This document shows positions 1 to 64,000 of a stretch of DNA of 64,000 bases, piece by piece. This stretch comes from Isoetes taiwanensis (lineage: Eukaryota > Streptophyta > Lycopodiopsida > Isoetales > Isoetaceae): positions 38,241,841 to 38,305,840 of the forward strand of contig JAJEKV010000002.1 in assembly GCA_021234155.1 (NCBI GenBank), given 5' to 3'. The notes below the pieces were generated by a model that was not told where the DNA came from, searched no databases, and saw only the letters and a list, made by a program, of their open reading frames with translations. The translations under genes and the position numbers were made by a program. Each line of letters opens with the position of its first letter. Positions within the stretch are counted from its first letter, which is position 1.

Positions 1-1345
1 GTGCTGGTTACTCCTCTGGATAGAAGACCTGATGCCGAGGATCAAACTCAGGATTGAAGACATCTTAAAACATTATAAAACTCTGTCACTCTTATTTCAG
101 AGTTTTTGGCTTTGGTTTATAACCTTTCTGCTGATAACTGTTATAGTTATAGTTATTTCCTTCCTTTTTTGACATCTTTGGGTGTCTTAGAATTTTAGTT
201 AAACCTCCACTTTCCAGCTTCATTTTCATGGAGGTTGTTTTCTGGGTGGACACTCCCCATACAAGTAGTCAATTTTGTTCTCCTTTTATAATATAAATAT
301 AATACCATCCTTCAATAAAAAAAAAGTACGGTAGTTTATAAAATCATCATGTAAACAAAATTGAGAGCTCGTGATGTAATAGTTCTTGAGTCTGGTAATT
401 GTGGTTAATTTAATCATTCAACTAGGCTTGAAGCTTCCCTTCTCATTTCATGACACCAAAATGATTCCATGCTATTTGGTAGGACTTCACAACATGTTGT
501 TGTGTGTGCATCTCCTATGTTGGTCTCCAACTAAATATCTAGTATTTGTCTATCTCTTTCCCTCTTCAACTTCATTTTGTTTTAGTCAGACACCTAGTGG
601 GCTCTCCTCCCTAGAAAAATACATGTTGTGAATATGTCCAAATCTCTAGTCCAACTCCTGAGATCAAGCCATGACAACTTTCTCATTCTAAGAAAGTACT
701 TTCTACCATGTATAGACTTTTGTCTAAGAGTTATGTACATAATGACAGTCCAAAACATTCTTTTCAAGAGATGACTTAAGTATTTTGAAGTGGGTCGACA
801 CTCTTAACATCCACTTTTTGGCAGAAAAGCGAAACATCAGTGCATGAACTGAGTAGGTACTGATGCTGTAATGGTAGGGACCATTTGTGTGTCTTGGAGA
901 CTGGCACTATATGGCCAATTTGTGTTTGATTTGAGTTCTTGCTATATGCTGGCAACCAACTTCATGTGATGTTATATCGTATGTATCTTGTGGCAAGTTG
1001 AAAATATTGATGGGATTAGACATGTGTGATGGACCATTTTTGTGGCAATAGTCATATTAATATTTTTCTTATAGTACAAGAAATTTATAATCGTGGCGGC
1101 CAAGCTACCATGAACATTTCTCTTTTTCGACAACCTTTGTGTAGTTTCTTTTTTTCGGGCCGTGAATGCTTGTTAATGCAGAATCGTGAATATCAAGAAA
1201 CTACAAATTTAAAAGAACCTTTTATACAATGTCCTAAGCTTTTACTATAGCCAGTGTCGCACCATCCTCACCTCTTTTTGTCTTAATGTAGGATTTTTTT
1301 CCAAGTACATGGAAGCTAGCAGAATTAGCTCTTAGTTTATATAGG
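1..1345. other. No gene recognised
   Basis: AT-rich sequence with only short, unsupported open frames. I see no recognisable protein motif, RNA gene or clear repeat here. Confidence 0.5.
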
Positions 1346-2131
1346 ATAGCATGGCAGTGGCGATGGGCCCGCAGCGACTCAAAGCCTGCTGGAAAGACAA
1401 GCAAGCCCAGTGGTTCTCGCTATGGAATGTGCAGGCACGGATGTGGACCCAGTCATTACCGCAGAAGAACTTATTTGCGCTTTGAAGCGATCTTGGATGC
1501 TTGCTTCATGGCCAAGCTTTGGGATGCAGAGGCCCATCACATGTCAAGGCAAATTATCGACAAAGAGGTTAATCCCATGCTCACGCGGGGGCCCACCACT
1601 ACTGCGCACCCATCTACCCGTAAAAGCGGGGTGATTGCTTCCCATTCGCGACAGGTGCACACCACCTCGCATTGGGGCGAGGAGATGGATTCGGGGCCCG
1701 CTGCGGAGGGCCAGAAATGCGATCTTTGTCGGCGAGCTATTGAGGGATGAAAGTCAGCCCTGAGCTTTGTCCGTCATACGGCATATCCGGGCTCGGTATG
1801 CTCGATTAGTTGTGCCCCATCGGGCCTTCGCGCGAGCATCGCTGGGCGGCCTCTGTAGGCTTGTTAGGATCGTTACCTCAGGAGGTAATGGATACGCGGA
1901 CTCAGTTATGCCCCCTCGTAAGACATTAACCTCCTGCATTCTTGTGATTATGTATATAAGCGTGCAATATGTCGGCATCCTTATTGCTACTAAGGTTTTC
2001 CCGAAACCCCGCCGGGGGGGTTTTTAATCATGGTAGTAATCCTTGCTTTAACTCTCTCTCTTTATACTTGGGTCCCATAGGCCAGTTGGTCTCCGTGGAC
2101 GATAAAATCATATTCTATTCTATTCTATTAC
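1346..2131 (+). mobile_element. 5'-truncated LINE: C-terminal coding end and 3' UTR with (TTCTA)n tail
   Basis: GC-rich sequence unlike its AT-rich surroundings. A frame running to 1747 ends in a Cys-rich tail (CDLCRRAIEG), as expected of the C-terminal end of a LINE polyprotein. The rest is 3' UTR. At 1983-2040 a 10-bp stem encloses a GGTTT/AAACC hairpin and a G-run. The last 60 bases (GTCCCATAGGCC, then a GG-CTCC segment, then GATAAAAT) align with the 3' end of the LINE at 13241-15841. The element finishes in three TTCTA units at about 2112-2131. No RT domain is present, so this is a dead 3' fragment. The exact 5' edge is uncertain. Confidence 0.6.
1983..2040 (+). promoter_or_regulatory. 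Stem-loop in LINE 3' UTR
   Basis: ATTGCTACTA (1983-1992) can pair over 10 positions, two of them G-T, with TGGTAGTAAT (2031-2040). Inside, GGTTT (1994-1998) pairs with AAACC (2004-2008), and a GC-run is followed by TTTTTAAT. The same inner plan recurs at 17281-17370 (-), 37592-37668 and 38388-38473. Its role is inferred: in LINEs, 3' UTR structures are often recognised by the reverse transcriptase. Confidence 0.45.
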
Positions 2132-3405
2132 AACGCATTTATGCTTAGAAGTTTTTATATAATGTAAGCCTTTTACATGGTGGAATGCAGGTGAAAAGAG
2201 ACTTATCCTTATTTTGGTCATACTTCACAGAGATATCCCTTCTGGCAGAATCACAGCAAAAAAATCCTGTTGGCAGAATCACCCATCCAAACCGCGCAGT
2301 AAGTGGATTATTGCGCATTTTGAGGGCACATTTTTTCCCTCTTGGAACTAATCAAATCTGGAGGTATGAGGGGTTTTTGGTTTACAGACATCAACAAGCC
2401 TAAGCCCTCTCATTTCGACCAGCATTGAAGTCGTTCGAACTGATTTGGAGATGGATGGATCGAGATTTACATGCTAAAAACATCTGAGCAAAAAATGGGC
2501 TAAGGGGCAGATGCGGTCAACATGACTCTGCAGTTATTGCACTATTTTGTGATCCGTTGGAAGGGATACCTTGCAAAGGTATCACCAAAACAAGGATAAC
2601 TCTATTTTCACCCGTGGAATGCACTCGATTTCTATCAAAATTCGAGTAGTATCTATAGGCCAATGCCAAAATGGGCGTTTCCAATTGCATTTAGGCATGG
2701 ATACTTAGTAATTTGTTATGTCCACCTATTTGAGGATCTTGTCTAAGCTTGTGAGTTATGTCTTTTAAGTGCAAAAAAACAATTTTTTTTATTTTTAATT
2801 CTTCATTTGCTCAAGGAACTTGATGTTGATTCAGTCCCCTTTGAATGGCTTAAACAAATGACAATTTTGGCTGCTTTTGTTTTTTCATTGATGTTAGAAG
2901 TGCAGAAGTAAACAGGAGCTTTCGCAGGAAATTCCTAAGTGAAAATGCTATGCACAAGTTTGCATGATGAAGTATTCAAATGGCAATAAATGAAAAGGGC
3001 TTGAAACATAGTTACTCCCTCCCTGTTCACTTGAAAATTTAAGAAAAGAAGCAGAATACGTGGAGTGTAAATTTTTATAGGGTCTTTTTTCATGGGCACT
3101 TTGGTCTTTTTTTGGCAATTGAAAAGTAAAGTACAATTTTTATCTATTTGAGAAAGTTAAACTAACAGGAAATGCTAGTGAAAAAGAGCATATCTTGCAC
3201 TATAAAGCTAACATATTAGCTTGTGGTTGGCATCATCAACATTGGAAGTAAACTGTCTTAAACAAAATGGAGGTTTACCCTTGAGGTCCCATGAAGCAAT
3301 ACTACTGGAGTATTTTCTCTAAAGTATCTTTAAAAAGGATTGGCTGAATTAGAGTCAAATCAATTGCTGGATCTTTTCCTAATATCTTCACAATCACGTA
3401 AAACA
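2132..3405. other. No gene recognised
   Basis: Non-coding, AT-rich. I found no domain or repeat beyond a short direct repeat (TGGCAGAATCAC) near 2240-2282. Confidence 0.45.
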
Positions 3406-5062
3406 TCACGTAGTGTAATTGTTCTTCAATGCGTTGCTTTGAAAGTCAGGATAAGTGCAAATAGGCTCCTTTTTTAAGCTCACAGTATATGTCTCCTTCT
3501 CCCTCTCCAAGACAAAGTCAACATGTTGTTTTGGTTGCACCACAGTTCCAGACATTTTAACATCTCCCACGTCTTTGCGATTTTCAAGATTCACTTCAGA
3601 TTGCCTACTCAGTTTTGATATCCTCTTAACGCTTTTACCGTCTCTACGCATTTATGTGCATGGTTACAGTTTGCTTCCTTCTCCTAAAGCTCACAACTAC
3701 CTCCTCTAAATGACTTGACACTATAAAAGGAGGGTGCAACCGTAGATGATAGACCTTTGTTGATAAGCTTGTCACATTTTTTGCCATTCATGCTAGTTCT
3801 CCCTACCTACCCTTTACTACCTGTTGTAGTTCTTCGAATAGCCCAATTAGTATTGGCAACTTCTGTTTCTCTTACGACTATTTCTCTACTACCAAACAAA
3901 TTCCTCACGAGAGGATCATCTTTAGCAACATGCGGTACATTAATTGCATCTTTGCCTGGTTGATGTGCTCCTTTCTCATTCTAATTGTTGTTGGTTTCCA
4001 AATTCTTTCTTTTTAATATTGTTTGATCATTGCCTCTTGTACCTGTGCCATGCATGGGCATGCCATGTCTGAATGCTTCTTTGTTGACAGTGGAGCTCAT
4101 CTTAGAAAGCTTGATATCACTATTAAGCCTACCATGTAGCCTTGAAAATAAGGTTGAGATGCCAGGACCGGTTCCTACAAAATTGTGTTTCAGAAATGAT
4201 TTATATTTTGCACTCTGAAGAATTGCCTCTGTCAAATCAAATATACTTGCATCATATAAAGAGAGGCTCTTCTTGTAGCCAGTTGCAACCATCCAACTAC
4301 CATGTCTAGGTTCAGAGAGATTTGTATCAGGAATATACATTGCAACTGCTATATTGCAGTTGGCTTTCATAAAATTCCCCCATTTGCCAACCCTTTGATG
4401 CCACCATGCCAACCATGAAGATAATGCAATGATATACCTTTCCTGAGAGACATTCAACAATGAAATGCAATTCGTTTTCTGCTTCCACAAGGCTAGGATA
4501 TAGCCTCCAGGTTCTACAGTGGTCCAAGAACTGTTGTTTGTTCTCAGGTTCGAGGTGCTTCTTGGTTTGCCTGTGCAAGTACTGCTTGAAGTGAAAAACA
4601 CAAGACCTTTCCTTCTCTGGATATGTTTTACCATCAAAGAAGATCTCTTGAATAGCATTCCAATTTGCCTGGGATTCATCAGCCATAAAACCGTGAAGTT
4701 GTACTGGAGGAAAATCTTTAGAAGCCAACACTTTATTTAATTTTCTCCAAAACTTCTTTTGAGATTCCACATCTTTTATTTTCATCTCACATATTGCTAT
4801 TGTTTGTAGACCACGTATCAACTATAGAACCCTACTATTAGTCACGAATGTTACTTCATGACATGCCATTGTTGTCCACCCACTTATATGCTTTACATGG
4901 CCAAAGTGAATCCATGATGTTGCTAGGTCTCCAGAGGGGCGCACAAGTAACTGAGCCATGCTCATTATCTATTGGACCAACATCTCAAGCTTGCACATCC
5001 CATTCAGAAACGGCATTATCTTTTGTTCCCCACCCCTTCACAGTGATGCGGCTCTCCATATT
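3406..5062 (-). pseudogene. MULE-type transposase relic with degenerate SWIM zinc finger
   Basis: On the minus strand a frame at 4821-4327 carries FMADESQANW followed about 26 residues later by CVFHFKQ. This matches the second catalytic Asp region and the C-x2-H motif of Mutator-like (MULE) transposases; such proteins cut and paste DNA elements. Upstream, up to about 5062, lies ITVKGWGTKD in a broken frame. Downstream the reading shifts to another frame (to 3981), then continues as DPLVRNLFGSREIVV. It ends near 3406-3470 with a SWIM-like ICTYPDFQ, where the second zinc Cys of the usual CxC is Tyr. Frameshifts and stops throughout mean it is dead. A FAR1/FHY3-type domesticated gene is the alternative, but the breaks argue against that. 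Confidence 0.6.
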
Positions 5063-5248
5063 TGAAAGCAAACTGCTCCAACTTCAAGTTAAAACATAAG
5101 GCACGCCAAGGTGATTAAAATAACACAAGCCATTAAAAAAATTACCGCTTATTGTTTAAAATGTCTCTCAACGTTAAAGTTAAAAAGTCATCATTGGTCA
5201 TTAAAAATTGTTCAGCGTTAAAGTTTCAATGGAAATTCAAAGTATAAC

Positions 5249-5475
5249 CCTCAAGTTTGGAAAATTAAAAATAGATCCCTCAAGTTTGGAAAATTAAAAA
5301 TAGATCTCTAAAGTTTGGAAAATTAAAAATAGCCCTCAAGTTTTGGATATTAAGCACAAGCATGGTCGCAATATTGAAACATGGATATTAAGAACATGGT
5401 TTAACGATATTAAGAACATGGATATTAACATGGATATTAAGAACATGGAACATGGTTTAAGAACACTGTTTAAAA
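5249..5475. repeat. Tandem ~30-bp repeats
   Basis: Three units of TCAAGTTTGGAAAATTAAAA plus a short tail fill 5249-5342. They are followed by a looser array built on GATATTAAGAACATGG up to about 5475. The sequence is non-coding. Confidence 0.7.
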
Positions 5476-5654
5476 CGATATTAAAAGGGGGAAAAAAGAG
5501 GCTTGGCATGGTCGTGGTCAAACAGAACTGTTCAAATATGCGACTGGCCTGAAATCGGTGTTCAAATATGCCTTTGATGCATCTGAACTGTTCTTGAAAT
5601 CTTGAACGGTTGATATTATATGCTGGTCGGGGCCGACTGGCTTACAATGCCATG

Positions 5655-5870
5655 TCAGAATGCTTAGAATCCATCAGCTTTGGAATCCATCTGCTTCGAA
5701 TCCATCAGATTAGAATCCAATCAGATCCGAATCCATCAGATTCGAATCAGATTCGAATCAGATTAGAATCAGATCCATCAGATTAGAATCCATCTGCTTA
5801 GAATCCAATGGCTATCAGATTAGAATGCTTAGAATCCAATCAGCTTAGAATGCTATCAGATTGCCTCTGC
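5655..5870. repeat. Minisatellite of GAATCCATCAGATTA-type units
   Basis: Irregular 10-16 bp units mixing GAATCCATCAG, ATTAGAATCC and ATTCGAATCAG run for about 200 bp. Nothing suggests coding. The flanks at 5620-6075 carry three copies of a CTGGTCGG-GCCGACT-like motif. Confidence 0.65.
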
Positions 5871-6484
5871 TTAGTACCTTAGAACCACTGTCTGGCTCTG
5901 CTCTGCTTGGCATCTGCAATGATTGTCTAATGGCATAACACTTGCAAAATGCATGCAAAACTTGAGGGATCTTGACTGGTCGGCGTCGACTTGCGATGAG
6001 GCATCTTGCAATAGAAAAACTTAAAATAGAGTAGAATATGCATCTGAGCTGGTCGGCGCCTACTGGCCTATGGCGCTTGCATTTTAGTGTAGATTTTGCC
6101 TCAGTAAATCCTTCTTGAAATTTAACAACTTAGAATGCCTCTGCCTTTTGATATTTTATGTATGATATTTTACTGTGATAATATGTCGTTGCTATTTTAC
6201 TGTTGATATTATATGCTTGGCATCTGCAATGTTTAGAACCTTAGGACCTCATTGTCATAACACTTGCCATATTAAAAGAAGAAGAGAGCTTGGAAAAAAT
6301 AAGTTTTTCTTTGCAGGCATTCCCAAATTTGGAGGAGCTCATTTCTTATGTTTTACTCTTTTTCAGGTTTATTGCTTTGTCTTCAATATTGCTTTGAGAA
6401 GAGTAAGGACGTTAGAATGCAAAGGTATGTTTTTCAATCATATTCGATATGCATAAATTACAAGCTAACGAATACTTTGTGGCA

Positions 6485-7718
6485 GATTGGTGGCATGGTA
6501 GAGACTAGAAAAAGTGCAACACACTTCATCTATAAGTTCTTGGAGAAGGAGCCCAGGAAGTGTTTTAAAAAAATATAAGAGATTCAGGATCGGATGATAG
6601 TGTTGACGATCAAGGTGTAGACACCTCATGAAACTCAAAAGGTGTAGACACCTCATGAAACTCAGTGGAAACTCAAGAGGTGCAGATACCTCATGAAACT
6701 GACGAAGAAGGCCATGAGATTGGTGGATTGACGATGAAGGACATGAGATTGGTGAGATTGACAATGAAGGACAGCCAATGAAGGACAGCCATAACCAAGG
6801 GGATGATACCATGAACGTGGAGCCAATATGCAAGGAGACGTCTAAATCAAAGAGGAGAGGCAGAAAAAAGATAGTGGGAGATGAAAATTTAGAGTCCCTT
6901 GAATTTCTAAAAATATTCACCTTAGAAAAGACCTTGCAAGAGTTGAGAATTGTTCGCAAGACTGCCCATCCTTTAATTCTCCTTTGCAGAATAATGCTTA
7001 ATGAGGCTGTCAGAATTGTGAGTAAGGAAGCTAAATCTTTGAATTATCCATTACTACTGTAGTGGGCAAATAGTGCAAGGTCACAGATCAAATAAAGAGC
7101 ATATGGGATGCATATTGTATTGAAAAGAACCAACAGTTTGAGGATGAGGTTGAAGCAAATCAAGAGTGGAAGGACTTGACTGGCAAGATGTTTCTTTGTT
7201 GGGATGGAAATCACCACACTGATGCTTGGATGCAAGAGATAAAAGATCGTCATTCACTTGTGCATGGTATGCATTTTTCAGTGCAAGCAACATTTGTTCA
7301 AATAGATGTGCAAAAAGAAGCAGCGTTGATAAGAGTAATGAGCTATGTCAATGAATATCTATTTCTCTTTGATTTTTTGTGCTTTATGTGTGATTGTAGT
7401 TGATGTTTGCTTTTCAATTATAGGCTGAATGACACTGCAATTGTGCGCACAAAACTTAAAGATATTCTTATGTCAGACTTATCAAATTTCATACAGCATA
7501 TTCCTCTTGATGAGCTTCAAAAATTGAGAGCACAGGAGGTGAAAGCAATGGGTGGTGAACCATGGTATCCTCATATACATTATAATGAGGACGTCTACTT
7601 CCATACAATGGCATTATATCTTTCCTCTTACAATGACCTGCCTATCTATGCAGAACGTGGTTCAAAAAATGTCAAAGATTCCATCCCCAAGGATTACAGA
7701 AAGAAGAGGTTTACATAA
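6485..7718 (+). pseudogene. Degenerate multi-exon gene of unrecognised family
   Basis: After an acceptor-like GTGGCAG at about 6485 the frame reads IGGMVETRKSATHFIYKFLE. It then needs small frame corrections through an acidic repeat region (6600-6770, units such as HETDEEGHEIGG). The best-supported part runs from 6778. It reads to GAATT at 7017, then a consensus donor GTGAGTAAG, an intron of about 57 nt, and an acceptor at about 7074. Joining these keeps phase and gives EAVRI-CKVTDQIKSIWDAYC, then MFLCWDGNHHTDAW and the frame to about 7340. A last piece (about 7430-7718) begins RLNDTAIVRTKLKDI. I do not recognise the family. WDGNH and the YCIEKNQQFEDEVEANQEW segment look like protein under past constraint. 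A transposon-borne accessory gene is possible. Confidence 0.4.
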
Positions 7719-7789
7719 CATTAGAGCTTATAAAGGCAAAGGGAGTGAAGGTGACACGTGAGCCAGGCCCAGTCAAAGGATTTCCCAAA

Positions 7790-8490
7790 TAATCCTCCTT
7801 GTATTACACTTTCTCTGTCGTAGCAGGTAGTAGAAGTACCAAGTATAGGCAATCCATTCTCCTTCCTTTATTCATCAGCAAGAAATCTCATCTCAATTGC
7901 ACCTTGACCATCATGCTCGCCTTTCCCATGACCAGAGGCAAAGAAGTTCCATTGTATCCTGATTTCATAGGCTTGATAGTACTTGCCAATATTTAGATAA
8001 AATACACGAGATGATTTGAATTGTGTAGCACATCCATCTGACCATGCAATCCATCATTCTCCATCAGCCATTGGTGATGTTTCTTCAAGGAAGCCACAAA
8101 ATGAGAATCATGTTTCTTCACATCTGAAATGTAAAAATGAACTATTTTATTCAGCTTGCCATTCACTTTCATCATTGTGACATGCACCAAAATGCTAATC
8201 TGCTCATTATTTCAATGTTCAGATTGAACCTCCTTTAGGGGCTGCAATGTGTAATTTTTTGCAAAATCTATCACAGACAAAACAACATCATCCCTCAAGG
8301 TTTCAACAGACTTCTTGTAATTACCTGCTCTCTATAAAATTATGGTACATGAATTTTGCAAGATTGTCAAACAGTTTTTCAATCAGTCTTCATGATTCTT
8401 TTTTCAGTAACCAATTTCATTCTTCTGGAAGTTCCTGCCTTTGTTGTCTCATTGATATATTGGTAGACTTGCCAGTCTATAACTGCATCT
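7790..8490 (-). pseudogene. DDE-like transposase relic (SDGCAxQFKS / GHGKGEHDGxGA type)
   Basis: Minus-strand reading across several frames gives, in order: VVLSVIDFAKNYTLQPL (about 8300), VQSEH then a stop, VHFYISDVKKHDSHFV (about 8110), WSDGCATQFKSSRVFY (about 8000-8045) and WNFFASGHGKGEHDGQGA (about 7900-7960). The three acidic positions (DFAKNY, SDGCA, GEHDG) are spaced like a transposase catalytic core. I know this motif set from large, poorly named transposon proteins in non-seed plants and invertebrates. Stops and shifts show it is dead. The N-terminal side is cut off at 8505 by the poly-T end of an L1-type insertion. The relic at 38811-40260 looks like the N-terminal part of the same kind of protein. 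Confidence 0.55.
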
Positions 8491-8504
8491 CCAACATGAT
8501 TTTC

Positions 8505-8880
8505 TTTTTTTTTTTTTTTTTGAAGAACTGTGTCATCAATATATTAAAAGAATGGTAATGTTACAAAGCAAGTAAGGAGGAAGGAGAACTGCCCCAAAGA
8601 GACAGCGATAGCTCGACACTCCACAACAAACTCACAGAAAAACTGCAACTCTACTGCTGTACAAACCGACCATCACCATCTACAACACCCAAGAAGTCCC
8701 GCCAAATGGCAAAATTCCGCTCTACTAATCCCGGGAACACCAGAAAGCTTTGAAATAGCTTGTACCTGAGTCGAGGAATCAGAGAGGCTGCAGGCTGCTA
8801 CATGGTCTTCTTCTTGAGGGCATAATTGAATTTTTTTTGTACCACAATGGCTACACTTCCCTTTCACACAATCTAATCGA
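8505..8880 (-). mobile_element. L1-type LINE 3' end (poly-A on minus strand)
   Basis: A run of 17 T at 8505-8521 is followed by GAAGAACTGTGTCATCAATA, which is how the 3' end of plant L1-type elements looks on the opposite strand. It continues as non-repetitive sequence to about 8880. No intact coding part is seen, so the copy is heavily 5'-truncated. I found no target-site duplication by eye. Confidence 0.5.
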
Positions 8881-9460
8881 TGCCACTCGGTTCCATCTAT
8901 CTTGTCACAAACTATTGCTCTTCAAAGTGTGCTGACTGTTGGAAATGTTTGAGATAGAGCCTAACATATACCATCATGGCTGTCTGCAGCACATACATTA
9001 CACGAACATGTACAATTATTATGCCACTTGGTCCTCATAATATTGAACGTTTTTCTGTATAGTTTGTTTGTTTGTTTTTTTTTTTATTAGTTGTATAGGT
9101 AACATGTATCTGCATGGATATGCATGTTTAAGATCATGATATGGTAAAGCCAAAGTTTGTATACAGTTATATGTGAAACTAGAGCTAATTGGTATGATAC
9201 AAAAGGCCTATACTGAATTTTTGATGGCATTTTAAGAATACGTATGGGCCTAGCATAATGACTGATAAATAAAAACCTTTGGTAATATGAATTTTCATCT
9301 ACAGAAATATCGGAGTAATTTAACCTATTATTTGCTTTCGATTTTAGGGCAAAGGGCAACGCTGTGTCTTGGCGAAGTTCACTCCAGAAATCCGGCCAGA
9401 GGTAAGCTCTGGCCACATCATTTCTAACTGGTAACAGAAAAAGTTAGTACAGGCTGGTGC
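8881..9460. other. No gene recognised
   Basis: AT-rich spacer. The short minus-strand frame at 9087-9416 shows no motif I recognise. Confidence 0.4.
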
Positions 9461-9973
9461 ATGAGTGCTGGGAGCGTTAGCCATGTAAAACATGTCCCTT
9501 CTAAGAACAGCCGGTACTGCTATAAAAAGTGCATGAGCTTATTGTGGAGATGCATGGGCCGCACTGTCTGGTGCGGATCCCCTTGTTTTTTAGCTGTGCT
9601 TATATCTACGAGCAGAGAGATGCCTAGAAAGAAAGGAGATCTCAACTATGCTACTAGAAAGAGGCTGGCACAGGAAAAATTGGAGGCTAGCAGCAGGAAA
9701 AATTTATTCCAGTATCATAAGACTGCTAAGATCTCTGAAGCAAGGATTAGTTCAGGGGCAAATGAGTTCAATGTGAATGTGCAAGATGGTAAAGCCAATC
9801 AGGAAACGGTTGATCCTCCTTCTGCAGAAATGGTGGCCACAAACAGAAATGCTGATAAGGAGGTGAACAAAGGCCCAGCAATGGCTTATGCATGTGGATC
9901 TACAAGTCTGAAACATGGAGCTGACGTAATTCTGAGCAAAGCCATTGGGCTGGAGCGCACTTCTCAGGTTTAA
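9461..9973 (+). CDS. Orphan ORF, 170 codons, unrecognised
   Basis: Open frame; the likelier start is the internal ATG at about 9620 (MPRKKGDLNYATRKRLAQE). That gives a Lys/Arg-rich, hydrophilic protein of about 118 residues. The stretch before it is Cys-rich and may be untranslated. The frame stops just after CTTCTCAGGTTTAA, which resembles a splice donor, so it may be the first coding exon of a longer gene. Composition is more gene-like than nearby sequence. I recognise no family. It could also be the 5' end of a transposon gene. Confidence 0.3.
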   Translation: MSAGSVSHVKHVPSKNSRYCYKKCMSLLWRCMGRTVWCGSPCFLAVLISTSREMPRKKGDLNYATRKRLAQEKLEASSRKNLFQYHKTAKISEARISSGANEFNVNVQDGKANQETVDPPSAEMVATNRNADKEVNKGPAMAYACGSTSLKHGADVILSKAIGLERTSQV

Positions 9974-11197
9974 ATTAGTTTAGCTCATTTATTTACATGA
10001 TTATGATATCTGCATGAACTGCTTAGATATAAGTCATATGGTTTATGCTTAAATAGCTAGAGGAAGTATGATTTACTGAATATTTGAGGATATTGTGCCT
10101 ACATAAATCAGGGATACATAGTGGTACTAAATATATGGTAATAATGCTATATGTGATGTATCCTTGTGTAGATAGAATTGGGCAATGAAGATCTTAAGAT
10201 TATTTGAATCTTAGGATTTTAGCTTGTATTTTATGTATAATGAGTCTTAGGAATAATGTAAAATAGGACTCAGGAAGGCTCTTTCCAATAATATTAATGA
10301 AAATCATGATCTGAATAAATGTTAAATTTATGACTAGAGAGAAACCAGATATTGGGTATTTATATAATGTCTTGTAACTGGATCTGAAGTTAGGAACTGA
10401 ACCTACATAAGCATTATGACGAAAATAATCATTGAATACATTTAATATTTGGCTTTAGGGGGATATGAGAGCTGATGCAGCATATATAAGGATACTGTCT
10501 GGTTGATTAACAGATCTGTTGCATATGCTTTAGGCGTAAGAATGGCAATTTAACATATCCTGCTTATTCTAGTAACTTAGGATATGTTTTTTAGCATGTA
10601 TTTACTGCTGAGACAGTTTTTATTAGAGACTTGCTTAAACAGTAGACATCTGATTACTGTATCTAACAGTTTAATATGATCATAAATGTCCTTACCCCAT
10701 GATATTTATGTAAAACGAGCAGGGTGAAGGGGCATAAACCTAAAAAGTCCCATGACACCTGCTACCCTCAGCATGGCAACCATTCTAATGCTTGTTTTTG
10801 TTGTTTTGGGTGCAGGTAACAGGACTTTTTACTCCCTGTATTGTTTTGTTCAAAAAATGGAAGATGGACAATAAGCGAGAATTTTATCTGGTCAACTGGT
10901 CTTGAAGACAAAAACTCTATTTGAGTGGCTGGAAAATACAGTGATTATGATGCTCTATTCTATGTTTTCTTAAAAAGCTTTTCATATAGTAGTTCTTTTT
11001 GATATGAGGAATGTAAGTTTACTTTATACTTCAATATAATGAAAGCTTTCAGATTATATGGATGAATGTAACCTGATCAATGCCTTGTTGTTTAAATTCA
11101 CCAGTTAATGGCAAGGGCTGCTTATTGAATCAATTTTTAGTCCTAAGTATAGGTCTAAAATAGATTGAAGTCTGTCTTTTGACAGGTTTAAGGTTTT
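9974..11197. other. Non-coding, AT-rich
   Basis: No domain, RNA gene or strong repeat seen. It could be an intron or 3' region of the preceding ORF, but nothing in the sequence decides this. Confidence 0.4.
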
Positions 11198-12899
11198 TTT
11201 TTTTTTGAGGTTAAGGCAAATTTTATATTACATGCAAAAAACTTCCATGAATATATACATCAATTGCAAATAAAAAAATAAACCTTTGCAAATGCTTATT
11301 TATCCCGAACAAGGGAATAAAAAAGAAAAGAGCACAGCTTAGATAGGCAAAAATAGTTGTGCCACAGAATTATGAAGAAAATCCGTTAACTTTGGAAGTG
11401 TTCAGGAATGAAACAGTTTTAGTTATTCATTCATAGCCAAGCAAACTCCAGTGGATCAACCTGCACTATATGAAATACTGTTTCCAGCTCATCCCGGTCG
11501 AGAGGAGTATGGACCATGAACTGCAGCATAATCTCTGAGGTTATATCAAAGTGTTCCTCCCATGTAGCAGCAAAATAGATCTTCAAATTATACAAATCTT
11601 CATAATCCAGGATAACTCCAATAGCTGTCTAGGCCCAGATGTGTTGCTTCAAAGTTATTATTTTTAACAAAGTTATTATTTTTTCCTTGATCTGGTTCCT
11701 TGTCCATTGCACAAAGGTCAGCTTCAGGTCATATCTCCTCTGCCCAGGAGGGATGACCATATCATAATGCTCCGTAAAAAAATCTGCCATTATCAACATT
11801 AGCATCAGTAAGAGACAATTTGAAAAAGGCATAGAAACCATGGTAATTCCCAAAGGAATCCCAATTCTTATCATATGCTGAACCCTTGCATCTTCTGGGA
11901 GCTATAGCAGTTTCAACCAGCAAGGACTGGAAGCAAGCTTTTAGCCAATTAAGGCTGAAAGATTTCTGATCATGTAATATTCTGTTTCGATGTTTCCAAA
12001 TAGACCAGAGGGCCAAGGTTCTCAAAGTGCCACAGAAGGCATTTGGAAAACTCAAGAAGGCAAAGAATTTCTGGCCAGGACCAAAAAGGAAGAAGTCTGG
12101 GACATTGGAAAACATGCAAGTTCGACTCAGGGTGCTGACAACCCAATGAACAAGCATTGGAAAATGTTGTTTTGTATTTGGCTACCCTGTCATTGGTGGT
12201 CAAACTTTGGTTCAGGAGCAGCCACCTGAACATGAGGATCTTTTTAGCACAGTAAGCTCGCCAGCCATCAACAATTAACTTAACTGCCTCTTGTTGTGAA
12301 CATCCCCACTTTGTGGTGACTTTGAGTTCAGAAGAGTGAATAATCATTCGATAGATTTTGGATACACTGTAATTCTTTTACCTTCACAGCTCCACGAGAT
12401 AGGGTCAGGTGATTCCTCCCAATTGCTCAAAGCCTGAAAGAGTGAAGAGAAGATCTTTTTATTTATCTGGGAATCACTGACTTTTGTTACCATTTTCTGC
12501 CAGGTAAGCCACCTCCCATTATATCTGAGATCAGCAATGGTTTTGAAACCTGCATCACTCCATTCCTTATATTTCCTTGGGTGTTTAAGAGCCAAGCAGC
12601 CTGCCTCTGCAGGATGTAAATTGTGATGCGAAAAGAAGTAAAATTTTGAACTTACACATTTAAGATCATCTGCATGAAAACAGTGAGAAACTTCATTCCA
12701 GGCCTCCAAAAGACGCTTCATAATGGAAGATGTATGAGGACCTGCTGTTAATTGATAAAAAGCCGAGTCTAGAAGATGATGGTGAATTGAATTGCTTCCA
12801 ACTGGTTTGGACTGCTCAATCCAATATCTAATAAAAGATGTAGCAGGAGAGCTATGAGGGGAGCATAGAGCACGCCATACTAGCTCGTATGGCATGTTT
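11198..12899 (-). mobile_element. 5'-truncated L1-type LINE, C-terminal zinc-finger (zf-RVT) region
   Basis: The poly-A end appears as T-run 11198-11208 on the plus strand. Coding runs leftwards on the minus strand. The frame 12895-12344 has SDAGFKTIADLRYNGRWL, typical of the segment after the RT domain. The frame 12347-11970 has KILMFRWLLLNQSLTTNDR, then CSLGCQHPESNLHVFQCP and FWSWPE, which is the zf-RVT pattern (C-x3-C, then H and C). A shift then leads to 12157-11762 with LWSIWKHRNRILHD. Endonuclease and RT domains are missing, and there are at least two frame changes. A dead insertion. Confidence 0.75.
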
Positions 12900-13194
12900 C
12901 ACAAAACAACATGTGTTTCTCTCCTTCAACTAGGCGTTGAATAGTGCAGCTTCTTCACATGTAGGGAGTCACAATTGTTGCATTGTTTGTGACTATGCTA
13001 AATAGAAACAATAAGGGCATTTGAAGGATATGATCTTGAGTTTTACAGGGGCACCATATGATAAATGCAGGCCTTTGGAGAAGGGCGAGTGCAATAACAA
13101 TTTACAATGAAAGCTTTATATCATAGATATCTGGATATTTAAAATGAAATAGAAGATGTTAAACTAATGTTGATAAAGATCTATTGGCATCTTC
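12900..13194. other. Spacer, no gene recognised
   Basis: AT-rich sequence between the L1-type element and the MITE end. Confidence 0.4.
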
Positions 13195-13240
13195 CGTAAA
13201 GTTAAGTTAAGTTAAATTTGATATTAAGTTAATTTAACTA
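13195..13240. mobile_element. Left part of a TTAAGTTA-rich MITE split by a LINE
   Basis: CGTAAAGTTAAGTTAAGTTA at 13195 mirrors TTAACTTAACTACG at 16205-16218. The two ends would form terminal inverted repeats once the LINE at 13241-15841 is removed. The original element would have been about 420 bp. Confidence 0.4.
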
Positions 13241-15841
13241 GGTGATGCGGGAGTTACAGGGGTTTGATAGCTTCTACACACTGCAAGACAGGTGTGCATG
13301 GCTGGTGAGGGCACTGCTTGCAGCTGCTGGGGCTTCCTTTGCAGTGAAGGGCCCTCCAAGGAGGGACACCGCGCATTTTCCTAAGAACCCGTGGTTTGAT
13401 GCTGATTGCAAGGCTCTAAAGAGCCAGCTGCGCTTGATCATAGATCCACGATTCGACCCACAGCCCCCGCAAGACTATAAGCTCTTCCTAAAAGCCAAGA
13501 AGGGGATACATGGCGTAAAACCCGGGGCGCCTCTTTGACATGCTCATGGCGAGCCAAAAGCTTTTGGCGTAAGGTGTTATACCGTAGCGAAAGCCGCCCG
13601 GTGGCTGGTAATGTAAGTGTGGAGCAATGGATGCACCGGGCTGCGGGGAGTTATATGACCCCGGAGCTAATGCGTGGTCCCGGATCAGGTAGGGAGGTCT
13701 TTGCGGCTCACGGAGGAGGATGACCGGGCCGGGGTCTCGGGCATCCGGGCGAATGGCAAGGCAAAAGGATTTGAGGGGCTGCGGCCGAATTTGTTGAAAT
13801 GGGGTGGCCCATCTTTGGTAGGGCCCCGGCGGTGATCATTAACCGTGCCTCGGCGAGGGGCTCCCCGTGAGTGGATGGTTAGTAAGGTTGTTCCCTTGCA
13901 TAAAGGTGGTATCTGGATGGCCGCGAATTACGGATGATTATGGTAAGCTTCGGCTGTTTTGCAAAGCTCCCTAGCAGGGTGGTGGAGAGAAAACTCACTA
14001 AGTGGGCCGAGGGAGGGGGGGTGCGGGCAATTGGCCAGGGCGGGCTTTTCGCCCGGCTCACTCCACTCCACCAGACCATATCTTCACTTTGAGAGTGTTG
14101 ATGGAGGCAAGCAGGAATCTTGTGACCGAGGACTTGTATTCTTTGCTTTGTAGATTTTAAAGGCGCATATGATACCGCCCCCGAGACATCTTTGTGGGCG
14201 AGAGGTTGCAAGAATTGCGAGTTCCACAGGAGTTGCAGAATGGGGTGCACCAGCTTTATGATGGGATTTATGCTGCACTGCCTTATGAAGATCGGCGGGT
14301 AGCTAGCACTATGGGAGTTAAGCAGGGCTGCCCATTGTCTCCAACGCTTTTTGGGTTGTACATTGATAGCTTGGAGACGTGGATGCAGCACCATGGGGGA
14401 GCCGGGGTGCAATTATCTGAGGCGACCTCTGTGAGCCAGTTACTATATGCGGATGATGTAGCTTTGCTAGCCCACACGGCCAGCGGTATGCGGCAGACAT
14501 TTGGATGCCCCCGGTGGGTTACGTGGGGCAGCGGGAATGCAGTGAACTTGCACAAAAACTAAGCTTCTCGCGATCCTGTCTCACGCAACACCCTATCCCG
14601 AGTTATATTACGGGGGCGGGGAAGTGGAGATGGTGCGCGGAGCTTCAAGTATCCGGGAATTGATTTCACTACTAACATCTTTGTGGGATGAGTGTATGGA
14701 GAGGAGAGCCGCCAGTCTGGTGGAAGGCTTTATATGCAATGCAAAAGCAGCGTGTTTGCGGATAGATCTCTATGACGGGCGAGGAGAGCACATCCATTTT
14801 AGGGCTTTGGTCGAGCGGTCTTTGCTATATGGGGTGGAGGTTTGGGGCCCCCAGTTAGCAAAAACACGCGTGGGATAGGTTGGAAATGGTGCGAAAGCTT
14901 TCTTGACATATAGCTTGGGAGTGAAGGACACATGCACCGTATCGATTTTGTTGTATGAGACGGGGTCATGGCCTTTCAAAGATTCTACGCTATCTGCAGC
15001 ATCTTACTTGCTTCCATAAGGTGGATGGGATGGATGAGCATCGCTTGCCCCCACAGCCCGTGTTGGTAACTTGAGGGCCCCGGTGAAGAGAGGGTATGGC
15101 ACGAAAGCAATCGTAAGGGATGGTTTAGGAGGTGGTCTATGGATTACCAACAGATGGTGGCACCGGGCCGATCGGCGCGTGAGAATGGGCAATTGGATGC
15201 GGGCTATGCTGCCATCCTGTGGGATGCCTCTACTCTTGCAAAGCCCAAGACGAGCATTATCACGCTCAGATTAATCCCGGCCTTGAGCATGGACCCCATC
15301 GGTGCTTGAAAGCACACATCTGTGAAGAAAGCGGAGAGCTATCGCTGCCATAAGGACGGGTTCCCATTACCCTCAGAATTGAAACAGTGTTGGGGGTGAA
15401 TGGCGGGCACGGGATCCCGGGGAGGAGAGGATATGTCGGTGTTGTGAGATGCATGCGTGATAGAGGATGAGCACCATGCCCTCCGTGATGGCTCAAAGAT
15501 ATGCCCATGTCCGAAAGCAAAGGCACAGCGATCTTAGATGCTCGACACACCGCTACATCGATTACTCGCTTCACCTATGGTAGCCTTGGTTGGGAGCTTA
15601 CATCCTGCAGATTGGGCCGTCGGACTTGCTCTTGGGGGCATGGTATTTGAGAGTTTGTTAGGGTTTTTCCTCCCAAGTGGGGGTTTTTCATCCCGGTAGT
15701 AGGGTTTCTCTTGTCTGATTACATTGTTTGTTTTTGGTGTTGGGGTTTTTGGCTTTTTTGCCTGTTCTCTGCATGTACCGTCTCATAGGCCTCTGGCCTC
15801 CAATTTGGAAGTTAAAATAAACTTCCTTCCTTCCTTCCTTC
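13241..15841 (+). mobile_element. LINE with degenerate RT and (TTCC)n tail
   Basis: Non-LTR retrotransposon, 5'-truncated inside the endonuclease-RT linker (NPWFDADCKALKSQLRL near 13390). The RT core is seen at 14194-14562. GVKQGCPLSPTLFGLYID (about 14314) is the template-grip motif, and LLYADDVALLA (YADD at about 14446) is the catalytic box. A post-RT region follows at 14624-14878 (ERSLLYGVEVWG). A Cys/His C-terminal zone near 15430-15500 has DEHHALRDG in a broken frame. The 3' UTR has a hairpin-rich part (15659-15712) and ends AGTTAAAATAAACTTCC followed by TTCC repeats. GC content is far above the flanks. Several frameshifts make it inactive. Confidence 0.8.
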
Positions 15842-15842
15842 A

Positions 15843-16218
15843 CACCATAGCTAGTTAAGGATTTTGGTAAGGCTAACTTAACAAAAAAATACATTTAGAC
15901 ATGCTTAGTTAAAAAATTGAGTCATGCATTACTTAACCAAATGCTTTTGCAAACGTTTAGTTAAGTTAGCCAAAGAATAAAATATTATGAACACATTCAA
16001 CTAAACCTCTAAAAAAGTTTTAGTACTATTTTCTTTATTTTGTGTTAATTTTTGGTTAATTTTGTTAACTTAACTAAACGTAGTGTGAAGACGACGTTAG
16101 TTAGTATTTGTGTTAAATAAGTTAACTATTTCTTAACCAATACTTTTAACTATAAGCTAACTCAACTAGTAAGGGCAAATACAAATTCAGTCAATATTAA
16201 AATTTTAACTTAACTACG
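15843..16218. mobile_element. Right part of TTAAGTTA-rich MITE
   Basis: Dense in TTAAGTTA, TTAACTAA and TTAACCAA motifs on both strands. It ends TTAACTTAACTACG, the inverse of the left part at 13195. No coding capacity. The motif style resembles the subterminal DNA of the PIF/Harbinger-like element at 45861-49473, without a shared terminus that I can show. Confidence 0.4.
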
Positions 16219-16329
16219 AAATCGACTGAATCCTAAGCTTTGGATGTCCCTATGGTCACTTGGTTGTAATAAGCAAAGATAAAGCTCATGTAAATATTGC
16301 TTGAGCTACTCAGCATTGCAGCAGAAAGG

Positions 16330-17280
16330 TGTTTTGGGACAACCCGCCCGCAAAGGATATCAGAGACCAACCTTCCCACATAACCGGTGGTTTGATGCTG
16401 AGTGTAAGAAACACAAACGTGGGCTCCGCTAGGTCACAAATCCAGCTATGCACCCACCAGCCACTGCACATTATCGTGCTTTTCTAAAGGTAAACAATGC
16501 ATATTACATCGCGAGGCATCAAAGGGAAATGTATTACCTACTGGACAATCATCCCAGTTGGCAGAGGGTGCTTCGAAAGAGGGAACATCACTTCAAGGCA
16601 ATGAGAGCAGTACCTGCAACAGCTCTATGATCCTCAAGAGATACAAGCAGCCATATGCCCGCAGAATGGTCCATCATTAGAACTTACAGAGGACGATGTC
16701 ATCCAGGGTCTACAGCGCCTGGCCAATGGAAAAGCAGCAGACCTGGACGGTATATGCAAGCAGAGTTGCTCAAGTGGGCAGGGCAACCTATAGTGCCGGT
16801 TCGAACTATCCCATTCAACAGGGCACTACAGGAAGGTTTTCCCCAGCAATGAGCCACAAGCAGGGTGTTCCCATTTACAAGAAAAAAGATCCACACTGCC
16901 CAGTCAATTAGTGGACAATTATAGTCAGTTCAGTATATGCAAAATTACTAGCTGGCATTCTAGAGCAGTAGTTGACCGAATGGGCAGAGGCAACAGATGT
17001 ACGAGCTCTCATGCAAACAGAGTTTAGACCTCAACACTCAACCATTGATCATATCTTAACGTTGAGGACTTTAGTTGAAGATAACAAGAACCGTCGGCAA
17101 GACCGATATTGCTGCTTCGTTGACTTCATGAAGGTTTTTGACATTGTGCATCAAGAAAAGTTGTGGACAAGATTGCGACAATTGGGGGTTCCTATGGGTA
17201 TGCGGAATGCGGTGTGCAGGCTGTATGAGTGTTGCTCAGCCGAATGTAGTAGACGAGACAACCATTCACCACCAGTATCG
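16330..17280 (+). mobile_element. LINE fragment: linker and N-terminal RT
   Basis: Starts with a linker motif (WFDAECKKHKRGLR, about 16388) like that of the LINE at 13241, but the sequence is clearly different. EDDVIQGLQRLANGKAADLD at about 16691 is the conserved pre-RT segment. FRPQHSTIDHI (about 17023) and CCFVDFMKVFD (about 17110) are early RT motifs, the latter carrying the first catalytic Asp. The sequence breaks at 17280 before the YADD box, where a LINE 3' end in the opposite orientation begins. Several frame breaks. Confidence 0.7.
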
Positions 17281-17430
17281 TGGTTTGCCAGGGATGCCCT
17301 GCCCGGCTTGAAAAGCCCCCGCACTGAAAGGTTTTCAAGGGAAAAACCATGGCAGCAATAAGAGTGCTGTCAAACTGTACAAGTATACATATCATAAAAT
17401 ATATACAAGCCAGGCAAGTATCTAAGGACA
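17281..17430 (-). mobile_element. LINE 3'-UTR fragment with hairpin core
   Basis: On the minus strand CTTATTGCTGCCATGG is followed by the hairpin GGTTTT-loop-GAAAACC and then a GGCTT/AAGCC hairpin. This is the same order as at 1978-2040 (CTTATTGCTACTAAGG). It abuts the truncated RT of the plus-strand LINE, so one element interrupted or recombined with the other. Outer borders are approximate. Confidence 0.4.
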
Positions 17431-18345
17431 AAGCTGACCATGCTTGCTGCGAGGCTTTGCCTTTCTTGCCGAATCCTTGGCTTTCCTAGTCATGGTGAGA
17501 GTGTGAAAACCTGAAATATGTAAGGAGCTGAATTGAGGGATGGACTGAGCTAGGAAGACCAGAAAGAACAAATCTGGTGGAAGAACAAGGGCTTGGAGAA
17601 AATCAAGTCAGCCTGAGGAACATCAAGTCAACCTGGGGACAAAAACAATCGGAGCTGTGTGAGAAAAAATTTAGCCAAGGCAATTGGGGTATCAAATTAA
17701 GGCAATCAGAGCAAAAAGTTAAGCCTTGCACTGAATAGCTTCAACCGGTAGCTTGTTCCAAACACATGAATACCCTCTGCTAAGATACTATGTGACCAAG
17801 AACGCGAACTGAAAAGCAATCCAACATATCCAAAAATTACCTATCTGAATTTAGTGCGACTTGCCGTGGCTGCTGAACCTATCCTGCTGTAGAATTATGA
17901 GGGAAGATCTGAAATCGAGATCTATGATATGTTGTGCTGCGTTTCTGCTCCTTGATGCTGAAGAGGACTTCTGGTGCACGTATGGAGATGAAGAAGCTGG
18001 TGCAGAGGTGGTGCCAGACTTTGATGGGTGAAGGGGTAAACTTTGATGCAGAAATCATGTTGATGCAGGAACCGGCTCCTCCTGATCCGACGCTGAACAT
18101 GACAGGAGCTGTGGATTTGATGCTAGCCCCTAAGGGGGCTTAGGCTTGGCGCCTCAGGTGCGGCTTAGGCAGCAAGGTGGCGATGGTAATGTGGTAGCAG
18201 GATCGATGATGCAGCTACTATGGCATGGTATGCCTCAAAGAATCGGCTAAAACCTGAACAGGTCAATTTCCATCTTGTATTCAAGTCTCGGGGGGTCCGT
18301 CATATGTCCTCATGGATGCTGTCAATGTGGCATGACGTAAAAATA

Positions 18346-18376
<31 letters not shown>

Positions 18377-20590
18377 CCTGCCTGCCTGCTTGTCTGTCTA
18401 TTTGTCTATCTTAACAACTGCAAAACTAGAAGAATAAAATAGTATAACTGTGCAACTAGCATGAATAAGGAACTCGAATTCTAAAATAAAAAATTCTAAA
18501 AATTATAATTTTTTTGAGATATTATATTAGAATGTATTGAAAGTCGATTAGTAGGCATTGACTGGTCATTAAGTGGCTATTGAGAGATCAACTTTAAAAG
18601 ATTTGGAAAACTAACTAGTTTGTCAAAACCATGCTAGAAGTGCCGCATGAACTTACCCATAAGAATGATGTAATATAAAACCCTTTACTCACCTACCCCC
18701 TTTGCATCAACCCCATCAGTGTGTAGCTTGTACATTCAAGGTAAAATACACAAGAAGTCGTTCTAACATTTTAGCATAGTATTTTACATGGTACCCATGC
18801 TAAAGATATTTTTAAACATGTCAAAGGGTAGAAAACTTGAAGTTATGATGCTTTTAAATCTATGCTAAAGACATCTCTACAACAGAATAACACAAATTCG
18901 AGGTGCATCCACAAAAGAAGTTGTTGTCAGCATGCCTCATCTTACAATAAATCAAACTAGACTGAATTTAAGATAAAACAAGCCAGAGATGCATCCAAAT
19001 TGCCACATGCCTAATATTCTGCCAAATAGCACAAAGCAACTATACATTCGTTACTTTGGCACCTGTCTTTTTCTAAGTTCGCTATTTTTTCGAGTTCAAA
19101 GTGCATAGTGTGTAGTGAGCGTGAAGAGGGATCTGCAGATAGATAATTTGCAATTGCAGTATGTCCTAAGGATTGCAACCAAGAATGAAACTTCTGATAC
19201 TAAGCTGATTAAAGGATTCCTTGGATAGAATTTTGGTAAACCGATTGGATATATACTGATGTGTAAGATTGTAAAAAGACTCGAAGTTGCATTATTTTTG
19301 TGGAATGGTTGGGAAGCCTCACCATCCACACGCTTTTTATAATGTCATTGGGGAACGTCGGAAAGCGGCTTTATGCAATGTATGGGGATGGTGATCTGAA
19401 GTAAATATTGTCCTTGACAAGAAGAACCTAATTGCAAGAGCAAGCCCTTTTAGGAACTACCAAGTAAGTGGTAGGTTAAACCCTAGTTTAATTATTATTG
19501 TTACAAAAATGATTACAACATGGAACTTTTCTCTCCAAGCAATTTCAGATACTTCGAAAAGAACCATGTAAATGTTGCTTGGAGACTTGCTTTAAACTCC
19601 ATTGGCACGTCTAAGGATGCAGCCGTGTAATTGATGGTTCTGGTGAACGAATTAAGCCTATTGATAGAATTGGGAAGAGAAGACGTAGGTATTCACACAG
19701 AGAGTGAGATAGGATAGAACCATCTTTTGAGGATGATGATTCTGCATACAAATTTCAGGCCTTCTTCTAATGTAGTTTACAATGCAAAATATATTCCCTT
19801 AAATGTGATGATTATACCATCGATGTCTTTTGATTTGTGTTTGCAGGTATTTTCATTAGGCAAGCAGTGATACTTATCTTTCTTTGTTTCATTGGCAAAG
19901 TTATGCTGCCAACAAATTTGTGTTGTACTGTTACATAGGTACAGAATTGTTATGGCAGGACAATTTTTGCTACTGTTTCATGGACAAGGCAGAGCTGTTA
20001 TGACATAAAAATCCTACGCTATTGGCGATGTGATGATACCAACACATATACCAAAACACATGTAGTTTAATCTTGTGTCCAAGATATAATGTATCAAATA
20101 CTTGAATTGTAAAGAGTTTCTTGCTAGGTTTGCTGTCTACAGAATTGAAGTGGAACTGAATGGGAAGTGTCACGAGGCTACTTATCCATGTATGTTTCAA
20201 TTTTCATGCTCATCCAGGTTTGAACCCGGAGGAGCAGTTGATTTATTGCTTCTGGTTATGCAAGTTTGTGTTTGATCTAGACCTTTGGGTATTCCATAGG
20301 AATCTTGATTCCACATGTTTTAAGTAACAGGGAGTTTTTGGGACAAGATTAGAGTGCTCAATTAATGAGGTAAGTATAATTTTAATTCCTTCATGGTTTT
20401 GGTGATGCAAGATTGTAAATTGGTTGTGGTTTTTCTAGGTCTTTCCGTATTTTTTGGCGTATATACATCTATGTTTAGGTATTAAGATGTCAAACCCTCC
20501 TGGCCCTTAGATCAGAAAAAGGCAAATAATCTAACGAATAAGAACCCTGGCATATTCTGTTTTGTATTCGTAGAATGAGAAATAACATTT
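17431..20590. other. Non-coding upstream region of the kinase gene
   Basis: No recognisable coding sequence. A CTGT-type microsatellite lies at 18345-18412. The part nearest the kinase (about 19400-20590) may hold its promoter and 5' UTR, but I see no decisive promoter element. Confidence 0.4.
18345..18412. repeat. (CTGT)n/(CTGC)n microsatellite
   Basis: Consecutive CTGT units shading into CTGC and back, about 68 bp. Confidence 0.85.
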
Positions 20591-20612
20591 TCTCAACGTG
20601 CAGAGTTTGGCT

Positions 20613-21419
20613 ATGGCGCTTCCTAAATTTCCCTCCGACCTCAAGCTTATGCAGACACTAGAATGTGGCCGCTCGGGTATCGTCAAGCTTTGTGTTCATT
20701 GTCGTACCGGGGAAAAATTTGCATGCAAGATCGTGCCCAAGTCTAATCTCGAAACAGAAAAGGATTGGTTCAGTTTGCAGCAAGAAATGAGAATAGGGTT
20801 CTATCTTTCCGGGCATCCTAATATTGTAGCCCTCAGTGGAGTTTTCCAGGACATCGATAATTTTTATATAGTTATGGAATTGTGCAATGGCGGTGATCTG
20901 TTGTCTTACATAGTTGAAATGGGTGCTTTGCCAGAATGGGAAGCAAGAAAACTGTTTCGAGGCATCATTGATGCCATGAAATACTGTGAATTGAATGGTG
21001 TTGTTCACAGAGACTTGAAGCCTGAAAATATCTTGCTAGGTGGTGTTAACAATAGAGAAGTGAAGCTATGCGACTTCGGTTTTTCCATCTTTTATAATCC
21101 TGGTGAAATCTTGACAGATGCAATGGGTAGTCCTCGTTATGTTGCTCCTGAGGTGGTGAAACAATGCTACGGGCCCAAGGCAGATGTGTGGAGTGCAGGC
21201 ATCATTCTATATGTTATGCTTTGTGGAAAGGACCTTATGTGTGGCGACGATGATGGAGAAATTTTGTCCAATGTGTGTCAAGGGACAATTGAATTTGACG
21301 ATAATTGCTGGTCTAGGTTATCTTGTGATGCAAGAGATCTTATTGTTTGGATGCTATCATTGAATCCTGCTGCCAGACCTACTTTTTCAGAGGTTTTGCA
21401 ACATCCCTGGTTTTTATAG
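20613..21419 (+). CDS. Kinase-domain-only Ser/Thr kinase, PEP-carboxylase-kinase-like (CDPK group)
   Basis: Complete 268-residue frame starting at the first ATG (MALPKFPSDL). It is a single kinase domain with no EF-hands or other extension, matching the usual size of about 270-285 residues for PEPC kinase (PPCK). Those cytosolic enzymes phosphorylate PEP carboxylase. Visible motifs: ATP-site Lys in FACK (K39), alpha-C Glu (E58), HRDLKPEN (132-139), DFG (154-156), GSPRYVAPE and DVWSAGIILYVMLCG, ending in RPTFSEVLQHPWFL. The glycine loop reads LECGRSGIV: the first Gly is Glu, while the second and third remain. The activation segment is CDPK/PPCK-like. No intron is needed, whereas many PPCK genes have a late intron, so a retrocopy is possible. 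A truncated CDPK or CRK is the alternative. Confidence 0.85.
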   Translation: MALPKFPSDLKLMQTLECGRSGIVKLCVHCRTGEKFACKIVPKSNLETEKDWFSLQQEMRIGFYLSGHPNIVALSGVFQDIDNFYIVMELCNGGDLLSYIVEMGALPEWEARKLFRGIIDAMKYCELNGVVHRDLKPENILLGGVNNREVKLCDFGFSIFYNPGEILTDAMGSPRYVAPEVVKQCYGPKADVWSAGIILYVMLCGKDLMCGDDDGEILSNVCQGTIEFDDNCWSRLSCDARDLIVWMLSLNPAARPTFSEVLQHPWFL

Positions 21420-21496
21420 TAACAATCTGGCCTACCCGACTTAAGTAAAAGTGGGTCGGCACCACAATTCTTTTGTATATATTCATTTAATTTGAC

Positions 21497-21503
21497 AATA
21501 AAA
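21497..21503 (+). terminator. Poly(A) signal candidate of the kinase gene
   Basis: AATAAAA about 80 bp after the stop codon, in an AT-rich 3' region. Confidence 0.5.
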
Positions 21504-23140
21504 TGTTTATCCTCTATCTTTCACATTAGTTTCATTCTTTTTACAGTCTATTTTCTGGGGATCTTCCTGATGTTGGTTTGAACATGATGGGGACTTCTGT
21601 TTTGCTGCATGTCAACGGGGTTGTGCCATCATACTTAACAGTAGTCATGTGAGGTAAATGTGACGTAGAGATGATTATTAGTTTCCTATTGCTTGGTAGA
21701 GATGAATATTAGTTTCCTATTGCTATGTTATATCCCATCACTGAACTTGAATTGATTATTTTCATAGTTAACTTTGATGTATGTTTGATTGAAGGTTCAC
21801 ACTGGATCTTGGACAACATCTAAAGTAGGGTCCTGCTGCACTCGATAAGTACTATTTGTTGTTTGTGTATATGAACGATGCTTTATGGTTTGCTCATTCC
21901 TCTACTAATGTTAGTTTGATCCATGCCTAGTCACTACTTGTAAAGGAAGTGATTTCAGGATGTAGTATCTGTGCATTAATCCAGCAAATCTATAAACAAG
22001 TGCAATGCTTAATTAGATTTTGAAATTTGCTGAGAATGAGGCCAGAACATGCCAAAATCTTTAGTTGTTCTCATACTGATAGTTGTGGAGATACATATGT
22101 TGCTATAATCTGCTTCAATGTATCTCAGAGCACATGCCAGTGCTCTAAGATACATTTTTAGGATTGCCATAATATGTTCCACTGAAATATAGCTACAAGG
22201 TTGCATTATGGAGATTCTTTAACATAATTTCGAGGGAGATTTAGTTGTTGATTACAAGTCCAATTAAATTCAGTCATTCTGGGTGTGTGGTCCTCTCTAT
22301 TGTTGTAACTCTCCATAGTGTCGGTTTGCGTCAATGATATGTGAGTACATTGTAACATGCCAGTGCTGATAAGGGTTGGCAGGAATGTTGTGCATGCATT
22401 TCATAGGGTTGGAATAATGAATTTTAGCTGCCACTTCAACACCATGATGGGGATTTTCTACCAATAATTTGCAAGGGAGTTTCTCAAAGTCCACTCAAAC
22501 TCAGGCTGCAAGACAGATTGATGTGGTCCTCTCTGGTGTTGTATATTTTGTTTGTCAAGGAGGTTTGCATCAATGATCAATAAATAAGTTTAGAGTAAGC
22601 GGAGTGCATATGATGGTTTGGATTATTTAAGTTCAGAATCTTGATGTGAGCTGCGCGAGAACTATTTGGATGACATTTGCAAGCTTGAACAGCAAGAAAC
22701 GAAATGACAGTGCAGTGCTAGCAGCCATTGACAATAGAAGTTAGCACTCAGGTTTTGATGTAAGCTGTGGTTGAGCTATTTGGATGACTTTGCAACCTCG
22801 AGGATGCTTGGACAGCAGAAAAGAAATGACAGTGCAGCACTAGCACCAGTGACCTTACAGATATCTAGACTAGGTAGGTAGTTCCTTCTCAAACTTGGCC
22901 TTTATTTGTTCCATCAACCATTTGTGGACTTCATGATGCAGAGGACTCTTTGACAAATAAGTTGCTTATGCACAAGCTTTTGCCCTCCAAAGTGAAGGGC
23001 TTTGAAGTAAAAGATAAAGAAAAGATGCAACCAAGAAAGAAATATGGACAGAGAATCGTTTGGGGATCTTTCATCCTAACTCATGAGAGATATCTAGGTT
23101 TATGATAGGTGAATTTTGAAGTTTTGTAGGTGAATTCTGG
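21504..23140. repeat. Non-coding region with diverged direct duplications
   Basis: Blocks recur in direct orientation. GGTCCTCTCT plus a TTTGCGTCAATGAT-like tail is seen near 22290-22340 and again near 22529-22580. A block with ATTTGGATGAC, then AAATGACAGTGCAG, occurs at about 22650-22730 and again at 22755-22850. No coding signal. Confidence 0.5.
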
Positions 23141-23541
23141 CCTAATTAGCCTGTAGACTACATGGTAAACTTTGTTGGACTTTTTGCTTCTAGTAATTGG
23201 TATTCTGATTATGACACAGATCAAAGAATTAAAGCCAGAGTTACTTAGCCTAAGGCTACATGGTATATGCTGCTGGACTTATCAGTTCGAAGTCTTTAAG
23301 TTTCCATAGCATAGAGGACTCTTTGAGAGAGGGACTTCAAATTGAAGTCCCTCTCTCAAAGAGTCCTCTATGCTATGGAAACTTAAAGACTTCGAACTGA
23401 TAAGTCCAGCAGCATATACCATGTAGCCTTAGGCTAAGTAACTCTGGCTTTAATTCTTTGATCTGTGTCATAATCAGAATACCAATTACTAGAAGCAAAA
23501 AGTCCAACAAAGTTTACCATGTAGTCTATAGGCTAATTAGG
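23141..23541. repeat. 401-bp near-perfect palindrome
   Basis: Left arm 23141-23340 is the reverse complement of right arm 23342-23541 around the single base 23341. I compared both arms base by base and see one mismatch in 200. Homology stops abruptly on the left, while on the right the array continues in the same orientation. Transcription would give a 200-bp hairpin RNA. Confidence 0.92.
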
Positions 23542-23890
23542 TCTCGCTTTCATTCTTTGATCTCAGTTATAAACAAAATACAATTTACTAGAAGCAAATA
23601 ATAGTTCAAAGTATTGATTTCATGCTGTGAAGGCAGGGATTCTTCAAAACACAAGAGCAAGTAGAGCGTTACAAGACAAAGAGGTTTAAAACAAATAGCT
23701 TGTTTCATGAGTAGGGAGTACTGGAAAACAAAAGGTTTAAAGCAAACAAATCTCTACCATACATCGTATTAGAAAACAAACGTTGTAAAGCAAACAATTC
23801 TATATCATATGTAGAATATCAATTACTGGAAAGTTCAAAGTATTGCCTTCATGCTTTGAAGGCATGGATTCCTCAAAATACAAAAGCGAG
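23417..23890. repeat. Tandem repeat, ~98-bp units, plus a 60-bp direct repeat
   Basis: Units begin TACCATGTAG at 23417 and 23515 and share ATTCTTTGATCT and TTACTAGAAGCAAA. A further 60-bp block (AGTTCAAAGTATTG to GAGTAG-like) occurs at about 23608-23665 and again at about 23832-23893. Confidence 0.7.
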
Positions 23891-23893
23891 TAG

Positions 23894-26430
23894 ACTGTTG
23901 AGATTCACGGCCAATACTAATATCACAACATTGTGTATCCCATCTACAATTATTACCATGCCCTGCCCTTTTTGCACTAACATAAAATCAAAGTCTTAAA
24001 ATTGCTCTTTTTACAATAAGCTGTTGCATGCACAATTACAGAAGCCACGAAATGCATAGATAATAGAAAGGTGGTTGAGTTTCCAAAAAAAACTAGAAGC
24101 CGGTCGAGAAATGAATCTTCTCTAATGCATGTCCTTTGGGAAGTGGCTCTATATCTAGCCTTCATGGATGTGGAAGGAGATTATTTTTAAAGGCCATGTT
24201 GATCCAGATTGCCTATATGCCCTACCTTGGATAACATAAAAGAGATATGATAACTTGGAGCCAAGTTTCAAGGCATTCCAAAAGATTATATGAGACAATG
24301 CATAGCAGCATGCGAATGTAATGCCTATCACGTGAAGCACATCAGTAGAGAAAGCCTATTCAACTATGAGGAGAAAGTTCCATGACTCACTAGAGAGCCG
24401 AGTGGAGCAGTTACATGTGGAGCATCAGAGTGAGATTGCTTTGGCATCATACTAGGACCCAGGGAGATGTCATAACATGTGTAGATTACATTTGTCATTA
24501 AGGGGGGATGCTCAAAGGCGCGGCATACGGGATGGAAGGCAGACAAGAAGAAGTTTCAAAATGAGAAGTTTCAAAACCAAATGTAGATTTCGCCTCCGTA
24601 CAGTGATGCCAAGCAACCATATCAAAGAAAGTTTTGCCATGCATGTTGGGCACGATGGACACAATCCATGTTTGAAGATGATGAATGATCTCATCCCTTA
24701 CACCTCCGTTGCAGAAGAGGCAGCAAATATGCTACTAGACACAAGAGACTTTCAAGCTTATGGAGTAATATGATGGAGAGAGGAAAGGAGATGTGGAATA
24801 CCATGAGACCTATTGGAAGCGTCACTTGCCGCTTCAAACTAGAGCACGAGGACATATGGCGTCTTGGGTACCACTTGTGACTCAAAGGTATGTTCAATCT
24901 TTTATTCCTAATAAAATGAAATTGTTTTGATTGTTCAGCCTTGGTTTCTCATTGTACACAATGTGTTGTACCATGCAGGAGCATTCCTTGATCTAGATTG
25001 GGATGCCATGTATAGATGCTTGGATGAGGTCTAGTAAGGTCATATACAATCAATCTTATGCACCTACCCACGAGGATCCGGCATTGCGGCCCTGGATTGT
25101 GGCCGTTCAAGAAAGATGGATGCTGGAGCACGCGATGAAATATAGCCTGAATGGGTTGGACCATGGATTCAACATTCAGAACAAATATTTATGCTTGCCC
25201 ACTCTGTGGTGCACGTCCTTAATCGCAATGGCATTGGTGTGCCTGCTTCCTACATGATGTGCACCATTGTACTGGTGAGCATCGCGAAAGAATAGCCTTA
25301 GGGGTGGCTTTATATGCAGTCTTCACCCCACGGGCAATGTTCGATCCAGGGCTATATTATGTGAAAGTATTACTTATTACATTGTCTTGTTTGCAGGTTG
25401 CATGTTATGTTCTAGCATGCCAGTTCCACTCAAAGTGAGCATGGCTAAAGTACCTACTATCAAACATAATTCTCAAATTTCACATATATTCTTGTCAAAC
25501 ATTAAATGACAAGTGTTTATTCAGGTCCCAGGTTCAGAGGATAAGAAGGACATCTTTTATCGTCTCTCTACCATGATGACTTGCCCTACCAAGTGGGAAT
25601 ACCTTGGTCACCTACACGAACTTATGGAGCTTTACAAAGATACTGAGGGCGTGAGAAGGTACGAACCCAAGCTCCCTAAATGGTGAACACCTTATTAAGT
25701 GGAAATAACTGAACCTTGTACTTGTACATAGTTACCTACTGAACAATTGGGTGCTGGGGACATTGGGATGGCAAATGTCAAAAGCATGCTAAGATGTCCT
25801 CTCCCGCACTGCGATACGAGGAACCTAACTAAGGTTCAATGGCATATTTTAAAGGTCTAAATTTTGCAACAAAAAGTGAATGCTTGTATGTTCCAATTAC
25901 TGTCCACTATATGTGGTATCCAGATGAAGGGGTGCCCCTTGATGATACACTGTTGCAGTTATGCAAACAATGACAAGAACTAGGTTGGTAATCTTTGCCT
26001 GCCCTCGCATACCTCATCTCGGTAACAAGTTTACTCCATCTCTGCCTTGTAGATGTTAGCGGTCGATTTGGTCCTTCGGCCCTTCTAAACGTCTAGTGGT
26101 GGTTGCCGAACTTTTATGTAGGCTGCAAGAGGAGGAAGTGATTGTTTTGGCAGATAAAGAAGCAGTTGTACTTCTAGTCATTTCTGAGTCTACTCTAGGA
26201 TTGCAACAAGGGGTTGCTATTTATATTTTATCTATGTGTGATACAATATGTGCGATAATAATGCTAATAATATACCTCCTGTCAACAACAATATAATGCT
26301 AATAATATTTAAATACAAATGTACATCAAAATATATCTTGTGAGGCACAAGGCCACGTCAGTCAGACAAGAAAAACAAATGTAGCAAGTAGTGTAAATGT
26401 GGGCACTATAACATCACTGCATCTGACGTC
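23894..26430. other. No gene firmly recognised
   Basis: Two stretches look as if they were once coding on the plus strand: near 25060-25160 (LRPWIVAVQERWMLEHAMKY) and near 25525-25660 (SEDKKDIFYRLSTMMTCP, KWEYLGHLHELMELYK). A GCAG acceptor-like end precedes the first. I cannot name the family. They may be exons of the same transposon as the Ulp1-like relic, although that lies on the other strand. Confidence 0.3.
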
Positions 26431-26431
26431 T

Positions 26432-26515
26432 GCTATGATGAAGACTCAATGCATATAACAAAGCAATAGCACTATGATGAAGACACAATGCATATAACAA
26501 AGCAATAGCACAAGA
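26432..26515. repeat. 42-bp tandem duplication
   Basis: Two adjacent copies of a unit containing ATGATGAAGAC and ATGCATATAACAAAGCAATA. Confidence 0.75.
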
Positions 26516-26535
26516 AATAGCACAATATCACGATG

Positions 26536-27160
26536 TCATCCTAGAACTAATTTCTCCAACCTTGCAAGCAACGCAAATGACGACGTTAAATAGCGAATTC
26601 TTAACCAAATCAAACAGTTATTCATTCTACCTGAAGTGCCCTGCCACCTGAATCTTGACGGGAACCCCAACAGAAGAGAGCATCCGCTAACATGTCCACC
26701 AACAAAGCCACATGAACCACAACTATCCAAATATCTGTGGTGTGGCGTGTTCATATCATGAATGTAGAGGGGGGTGCAACCTTCTCTCACATCCTTGAGT
26801 GCTCCTCTAATATGTATATAAAGCTTGTACATCCTGCATATTGAGTGAGCACTAAGAACCCCCCCTCAATTCAAGTCCATGTGGATGTAGGTGGTCGACA
26901 TACCTATTCAACTCTACTACGCTAGGGCGCTCGCCATAGGCCCTCTCGTCCATGGAATCAAAATACAATCGAGGTGTGCTCATGCCCTCCTCAACCCCGA
27001 GGTGTTGAACAATCAGCAAAAGAAGATACAACCACCAATGTCCACTGTAACAGTGCAGAGGATCAAAATATATAGCAATCAAAATACACAATGCATATGA
27101 ACCAATGACATCACTCACTTGTGTGCAATGGGTCAAAACATTGCACGTACTTCGCTCCAC
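26536..27160 (-). pseudogene. Ulp1/C48-type cysteine protease relic, transposon-associated
   Basis: The minus-strand frame 27160-26852 reads IYFDPLHCYSGHWWLYLL, then TPRLYFDSMDERAY. The His of GHWW and the Asp of YFDSMD stand where Ulp1-family SUMO proteases have their catalytic His and Asp. After a frame change (an intron or a break at about 26840) the frame 26832-26536 reads NTPHHRYLDSCGSCGFVG. The DSCG fits the catalytic Cys, with His where the usual oxyanion Gln would be. Ulp1 domains are often captured by plant MULE and CACTA elements, which is the likely origin. Breaks and the missing N-terminal part suggest a relic. Confidence 0.45.
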
Positions 27161-28060
27161 TGTACTCTGGGACCATAGTCATCCCGAAATACGAAGGTTG
27201 CATCGCTCCCTGGAGAGCCCATACGAAAGGGAGGGATGCGCGTGTAATAAGGGGTCCATAAAAAATGACATGCCCTCAGTCCTCGTCAGAAAACATGTGC
27301 TTGATAATACTTTATGTATAACAATTGATACAAAATATTCGGCAAGAGTAGATATACAATATAAAGGATTTCCAAGAAACTCACATAATGTAGACGTGTA
27401 AATGTGTCAGTCACTCCATCTTCCATTGTAGGCTCGTCTACAAATTCACTCATTATCAGGCGATGACTGTGGGCAAAGACTAGACCTAATACGCACTTCC
27501 ATCTTATCTAACACATCTCGCTGCATGATATGGTACGAATACCCATGTGCCTTCCATTGGTATACTGAAGATATCTCGTCTGCAATCCACCAGAACTAAT
27601 CCTCAAGCTTGAGATCTGTCGAAATGTTCAACCAAAGCGTTGCACAAGCTTCTCACCCTCTCTCACTTGCCCATTCGTGCAAGGGGACAAAAGTCTTGCT
27701 GGCATAGAAATCACTTCACATGTAAGAAAAGATGAAGACATGCTTTAAAGTCCTGTCAAACACCCACTTCTTCTCCATGAACTCTGCCCAATCCTCTGCC
27801 GAGGGAAGTATGGCGTGACAAGTCATGCTCATATGATGCTCGATGTCCTCAGGGTCTGCATGCATCTCTGCCTCTGCTTCTACCCTGCTGCTCGTGGCTT
27901 GCCCCTACCCCCGCCCCTATCATCATGGCCAGTCATATGAAATCCGTTGTCTCCACTCCATGATGCGGCAATCCGACGATGTGTCTCATAAAACATGGTC
28001 TAAAGATAAACTGTATGATCGTGAGGGTGGCTAGAAGACGGCATAGATGCAACTAGATCC
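27161..28060. other. Possible remainder of the Ulp1-bearing element
   Basis: Moderately GC-rich, with no frame I can assign. Likely part of the same decayed element as 26536-27160. Confidence 0.25.
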
Positions 28061-28670
28061 GGGGAATCACGAGTATCACTAGAAACACCAACACCTGGTG
28101 ATGAAGCCAAGTTAGCGGGCATGTTTGCAATGGTATCTCTCAAACACCATCTCGCCAAACATCAACCTGGTATGGTGTGCAGGACTAGGTAATGCACTAT
28201 AGGATGGACTAACATGGGAGGGTGCAACATCTAAGTATGCCAACGAGGTGAAAGATAGCATAGTGCAAGGACATAATAGTATAGGAGATAAACTATGAGA
28301 ATGCAGAGAGGATGTGGAACATATGGAGGCTGGGGGAACTGGAATGGCACATACATAGGACCAGATAGTGAGCTTGGGGTGGAGGGGGTGATGGTAGTGG
28401 AACATGTGATAACATAGAAAGGGATGGTGGTCTAGAAGGAAAGCGAGGAAGGGAGGCACAACTAAGAGTGAATGGTAGGATCAGAGGACGGGAAGGTGGA
28501 CTAGCTAGGCGGGCCATGGAAGGTGGCAGGACATGTGAAAATATAGAAAGAGATGGTGGTCTAGGAGAGAAGTCAGGAAGGAGGTGGTACGAAGGGTGGA
28601 ATGGTTGGATGGGAATACGGGAAGTGGGTGGTAGTGAAGAGTTCGACCTCAATGGATAGCGCCCCAATGC
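28061..28670. repeat. Purine-rich low-complexity region with ~130-bp duplication
   Basis: ACATGTG followed by AACATAGAAAGGGATGGTGG-like sequence occurs near 28404 and again near 28530. The minus strand reads as Pro/Ser/His-rich low-complexity peptide, which alone does not support a gene. Confidence 0.5.
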
Positions 28671-28743
28671 AGAGGTCTACATCGACAGATGGAGGTGGGA
28701 CAATGGAGGTGCAAGAAAGCAAAGAATATGTCTCTCTCGCTCT

Positions 28744-28998
28744 CTACATATGAGCAAGATCCATTGTAGCTCCCAAATCAATCCCATCAAGCTCACCTAC
28801 TACTCTGACTGCTACTTCAACTGCTTCTCCAACTACAGCTCCATCCCTTCCCTGAACATCCTCACCTTGCACTGCATGTCTCTCTTGTGGAGCTTCTCCC
28901 TCCTTTGTATCTATATGGCCATGCAGAGGCCAAGAGTCTACTATGTGTCTCACGAAAATGAGCCTCTGCATCTTTGTCCCATATCTGGATAAAAGCAC
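28744..28998 (-). CDS. Short ORF, unrecognised, possible exon of a decayed element
   Basis: An 84-codon frame (RLIFVRHIVDSWPLHGHI, then an acidic and Val-rich tail). An alternative frame over the same DNA reads IWDKDAEAHFRETHSRLL, so the true frame is unclear. Low confidence. Confidence 0.15.
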   Translation of the reverse strand: MLLSRYGTKMQRLIFVRHIVDSWPLHGHIDTKEGEAPQERHAVQGEDVQGRDGAVVGEAVEVAVRVVGELDGIDLGATMDLAHM

Positions 28999-29170
28999 GA
29001 TAGGGTGCGTTTAAATTGAAGTAGAGAATGTGGGGCATTTAGGGACATTTAGAATACTTTTGTATATACATATGTGGCAACATTCCCATTCAAATATTCT
29101 CTATTTTTTGTAATTTTATGCCACGTTGCAACGCCATTTTATTGTTTTCTGCCACATTGCAACTCTTAAT

Positions 29171-29297
29171 AGCATCGATCCGAGCCATCGGATCGCCATT
29201 CTGGGAAAGGACGAGCTGCTATATAAGGCTATTTCCTCTTTCGCACCGGTTATCGGCGTCTTCTCACAGCAGCTCTTCTTCTATTCTCGTTGCTTTC
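29171..29297 (+). promoter_or_regulatory. Promoter-like module, copy 1
   Basis: Perfect 8-bp stem CGATCCGA / TCGGATCG with loop GCCA at 29176-29195. A TATATAAG box follows at 29220-29227, and GTTATCGGC at 29249-29257, where transcription would be expected to start. TCTTCTC and a pyrimidine-rich stretch come after. The same order occurs in the other copies. Promoter activity is inferred. Confidence 0.55.
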
Positions 29298-30429
29298 TTC
29301 GTCCACGTTGCCCCTGTCCACGATGTTTTTCTCTTTATCCACGATGTTTTTCTCTTCATCGAATCTCTTGTTTGGTATCACTACGGATCGCTTCTCAGCC
29401 TCGTCGTCTCGGTTTTCTTCTTGGCGAGTTTTCCTTGATCATCCTCTTAAAGGTTTCAATATCATCGGGATTTGTGCAATTTTGTGCAATCTTGTTCTTC
29501 CTATGTTTTCTGTCTCGATCTTGCTAACCGTGTTGCTCTCACGCTGTGCATGTCTCTCTTTTCTATTGGATGCACTCATCTTTCCTGTAGCACTATTAGC
29601 ATGCATGGTTCGGTGGCACGATTCTTGTGGGCGGCATATGCAGTCGTTGGAGTCCGTTTTTTCCGTTCTGCTGGTATCAGGTTCCTTCTTTTCGGCTTGG
29701 CATGGCTTGCTGCGATCTTCGATCTGTGCCAGCGATGAGTTCCGTGGTTGTATCCGATCCTTTCGACTGGGAGTAGCTTACTTCGATCTGTTTCCAGGTT
29801 CTAAGTCTCATTGGTATCATCCCTTTTTCTTTTCATTATGGGTTTAATCTCTTCTATATCATGCTCAGATTCTCATTCTTCTCCTCTGATTGTCAGTTTG
29901 ATTGATCTCTTCCATGTGGCCATCTCCCTGCTTCGATCTGCTCCAACCAACCCGCTCTTCTACTTCGTTGTTTTCTTTCTCGTAGCCTTCACCTTTGCCT
30001 CTTCCTACAGCGATGGGCTCAGACTACGCTTATCCTGTTTTACTTCTGCAGAAAGGGATTTTTCTTCAATTTAAACCTCTGCTGTATTCTAAGCAGATGC
30101 CTCTTAATCATCTCTGTTTTCTTCCAGAATGTTTTCAGATATGGGTTTTGGTTGCAGATCATTCCACCTAAAGCTTCCTCAAGCTCTACAATTGCATGCC
30201 TAGAAGCTTGCAGATAGAACAAGCCGTAGAACGGCCTCTCACACTCCTATTCCAGCATTCCGCAGTCATCTGACCTTGCTTCTATAAATCCGGCATGATC
30301 CCTCGCCATCCCGACCTGTTCTGACCTTGCTTTGCCCTTCCGGCCTTGTCCTCGCACAAACAGAGTCTCTTGTTAGGTTTATTTGTGTTTGTTTTCAGTT
30401 CTTATTAAATCTTTAGTTTTTATTTGTTA

Positions 30430-30510
30430 GACATCCACTAGTCTAGTTGGTTAAGGTTTAAATCCATTGTAGCAAAGACCCAAGTTCAAATCCGGCTTAG
30501 GACTCAACTT
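30430..30510 (+). mobile_element. tRNA-derived SINE or tRNA-like sequence
   Basis: TAGTCTAGTTGG (30439-30450) fits the Pol III A box. GTTCAAATCC (30484-30493) fits the B box at normal distance. The acceptor and T stems do not pair properly, so it is not a working tRNA. SINE ends are undefined. Confidence 0.5.
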
Positions 30511-30689
30511 TTCCTCACCTTTCTTTTTAAGCTTTATGTACTACGTAATGCACGCCTGGAAAAGATTCCGGCGTACAATTTTTCGAGGCGGCTCCGCCAG
30601 ACGAGGCGGCGCACGAGCGGCGGGCCACGAAGTGCGGGCGGCCGAAAAAATCTGGCGGCCTTTTCCAGCGCATTACGGCCGTAAATGAA

Positions 30690-31250
30690 CCGGCTATCGG
30701 GAATTACGCCATTGAACGACAGGCATCCAGAACGTTCCTTCTTCTTGGCTATGGCGGAGGGCGCCAGGCTATTGCGGAGGACGGCAGGCTATGGCGAGGA
30801 CAGATATGGCTATGGCGAGGGCAGATATGGCGAGGCCGGAGATATGGAGAGGGCAGATATGGCTTCGAGGATTTTTCATGGTCCGGGGCAGACGACCAGA
30901 GCAGAAAAATAGGGAAGCCAATGGAGTGAAGATCAGAATAAGGTCTGCGCCTTGATCCTCAACAATCCAAGCTCGGCAGAAGAAATCCGGCTCCAAACTG
31001 GCACGAAGAAATTTGACAGAACAAATCCGGCTCCAACTGGGTCATGAAGTTCGAAAATCTGCACTTTTCCTCCAAAAAAATGCCAAATCCTCCATACAAC
31101 TCGCCCCTATTCCTCTGTTTCTAATTTATCTGTTTCTTCCCCTTTCTTTTCTTCCTCCGCCTCTATCTATAGCTCTAATTCCGATCTACAGCTTCCGCCA
31201 TAGCTTCCGCCATAGCCCAAGCTTCAGCTTCCGCCATAGCCACAAGCTTG
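30690..31250. repeat. GCTATGGCGGAG-type short repeats in both orientations
   Basis: Repeats of GGCTATGGCGAGG and GAGGGCAGATATGG fill about 30750-30865. The inverse form (CTTCCGCCATAGC) is repeated at 31190-31240. Two AATCCGGCTCCAACTGG-like units lie at about 30984-31045 between them. A large loop could form. Confidence 0.55.
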
Positions 31251-31387
31251 AATAGCTTTTTCTTTCTTACCTGCTCCCCTGAAGTTGCAGGATGAACCTC
31301 GCAGGTCACAGGCGGCGCCGCTCCGCAAGAGCTGGAGCACGATTACGTCCTATAATTTTAAAGGAAAAATGCAGTAATTTCGGCCAA

Positions 31388-31650
31388 CCGTTCATTACGA
31401 TATTATAATGTTTCTCGCATGCATTTACTCCTTGGGTTCCTTGTTTGTAGATAATAACGGTATTGAAACGTTCTCTTTTATTATGTTCTTGTTATTTTGA
31501 TATAAATGGTTAAAAACCTTTCCTTTTAAGCTTTATGATATTATATTGTTTCTCGCATGCATGTAATCCTTATACGGTTCCTTGTTTGTAGATAACGGTT
31601 ATTGAAACGTTTTCTTTTATTATGTTCTTGTTATTTTGATATAAATGGTT
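31388..31650. repeat. Tandem duplication, ~150-bp units
   Basis: Two copies of GATATTATA, TTTCTCGCATGCAT, TCCTTGTTTGTAGATAA, TATTGAAACGTT and TGATATAAATGGTTA in the same order and orientation. Confidence 0.85.
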
Positions 31651-33451
31651 AGAAGACATGACTAACTGTGTTTCCCAGTATCTATGGTGGTCGCGATTGT
31701 TTATGGTGATCGCACTTGTTTACTTTATATTGTTTTCACCTCTCTGGCTCTGTGATTCCCTACCACATGCCTTTTCTTCTATCTCTACCAGACTTACTTT
31801 AGCCTCCGTTTAGCTTCCTTTTGCTTTTCGGCCCAGCCACTTCTTGACCTATCTTCTTAGGGTTATCTTATGCCCCTTTACATATACCCTTGGAAAGCAT
31901 TACGAGTCACATTTGCATTATATTTTCCATCATTTGGGTGGACCCTCCCATGCTTGCTCCATATCGTTATTTTCAATCTTGCTACATGCCTTGTGTTCCA
32001 AGTATTCCATATGTTGGGGTTTTTTGCTTGGGGTCATGTCGATGCTTGTTGTTCACATATTTACTATGGTAAGTTCCTTTTATAGTATTCTTTTTACGAT
32101 TATTGATTTTTGGTGGTTCTTCACGAGTACTATAACAGGTTCTCTTCTTGTTTTCACAAAGCCATCGGTTTAATTGCCTCATTTATGCATCTAGAGTTGC
32201 TACGGACATTTGCTAGGCGTAATGGGACCTACTTTTGGCCGGTTTCTCCTTCTTGCCTTTTGGTTTCCTTTGCACTTTCGTCACGGGATCCTTTCATCCT
32301 CCATCTATTCCATCGGCGGGAAATTTGTTTTTAGTTTTTCGGTGCATTTCTTAGCTCATCCATTTCTTTGTGGTGGGCTTCTTTGCTTCCACTTGTTTAT
32401 ATGGTCTATAAGCATGCCTTTAGTCCAAGATAGCCATGCTACTATTTAAATGGGTCTATGCTCTCCCTCGTCTTTGTTTTCTCTTGTTTAATGTTCTGGT
32501 TCATTTTGTGCCTCATTTTCGTCTTGTGGTCGTTTACTTGGGATGTTGTCTTGTTTTCATAATTCTACGCTGCAGTCCCATGGTTTATTATCTTTTTATT
32601 GCCCATAGATTTGTGGCCACCATCTTAGGGTTGCATTTGTCTTTTTACATTGATGCATTCCATTTCCATGGTAGGTTGCGGATATGGCCTCAATTGCGTG
32701 TTATTTCTCAGACATGTATCTCTTTTGTATGTTATTTTTTATATTGTGGTTCCCATGTGGTTATGTGGCATTCTTTTCTGCGTTTAGGATTTCCCCATGG
32801 TGGTTTGGGTTTTATCTTTTGCACTTGTGTTTGTATCTTATGTGTGATGCACTACACTTTCGGCTCGGTGGTATCGTTATTAGGGTGGTATTATCTTCTA
32901 CATTCTAGGTTTCCCATAGTTGTTGGGTTTATTTTTTTGCACTTGTGGTTTATCTTGTTTTTGATGCACCACACTCTTCCAAGCAGGTTATGCAGGTTAT
33001 TCCGGCTTGATTTTCTTGTTTATATTAAGCGCATTTTTTACTTTAGTTTCTTTTTCTCGTGGCCTATGTGTTGTTTCCTCGGGTTGTCTTTGTTGTTTTT
33101 CTATTTTATATCTTTTGCATTCTCATGGTTTCCTTCTTTTTATTGCCTCGAGATTTATTCACCATATTTGCGGGTTGCACTTTATCTTTTTATATGCATT
33201 TGCGGTTGTTAAAATATTGTTCACGATTTGTGTATGCCATCTTAGTTATTTTTAATATTTTTACATGGCTAGGTTCCAATATTCATGCTTTTGTTTGCAA
33301 CTTTTTACTCAGTAAGGCCCTATTCATGCTCTTTCACATTTTACCGCGGGATTTTTACGCATGTGCCACTGCCGGTTTTGTATCTACCATGCTTTGTTAT
33401 GGGGAGCTTCGTCACGTATTTTGCCTTGCTCACATTAGGGTTTTGAGATTA

Positions 33452-33941
33452 AAAAGGGCCTTCAAAACATGCCAACTAAGCCAAATGAAGATAAATGAAC
33501 CACAATGTCAATTTGGCACTGTGGTCGGTCCGGCAAAGCTGTTATAACTAACTTCTTGAATCACATTTTCTAGCATTTTGTTGATAGAAAAGTCAAATGA
33601 GCTCGTTTAGTGCATTAGATAGATCGTTGAGATCTTTTTCCAATCTTGGGTGCTTTGCACATATTTTAACCACTTATGATTGTCAAAACTCCAAAAATAT
33701 GGTTATTACCATTTTTACTATCCCATGGGGCTAAAAGATATGCAAACCACCCAAGATTGGAAAGATCTCAATGAGATCTATCTATTGCACAAACAAACTC
33801 ATTTGAGTTTTCTATCAACACTATGCTAGAAAATGTGATCAATGAGTTAGTTATAACTACTTTTTTGGCTTTGATTGGTCTGATTCTATTTTGATTGGTA
33901 GTTCATATAGCTTAGTCGGCCAGTTCTTAGAAGGCCCTTTT
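33452..33941. mobile_element. Foldback MITE, ~490 bp
   Basis: Ends AAAAGGGCCTTC (33452-33463) and GAAGGCCCTTTT (33930-33941) are perfect inverted repeats. Inside, about 33542-33662 and 33738-33852 are long inverted arms (GTTATAACTAACT, CACATTTTCTAGCAT and AGATAGATC on one side, inverse on the other). No coding sequence. The composition is balanced, unlike the T-rich host. A target duplication is not evident. Confidence 0.8.
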
Positions 33942-34228
33942 ATGATCTAAAAAAATCCCTAATGCTCGATCATTGTTCGTATTCTGCTTTCTGTCGGTAT
34001 CTAATGATGTGGTTTTGGGGATTATCGCATTGTTCATGTTGTTATTCATCGTGTTTTACATTGTCTCTAGCATTGGGCTCTTATGCGGGGTTATTTTCTT
34101 ATTGATTTGTTCATTTGGCTTACATTCTTCCTTTCTCATATTTCTGCGTGGGCTTAGCATACCTTTGTTGTCTTTTGGGGCTTCATTTTTTAGCTTCGCT
34201 ATCATTATGCATTATTGCTACCATTATA

Positions 34229-34450
34229 CATCATATTTGCTATTTAGCTATATTTGGGCGTACATTTACGTTTTATCATGTTTTCTCTTCCACCCATTTG
34301 GGTGATGCTTTTCTCCACCCCGGGTATCCTTATGCATTGTGCTCCCCTATACATCATATTTGATATTTAGCTATATTTGCACACAAATTTCTGTTTATCA
34401 TGTTTTTCTTCCACCCATTGGGTGATGCTTTTCTCCACCCCGGGTGATCT
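34229..34450. repeat. Tandem duplication, ~120-bp units, with CCACCC hairpins
   Basis: Two units each contain ATTTAGCTATATTTG, TTATCATGTTTT, CCACCCATT-GGGTGATGC and TTTTCTCCACCCCGGGT. Confidence 0.85.
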
Positions 34451-34795
34451 TTATAAATCTCTTTTTCATGAATCGTTGATTCTTTCTCATTTCTAATCGG
34501 CTCACCTCCTTTTGAGTGCTTGTAGTTTTGCGGTTTGCCGCTTCACCATTATGCACGTTCTTGTTCTCCTTAACGGCTCATGGGTTGCCTTCTACATGTT
34601 CTGCCGTACCGCGCTTGGTCGTTGGCTCCTCTTCATCTCACCCTCGCTCTCGTTTTTTGTGCCCGGGCTCGAGACCACAGGGTTTTTCCTGTGGCGAATT
34701 TGGGCTTATAGTTTATCATCGATTCGCCTCATTTTATTATTTGCACTCCATTAAGCTCGTTGGCCATTGACCGAACTCAATGCTTGGAGGTTTGG

Positions 34796-34826
34796 CGACT
34801 CTCTCCCTCCCTCCCTCCCCCCTCCT

Positions 34827-34868
<42 letters not shown>
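34796..34868. repeat. (CCCT)n then (CT)n microsatellite
   Basis: CCCT units followed by an uninterrupted CT run. Confidence 0.95.
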
Positions 34869-34869
<1 letters not shown>

Positions 34870-36289
34870 CTTCCTCTTGTCGTTCTTACGTTTCCCATTC
34901 AAATTATTTTTGTGACATGTTTTCCACCTCTTTCTCCTTTGTGGCTCAATTTCTTATATGTATATTCTATATTTGGTTTGATTAAGATCTTTGGGTTTTG
35001 AATATTTGGAGGTTGTGTTTAAGATTTTTCTTCTTTTTGGCATGATCATCGGGGAACTCTAGTGTTTGTTGGTTCCTTTGTTCACTTTATTAGCGCACTT
35101 ATTTGTTGCTTCATGAAGTTATATTTTCTATTCTTGAACATGGGTGTGGGTGATATTGTTGATTATTACCAATTTTATGGATTTGGGAGCTTCTTTGTTT
35201 TCGTTAGCTCCACTTTGTCATGTTCCGCGGTAGGCTGATTTTTCGTGCATAGCTTTGCTCCCTATATATGATATTACATACTCATTGTGTAAGTTTGAGG
35301 CGTTGCTTTATTAGACATGGTTGACTTTTCATGTTCTTTTAGCCCCTAGTTTTTATCATTCTTCCCCGTTTCCTCCATTTTTTGCTCGATATACAAGGCC
35401 CACATGTTGAGGTTCGTACTCTCGGTTGCTGGCGGTCCTCGTCCTCTCGCTTTCGCTTCACGTGGTGTGCGACTCTACTCAACATCTCCATGTTTCGTTC
35501 GATCTTTATGTCTATGCATTTTTGCATTCCCTAGCGTAAGTTTTTCCTCTTTGCCTTATTATCTCGGTTACTTGTTATTCTTCCTTCTTATTTATCGTTA
35601 TTATTATTCTTTTTGGGGATCCATGATGAAGGGTTCCTTTGTTGACTTATCTCCCTCTAGCTATTGGCCACAGGTTCGGAAGGGATAATAGCCATATTTT
35701 TGGACTTGTCCGTAGCCCCATTCCACGGACGATTCAGGCATTTGTATTCAACTTCGATCCAACTATCTGGGCCCCTTCCCCGATTCATCATCGTGGCGGC
35801 GTCTTTTCTTTTCATTGTTTTTGTCATTGGTGATCTTCGATCCATAGCAGGCATTTTCGGCTCTTCTTCTTCAACTTCGCTTTTCTCTCCACGGCTCGCT
35901 CGCGCTGCTGGTTCTCGTCGTCAACGCGTAGCTTCCCTCGCGCTTGAACCAGACTCTTCGGACCCTAGTTCCCTTTCTCCCCCTGCCACTCCAAAGCAGA
36001 GACCCACTTGCGTGCTCATATGATTTCTTTAGCTTCGCTTGCGCCCGTTCGCATGCACGGCCCTCACTATCCTTGAGCCTCGGCCCTCTTTTTCGCTCCT
36101 CTCCTTCCTCTCTACGTCCTTATCCTATCCGATTGCTTGGGTGGTGGTGGCGCTCCTCTTCTTCTTCTCCCGCTATATGCTTTGCGACCCAACTCCACAT
36201 CTGGCGGTTCTAAATTTGTCTATTGAGGGTTTTGCACTTGTGGCGGATCTTTTTTCTATTTGGTATGCTCATTACATATCTTTTTGCAT

Positions 36290-36610
36290 ATTTGCTATTT
36301 GGCTTTATCTAGATAGGATGCATATTCGTTTAGCCTTTGCATTGAGATTTTTAGACATGGGTTTATATTGGATTATCTTTCATTTTATGCTTCTCTTTAT
36401 TTAGATATGGGGTGTCCTACATTGTTGTCCACAAGGTGCACATTCTAATTTGTGCATGGGTTGCTATTTAACTTTATCTGGATATGATGCATATGCGTTT
36501 GGCACCACATTGAGATTTTCTGCGACATGGGTTTCTATTGGATCATTTTTTTCCTTTTTATGCTTCTCTTTATCTAGACATGGCGTGTCTTACGTTGTTA
36601 TATACAAAAG
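36290..36610. repeat. Tandem duplication, ~175-bp units
   Basis: Both units contain GCTATTT-CTTTATCT-GATA, TTGAGATTTT, ACATGGGTTT, TATTGGAT and TATGCTTCTCTTTAT, ending in a GTGTC-TAC block. They are moderately diverged. Confidence 0.75.
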
Positions 36611-36849
36611 CTGTTATATTGGGCACATTTTAATGGCCACTTTTAGTTTGTTTCGTGTTCTTGATGTTCTTTTTATGGTTTTACATTGATGCTTATCTTT
36701 CTCTAGATGTCGGCTTTTTTATGGAGCGTTTTTTTGTTGGGTGGTGCTGTTTTTCCCGAGTGATGGTGACATTCATGTCTATTTATCATCTTTAGTGATG
36801 TTGTAAATAACATTGTCTAGCTTTATTTTGCAATGCATATTTCTTTTTC

Positions 36850-37135
36850 GTGATTGTTATCCACGGATTGGGTGGCGCTTTTTCCACCATGGTGGTGATG
36901 CTATTTCCACTGCGGGTGATCTTTGTTTATTTCTAACTCGTGGTGGCGATATTTCTTTTTTATGTAATTGTTTTCCACGGTTGGGTGATGCATAATTGTT
37001 TTCCACCCATTGGGTGATGCTATCTCCACACGAGGGTGATCTTGTTTATTTCCACCTCGGGGTGGCGCATATTTCTTTCTCGTAATTGTTTTCCACGGAT
37101 TTGGGTCTGCTGTTCTCCACCGTATTGGGGTGATG
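36850..37135. repeat. Array of small CCACCN/NGGTGG hairpins
   Basis: At least seven short self-complementary units such as CCACCATGGTGG, CCACCCATTGGGTG and CCACCTCGGGGTGG, each preceded by TTTTT or TATTT and followed by ATGC, ATCTT or CGC. Further units occur at 34290-34440 and 38205-38250. The loops and stem bases vary together. Confidence 0.65.
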
Positions 37136-37288
37136 CTCTCTTTTTCGCTACATGTTGAATCTTCTCTAACCATTCACGGGTGGTTTTGAGTTCTTTGTGT
37201 TGTTGCTTGCGGGTTTTCGCCCTCGGTTTATAGTTAAGGAAGTTCTTTGGTAGTGGCCGGTTTTGTGTCTCTTGCGAGTCCTTTCCCG

Positions 37289-37410
37289 AATAGCATCGAT
37301 CCAGAGCCATCGGATCGCCATACAAGGAAAGACCAGCTTCTATAAGGCTATTTCCTCTTCGCGCAGGTTATCGGCGTCTTCTCCGGCGGACTCTTCTTCT
37401 ATTCTCGTTG
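37289..37410 (+). promoter_or_regulatory. Promoter-like module, copy 2
   Basis: Stem CGATCC(A)GA / TCGGATCG at 37297-37317 with a bulged A. TATAAG lies at 37341-37346 and GTTATCGGC at 37367-37375. Upstream sequence from about 37215 is also shared with the unit at about 37933-38060, a direct repeat of roughly 720 bp period. Confidence 0.5.
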
Positions 37411-37591
37411 CTTCCCTCCCTTCCATACTGGCTGCGTGAGGGCATGAGTTTTCTTTCTCTAACAATTCACGGGTATTTTTAGGGGTTTTTGTATTGCTTG
37501 CGGGCTTAGCCCTCTTACGGGTCCTTGCTATGTTTTTGTGTTCGCCATCAACTCATCTCTTTCGGTTTCCAGCAACACATTCAAGGTTGTT

Positions 37592-37668
37592 GGCGACCAT
37601 TTCTCATTAGGGTTTTCCTCGAAAACCCGAAAGGGCGGGGTTTTTTATCCCGATGAGAAGTTGTCGCC
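37592..37668 (+). ncRNA. Cloverleaf-like structured element, copy 1
   Basis: Outer stem 37592-37607 with 37653-37668: 15 of 16 positions pair, one of them G-T. Inside, GGGTTTTC/GAAAACCC forms an 8-bp hairpin with a 3-base loop. CGGGG/TCCCG then forms a 5-bp hairpin with a 7-base T-rich loop. Whether it acts as RNA is inferred. Confidence 0.45.
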
Positions 37669-38010
37669 ATTACCCTTTTATATTGCCTGTGCACATTTCT
37701 TTTTATGGGGTAGTCCGATATTATTCCTATGGTCGGCTATCCCTCTCTATTCTTCCAAACACTGTATACTGCTGCTGTGATGAATGACAAGCCTATCTAT
37801 TCCTCTTCTCTCAGCAGTACCTTATTCTCTTTGAATTGTTTCCAGGCAGGGGAGGGGCTTCTTCCTGCCTGGTTTAGCCAATTTGGCGTCTCTTTCATGC
37901 TATCCTTTACTGGCCTTTGGCCTCGTCCTGTGACCTTCGTCCTCGATCCTAGTTTGTAAGGAAGTTCTCTGGTAGTCGGGCGGTTTGTTGGTTTCTTGTG
38001 AGTCCCATTC

Positions 38011-38060
38011 TAGAATCGCATCGATCCGAGACATCGGATCGCCATTCTAGAATGGGACGA
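38011..38060 (+). promoter_or_regulatory. Promoter-like module, copy 3 (TATA lost)
   Basis: Perfect stem CGATCCGA / TCGGATCG with loop GACA at 38022-38041, then CCATTCTAGAATGGGACGAG. Where the TATA box should follow there is a GCATGCATG-type palindromic run instead. Confidence 0.5.
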
Positions 38061-38387
38061 GCATGCATGTCATGCATGCATGCGGGCGGCGCATGCCCGT
38101 TTTGGTTGGGAGTTCGCTATTTCAGGCGCGTTTCTGCATCCACGTCTCATCGGCGCTTCCTCTCCCTTCTTTGTTTATTATATTTTGTACAAGTTCTGTT
38201 TATCATGTTTTTCCACCCGCTGGGTGATGTTTTTTTTTCCACCCGCTGGGTGATGCTATTCTCTGGTATGTTTTCTCGTTTGTTGTGTTGGTGATGTGCA
38301 GGTACAGGTTGGCGAGCGGCATCTGTTTCGACTTCTCCATGCGGGGGTTTTTGGGAGCGATTCTATGCCTTACGTTTGTCTAAGCCC

Positions 38388-38473
38388 CTTGCCGAAGGCT
38401 TATCACTAGGGTTTTTTCCTCGAAAACCCGAAAGGGCGGGGTTTTTTAATCCCGGTGATAAGCTTTCGGCAGG
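38388..38473 (+). ncRNA. Cloverleaf-like structured element, copy 2
   Basis: Outer stem 38388-38406 with 38455-38473 pairs at all 19 positions, allowing G-T. The stem sequence differs from copy 1 at most positions. The inner core (GGGTTTT/AAAACCC hairpin, then CGGGG/TCCCG with a T-rich loop) is nearly identical to copy 1. Confidence 0.5.
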
Positions 38474-38810
38474 TACATCAGCCACTCATCTATTAGCATT
38501 GTATTTTTTTGGGGTCCAAATGATATAATTGGATTTTCCCTTTATTTTTCGTGGGTAGTTCGCATGTGTGCGGCTACCCACTGTCCACCATTGTAGAAAA
38601 TCCTTACTCTTAATCATTTGTTGTTGAGGCACTTAATTCTTGCCGAGATTCTATTTCGAAGCCGTCGAGGTAAAACTAAACTAATCAAACCAACTAAACT
38701 TTCCCTCTCTTTCTGTACTGCCGGAATTTCAATTTCATCAAGCAAAGTATCCTTGGCATCAATAGAGTTTTATCAATTGTAAAAGAAGCATCCAGCCTCA
38801 AAATTGACGG

Positions 38811-40260
38811 ATGGAGCTTTCTAATCCTAATTCGAGTATTGATTGCAATTTTAATATGGACAAATCTTATTGCCTCCTTTCAGGGGAGTCCAACAGAGGG
38901 AAACGCAAGCACCCTAACTCAACCTGTAGCAGCAAGTTTGGATATGTAACCAAAGAAATCAAATGCAAAGTTGACATTGTTGCAAATTGTATTGAGGAGC
39001 AGGTCAGTAAATTGAGGCCTGATCAAAGGAAGGTCATGGCTATGAGGATGCTACCAGATGAGAGATTGCATATCTTCTTTGAACCTATTATTGGAAATCC
39101 TCATGAAAAAATTGTGAAGCATTCAATGGTGGAAAACATTCGAGATGGACTTCAGGATATAAAGCATGCAAACAGTCATGACAAACTGGCAGCTAAACAT
39201 TCCTTATTATCAATGATACTTGGAGAGAATGGTAATCTTAAGCACAAAGGAATTGCCTCTAAGATACTTCAAGTACAAGCCACTAATATGATCAAGGCTG
39301 TATTAAGGAGGAAAAGAATGGCCCTTAGTGGAGCAAATATATGGGCATTGGCTGGAAGACAATCTAGATTAGACAAGTTGATGAATCAACTAAAAAGTTA
39401 CTTCATGACTTTTGGCTTCACAACACAAAGGTCTCTCCAAAGTACAGGGATGTGAGAAAGAAGAGGACTCTTCCAATCTAATTCTTAGACATACCTCAGG
39501 TTAGAATCATCAATTCTTTAGTAGATATCTGGGAAGTAATTCAAATTATCTAAAGAAATTCCTGTCCTCTATGTACACTCGCCTAATGTTTAATCCTTTT
39601 AGTAAAAATGTTTAGGTAATGCATTATACTACTTAATTATAGATAATCTTATATGTACATTTTTAGGTTTTTGCTCTCTTCTAGAACAACTCCTATTTGA
39701 TGCACATGTGTAGGAGTGTTTATTCCATACTCAAGCATAAAATGTATATAAACTACATTCCTTAGTATAAGCATAGAATGTATTCTTACACAATATGAAA
39801 GTTTTGGTATATACTAAAGAACATCTAATTCTGAAGTTTACTCTGGACTTAGGCAATTGTGTGTTGCATACATGTTCTCACCTATATATTTTGAGTACTA
39901 ACATGTACCTTTTTTTACATAACTATGTACCGTGAGAGTTATAAAAGACTTTTTGACACATATATATACCTAAAAGTTTATTAATTTATCAAATGTACTT
40001 GGGATGAATTAATGTGGTTCTTTTTAAATGGTAGAAATGTACCTTCAATGTATGTAAGGCCAAAGGATATGGTTACTATTTCTGTTTTTTTCTCTTTCTT
40101 CTTCCAATAAATGATTGATGTTGTTAGCATATGCAGGCATAATTGTATGAATTGTTCAAGGACCAGCATCCACAGCTCAATATTGGTCTTAGAAGGTTTG
40201 AATAACATTTTGCAAAATCTTAGGGTTGATGGACAAATGCAAAATAGCTTTGGAATATTC
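38811..40260 (+). pseudogene. N-terminal relic of a DDE-like transposon protein, two exons
   Basis: The frame 38811-39455 (214 codons, MELSNPNSSIDC) includes KGIASKILQVQATNMIKAVL and ends out of frame. A +1 change at about 39385 continues it as TKKLLHDFWLHNTKVSPKYR, then DVRKKRTLPI. This resembles the FW-x-N-T-x-VSP...DV segment of large transposon proteins. A second piece at about 40137-40205 follows an ATGCAG acceptor and reads ELYELFKDQHPQLNIGLRRF, also typical of that family. It then meets stops. It is probably the N-terminal half of the protein type whose catalytic core lies at 7790-8490 (-). Confidence 0.45.
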
Positions 40261-40496
40261 ATGAACAAGGATGTTGGTTGCAAAGAATAACATGTAGCTT
40301 ACAAATTTTAACGGGTGGTTTTGTGGTTGTTGACATCGAGTTCATTTAATAACCTATATGTTCCTCTAGATTACCCACATTGTCAACTGTTATTGTGCTC
40401 ATCTTCATCATATAGGTTGAAGTCTCCCATAACTATCAAGGCATATACCCTATTGAACATACACTATGCGCATATTTGCATACTTTATATGGGTCT

Positions 40497-40533
40497 ATTC
40501 TTAGGATGGGTCCTAGATCAACACATATCAGCC
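40497..40533 (+). repeat. 37-bp direct repeat, copy 1
   Basis: Identical to 41606-41642: begins ATTCTTAGGATGGGTCC and ends ACACATATCAGCC. Confidence 0.9.
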
Positions 40534-40560
40534 TTGAAGTGAAGTGGTATTCTCATTGAG

Positions 40561-41089
40561 CTCTTTGAAAAATCACTGAGTACAAATTGGCTCCCCCCCA
40601 CTAGGTTAAGGAATTTGAAAACCATTGATATATAGAAAATGCTTTTCTAGAAACTAGACAATCATCGAGCATATCAAATGATAATAAAAGGTAAAAGTAT
40701 AATCCATCTGCTATAAATATCGAACCAAGGCAAAGGTCATTGGCTAAGGTAACCTTCTTTTATATGACAATCGATAGGCCTTCAAGAGCTCGACAACAAT
40801 CGTCCCGACCCCATATTCATGTTTGTGAAGAACATATGGATGCAAGCAGAGACTTCTCGTCTCGTCGTAATTTTTGAAAGGTATGACAACGATCGCAAAA
40901 GTGCTAATTGAGACCAGCTGAAAAAACCTGCAAGCTCAAAATTGTTCCCCAGTTAAATGTTAGTAAGTGATTTAGGGACTTTCATGATAAAGCCAAGTAG
41001 AAAAGATATCCATGAGTCATCCACTCGAATAGAGACAAGAAAACCAACATATAGAAACATCGTTGAACTAGAAAGAACATCCATATGAT
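40561..41089. other. No gene recognised
   Basis: AT-rich spacer without motif or strong repeat. Confidence 0.4.
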
Positions 41090-41280
41090 GCTACCTCGGA
41101 GGCTACAATGCCACGCCGAGAAAATAAATAACAAGTAGCTGACAAATTAGGGCAAGACTCCCCATAGGTGTCCTAGAGGCCATCAAATGCCACGCTGAGA
41201 AAATATACAAAATAGACAGCCGACCAATTCCAACTGGTGCTGCCTCGGAGGCTACAACACCACGCCGACAATATATATAT
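41090..41280. repeat. Diverged tandem repeat, ~75-bp units
   Basis: Three units: GCTACCTCGGAGGCTACAAT, a middle copy with GTCCTAGAGGCCATCAAATG, and GCTGCCTCGGAGGCTACAAC. Each leads into CCACGC-GA. Confidence 0.7.
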
Positions 41281-41441
41281 AAAAAACCTATAATCCAAAG
41301 ATAGATGGCTGATCATGAACATTAAATCCTGCTAGTCAGAGGCTTCAATCCTACCTAAGAGATAAAGTTCACAAGTACCAAATTGAACAAACATCTGACT
41401 GTTTACCACATGAATCCCAGATCAACACATAGGGGAGGGTG

Positions 41442-41608
41442 GGATGGGACACTAGAAGCAAGAGAAGATGGAGCAACCAAGGTAGGAGCTCAAGAGAATG
41501 CCGATAACTTGCCATAGCATAATGAGGCTATATATAGAGCCAACAGGAATAGGCGTCCCCATCCAAAGAATGTTGGTTCTATTGCTATCGCAATAGAACC
41601 ATGGCATT
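41442..41608 (-). promoter_or_regulatory. Promoter-like module, minus-strand copy (left of a 167-bp direct repeat pair)
   Basis: Differs from 51430-51596 at one base by eye. Read on the minus strand: an 11-bp stem GGTTCTATTGC / GCAATAGAACC with a 4-base loop (41575-41600), TATATATA (41529-41536), then GTTATCGGC (41500-41508). The TATA-to-GTTATCGGC gap of about 21 nt equals that of the plus-strand modules at 29171 and 37289. The stem sequence is entirely different, yet still pairs. Confidence 0.6.
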
Positions 41609-41642
41609 CTTAGGATGGGTCCTAGATCAACACATATCAGCC
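41606..41642 (+). repeat. 37-bp direct repeat, copy 2
   Basis: Matches 40497-40533 exactly. It overlaps the edge of the 167-bp module by three bases. Confidence 0.9.
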
Positions 41643-41649
41643 GATAGAA

Positions 41650-44600
41650 GAGGAACATATCTCAACATCATCAATATCAATGTGAGAGGAAATAAAACAT
41701 GTCAATTAGAGGGTCAGACTAATGGAGTAAATGAAACGTGATAACTATGAACTCAACGGGGCAAAAACAAACAAAGAATCCAATGGGACAAACGAATGTA
41801 AACCTATAAGTATAAAATGAAAAAATGAAATAAGTTGAGATCACTTTATTAGAGAAAAGATAGACAAAATGAATAATAAGATGAGTGGGACGAATATGAA
41901 AAATGCGTAAGGACATGTGAAGATGCTAGGTTACAATGGCCAACACCTAACAACAGCTTTCAAATCAAAGGATCAAGTGTTCCTCGTGTTGGACAATATG
42001 AAGTAACTGGAGTACCAATGACTAGAGAAACAAAGGGCATACAACAAAAAATATAGCACGTTAGTGGAATTTGCAGAGCAAGTAGACTAAACCCATAAAA
42101 GGGACAAAGGGAACAAAAGGAAAAGCAATTTAAAGGAATGAAAGAAATGGAGCAAATAAGAATAACAGCACGTGGAAAGGGAAAATGGAAGCAAACAAGA
42201 TAAAAGCATCTACATAACATCGAGCTATGAAGCAGAAATGGAGCTGGGCCACGCTAGGATGGAAACTGAACCAATAGGCGTACTGGAGCAGTCTAGAGTA
42301 AGTGGAACAAGGAGAACAATAGACAGACAAATGGAATAAATGGAACTCATAAAGTATAATGAAACAGATGAAACTTTGTCATAAAGTATCTAGCAATGTG
42401 TAAGAACATAATACATAAATTATTATGATCACAAAGGTCATGCGACAACAAATCCATATCAAATGAACGAAACTAACAGAATGAAATGATTACCTATTTG
42501 CACAGATAGAACATTCGTTACTCTCTAGCCGAGCAAAATAGAGCCAACAAAATTCAAGAAACAAGTATGATCGCTAAAGCAATTGAAACTAAAAAAGGAA
42601 CACGACATGTGAAGACGCCAAGCCAAGTAAATAGAGTCAATACAGCAAATGGAGAAATAATAAAAAGGATGAGATGGAACAACAAGGTCGATAAAGACAA
42701 GACCACCTTAACACAAAGGAACATTAAAGTGGCAAATAAGACTACATGACTGGAACCCAAACTAGCAAGCAGAGTGAAAATAAGCATTAGTACTAAGGTA
42801 ATACCTTGAGTCGAAATATTGCAAAAAATAAGGAAAAGGCACTAAGGGAATCAAATAAAAAAGTAAATAGAATTAAAGATGCAAAACAAGTGACAACTAG
42901 AACAAACGACTATGGAGTTAATGGAAGAAAATAGAACAAAATAGAACAAATGGGACTAAAGAGACTAGCAAATAATATAAATGACAAAAATGAAGCAAGT
43001 GGAAACGAAGATTAAATGAAAAAGAGGAGAATGGATTCAACAGATTAAAGGAGCGAAACGGACTATTAAGACTAATATTAACACTAGCGCCAACTACAAG
43101 TACATGCATGAAATACCTACACAAATCAAACTATTGAAGCAAATGTAACAATAATAAAAACATGATCACGAAACCTAATTGAACCAATGAAAATAACCTC
43201 AGTGGGCCTGATAAAGTTGATGAAGACAAGACCACCTTAATACAAAGAAAAAGTGAATGAAACAGGTGATAAAAACAACAGAATTACAAGCAAAGGGTAC
43301 AAGGGAACCAACAAGTAAAAATAAAAAAGCAAAATAAGAGAAATGAAATTGAAGCAATTGCAGGAATACATCAAGTAAATAGCTGACAAAAGGATTAATG
43401 AGATAGATAGAATATATAGACAATATTGGAGTTTTAGAAAACAGAAGAAATTGGAACCAAAATAACAAAGGTAGTAGTACCTTGAACTGAACTGCCGCAA
43501 AAAGAAGCAAAAGGAACTAAGGGGTTTAAATACTAATAAGCAACCCTAGAACAAAGGATGCAACTAGAGCAAGTAGAACAATGAATGAAAAGAATAGTGG
43601 AACTAACACATCTATCTGCATACATGAATCTACATCTAATGCTAAAGCAAAGGAAAGCCTCAAAGAAGTTCCAATAATAAAACCAATGATCTACTGACAA
43701 CTAGAAACAAAAGACTATGGAGATAATGGCACAAATTAGAACAAACATGACAAATTGGGCTAGCAAAATGCAACAAAGTAAATAATCAAAGAAGTGGGAG
43801 AAGACCAAAGAGAATAATAGAATAGAATGGATCCAACAAGATTAAAGGAGCAAGAGAGAATACTAGGATCAATGGATTATGTAAAATAACACTAGAGCCC
43901 AAAATGACTAAAGGCGCCAATGGAATACCTAGACAAATTCAACTATTGGAGCAACTGAACAATGATCCAAAAAGAGCAAATTGCAAGGAAAGTTTTAATC
44001 TAAAATGAAAAGAGACAAATATGATGGTCTAAAAGGGGCCAAAACGAGAATAAAGGGAAACAAATTGACGCGAAATGAAACAAATAGAGAACTAGAGACA
44101 CTCATATAATGAATGGGGTTACTTCAACTAATGGAATATATAGCCATAATGGAACTACTAACGAGAACAAAACAACATGGAGCCAACAAAGCAAAGAGGC
44201 AAGTATACCCAAAGGATCTAAACATATAGCGAGGAGCGAAAAAGGATGGGTGGAAAAAAGGGTATATTACAGTGAGGAGCACAAAGGACCTTGGAAAAAT
44301 CTAGGGATAGAGAGGGTGGGGCGTAATAAAAGCTGTAGGAATCTTGCCAAATTGGGCGAAGAAACCGGAACTAGAAGAACAAGATGAAAACAAGGTACAA
44401 ATGGCTACAAGAATTAATGAAGAAAACAAAGTACAAATGGCTCTGGGAATGGATTAAAAGGAGCAAATTAGAACAAAAGGGGACTAATGGGATACAAAAT
44501 GAGATGATTAAATGAAAACTAGTAGAACAAGCGCAACACATGGGATAATTCAGAAAAGAAAGCGAAAAAAATAAAAAAAGGGAACTAACATGAACAATGG

Positions 44601-45860
44601 ACCTAAGGGAGACAACTAGATCAAAGGAACTCCTGAATTAAAGAAATTAAATGAAATGTAAATAATAAACCAATGGAGCAAAAGCAGAGCAAAATATAGA
44701 CTTCAAATGGGAACTGACATCCAAATGAAAAATTGAAGTGTAGATACCGCCAACTAGTCAACCTTTGATAACAACCCTAACCAACAGACATAATTGAAAG
44801 AACTTAGAAAAGACATGTACACATGAAGACCCTCGATTTCATGTGGAAACAAACATACAAGAAAATACTGGAGATCAAGAAACGAACCTGGATGAATAAT
44901 TTATGTAACATTAACTTTTCACTGAATGATTATCCAAAGCAAAATAGCACCTTTGAAAGTAAAATTTGCAACCTTGTAAAAATAACCAGCAAGAAGGATG
45001 ATAGTAACAATGCATGAACCTCAACCAAATGGTGCAGTCCAAAGACAAAAGACTTAATACCTTTGTACAAATGAAAGCCAAAAGCATAATGTCAATCCAC
45101 GCTTAATCCAAAAGGAGGCTAAAGCATGTGACTCTTACTCCAAAGTGTGAACCCTATAGAGACTCTAAGTCATTAAAGGATAGGACTTACCAACGTTTAA
45201 ATGATCAGGATTTATTATGGAGAAGTATCTCTAAGTTGAAGCTTAAACGAAATTTAAATGGTCATATCGGTTTTGTAGTAGGAACTAACAAACATGAAAA
45301 CTCAAACAAAGGAATTTGTTATGTAAAACTAATCATAGGGACTTGTGGCACATGGGTAAAGTGGCAACAAAGGGGAGCCGCTAGGAGAATAGCAACCAAC
45401 CGGACTCAATGGCCATAATAGATGAAACATGATGGATAATAGGCGATGAATATTAGGAAAAGCAACAAAGGCATTCAAAAGAAATTATAGAACAAAGTAG
45501 GTCTAGTGATGTACTAATGTGAGGGGCAGACTTGGACAAACTAAGCAACCTCGTGCTAAGCTAAACCTCATCATACCAATGCTTAGCTACCATTAAAAAA
45601 TGAATCAATGTCATAATATACAGGTTTCTTGAGCGAAGCATATACTGAAAAGGATCAGAGACATTTTATACTAGAGGCAATGATATGGAGCAGGCTAAGG
45701 GGAGTGGTCCAAAATAAAAGACTAAGGCAATGGGTATATTCACATTGTTGAAACAATGGGGAAACAAGTAATTCGAAAATAGCAATCAAAAGTTAGAATG
45801 GGAAATAGCTAACTTCAAGAAAAGGGGGCAACGAAATATCTATACGAGCAACTATTCTTA
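41650..45860 (-). other. A-rich non-coding domain (T-rich on minus strand) with ~0.75-kb duplication
   Basis: Purine-rich on the plus strand, a mirror image of the T-rich domain at 29-38.5 kb. No believable gene. Internal direct repeats include GACAAGACCACCTTAA at 42698 and 43227, ACTATGGAG-TAATGG at 42910 and 43723, and ATTAAAGGAGC at 43043 and 43843. These show a diverged duplication with period 0.5-0.8 kb. Confidence 0.5.
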
Positions 45861-48800
45861 GGGTACCTTCCTTTTGTAGTTAAGTTAGGAATAAGTTAAT
45901 TTTTTTAACTGCCAGTTAAACTTATAAGAGACTCTTGTGTTCGCACCAAGACTGTGTTAACTTTCCGTTAAGACTTTAACCCCTACTTGAGAAACTAGTT
46001 AAATCCTTTGAGACTAGAACAAGTTAGGTTATTTTTTTTAACTTAACAATAAAATAAAAATGTGTTCGCACTTGCCTTAGTTAAGTTAGTGCTAACTTAA
46101 TGCTAACGGCAATTTCTTCGCATAGGTGCCTATTAAGTTAGTCTAACTTAAAATTTAGCGGCAATGCCTTAGCACATTAGATCCCTTAGGTTATTTTTTT
46201 TAACTTAATGCTAGCGGCAATACCTTCCGCATACCTCCGTTAAGTTTTATTTTTGTTTTCTATTAAATTGCTTCAAACAATTGTCCTCTTCTTGTGCCAT
46301 GAACAAATTAACATACATGAACTCATAACCATCATGATATCATGCACTTGTTGATCATATATTCCATCTCATTAAAACACTACATAATCAACTTGTTATT
46401 CAAAGCTTATCATTGGATTCAAAGCTTATCGTTAAAGAAAACCATGCATTTATTCAAAGGACATATAGAAAACTTAGGAAGGAGATTAATTCCGTTATAT
46501 ACGGAACTTGAGTTATGAGTTATTCTCGATGAGGTATGCATAGCAAGAAGCCACTCCCTACAATGTCATATTATGTTTGTTCTTGAATTTCATTTCAATA
46601 CTTCCATTATTTGTCATTTATTATTATATGCTAGAGGTTTAAAGCGGGGGCTCCAATTTATCTTCTCCTTCTTCATTTGCTCCATTACTTCCATGGTAGG
46701 AATCAAGTTGTCACACTTGCAAAGACCATCAATCAAAGCAATATATGTTACTACCAATTCGAGTACATATCTGCGACATCCGGCCTCCTCTAAATCATAT
46801 AGCGATTGAATCATATAGCATATCTGCGGCATCGGCTCTCTATCTATGCGGCATATCTGCGACATATCATATAGCATATCTCTCGCATAAGTGTAAATCA
46901 TATCTACGACATCGGTTCCTCTAAATCATATAGCGGTGTGAATCATAAATCAAGTAGTCTTTAATAGGTGGTCACCGTGTCCCTCGTATTGGTAATGAGA
47001 ATGAAGTCAGCGTCACGAAAATCACATGAGAGATCGATATCACGAGGAGGCATCTAGATCTGCTCACGAAAATAAAGACAACTCTATGCGACCATGTCAT
47101 GATGTATCATCATGGCATTCATAATATCTGAGAATGGATTAAAAAATGCTTTATCATAAGAGTTTTGGCCGAGGATTTTATGGCGACCATATGATCGAAA
47201 ATAATATCGACAGTTGTGAGAATTTATAGCGACCATATGATTGATTTATATAAGATGTAGCCATTCAATCAAGAACTTGCATTTGGAATGGTGTACACAT
47301 CTTATAGATGAGAATATCATTGCTTTTCCTCATTGCAACATTTAGAGAAGCTTTGATTTGCAAAGCTATTGTTCAAGCATCGATTGATCATGCAATATAG
47401 AAAATTACAAATGATATGTTATTCTTGTATGAGGGAATTTTACTTAACAATCGTCGAATATAAGCGACGTAGGTTCATCAAAAAATTGTTGCGAGCTGTA
47501 ATAACATCAAGCTATTGGAACTAAATATTGTCCCCTCACATTATAGCCACAATAGAAGTTGTTGCAACCATGAAATTTCCTTGTGGATGCAAGGCATATC
47601 TTGAGCTGCATGAACACCCGGTAGCTTTGTCAATTTGGAGTACAACAAATAATGTAAGGTATAAAGCATTTCCATTTTCCACTTACATCAGCGGTTAGCT
47701 CTATCAAGTGAGAATACATTCTGAGAACAAAGTGAATGTAGGAAAAAATTGAATGAAATGTAAGGCGTGCATGGATCAACTAGCATATCACGTTTACTAT
47801 GATTAGAATTTTTTCTCTCTAGAATGCTATAGGCTATCTGCTCTGTCGTTGTTTGTCGATCAAGTTGGATTTATCCTTAATGCATTCTGAGAATAACATT
47901 ATTTCATGTTAGAAATTGCATGCACTAGATTATTTTCCTACTAAATCACATGTTACTAGATTGTTTTCTCAATTGCAAAATCCTGTATTATGACAACTTC
48001 ATAGTCCATGCATGGTTATGAAACGCTGCTAAGCCTTTGGTGGACACATCCGATTGTAGAAGGATTGCTGATGACACCTACCCCAACAAAGGCTCATATA
48101 TAGACTAAAATAATGCATGAAGACTCACTTCTTCCATGCTTCTTAGAGCAGCACACACCCATCCTGCAAACAAACCAGACATACTACTGAAGTACGAAAT
48201 AAACAGGAAGGAAAAACACATTCTCATTTTTGTTTTGCTCTAACATTTTTAGATTTCCTCCAGCAAATTTCTAAATCGAAATTATTCCAAAGGGTTTGGA
48301 TTGCAAAGACTAATTCTGAAGCTTTGAGAAAAGGAAAGGAGAGGGTAGTGTGTTGGCATAAAACTTTCAAAACTTAAGATGCAATAAGCATTTGGCATAG
48401 CGGATTTTTTATAGCCTTTGCATTTACGGTAACTAATCCATTCTACATCCCGGGGATCATTATGAATTACTAAACAAATGTGGATCCGGAGTTACGGCAT
48501 ATGCAATTACATCAGGAATGGGATATGTAAATGCCCCCCTAGGGTGCAAACCTAGGTGAACAAAGGTGGTCGTTGTCCTTTTAATCCTTCCTTGATTCAT
48601 TGCTTTCGGATTTATTTAAAACACATGCCTTAAACATCCCACCTGCTGCTCAAACTCTTAAATTCATGTGCTCCTGGCTTGGCATCTGCAGATTGACATA
48701 ATGGGCCACATCTTCTACCTCGATTCGAATCAAAGGTACGCCAATTTTTTATCTCGGGATTTAGGGGTTTTCGTCACACAAATCGTTCTCTAGAGATAAT

Positions 48801-49473
48801 TTTTGGCCATTTTCTTAAATGTTGATTTGGGGCTTTTTCCATGGATTCTACATTCTTCTTATTTATTATATCCACATGTCATTGTTTTAGAAGCTAAGCT
48901 TTTCTATAAAGGCAAAGCTAAACCCACCATGATTCCGGAGTGTTGATTCCAAAGGGCCTCTTGATCAACCTAACAAATACTACTCTATCATCTATTGGAC
49001 TTTTTGGTTTTACGTGACAATTCAATAAACCATCGTAACACCATCAACACCTCAGCCTTTCCATCCCATAGGTTCAATAGATTCAAAGTTTACAATTTCA
49101 ATACATCACGAGCAAGACGATGGCTGACAGTTATTGCAATTAAAAAGTCTGGCGACCAGCGTTTCCGTGATCGTGACCACCCTTTGCAACCCGGCCCGGC
49201 CAGGTGTTAGAGCTCGGATAGCGGCATTTAAAGTGACCTCACGAGGAGGTCACTTTAAGTTTTAGTTCATTTTTATTTTGGGTTAACTTCGTTAAATTTA
49301 GTAACTTAACAAATTGGTGCGAAGGGTGTTTGGGTTAGGAATTTTAGGTTAATAAAATTAGCGGAATACTAATTATATAACTAAGCGGAACACTAACCTA
49401 ACTTGTGGTGTGAACCCTAAAGCTGCTAAAACCTTAACCCAATCCTAAAATAACGGTTGGTGCGAAGGTACCC
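45861..49473. mobile_element. PIF/Harbinger-like DNA element, 3.6 kb, no recognisable transposase
   Basis: TIRs GGGTACCTTC (45861-45870) and GAAGGTACCC (49464-49473) are perfect inverses. They are flanked on both sides by TTA (45858-45860 and 49474-49476), the duplication typical of PIF/Harbinger elements. Both ends are rich in TTAAGTTAG and GTTCGCACC-type motifs. Inside I find no DDE transposase; the small minus-strand frame at 46614-46901 is unrecognised. A hairpin with a 13-bp stem (AGTGACCTC core) lies at 49228-49258, and ATATCTGCGACAT-type short repeats at about 46760-46930. Likely a non-autonomous or gutted copy inserted in the A-rich domain. Confidence 0.65.
49228..49258. repeat. Perfect 13-bp-stem hairpin
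   Basis: TTAAAGTGACCTC pairs with GAGGTCACTTTAA across a 5-base loop, inside the subterminal part of the Harbinger-like element. Confidence 0.85.
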
Positions 49474-49476
49474 TTA

Positions 49477-51429
49477 GGAACAAAAAGGGGAAGGGGTCGA
49501 GATTGAAATAGCCATTCTATTTCTAGGATGCCTTTTATCGGATAAACAAAGGAAATTTGAACAAATATAAGTAAGCGGACCTCAGTTCGGTTAGAAGCCA
49601 TCTAACTTGGCTCAGGCCTCGGGATATCCGGTTCTTTGCTGCCACCTTAGTTCCGACCTTCTCTTCACCGATCTGAGCTAGCTTGGAATACCGCAGGGAA
49701 GCCCTCTTGCCAGCATCGGCTCTACTGCCTCGCTTGCTGAAGCCCCAGCTTTTGATTTCTCTGGATCTATAATTGCTGGTCAAGAGCTGAAGGGAAATAA
49801 GCCTTGACCCATCCCTCTCATTTTAAATCCTTTGGAATTGCCTTAGCTTGGATCCGGTTGGGTGGAACCTGGATGCTCCATATTTTGTTGTGGAAACAGT
49901 AAGCTATTGCTCTGGTGAAGAGCTAATATAAAGTCTCAATTGCTACCCCTTGACTTTGTATTTTGGTTTATGTTTTTGTATTTTGGTTTATGTTATTGTA
50001 GTTCTGGAGAAGTAAACCTTGCTCAACCCACATCCGTCTGCTATCTTACCTTTGTATAAGCCAAGCAAGCTTTTCTAAATTCATACTTGAACTAAGATTT
50101 ATTGCTAGACGGAATTACTTGCAAATATTTTGAAAATTGGCTATCATGTAAACGCTGGAGGCAGAACACTTTTGCATGACAGCAGACATAAACTCATTTG
50201 TCAGTGAGCATTCAAATTGGAGACTAATGGCGGATAGAGAGGAGACCATGATTGCAGCAAGCTTACTATCCGAATCGCAGCGAGAACCAAAATGGCAGAC
50301 TGACCACTCTTATTTGCAGCACAGTTATGAATTAAGACAACTCAACTTAGTAATTGAATAAGAAATAAAATGGAATACCAACCATCCGGTATCCTTTATC
50401 AACAAATACACAGCAATGCACGGGATACACATGAATGCCACAAACTGAAAAAGAAAGAGAGAAAACTGACCGCTTTTATAGACCTGTTTACTTTGGAAAT
50501 CCATAGGTATCTGCAGCAAAAGGATTTGATGTCGACCATAGCCAGAGCTTACATCCACAGTCGGGGGAGATGAGGAGATGAATCGACAGCAACAAAAGGC
50601 GGTTCATTGAATCTCCAGGGGGGTAATGGAGATGAATCGACAGCAATAGGAGGGGCATCCTTAGTTAGGAGCTCTCCACGTCCGGCAGGGTAGTTTCTAC
50701 TTTGCGGCCCCCCCTGCTGGATGATGACATCTCCACCGTTGATGGCTTTTTTGAAGCCAGATCCACCGTCAGATGGGATAGGGGGGCCGTAAACTAGAAG
50801 TGTCCCCTACGTTCTTGCCATCTGATCCCAAACACGGCAGGAATCCTTTGCCGTCCTTATGCATGTCACTGTGAAATCACTAATAATATCCTGGAGATGA
50901 ATCGCCAACAAGAAACAGGGCCTCTTTGAATATGCACATCAATAGATAATCTGATTGAATCTGCAATTGGAAAGAAGAAAATATGGAGTGAAGAACCCCG
51001 CCATGTCCATCGATTAAAGATAACAAAAGGATGTGGATATTGCCACGCCAAAATACAAAAATCTGGTACAGCGCTGCCATACACATCAAAATAGAAGATG
51101 TGCAGACAAGAGAAAGGCAAGCCTGCATCAAATCAAACCGACCCTCGAAACCCAAGAATCATCCATCGAGAAAAACACAATATATGGAGGAAAAACTCGA
51201 AGCAATCTTGTCAAATTCATACATACAGCTAAGCTGTAAAAACTTCTACAAACACAGTGATAAAACCTCCATCCAAGCCCCAAGCATCCAGGGATCAAAA
51301 TTTCTGCGTGTAGCTAGCAAATTATTTCACAAAGGAAACATCAAATACAAGATCAAAACCAATGCATCACACAAGAAGGCAAAAGCGTAATCTACAAAAA
51401 CAAAAAATTAAGTAGGAAGTAGGTAGATA
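49477..51429. other. Non-coding, with a foldback near 50690-50805
   Basis: No gene recognised. CTACTTTGCGGCCCCCC (about 50698-50714) is roughly inverse to the segment GGGGGGCCGTAAACTAG at about 50780-50798. The unit GGAGATGAATCGACAGCAA is present near 50573 and near 50629. Minus-strand T-richness continues toward the 51430 module. Confidence 0.4.
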
Positions 51430-51596
51430 GGATGAGACACTAGAAGCAAGAGAAGATGGAGCAACCAAGGTAGGAGCTCAAGAGAATGCCGATAACTTGC
51501 CATAGCATAATGAGGCTATATATAGAGCCAACAGGAATAGGCGTCCCCATCCAAAGAATGTTGGTTCTATTGCTATCGCAATAGAACCATGGCATT
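51430..51596 (-). promoter_or_regulatory. Promoter-like module, minus-strand copy (right of the 167-bp pair)
   Basis: Almost identical to 41442-41608, offset 9988 bp with no indel. Stem-loop 51563-51588, TATATATA 51517-51524, GTTATCGGC (minus) 51488-51496. Reading leftwards from it, the minus strand becomes T-rich, as in the plus-strand domain. Confidence 0.6.
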
Positions 51597-53580
51597 TGCA
51601 TCTTTTTTTTGTGACCATGGATGAAGTGAATATTACTTCACTTATGCTAGATCAATGGCCAGAGAACTTTTCATCAGAAATTTATGTGCAACTCTTAATG
51701 ATGCAAAAGGGACAATTGAAAAAGCGGTCGTGCATACATTCAACCTCTAAAAAAAAGCTTCCATTGTTACAAGCTTTGGCATAAAGAACTCTGCTGCTTA
51801 GGGTCCAGATAATCTTCTCTTCCATCTCTAAATCTTAAGACATTTGATATTGTTCTAATATGTCTTGGCCAGTTGGGCCCTAAATACAGCACAATCTATT
51901 GTGAACTATTTTGGATTGCATTAGGTTGTATGCTTGACAACTTGCTGACACATTTGTGCAATTGTCAAAATACATCGAAGCAATATTTTTTCTTGCATCC
52001 GCAAACATGGAGTGCTTCTCATTTGCAGTGTTTTGATGCTAAAGGCAAATAGGACTTTTTTCCAACTGCGAAAGTGGTTATGCAATAAACTAACATTTGG
52101 AGTAGGTCTGGAAATAGTGAATAAAGTAAATGTGCTTTTTCAATTACAAAGTCCTATTTGACAACTCTTACATTCGTGAAATAGCTCGGCTTGAGCATAC
52201 ATTATTAAGATGTGGGGTTCAATACCTTGATTTGACTATGCAGGATTAAAATGTAGGGTTTCAAAAATGTTGCATAATGTATGTAGAACATTAAAAACAC
52301 CAACATATTTTTGAATATCTTCTACATGCATATTAAAGATTAGTTCAATTTGGACAAAAGTAACCCTTTACAAGCAATTGTTCTAGAAAAAACAAATCCA
52401 AAGTGAGTTGTGAATAGGAAATGTACAGGTTGCCCTTTTGTATCCAGTTCTTTTTACAAGTTAGTCTTCAATATGTCTCTTCTCCCATTGCAATTTCTCA
52501 AGGAACTTCTAAGCATGTCAACATGAGCAAATTACAAGCAAAGTGCAGTTGTTGCTTGGTTACCAATAGACATTGATGATACTGTCATTAGACAGTTGCA
52601 ATAACAAAAATAATTACGAAAGCAATAATGTCCATTCTTGCTAGTATCAACCTACCAGCCTGTGCTATTGTGAAAAGTTACACTTATGGACGTTAAAGGT
52701 CGAGCAAAAACACATTCCTGGACATTAGCCCGGCTGTTGTCGAAAGTTGCACATGTGGACATTAAAGCCGCGTAAAAACACATTTTAGGACAGTAGCCCA
52801 GCAACATCAGGCACATGTTTACTAATTATCTTTATATTACATTATCTTCATAATGTTGAAGTGCACCTTGAAATCTCCAAATCTTATTATCATTTTTATG
52901 TTGTTGGGGTACACCTTAAAATCTTCAAATCTTATTATCATTTGGAGTACACCGTAAAAACTCCAATCTTGAAGGATTCAAGTCAATAAATTGCTAGACA
53001 AAAATCAAATTTCAATCACACAATTACTTATAGCATTCAAGCAATTTTCCTTAGCAAATATCAAATTTACTTAATTCACAACTTCGAATACTAGCTTAAC
53101 CATTGAAATTGTCACTGTTCATAAAGTATTGACTGTAACACTGTAGATTATTTGACTTTACATCCCTGACAGCCCAAGCTTGATCCGATCAATCCAAAAA
53201 CCCTGCAATGCTCCCGGACCAGTAATTTGTCACATAATACATCTTTGTTTTATTCTTTTGGATCCGTAGATCAGCGGTAGGACCGAGCTCGATCTTAGAG
53301 CTAGCTTAGGTAATTTCCTTTCTTGTTTCTTCATACTTAATATACAATATTAACCTTTAACCATTAACGGCTAACCTTTAACCATTGCCTTTTGATTTTC
53401 ACTTCAACCCAAGGTTAATATTCCAATAACCTTTGCTTCATCTTTAGGACCAAATAACAGTCCATCAACATCGCCTTAGGTTATGGCATCTCAGTCTCCC
53501 CTTGATCTCATTGAGCCAAGCATGGATCAAGTCTTCTTCAATCTGTATGAATCTAATACATGCACAGTTACAATGTCAGG
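51597..53580. other. Non-coding with two short tandem duplications
   Basis: A unit of about 72 bp (GTGAAAAGTTACAC, then AAAAACACATT, then AGTAGCCC-like) is doubled at 52660-52805. A unit of about 60 bp (GTACACCTTAAAATC, then AATCTTATTATCATTT) is doubled at 52858-52980. A Copia LTR probably lies near 53160-53472, with its start (TGTTGATGGACTG on the minus strand) at about 53472. Confidence 0.45.
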
Positions 53581-53589
53581 TTCAACTTA

Positions 53590-54779
53590 CAGAATTATTA
53601 CATGATCAAATTCTTTCATTCTCCCCTTCATGTAATAATTCTTGATTGCAGCATTTGATCATGCTTCTCAGATTTTTAAACCTGCTACTTGGTAATGCCT
53701 TTGTTAAAAGATCTGCTATCTGCTCTTTTGTATTGATATAAACCAGTTGTACAAGATTTTTCTCAACCACATCTCTAATGAAATGAACTTCCATTTCAAT
53801 ATGTTTAGATCTCTCATGCATATAGGGATTCTTTGACATAGCTATACAAGCCCGGTCTGCATCACAATACATGGCGATTGGACCTCTTTGCTCAAATCCA
53901 AGCTCACTTATAAGCCTTCTTTCCCCCAAGAACTTCTTTTCTGCCAATGATCGTAAATTATATTCTGCCTCTGCACTAGAAAGTGCTATACTGCTCTGTT
54001 TCTTTGACTTCCAAGCAACTGGTGCCCCTGCCAAAAGTGTTATATAGCCAGATGTCGATTTTCTCTGATCTAAATCCCTACCCCAATCAACATCACAATA
54101 TGCTGTTAAATTTAGATCACAAGAATTGTACATAATGCCATAAAACATTGTACCTTTTAAATATCGAGGGGATTCTCTTTGCGACTACCCAATGAGCATG
54201 TCGAGGGTTGTATCAGTATACGCTAAGAAAGTTTCTGACAAAAGCAACATCTGGCCTTGTGTAATTAGCTACATAAGACAAACATCCGCTAGAGATCTAT
54301 ATGGTACATGTTCCATTTGTCTTTGCTCTTCTTCAGATTGTGGACCTGATAATAATGACAGCTTGTGACCTGGCACTATAGGTGTCTTTGGTCAGATACA
54401 GTTTGCATTTCAAATCTTTCCAACATGTTCTGAATGTGGACTTGTTGAGACAATGCCAAGTGTTTACTTTTCCTGTCTCTATAAACTTCTATGCCCAAGA
54501 ACCTTTTAAATTCACCAAGGTCAGTCATCTGGAACCTTTGCTTGAGGATTTCTTTGCATTGAAGTAATGTTTTAACTCCTTTAGCCACCATAATGTTGTC
54601 ATCAACATATAAAGCAATAATACACCATTCATCTCCATTTTTGAACCTGTACAAATTCCCATCATAGTTTAATTTTTCAAAGCCTTGCTGTTTCAGAAAA
54701 TTATTCATGCATTTGTACCATTCTCTTGGAGACTGCTTTAACCCATAGACTGCCCTTTTTAATTTCCACTCCTTGTCTT
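53590..54779 (-). mobile_element. Copia retrotransposon, RT C-terminal part and RNase H
   Basis: On the minus strand the element reads KRAVYGLKQSPREWYKCMNN, then ALYVDDNIMVA (the RT catalytic YVDD), DLGEFKRFLGIEVYR, a broken stretch, and the Copia RNase H (LTAYCDVDWGRD, DQRKSTSGYITLL, SSAEAEY). It ends with ITKEQIADLLTKALPS-like sequence. A purine-rich GAAGGGGAGAATGAAAG follows the stop. A frame break separates RT and RNase H, so it is inactive. At 54779 the RT coding sequence stops abruptly at the edge of a GC-rich LTR element. The rest of Copia lies beyond the window. Confidence 0.85.
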
Positions 54780-55284
54780 TGCCTTACGTTAGTGCGTCAC
54801 AGTGCAGGGACTATTCATGCACACAAAGGACCAGGTCAAGAACAAAGGAGGCGACCCCCGGGTCGAGGCGTCCAAAGGTCCTCGAGAGACCAAGGCCACA
54901 GCAGCCAAAGCCCCGCCCGGTCAAAAGGAGCCGCGAGAAATGTGGAAATGTCTCGGTCGACGTCATTTCGGGGTTTTCAAGAGGCATTTGGGTGTCCTAC
55001 AAATCAGACCTTCATTCAAAGTCGGCACTTAAAGGTCGGCTGATTTTATCTATATTGGGCCAAAGGCCGTTGTACTATATATAGCGATAGATGTAGCCCT
55101 CGCGGCGGATGAGTTTTTGAGTCTTATCTCATTTTTACGTCTTCTCTCATTGGAGAGCTCATGTATTCTTATGATATCAAGGAGTTCATTGCTTGACCAT
55201 TGTTCTCTCATTGTGTTTTATGTTATCTCATTGATTTCTCATTGCTCTTTTGCAAATCGGCGTGACCACGACTACGGATACTCA
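54780..55284 (+). mobile_element. Putative 5' LTR of a GC-rich LTR retrotransposon
   Basis: Begins TGCCTTACG exactly where the Copia frame is interrupted and ends ...GGATACTCA. TATATATAG lies at 55077-55085, followed by TCTCATT-rich sequence typical of an LTR R/U5. The partner LTR is not in the window, and I cannot identify a primer-binding site with certainty. Confidence 0.5.
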
Positions 55285-55570
55285 TTTTGATCCACGGGTC
55301 CTCACGGAGGGCTGTCTTGCGGGGAGTTCCCAAACCCAGACCCCAAACAACATGCGCTGCCGGGTGCGATTCGATTTTCCTTTATTCTTTGCAAATGCGC
55401 ACGAACCTTCCTCGAGGAAGAACTTCTTATCGGGCGGCGTCGATTGGAAGCGCCACCACGGCAGGGGAAGTTGTTCGCGACATGTATGGATCTGCTTGAC
55501 ATTGAGGGAGGCCATTCGGTCTAGGGCTCGGTCGGCGCCACCTACTCCTCGTGTCTGTCTCGCCCGGTCG
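55285..55570 (+). mobile_element. Start of the GC-rich LTR element's internal region
   Basis: GC-rich, with a frame rich in Arg/Pro/Ser ending APPTPRVCLARSG. It is cut at 55570-55571 by the terminal repeat of the hAT element. The compositional and Pro-rich continuation appears at 59832. Confidence 0.45.
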
Positions 55571-58500
55571 GGGTTTCCCCTAAGGTCGCGAATGTTAGCT
55601 AAAATGCGATTTTTAGGAAATTAATGGTATTTGGTGCGAGCGGATAGTAGGTTCCTTTTTATTATTTTCTTAATGGTCGCCACCCCTTCTACGAAAGGAA
55701 CTCCCGCCATGGTCGATTTAAGCCCTACTCCGAAGAGGGATTGCTAGTAATGTCGCCCGATTTTCTAAGGCAGGATTCAAGTTTTTCATACATTAAGCCC
55801 TTCATTTTAAGATCCGGCTTAGATGGCTACAATGGTTTGCGGTTTTGTGAAGCTAGAGAGAGATCGGTAAAAGTAATCATTGATTTCTTTTTTTTTTCTT
55901 ACGTATAATCAGGAGTCCCCATGTTTTTCTCTTGGGATAGGTCTCGAAAGTTTTGCAAGCATTGGGTGGGCATTGAAATAGCCGGTAAAGTCGTCATTCG
56001 TCAAGCTTCTTACAGTGCGCTCTTGGTTTCAAGAAACTTCTTCATCTTTGTCGATAGTTTTTCCTTAGAATTTAGCTATTGGGCATGCAACGAGAAAATT
56101 TTACTTATGTTTTGGAGCTATGCTTTGGTTTTGGGTCAACGAGGGAACATCTAGAAACACCATGCCCGTAGTAATTTGGGTGTCGTGTGATGCCCGGAGG
56201 TATGAGCGCCCGGGGAGGCGTCCATCTTCTGCTGGAGCTTTCCATTCGGTGTGTTGTCGCCATATTCATCAGGTTCCTTCACTTGCTACGATTCCGAACC
56301 TCTTTTGATGCTGACATACTCCATGCAAAATAATTCGAGGTAAATATTTGGTTACGCAATATCGAATCGAGTTCAATGTGAGTTTCAATCTTTGGTTGGT
56401 CTTTAGCGACATTGCCATGTTGTTTTTTACGGATATATTTCAGAATCGGATAGGTAATAGGTTGCCATTTTTACATGGCAGAGACAAAGCAACCTTCTAT
56501 CATTATTTTGCAAGAACAACCAAGATGTTCTTTGCTCTTGGTAGCGACACCAACAATCGGGCCTTTATTGAAGAAGTGAATATGCAAGCAACAGGATTCA
56601 ACTTGTAGTACATCTTTGAAAACAATGTTGTAGAGCACGAGGAATGCAATGGGGAATCATCTGCTCTTCAAGGGGATGTTAAAGCAAATGCTGAAAACAA
56701 CAAAAAAAAAAAAAGTTAAGCGAGTGGAGTCTAGGAAGGAAGTTTCGGCTGATTGGGCAAGAAGGTTCCGTTCATAGAACTTGTTTGTGAGAAAAACGAG
56801 TTTGAAATGCCAAAGAGACCAACTAAGATCGTCGTTGCATGTTCGTGGAAAAATAGAAGTGAATGTGTGTTTCATTTGAAATTAGATCTTGTAGAAAAAC
56901 ATCTTTGGTAAGATTATGCGAGAAGATGATTGTAGATGGGAAGAAATAAATATCTCAAGATGGAAAACAAAGGAGGAGTCTGGGGCATATGCAAGCGGTT
57001 GAAGAATATAAAAATATTTACAAAAGCAAGACTTGCCAAAGCGTCCCAGCGATCAAAACCATCTTTGCAAAAGATGGCGGATAGAAATTTAAGATCGAAA
57101 GTTGTGCGACTACAAGCCTTATTTCATGTCTTTGAAAGGGGTAAGCCATTATCGATTTTCCACAACATGAGAATCTTTTATCCTTATGACCAATTCGGAC
57201 TTCCCAACCACGCATTGGTCTATCAAAGTGGAGAGGAATTTGCAAAATGTATTGATCAAGTGATTTTTAGATGATGCGAGAGGAAATGCACAATTGTGAT
57301 TATTTTGCCGTGTCATTAGGCGAAGCTTCAGCAAGGATAACTCCTCTTGGTTATGTATGGCGGTGTACATGGTTAAGAACTTTGTGAGATGTGCCTTTTA
57401 TCTTTGGAATTACATGCCTACAAAAAATGCCCTTTGGAGAATATTTTTGCTATTGTCCAAGACAATTTGGTGACAAAGTTAGGGCTCACATCGGTGAGAT
57501 TGGCAAAAACTAGTTTGCATAGGATTGGATGGATGCTCGATGATGCAAGGATGTAGAAATGGATTGAGTAGTAAGAATGCAAACCCGGTTTGGCACCATA
57601 TGCATTAGGCATTCATTGTATGGCCCATAGAATGAATCTTGCTTACAAAATTGTTGATACATTTAGTCATCACAAAGATTGAGGATCTGGTTTGAATCTT
57701 TCAACTTCTTTTGTCGAGAAGTTCAAAAGCGGTAAAAATCCTCTTTACTTCAAGTTTATTTTTGTTTGTTAGTTACTTAAAGTAACTTTTGTATGTATTA
57801 TGTATATGTGTCTCTCGGGGTTGTCAATTTAAAGAAATACAGGTGTGACTGGTCTAACGAAGGGTTCTAAAATCTTTGAAGAATGTCAATACGATGGATA
57901 TCTTTGTATAAACTGCGAAGCGCCTATTTCATGAATATCAATCAATGGTTGGATTAATGGATAAGCTATCTTACGGAAAAAGGAAAGATGGGAAGGATAA
58001 AGCTCAAAATTTGCTTTCTAGACTAGTTGATTTGGAAACATTGCTTACTTTAGCGGTACAAATTTCTTTACTAAATATGTTTAGGAAGCTTCTATGTTAG
58101 AATGATGATCTTATGCATGTGTCATTAGGTATACTCCCAATGTTAAGGGAGATGAATTTTTGATTAAGTTGGCACAAAAGCACTATGTATATTCACGAGT
58201 ATGTGGTTTGCAAAAGGAAGTTGGCTTGCGATGCATTAGATTGCTTGTATCCCACTTCACCAAATGAGCCATATGATAAAGAAAAATTTGTTACTGGAAT
58301 AATTTGGTAAACATTGAAGGTGAGAAGTCAGCTAGTATATTAGAGTATGATTCAAAAGCGTCTTGTGCATGAAGGTGCATTCACATCTTGTTGGTATGAA
58401 GAGAATTGTATCTTTTTTTCTTTACATTCATGTACTAATGATAATTATTCTTGGTATGGATAGATGTACACAAAGCAAAAGAGTTAGTCTTGTAAAAGGC

Positions 58501-59831
58501 ACAGCTCTATCACAAGATGCTAGTTTTTCTGAAATTTTTGGAAAAAGTGAGAACTAACCTTGCAAAGATTCTTTGCTACCTTGTCAAAAGAAATAAAAAA
58601 AGCGATTTCAAAGAGATGAACTATTAGATGCTATGGCTATCGTATATCCACAATTTTGGATCAGCCAAAAGGATCTTTCCACTTGTCAGAAAGAGTATAA
58701 AAGTAAGCTGCATGTATTGATATCTCATTTTGCAAAAACTGTTAGTGTAGGTCTTGGATGTAGTAGTACATGGGGCAATTAATGAAAGGTTCATTGTTAG
58801 AGCAATCTGAATGCTTTGACGAGACCATGTGGTCTCAATGTCGATCTCTTGAAGAGCCCAAAGAGTTTGGGTCAATAACAAGATTGTGGTTGTGGCTAGG
58901 TAATAGCGAGGTTCTCAAGATCACATGCGAATTTTTTAAGCTTGTTAGGCGTGTGGAACTATGGTTCTTGGATGGGTTGAAGATGAAAGGATATTTAGTA
59001 TTATGGGCTACTTGAAGAATAAAGTCATAATAGGTTGGAGAAAATTTAGACCTTTGCCTAAGAGCATACACTTGCAATTATCTTGTTGCAGATTTTCCAT
59101 ATGATAGAGCTTTAGCTCTATGGGCTTCGACAAGTAGAAAGAAGCGTCCACAACCGAATGAGGGTTGCTCAATTGGCACAATCAAATGTTGCAAAAGCCT
59201 GGATCATCACGGATGGAGTGCAGCGATCGATCACGATCTGATTCCCCAAGAGATGTTCAAACATGTTCTTTTTATGCTATTCAAACATGGGCTGTCATAA
59301 CTTTTTTTATGCTTGATTATGCTTAAGTGTGTCTTTCGGATTCTGTAATTATTTTTTGTGTCTTAAGAAAGGTATCAAAACTTTAAAATGTTAAGAAAAG
59401 TAGTAGCAATATTTATATGGCTAAACATTTAAAATTTATATAGTAAACACTACTCGTTTTATATTGATTTATCAAACACTATTCTATATAGATTAAGTTA
59501 ATGTACATCGTGAGAAATATATAATGTATTTGTAGTTTTTGCCTACAAACTATTCATGATTCTTGGCCTAAAGGGTCAAAGATATTGTATTCAATCATCC
59601 TAATATCACGATTGTACCTTTAGGATGTAACAATACAAGAGAGAAAGCACCTTTAAAACACCATATTTTTTTTTCTTGAAAATGGTTTTGTACTATTGCA
59701 AAAAATGCCTTGGACACTATATTGTAATTGGGATAAAAACAAAAATTAAGCATGACTTTGCTAACCTCAAACTATCAAACTCGCCAAATGAACTATATTA
59801 CTCACTTAAAATTTTTTTCTTAAGGGAAACC
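55571..59831 (+). mobile_element. hAT DNA transposon, degenerate transposase
   Basis: Ends GGTTTCCCCTAAG (55572 on) and CTTAAGGGAAACC (to 59831) form imperfect TIRs. The flanks CCGGTCGG and ACGGTTTG may be a decayed 8-bp target duplication. The transposase is on the plus strand in broken frames: VVRLQALFHVFERGKPLS (about 57090), GLAPYALGIHCMAHRMNLAY (about 57590-57640), and the C-terminal dimerisation segment ERIFSIMGYLKNKV-like with FPYDRALALWASTS (about 58970-59150). These match the plant hAT family related to ZNF862/C17orf113-type proteins. Many stops. It has a partial second copy in inverse orientation at 61940-64000. Confidence 0.7.
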
Positions 59832-61939
59832 ACGGTTTGTTCTCCCACCTCGGGCCTTGCAAACATTGTTCCCTGGCCTCGGTCCACCTCATCACTATCG
59901 GGGAGCAATATCGGGCTCAACCTTCTCACCGCGATACTTCCGGATTAAAATGCATACCTCCATACTTCTTACGGCCCATACACCTCGCCTTCACAACCAT
60001 CATCTCTGGGGGATATCCACATGTCTCTTTTGGTCCTCCCGGGAATTTCCATTCCCTACATTTCCAACAGCTCTTCCCTTTTTACAACCTTCATTGACCT
60101 CAAAGCCAGCATCGAGGCACCTCCGGTACCTCCACCTCGAGGGCACCCCTTGTCGTGGGGCCCTTGAGCGCGATGCCACCCCCACTCCGCCTCAATATAA
60201 TCCTTATCCATTACCATTTCAACCAAGCACTTTAACCTCTACCTAGGCCGGACCCTCAAGGCATGACTTATCAACCTTTGGCAACCATTAAAAGGCAAAC
60301 CCTTAGACCAAAGTGATCAGGGCCCACATGGAAGAATTTGAGGCTCGGCTGCCCTCAATGGTCATGCCCAACCTCAACTGAAATTCCACATCTTTTCCAC
60401 TTGGAGGATTGGCTCTCCTCATCAATGGCTCATGTCCAACAAAACTTTGGAAACAAGATTAGCGAAATGAAATGGCCTTTTCTTTCTCACTATGGTACCC
60501 GCGATGATGATCAACTTCATCTCAAGCAACTCAATGACCTTCAACAAGAGCCCGCGAGTCCGCGGGGATTTTCGCGGATCGTCTTCATATCTTTCGGCAA
60601 ACTTAAAGAGTACAGAGCCGGGAGCAGTTGCAGTGCGGTTTCTCGAGGACTCCCCTCGACTATCCAGCCTCCTTGGTTGAATGAACTTGAAGACTTTGGA
60701 GCAACATATCGACCTTGTCAATCACCTCATTCAATGTTTCCTCTGATAACGGCATGGCTCTTGAGGAGCTCCCCTTCATTCCGGTCATGGTTCCTCATCT
60801 TTGTATTCAGCCCAAGACGCCATGATATTGCCGATCCGGATCGGTGACATATCTGTAAATATCAAGGCCACTTGGCAAATGAGTGCAACTCCACCAATGG
60901 CCCACCTCATTTGCAAACGATGCAACATGTGCAATCATGCCACAAAAGAGTGCACTTTTCGCATCATCTACACCTTTCGAAACAAGATGGTTTATCAAGT
61001 GCAAACCACACCTCCACAACAATCGACATATCCGCCGACACAAATCTGAGGCTCAACCCATTCAACAATATCAGCAACCGAAGAACAAAGGGGATAAGCA
61101 TTGGCGTCTTTTGATCCTTCTAAAGTTGATGTTAACCTTTGTCAAGAATGGGAATACCAAGGCATGTCCTCAACTTCCTCAAGTTCAATTACAACTTCTA
61201 GGTGAAGTCAAGGACCACCGATTGCCTCAAAGTCTTATCAAGCGTGGATTGCCAATGGCAAACAAGGGCCGCCCAGAAAACCGGAACCACCGCGCGTTGT
61301 TTCGGCAATCCGCGGTATCAACAAGCTCCGCCAATCAACCTCCGGATGGATCAACAAAGCCGGGGAAGAAATTTTTGGGCTCTTAATCCTCGGTCATTGA
61401 GGTGAGATCAAATTGATCAGGTTTGGTTTCCGCCAGACCGGAAGGCATTTTCCCTTCACCATTCTTCCTCATGGCACGCGCAACCTGGCTTTGCGGTTGA
61501 CCACGATTCCTCATGGCCGAGGAAAAAAAGGTTCACTTTCTTTTTGACTTGGAAAAACTCATGCCTCATGTCATGCCTAAAGTCTTCCAAAGGGCACGAA
61601 CCTCATGCAAGGCTGTTTGAAGGCCGACGTTGGCTAATGTCCATGCCACCACCGAGCTCAAAGGCGAGGGGATACACCTTCCACATCTCAACCTAATGCT
61701 CGGACATATCCGAATATTGTTGTAGAGGTGGAGCTTCTCAAAGAAGTTGTTGCTTCCTTACCACGCACTCCAGTTCCATTGGATCAAGCTGATCCCTTTT
61801 CTCATGTGCCTCTGGAACTCCAAGAGGAGCTTGCAAAATCAAAATTCCTTTAAGTTTGGCAACTATTTTGAAACTATATCACACGCTCTCAAGGACCAGT
61901 TACCTTCCCCTGGGAGTTTTGGTTGGGTCCGCGAGGAGG
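59832..61939 (+). mobile_element. Gag region of the GC-rich LTR element, pseudogene
   Basis: Pro/Ser/Leu-rich frames (59837-60246) precede a Gag-like stretch in broken frames. Near 60850-60960 lie two zinc-knuckle remnants. One reads HICKYQGHLANEC, with the first Cys replaced by a stop. The second, CKRCNMCNHATKEC, is a perfect C-x2-C-x4-H-x4-C. Such double knuckles bind RNA in retrotransposon Gag. A further Lys/Gln-rich tail continues to about 61386. Together with 54780-55570 it forms one element split by the hAT insertion. It is split again at 61940 by the second hAT copy. Confidence 0.55.
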
Positions 61940-64000
61940 GGTTTCCCTTAAGAAAAATTTTAAGTGAGTAATATAGTTCATTTGGTGAGTTTGATAGTTT
62001 GGAGGTTAGCAAAGCTGGCGAATTTTTGTTTTTATCCCAATTACAATATAGTGTCCAAGGCGATTTTTTGCAATAGTACAAAACCATTTTCGAAGAAAAA
62101 ATATGGTGTTTTAAGGGTTTTCTCTAAGGCGTTAAACCTGCCATGCACCCAAGGTCATTTGGCGGGTTCAGCGCCTGCGTTGTGAAAGTAGCCATGCAAT
62201 GTAATTTTGGTGGGGGAAGGACCCAATTACAATATAGTGGGGGCGGGACCCATTTTGGTGTATTACAAAAGTGTCACATTTTCGAAGAAAAAATATGGGT
62301 GTTTTAAAATCTCTTCTTCTTCTTCTTCTTCTTCTTGTATTGTTACATCCTAAAGGTACAATCGTGATATTAGGATGATTGAATACAATATCTTTGACCC
62401 TTTAGGCCAAGAATCATGAATAGTTTGTAGGGCAAAAACTACAAATACATTATATATTTCTGCTGATGTACATTAACTTAATCTATATAGAATAGTGTTT
62501 GATAAATCAATATAAAACGAGTAGTGTTTACCATATAAATTTTAAATGTTTAGCCATATAAATATTGCTACTACTTTTCTTAACATTTTAAAGTTTTGCT
62601 ACCTTTCTTAAGACACAAAAATAATTCTGAGAATCTGAAAGACACACTTAAGCTGGAAGCATAAAAAGTTATGACAGCCCATGTTTGAATAGCATAAAAG
62701 AACATGTTTGAACATCTCTTGGGGAATCAGATCAGATCAGATAATTTGCACTCCATCGGATGATCCAGTCTTTGCAACATTTGATTGTGCCAATTGAGCA
62801 ACCTCATTCGGTTGTGGACGCTCTCTTCTACTTGTCGAAGCCCATAGAGCTAAAGCTCTATCATATGGAAAATCTGCAACAGTATAATTGCAAGTGTATG
62901 CTCTTAGGCAAAGGTCTAAATTCTTCTCCAACCTATTGCGCACTTTATTCTTCAAGTAGCCCATAATACTAAATATCCTTTCATCTTCAACTCCTGATCC
63001 AAGAACCATAGTCGACACAGGTCTAACAAGCTTAAAAATTCGGCATGTGATCTTGGAGAACACGGCTATTACCTAGCCACAACCACAATCTTGTTATTGA
63101 CCCAAACTCTTTGGGCTCTTCAAAGAGACTGACATTGAGACCACATGGTCTATCCAAAGCATTCAGATTGCTCTAACAATGAACCTTCATTAATTGCCCC
63201 ATGTACTACTACATATGCACCTACACTAACAGTTTTTGCAAAATGAGATATCAATACATGCAGCTTACTTTTATACTCTTTCTGACAAGTGGAAAGATCC
63301 TTTTGGCTCATCAAAATTGTGGATATCTGATAGCCATAGCATCTAATAGTTCATCTCTTGGAAATGCGGCTCTTTTATTTCTTTTGACAAGGTAGCGACA
63401 ATCTTTGCAAGGTTAGTTCTCACTTTTTCCAAAATTTCAGAAAAACTAGCACTTGTGATAGGAGCGTGCCTTACAAGACGCCCCTGAACTCTTGCTTTCT
63501 TTGTGTACATCTATCCATATCAGAAACAATTATCATTAGTACATGAATGTAAAGAAAAAAAGATACAATTCTCTTCATACCTGAACAAGATGTGAATGCA
63601 CCTTCATGCACAAGACGCCTTTTGAATCATACTCTAATATACTAGCTGACTTCTCACCTTCAATGTTTACCAAATTATTCCAGGCAACAAATTTTTCTTT
63701 ATCATATGGCTCATTTGGTGAAGTGGGATACAAGCAATCTAATGCATCATAAAGCCAACTTCCTTGAGATCACATACTCGGGAATATACATAGTGCTTTT
63801 TGTGCCAACTTAATCAAAAAATTCATCTCCCTTAACATTGGGAGTATACCTAATGACACATGCATAAGATCATCATTCTAACATAGAAGCTTCCTAAACA
63901 TATTTAGTAAAGAAATTTGTACCTGCTAAAGTAAGCAATGTTTCCAAATCAACTAGTCTAGAAAGCAAATTTTGAGCTTTATCCTTCCCATCTTTCCTTT
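61940..64000 (-). mobile_element. Second hAT copy, inverted, running off the window
   Basis: Reverse complement of 57979-59831, starting at GGTTTCCCTTAAG. The C-terminal frame 63063-62737 (ERIFSIMGYLKNKVRNRLEK, CNYTVADFPYDRALALW) is better preserved than in the first copy. It carries about 208 extra bases near 62104-62312, partly a duplication of its own terminal region, next to a (CTT)n run at 62312-62337. The 5' half lies beyond 64000. Confidence 0.85.
62312..62337. repeat. (CTT)n microsatellite
   Basis: Eight to nine CTT units within the second hAT copy, absent from the first copy. Confidence 0.9.

Follow-up and report, generated by a model that had tools for sequence, protein, structure and literature searches.

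A stem-loop and TATA box module in the quillwort Isoetes taiwanensis is very probably the terminal repeat of DIRS-order retrotransposons

In this study, which was based on a 64,000-nucleotide stretch of the Isoetes taiwanensis genome (the window; contig JAJEKV010000002.1) and on comparisons across the genome, we propose, with a probability of about 0.88, that a recurring module consisting of a stem-loop, a TATA box and the 9-mer GTTATCGGC is the A repeat of tyrosine recombinase (YR) retrotransposons of the DIRS order, which have the layout A1-[ORF1, RT, RNase H, YR]-B1-A2-unique-B2 and would move by the mechanism that is described below. The features that define this order were found together: reverse transcriptase (RT) and YR without a DDE integrase match in the scanned frames, no target duplication and split repeats. 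The transcription start, the circle and the binding by YR are what we infer. The sequence-only reading of the window had described a promoter-like module that matches no named plant element; on the present reading it is a terminal repeat and not a stand-alone plant promoter.

Results

Direct reading confirmed the module at all five of the places first reported (29171, 37289 and 38011 on the plus strand, 41608 and 51596 on the minus strand). The order of stem, TATA box and GTTATCGGC holds for four of them. The window has four exact matches to GTTATCGGC (29249 and 37367, plus; 41508 and 51496, minus), and in these four copies the A of GTTA lies 29-32 nt from the first T of the TATA box. The proposed TATA-promoter layout is supported. 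In the fifth copy, whose junction AAT is at 38014, both the TATA box and exact GTTATCGGC are lacking, and a diverged CTCATCGGCG lies further on. There are two versions of the inner stem, and the plus and minus copies do differ in it as had been noticed, but the two minus copies (41442-41608 and 51430-51596) are identical at 166 of 167 positions and are thus one family rather than independent evidence. The inner stem-loop was also described correctly, whereas an outer stem of 14-15 bp around it, present in copies that have a B repeat directly before them, had been missed. When one mismatch was allowed, the GTTATCGGC 9-mer was not enriched in the window (five found, 6.7 expected), and the case is therefore carried by the ordered module genome-wide: GAAT-N30..60-GGACG-N30..60-GTTATCGGC gave 693 genome matches compared with nine for the reversed control pattern. 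A narrower pattern with TATAAATA gave nine matches and three in its reversed control.

A single insertion of 11.1 kb accounts for the minus copies: the one at 51596 is its A1, the one at 41608 its A2, and B2 closes it at 40497. A1 (51430-51596, minus), the left end, starts with AAT at 51596-51594, and the host DNA that flanks it upstream runs on into an unoccupied site. It holds the inner stem-loop GGTTCTATTGC-GATA-GCAATAGAACC (51563-51588), the TATA box TATATATA (51517-51524; the A of GTTA lies 31 nt from its first T) and GTTATCGGC at 51488-51496, the presumed start. A2 (41442-41608, minus) likewise contains a stem, a TATA box and GTTATCGGC. B1 (41606-41642, minus) is identical at 37 of 37 positions to B2 (40497-40533, minus), which forms the right end of the element with AAT at 40499-40497, as placed by the unoccupied site. 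Across the B1/A2 junction lies a nested palindrome (41558-41619, minus), in which the outer arms CCCATCCTAAGAAT and ATTCTTTGGATGGG enclose the inner stem; folded as single-stranded DNA, 41556-41625 reached -24.7 kcal/mol with a z of -9.7. A nested insert of about 3.6 kb with the short inverted ends GGGTACCTTCG and GGTACCTTCC (45862-49473, no strand assigned) is missing in the relative L025. This minus copy is a non-coding member; coding relatives at other places in the genome presumably moved it.

The plus copies form a composite. Its A1 (29168-29295), from an element with a CGATCCGA stem, has its TATA box at 29220 and GTTATCGGC at 29249, and other places match its 128-bp unit at up to 100%. 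B1 lies at 37235-37291 (37222-37424 matches the B1 of the coding relatives at 81%) and is followed by a decayed A2 at 37289-37413, for which 114 of 130 columns in the alignment with A1 agree. Short pieces left over from two frames of the coding relatives, ORF1 (35865-35986) and YR (about 35987-36152), keep 80-85% DNA identity, and the same comparison gave no match at the protein level at E 1e-3. Fused downstream, at 37957-38062, are a B repeat and the start of an A repeat from a second related family, which is the copy that lacks the TATA box; it has perfect 15-bp arms, GTCCCATTCTAGAAT and ATTCTAGAATGGGAC, at 38002-38058, and locus L020 has the same type of junction. A hairpin, H2, lies between A2 and the expected B2 (37590-37669), and the second family has an H2 with the same core but a different stem (38387-38473); all of these features are on the plus strand. 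Folding was weak for the copy at 37275-37345 (z -1.8) and for A1 at 29168 (z -2.0). The plus copy is a decayed composite, which coding relatives elsewhere presumably moved as well. No Rfam match in the window reached the gathering level. At a relaxed threshold, 37400-38600 gave three matches with scores far under it, namely mir-9413 on the second-family H2 (E 0.0016) and, each at E 0.59, mir-3146 on the palindrome at 38002-38058 and PsrR1; all three were taken as hairpin look-alikes.

Split direct repeats (A1 ... B1 A2 ... B2) were found in the window and in L025, L026, L028, L037 and L040. The left end consists of A alone and the right region of B1-A2-unique-B2, with about 0.4-0.9 kb of unique sequence between A2 and B2; L032 has B1 with no adjoining A2. 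Both flanks of the minus element in the window are joined, without a target duplication, at a related unoccupied site in another part of the genome. For L028, all 40 places scored were unoccupied sites; for the window element, one good unoccupied place was found. A comparison of the letters of two insertions with five unoccupied sites showed that target duplication is absent. The triplet before A1 was AAT in 28 of 32 cases, TAT in two and GAT in two. The identity of A1/A2 pairs, which reaches 100%, suggests recent movement.

In the first four whole copies (L025-L028), no RT or YR frame was recognised in the lists of open reading frames of at least 80 aa. Coding relatives were obtained by a genome search with PF00589, which gave 75 YR matches, 68 of them over the cut-off. 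At seven of eight fetched YR loci, the stem module lies 37-46 nt 3' of the YR stop codon, and both stem versions are represented. Frames of the RT, RNase H-like and YR types are present in these relatives; RT and YR share a strand, with B1A2 downstream of YR. The RVT_1 matches were strong (5.3e-16, 1.8e-15 and 6.8e-15), the RNase H families matched weakly and under the cut-off, and Phage_integrase was found in all four YR frames scanned (6.8e-10 to 6.3e-9). The residues R, K, HxxR, W and Y, which we take to be the tyrosine recombinase motif, are kept in a seven-row YR alignment, and the nearest solved structure to the YR frame is Cre, with a weak E of 0.007. No DDE integrase match was found in the named frames scanned. 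The region after RNase H matched Dam (PF05869) under the cut-off, with E 0.07 in L029 and 0.11 and 0.29 in L036 and L039, which are the same locus; Dam was not listed in the domain scan of L032, and a PDB profile search with this region gave one unrelated match only. A zinc finger in Gag is a feature of the Pat1-like group; a CX2CX4HX4C pattern is present in L038, L039 and L040, and the Pfam zinc knuckle stayed under the cut-off (E 0.022).

The hairpin spans the B/A junction, one arm being the right end of the element and the other lying inside A, and the crossover triplet AAT sits within the outer arm. The genome yielded 104 raw modules, 94 after the removal of identical stretches and 87 that were parsed (seven were not). 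Among 38 copies, comprising 37 of 40 distinct junctions and the window copy, 9 of 23 arm pairs had changed on both sides, a value that none of 500 shuffles reached; the A1-type rows L080, L089 and L096 were excluded. An earlier count had used 24 of the 40 junctions and the window copy, with length variants left out. GU-type intermediates are present in the pair counts. In 14 of 55 B-type copies, the number of arm pairs was below 12 out of 18; one of the 14 is the misclassed A1 of L027. Compensating changes across genome copies thus maintain the pairing, and the earlier idea of a constrained hairpin is supported. Its assumed role as a promoter part fits less well: the outer stem, present only where B joins A, shows the strongest covariation, so end joining and recombination explain the hairpin better. 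On the best reading, the nested B/A palindrome may be where a circular intermediate recombines.

Discussion

In the proposed mechanism, A1 would carry the promoter and transcription would begin at GTTATCGGC inside A1, about 29-32 nt from the TATA box, so that the element's first 80-105 nt would be missing from the RNA. A2 would supply this part again during reverse transcription, the joined B1A2 would serve to close a circular cDNA, and YR would insert the circle via the AAT triplet. The nested B/A palindrome would be the YR recognition site, and because the arm sequence is family-specific, both arms would have to change together.

Several alternatives were weighed against this DIRS-order reading. 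The presence of the promoter at both ends in the same orientation, the copies of about 7 kb and the many non-coding copies could mean that the module lies in the LTR of an LTR retrotransposon or of a large derivative without coding function; we consider this very improbable, since A stands alone at the left end and B1-A2-unique-B2 at the right, target duplication is absent, YR frames follow RT-RNase H and the scanned frames gave no integrase match. Complete LTRs at both ends with a target duplication were not found. Similarly improbable is that the core layout is a host promoter of the small-RNA or housekeeping type that was picked up by the elements: the TATA box is at the usual plant distance and the flanks are pyrimidine-rich, but the copies of the pattern that were read lie at element ends and no downstream host gene was found within the window. 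Penelope-like tandem copies were rejected because they would share more than A and no such homology was seen in the whole copies; a Helitron end was provisionally set aside.

That the hairpin acts in RNA, near the 3' part at B1A2, in RT priming, packaging or 3' end formation, is unlikely though not negligible. The compensating changes, the GU-type intermediates and a stem lying within the inferred element RNA agree with it, but the circle junction should have this joined sequence too, the AAT crossover triplet is inside the outer arm, and double-stranded half-sites also predict complementary arms. A closer contender, which we regard as possible but somewhat doubtful, is that the element is Ngaro-like rather than PAT-like within the DIRS order. 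Split direct repeats with B1A2 downstream of YR were found, with YR and RT on one strand, which is the arrangement described for Ngaro (PMC4157794), and the Dam matches are under the cut-off; on the other side, there is a conserved region after RNase H with these weak matches at the position of the DIRS/PAT methyltransferase.

Imperfect palindromes of variable sequence whose pairing is kept, and which are recombined by a YR, are known from the attC sites of integrons, which act as a folded single strand in bacteria. The Isoetes palindrome has the variable sequence and the kept pairing in common with them and would share the recombination by a YR, whereas action as a folded single strand is a feature of attC. 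By analogy, YR might act on a hairpin of single-stranded cDNA, with arms that drift as long as pairing is kept, although we consider this improbable. If true, a eukaryotic retrotransposon would be following an attC-like strategy in a plant lineage that was believed to be free of such elements.

Among known elements, the PAT superfamily (PAT, Toc, Kangaroo), described from the green algae Chlamydomonas and Volvox (PMC3266345), shares split direct A1-B1-A2-B2 repeats, YR and the lack of target duplication. In the present elements a methyltransferase domain is matched only weakly and the host is a lycophyte; the nested B/A palindrome may be a further difference. Ngaro elements have A1-[ORFs]-B1A2B2 with RT, RNase H and YR on one strand (PMC8547959), but the Isoetes elements have about 0.4-0.9 kb of unique sequence between A2 and B2 and a possible methyltransferase-like region. 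DIRS1-like elements are similar in YR, a 3-bp circular junction that is often AAT and no target duplication (PMC3266345), but have inverted terminal repeats instead of split direct ones. The terminal repeats of Dictyostelium DIRS-1 are reported to show promoter activity (PMC4482531).

According to a 2011 survey, DIRS1-like elements are missing from green plants (PMC3266345), and a 2022 review of land-plant transposable elements omits DIRS as found only in green algae (PMC9033089). A figure in a 2024 review places DIRS among plant elements as a general statement (PMC11630846), and a C-fern genome table gives 361 DIRS-labelled fragments (45 kb), a label-level entry (PMC6890710). Neither DIRS nor Ngaro occurs as a word in the main text of the paper on I. 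taiwanensis or of that on I. sinensis, and our literature search found no publication that combines Isoetes with tyrosine recombinase.

The modules, which number in the hundreds, and the dozens of YR matches lie on contigs of up to 53 Mb. Hundreds of copies in a quillwort would extend DIRS-order elements to a vascular plant. Moreover, the many families would offer naturally occurring data on the recognition of retroelement ends by a recombinase, and the module would be a simple handle with which to find such elements, including the non-coding ones.

Results

All five promoter-like copies that the sequence-only reading had placed in one order (stem-loop, TATA box, start motif) were read directly. 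Four have the exact start motif GTTATCGGC, and in these the A of GTTA follows the first T of the TATA box at a distance of 29-32 nt; the copy at 38014 keeps the stem without the exact start motif. Direct reading of this junction, given as 38011 in that reading, also agreed with the reported loss of its TATA box. When the window was compared with itself, the two minus-strand copies emerged as direct repeats of 167 bp, separated by about 10 kb; the second of them opens with 37 bp (41606-41642) that were found again 1.1 kb on, at 40497-40533. This layout is the A1 ... B1 A2 ... B2 order of the split direct repeats of DIRS-order retrotransposons, with the module lying within A.

The genome (1,658,258,908 bases in 1110 contigs) was searched with each module, which gave 1910 and 1818 first-look candidates, 40 of which were scored from each search. 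Among the scored matches, same-strand pairs of copies about 6-14 kb apart were found on ten contigs; in the C1090 and C1034 pairs, the first copy begins with the stem and the second carries additional upstream sequence. Four element copies were fetched (L025-L028), and A1, B1, A2 and B2 were all present in L025, L026 and L028; B2 was not recognised in L027, in which A1 and A2 are identical (131/131). Between A1 and A2 there are 0-2 substitutions in L025, L026, L027, L028 (with one gap column besides), L040 and the minus element of the window, and zero substitutions with 16 gap columns in L037. The two repeats of the plus element of the window, which match in 114/130 columns, are decayed.

The minus element spans 40497-51596 on the minus strand (11.1 kb). 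It has no match to the proteins of the coding relatives; over short stretches, the similarity of its ends to those of the coding relatives is 73-89%. Nested within it, at about 45862-49473, is an insert of about 3.6 kb with the short inverted ends GGGTACCTTCG and GGTACCTTCC, which looks like a DNA transposon. In the plus region, from 29168 to about 38.5 kb on the plus strand, short stretches of ORF1 and of the tyrosine recombinase (YR) survive at the DNA level. The tail of a second family is joined to this region, and the TATA-less copy is the junction of that family; B2 of the plus region was not found. Elsewhere in the window, the self-comparison revealed a near-perfect 401-bp palindrome (23141-23541, 99.3%) and a 1.8-kb inverted repeat pair of 91% identity that reaches the window edge (57979-59732 and 62222-64000). 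An open frame of 277 aa on the plus strand (20586-21419) is probably a host gene or retrocopy; its matches are to calcium-dependent protein kinases, the best PDB match having E 6.8e-61.

A genome search with the PF00589 profile, in which 148 of 246 candidates were scored, gave at least 75 matches, 68 of them over the cut-off. The exact GTTATCGGC module directly follows the YR frame in four of the eight YR loci that were cut out, with stem GGTTCTATTGC in L033 and L035 and stem CGATCCGA in L034 and L036. The stem module also occurs in L029, L030 and L031, there with a slightly altered start motif; it is thus present in 7/8 loci, L032 being the exception, and its outer stem begins 37-46 nt past the YR stop codon. 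In L032, the element ends at B1 after the YR frame and unrelated DNA follows. The longer pieces of four of these loci (L037-L040) hold RT-RNase H and YR frames, then B1A2 and B2, and those of L037 and L040 also include A1. The Pfam matches of the coding frames, some of which are interrupted, were RVT_1 (best 5e-16) and YR (7e-10 to 6e-9), with weak matches under the cut-off for RNase H, zinc knuckle and Dam methyltransferase; a CCHC motif occurs in L038, L039 and L040. Identity between the two stem families is 54% for RT and 52% for YR.

The ordered module pattern had 693 matches genome-wide against 9 for its reverse. From 60 places picked for diversity (51 from the first listed matches of the module pattern and 9 from another pattern search), it emerged that where A is preceded by B, the final 14-15 nt of B form pairs with a stretch inside A, thereby enclosing the inner stem, whereas an A1 preceded by host DNA has no such outer pairing. 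With the type assigned by sequence further upstream, the 55 B-type copies had a mean of 13.1/18 ungapped pairs (at least 14 in 36/55) compared with 7.0/18 in the 32 A1-type copies (0/32 reaching 14). Pairing of B is better with the A of the same copy than with the A of other copies (p=5e-5, n=35 distinct B-type pairs), also within the CGATCCGA family alone (p=0.018, n=31). Among the 17 ungapped copies that are readable at the most frequent double change (T-A versus C-G), the split is 9/0/0/8. In a 25-row alignment without length variants, 97.4% of the cells are paired and 5/23 pairs have changes on both sides; with length variants (38 rows), the values are 91.9% and 9/23, eight of the nine being in the outer stem. 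The count of doubly changed pairs was reached by 0/500 shuffles in both alignments. Slid registers are just 28-54% paired, but in the 38-row alignment they also reach up to 8 doubly changed pairs, so that, in this alignment, the paired fraction is stronger evidence than this count taken by itself. Within the CGATCCGA family, one pair of the inner stem is doubly changed, and from one family to the other the inner-stem sequence is entirely different. The compensating changes across the sampled genome copies support the proposal that the stem sequence differs and the pairing is kept. Folded as single-stranded DNA, the B1A2 of the window reached -24.7 kcal/mol (z -9.7) and the 38002-38058 junction -21.3 kcal/mol (z -7.9); the folds of the 37275-37345 copy (z -1.8) and of A1 at 29168 (z -2.0) were weak.

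Downstream of A2, the CGATCCGA-family elements have a second hairpin, H2 (37590-37669 and 38387-38473 in the window; loci L106-L145), with a near-fixed 29-nt core, CCTCGAAAACCC-loop-GGGCGGGGTTTTT, and variable stems. The core pattern had 3226 exact genome matches versus 0 in the reversed control. Of the 39 distinct copies compared, 29 have a GAAA loop, 4 have TTCG and 6 have others; GAAA and TTCG interchange, and the stems have several different sequences with the pairing kept (plain averages of 15.0 for own arms versus 11.6 for mismatched arms). H2 looks like a structured RNA, with no Rfam family at gathering level, and occurs in several repeat families, also outside these elements, for example in the repeat entered by L028. 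In L037 and L040, of the GGTTCTATTGC coding family, a different hairpin (ACCAACCGGT/ACCGGTTGGT) lies about 96-147 nt past A2, and H2 was not seen at that site.

The joined flanks of L028 form one contiguous stretch in 40/40 scored places (96-99% identity): L028 is inserted in a high-copy repeat, and the other copies of this repeat are empty at the corresponding position. This repeat had 3091 first-look candidates and contains an H2-like hairpin of its own. For the minus element, one place spans the junction of the joined flanks (query 37-238, 91% identity); all other matches are either partial and weaker or come from the two flanks of the element itself. At the five empty sites read for these two elements, the host triplet occurs once (GAT for L028, AAT for the minus element) and the letters contain no target duplication; in L028, a single base beside the junction is unlike its empty copies. 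The triplet preceding A1 is AAT in 28/32 copies, TAT in 2/32 and GAT in 2/32. Published DIRS1-like elements lack a target duplication, and their circular junction is 3 bp long and often AAT (PMC3266345).

Discussion

In the most likely mechanism, transcription would presumably start inside A, and because of this, an A1-derived RNA would include A2 and B2 but not the initial 80-105 nt of the element. B1A2, the joined form of both ends, could then serve as the template on which a circle is closed, a step proposed for the DIRS order. The junction palindrome would be the recombinase site, as family-specific arms that are still complementary fit a paired recognition site. The stop of L032 at B1, one case, would fit recombination at the internal junction.

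According to a 2022 review, DIRS had been detected in green algae only (PMC9033089). The ALOG paper traces a protein domain of land plants to a DIRS-type recombinase and, in the part available, places DIRS-type elements themselves in animals and a brown alga (PMC3537659). Elsewhere, passages apply the DIRS label to plants in general terms (PMC6696364, PMC11630846, PMC6890710), and no described land-plant element of this type turned up in the excerpts that our literature search returned. Within the order, the elements may belong to either PAT or Ngaro, the Dam methyltransferase matches that bear on this choice being below the cut-off. The Isoetes taiwanensis elements have the defining features of the DIRS order that were tested, and they are very probably members of this order in a host group that appears new for such elements.
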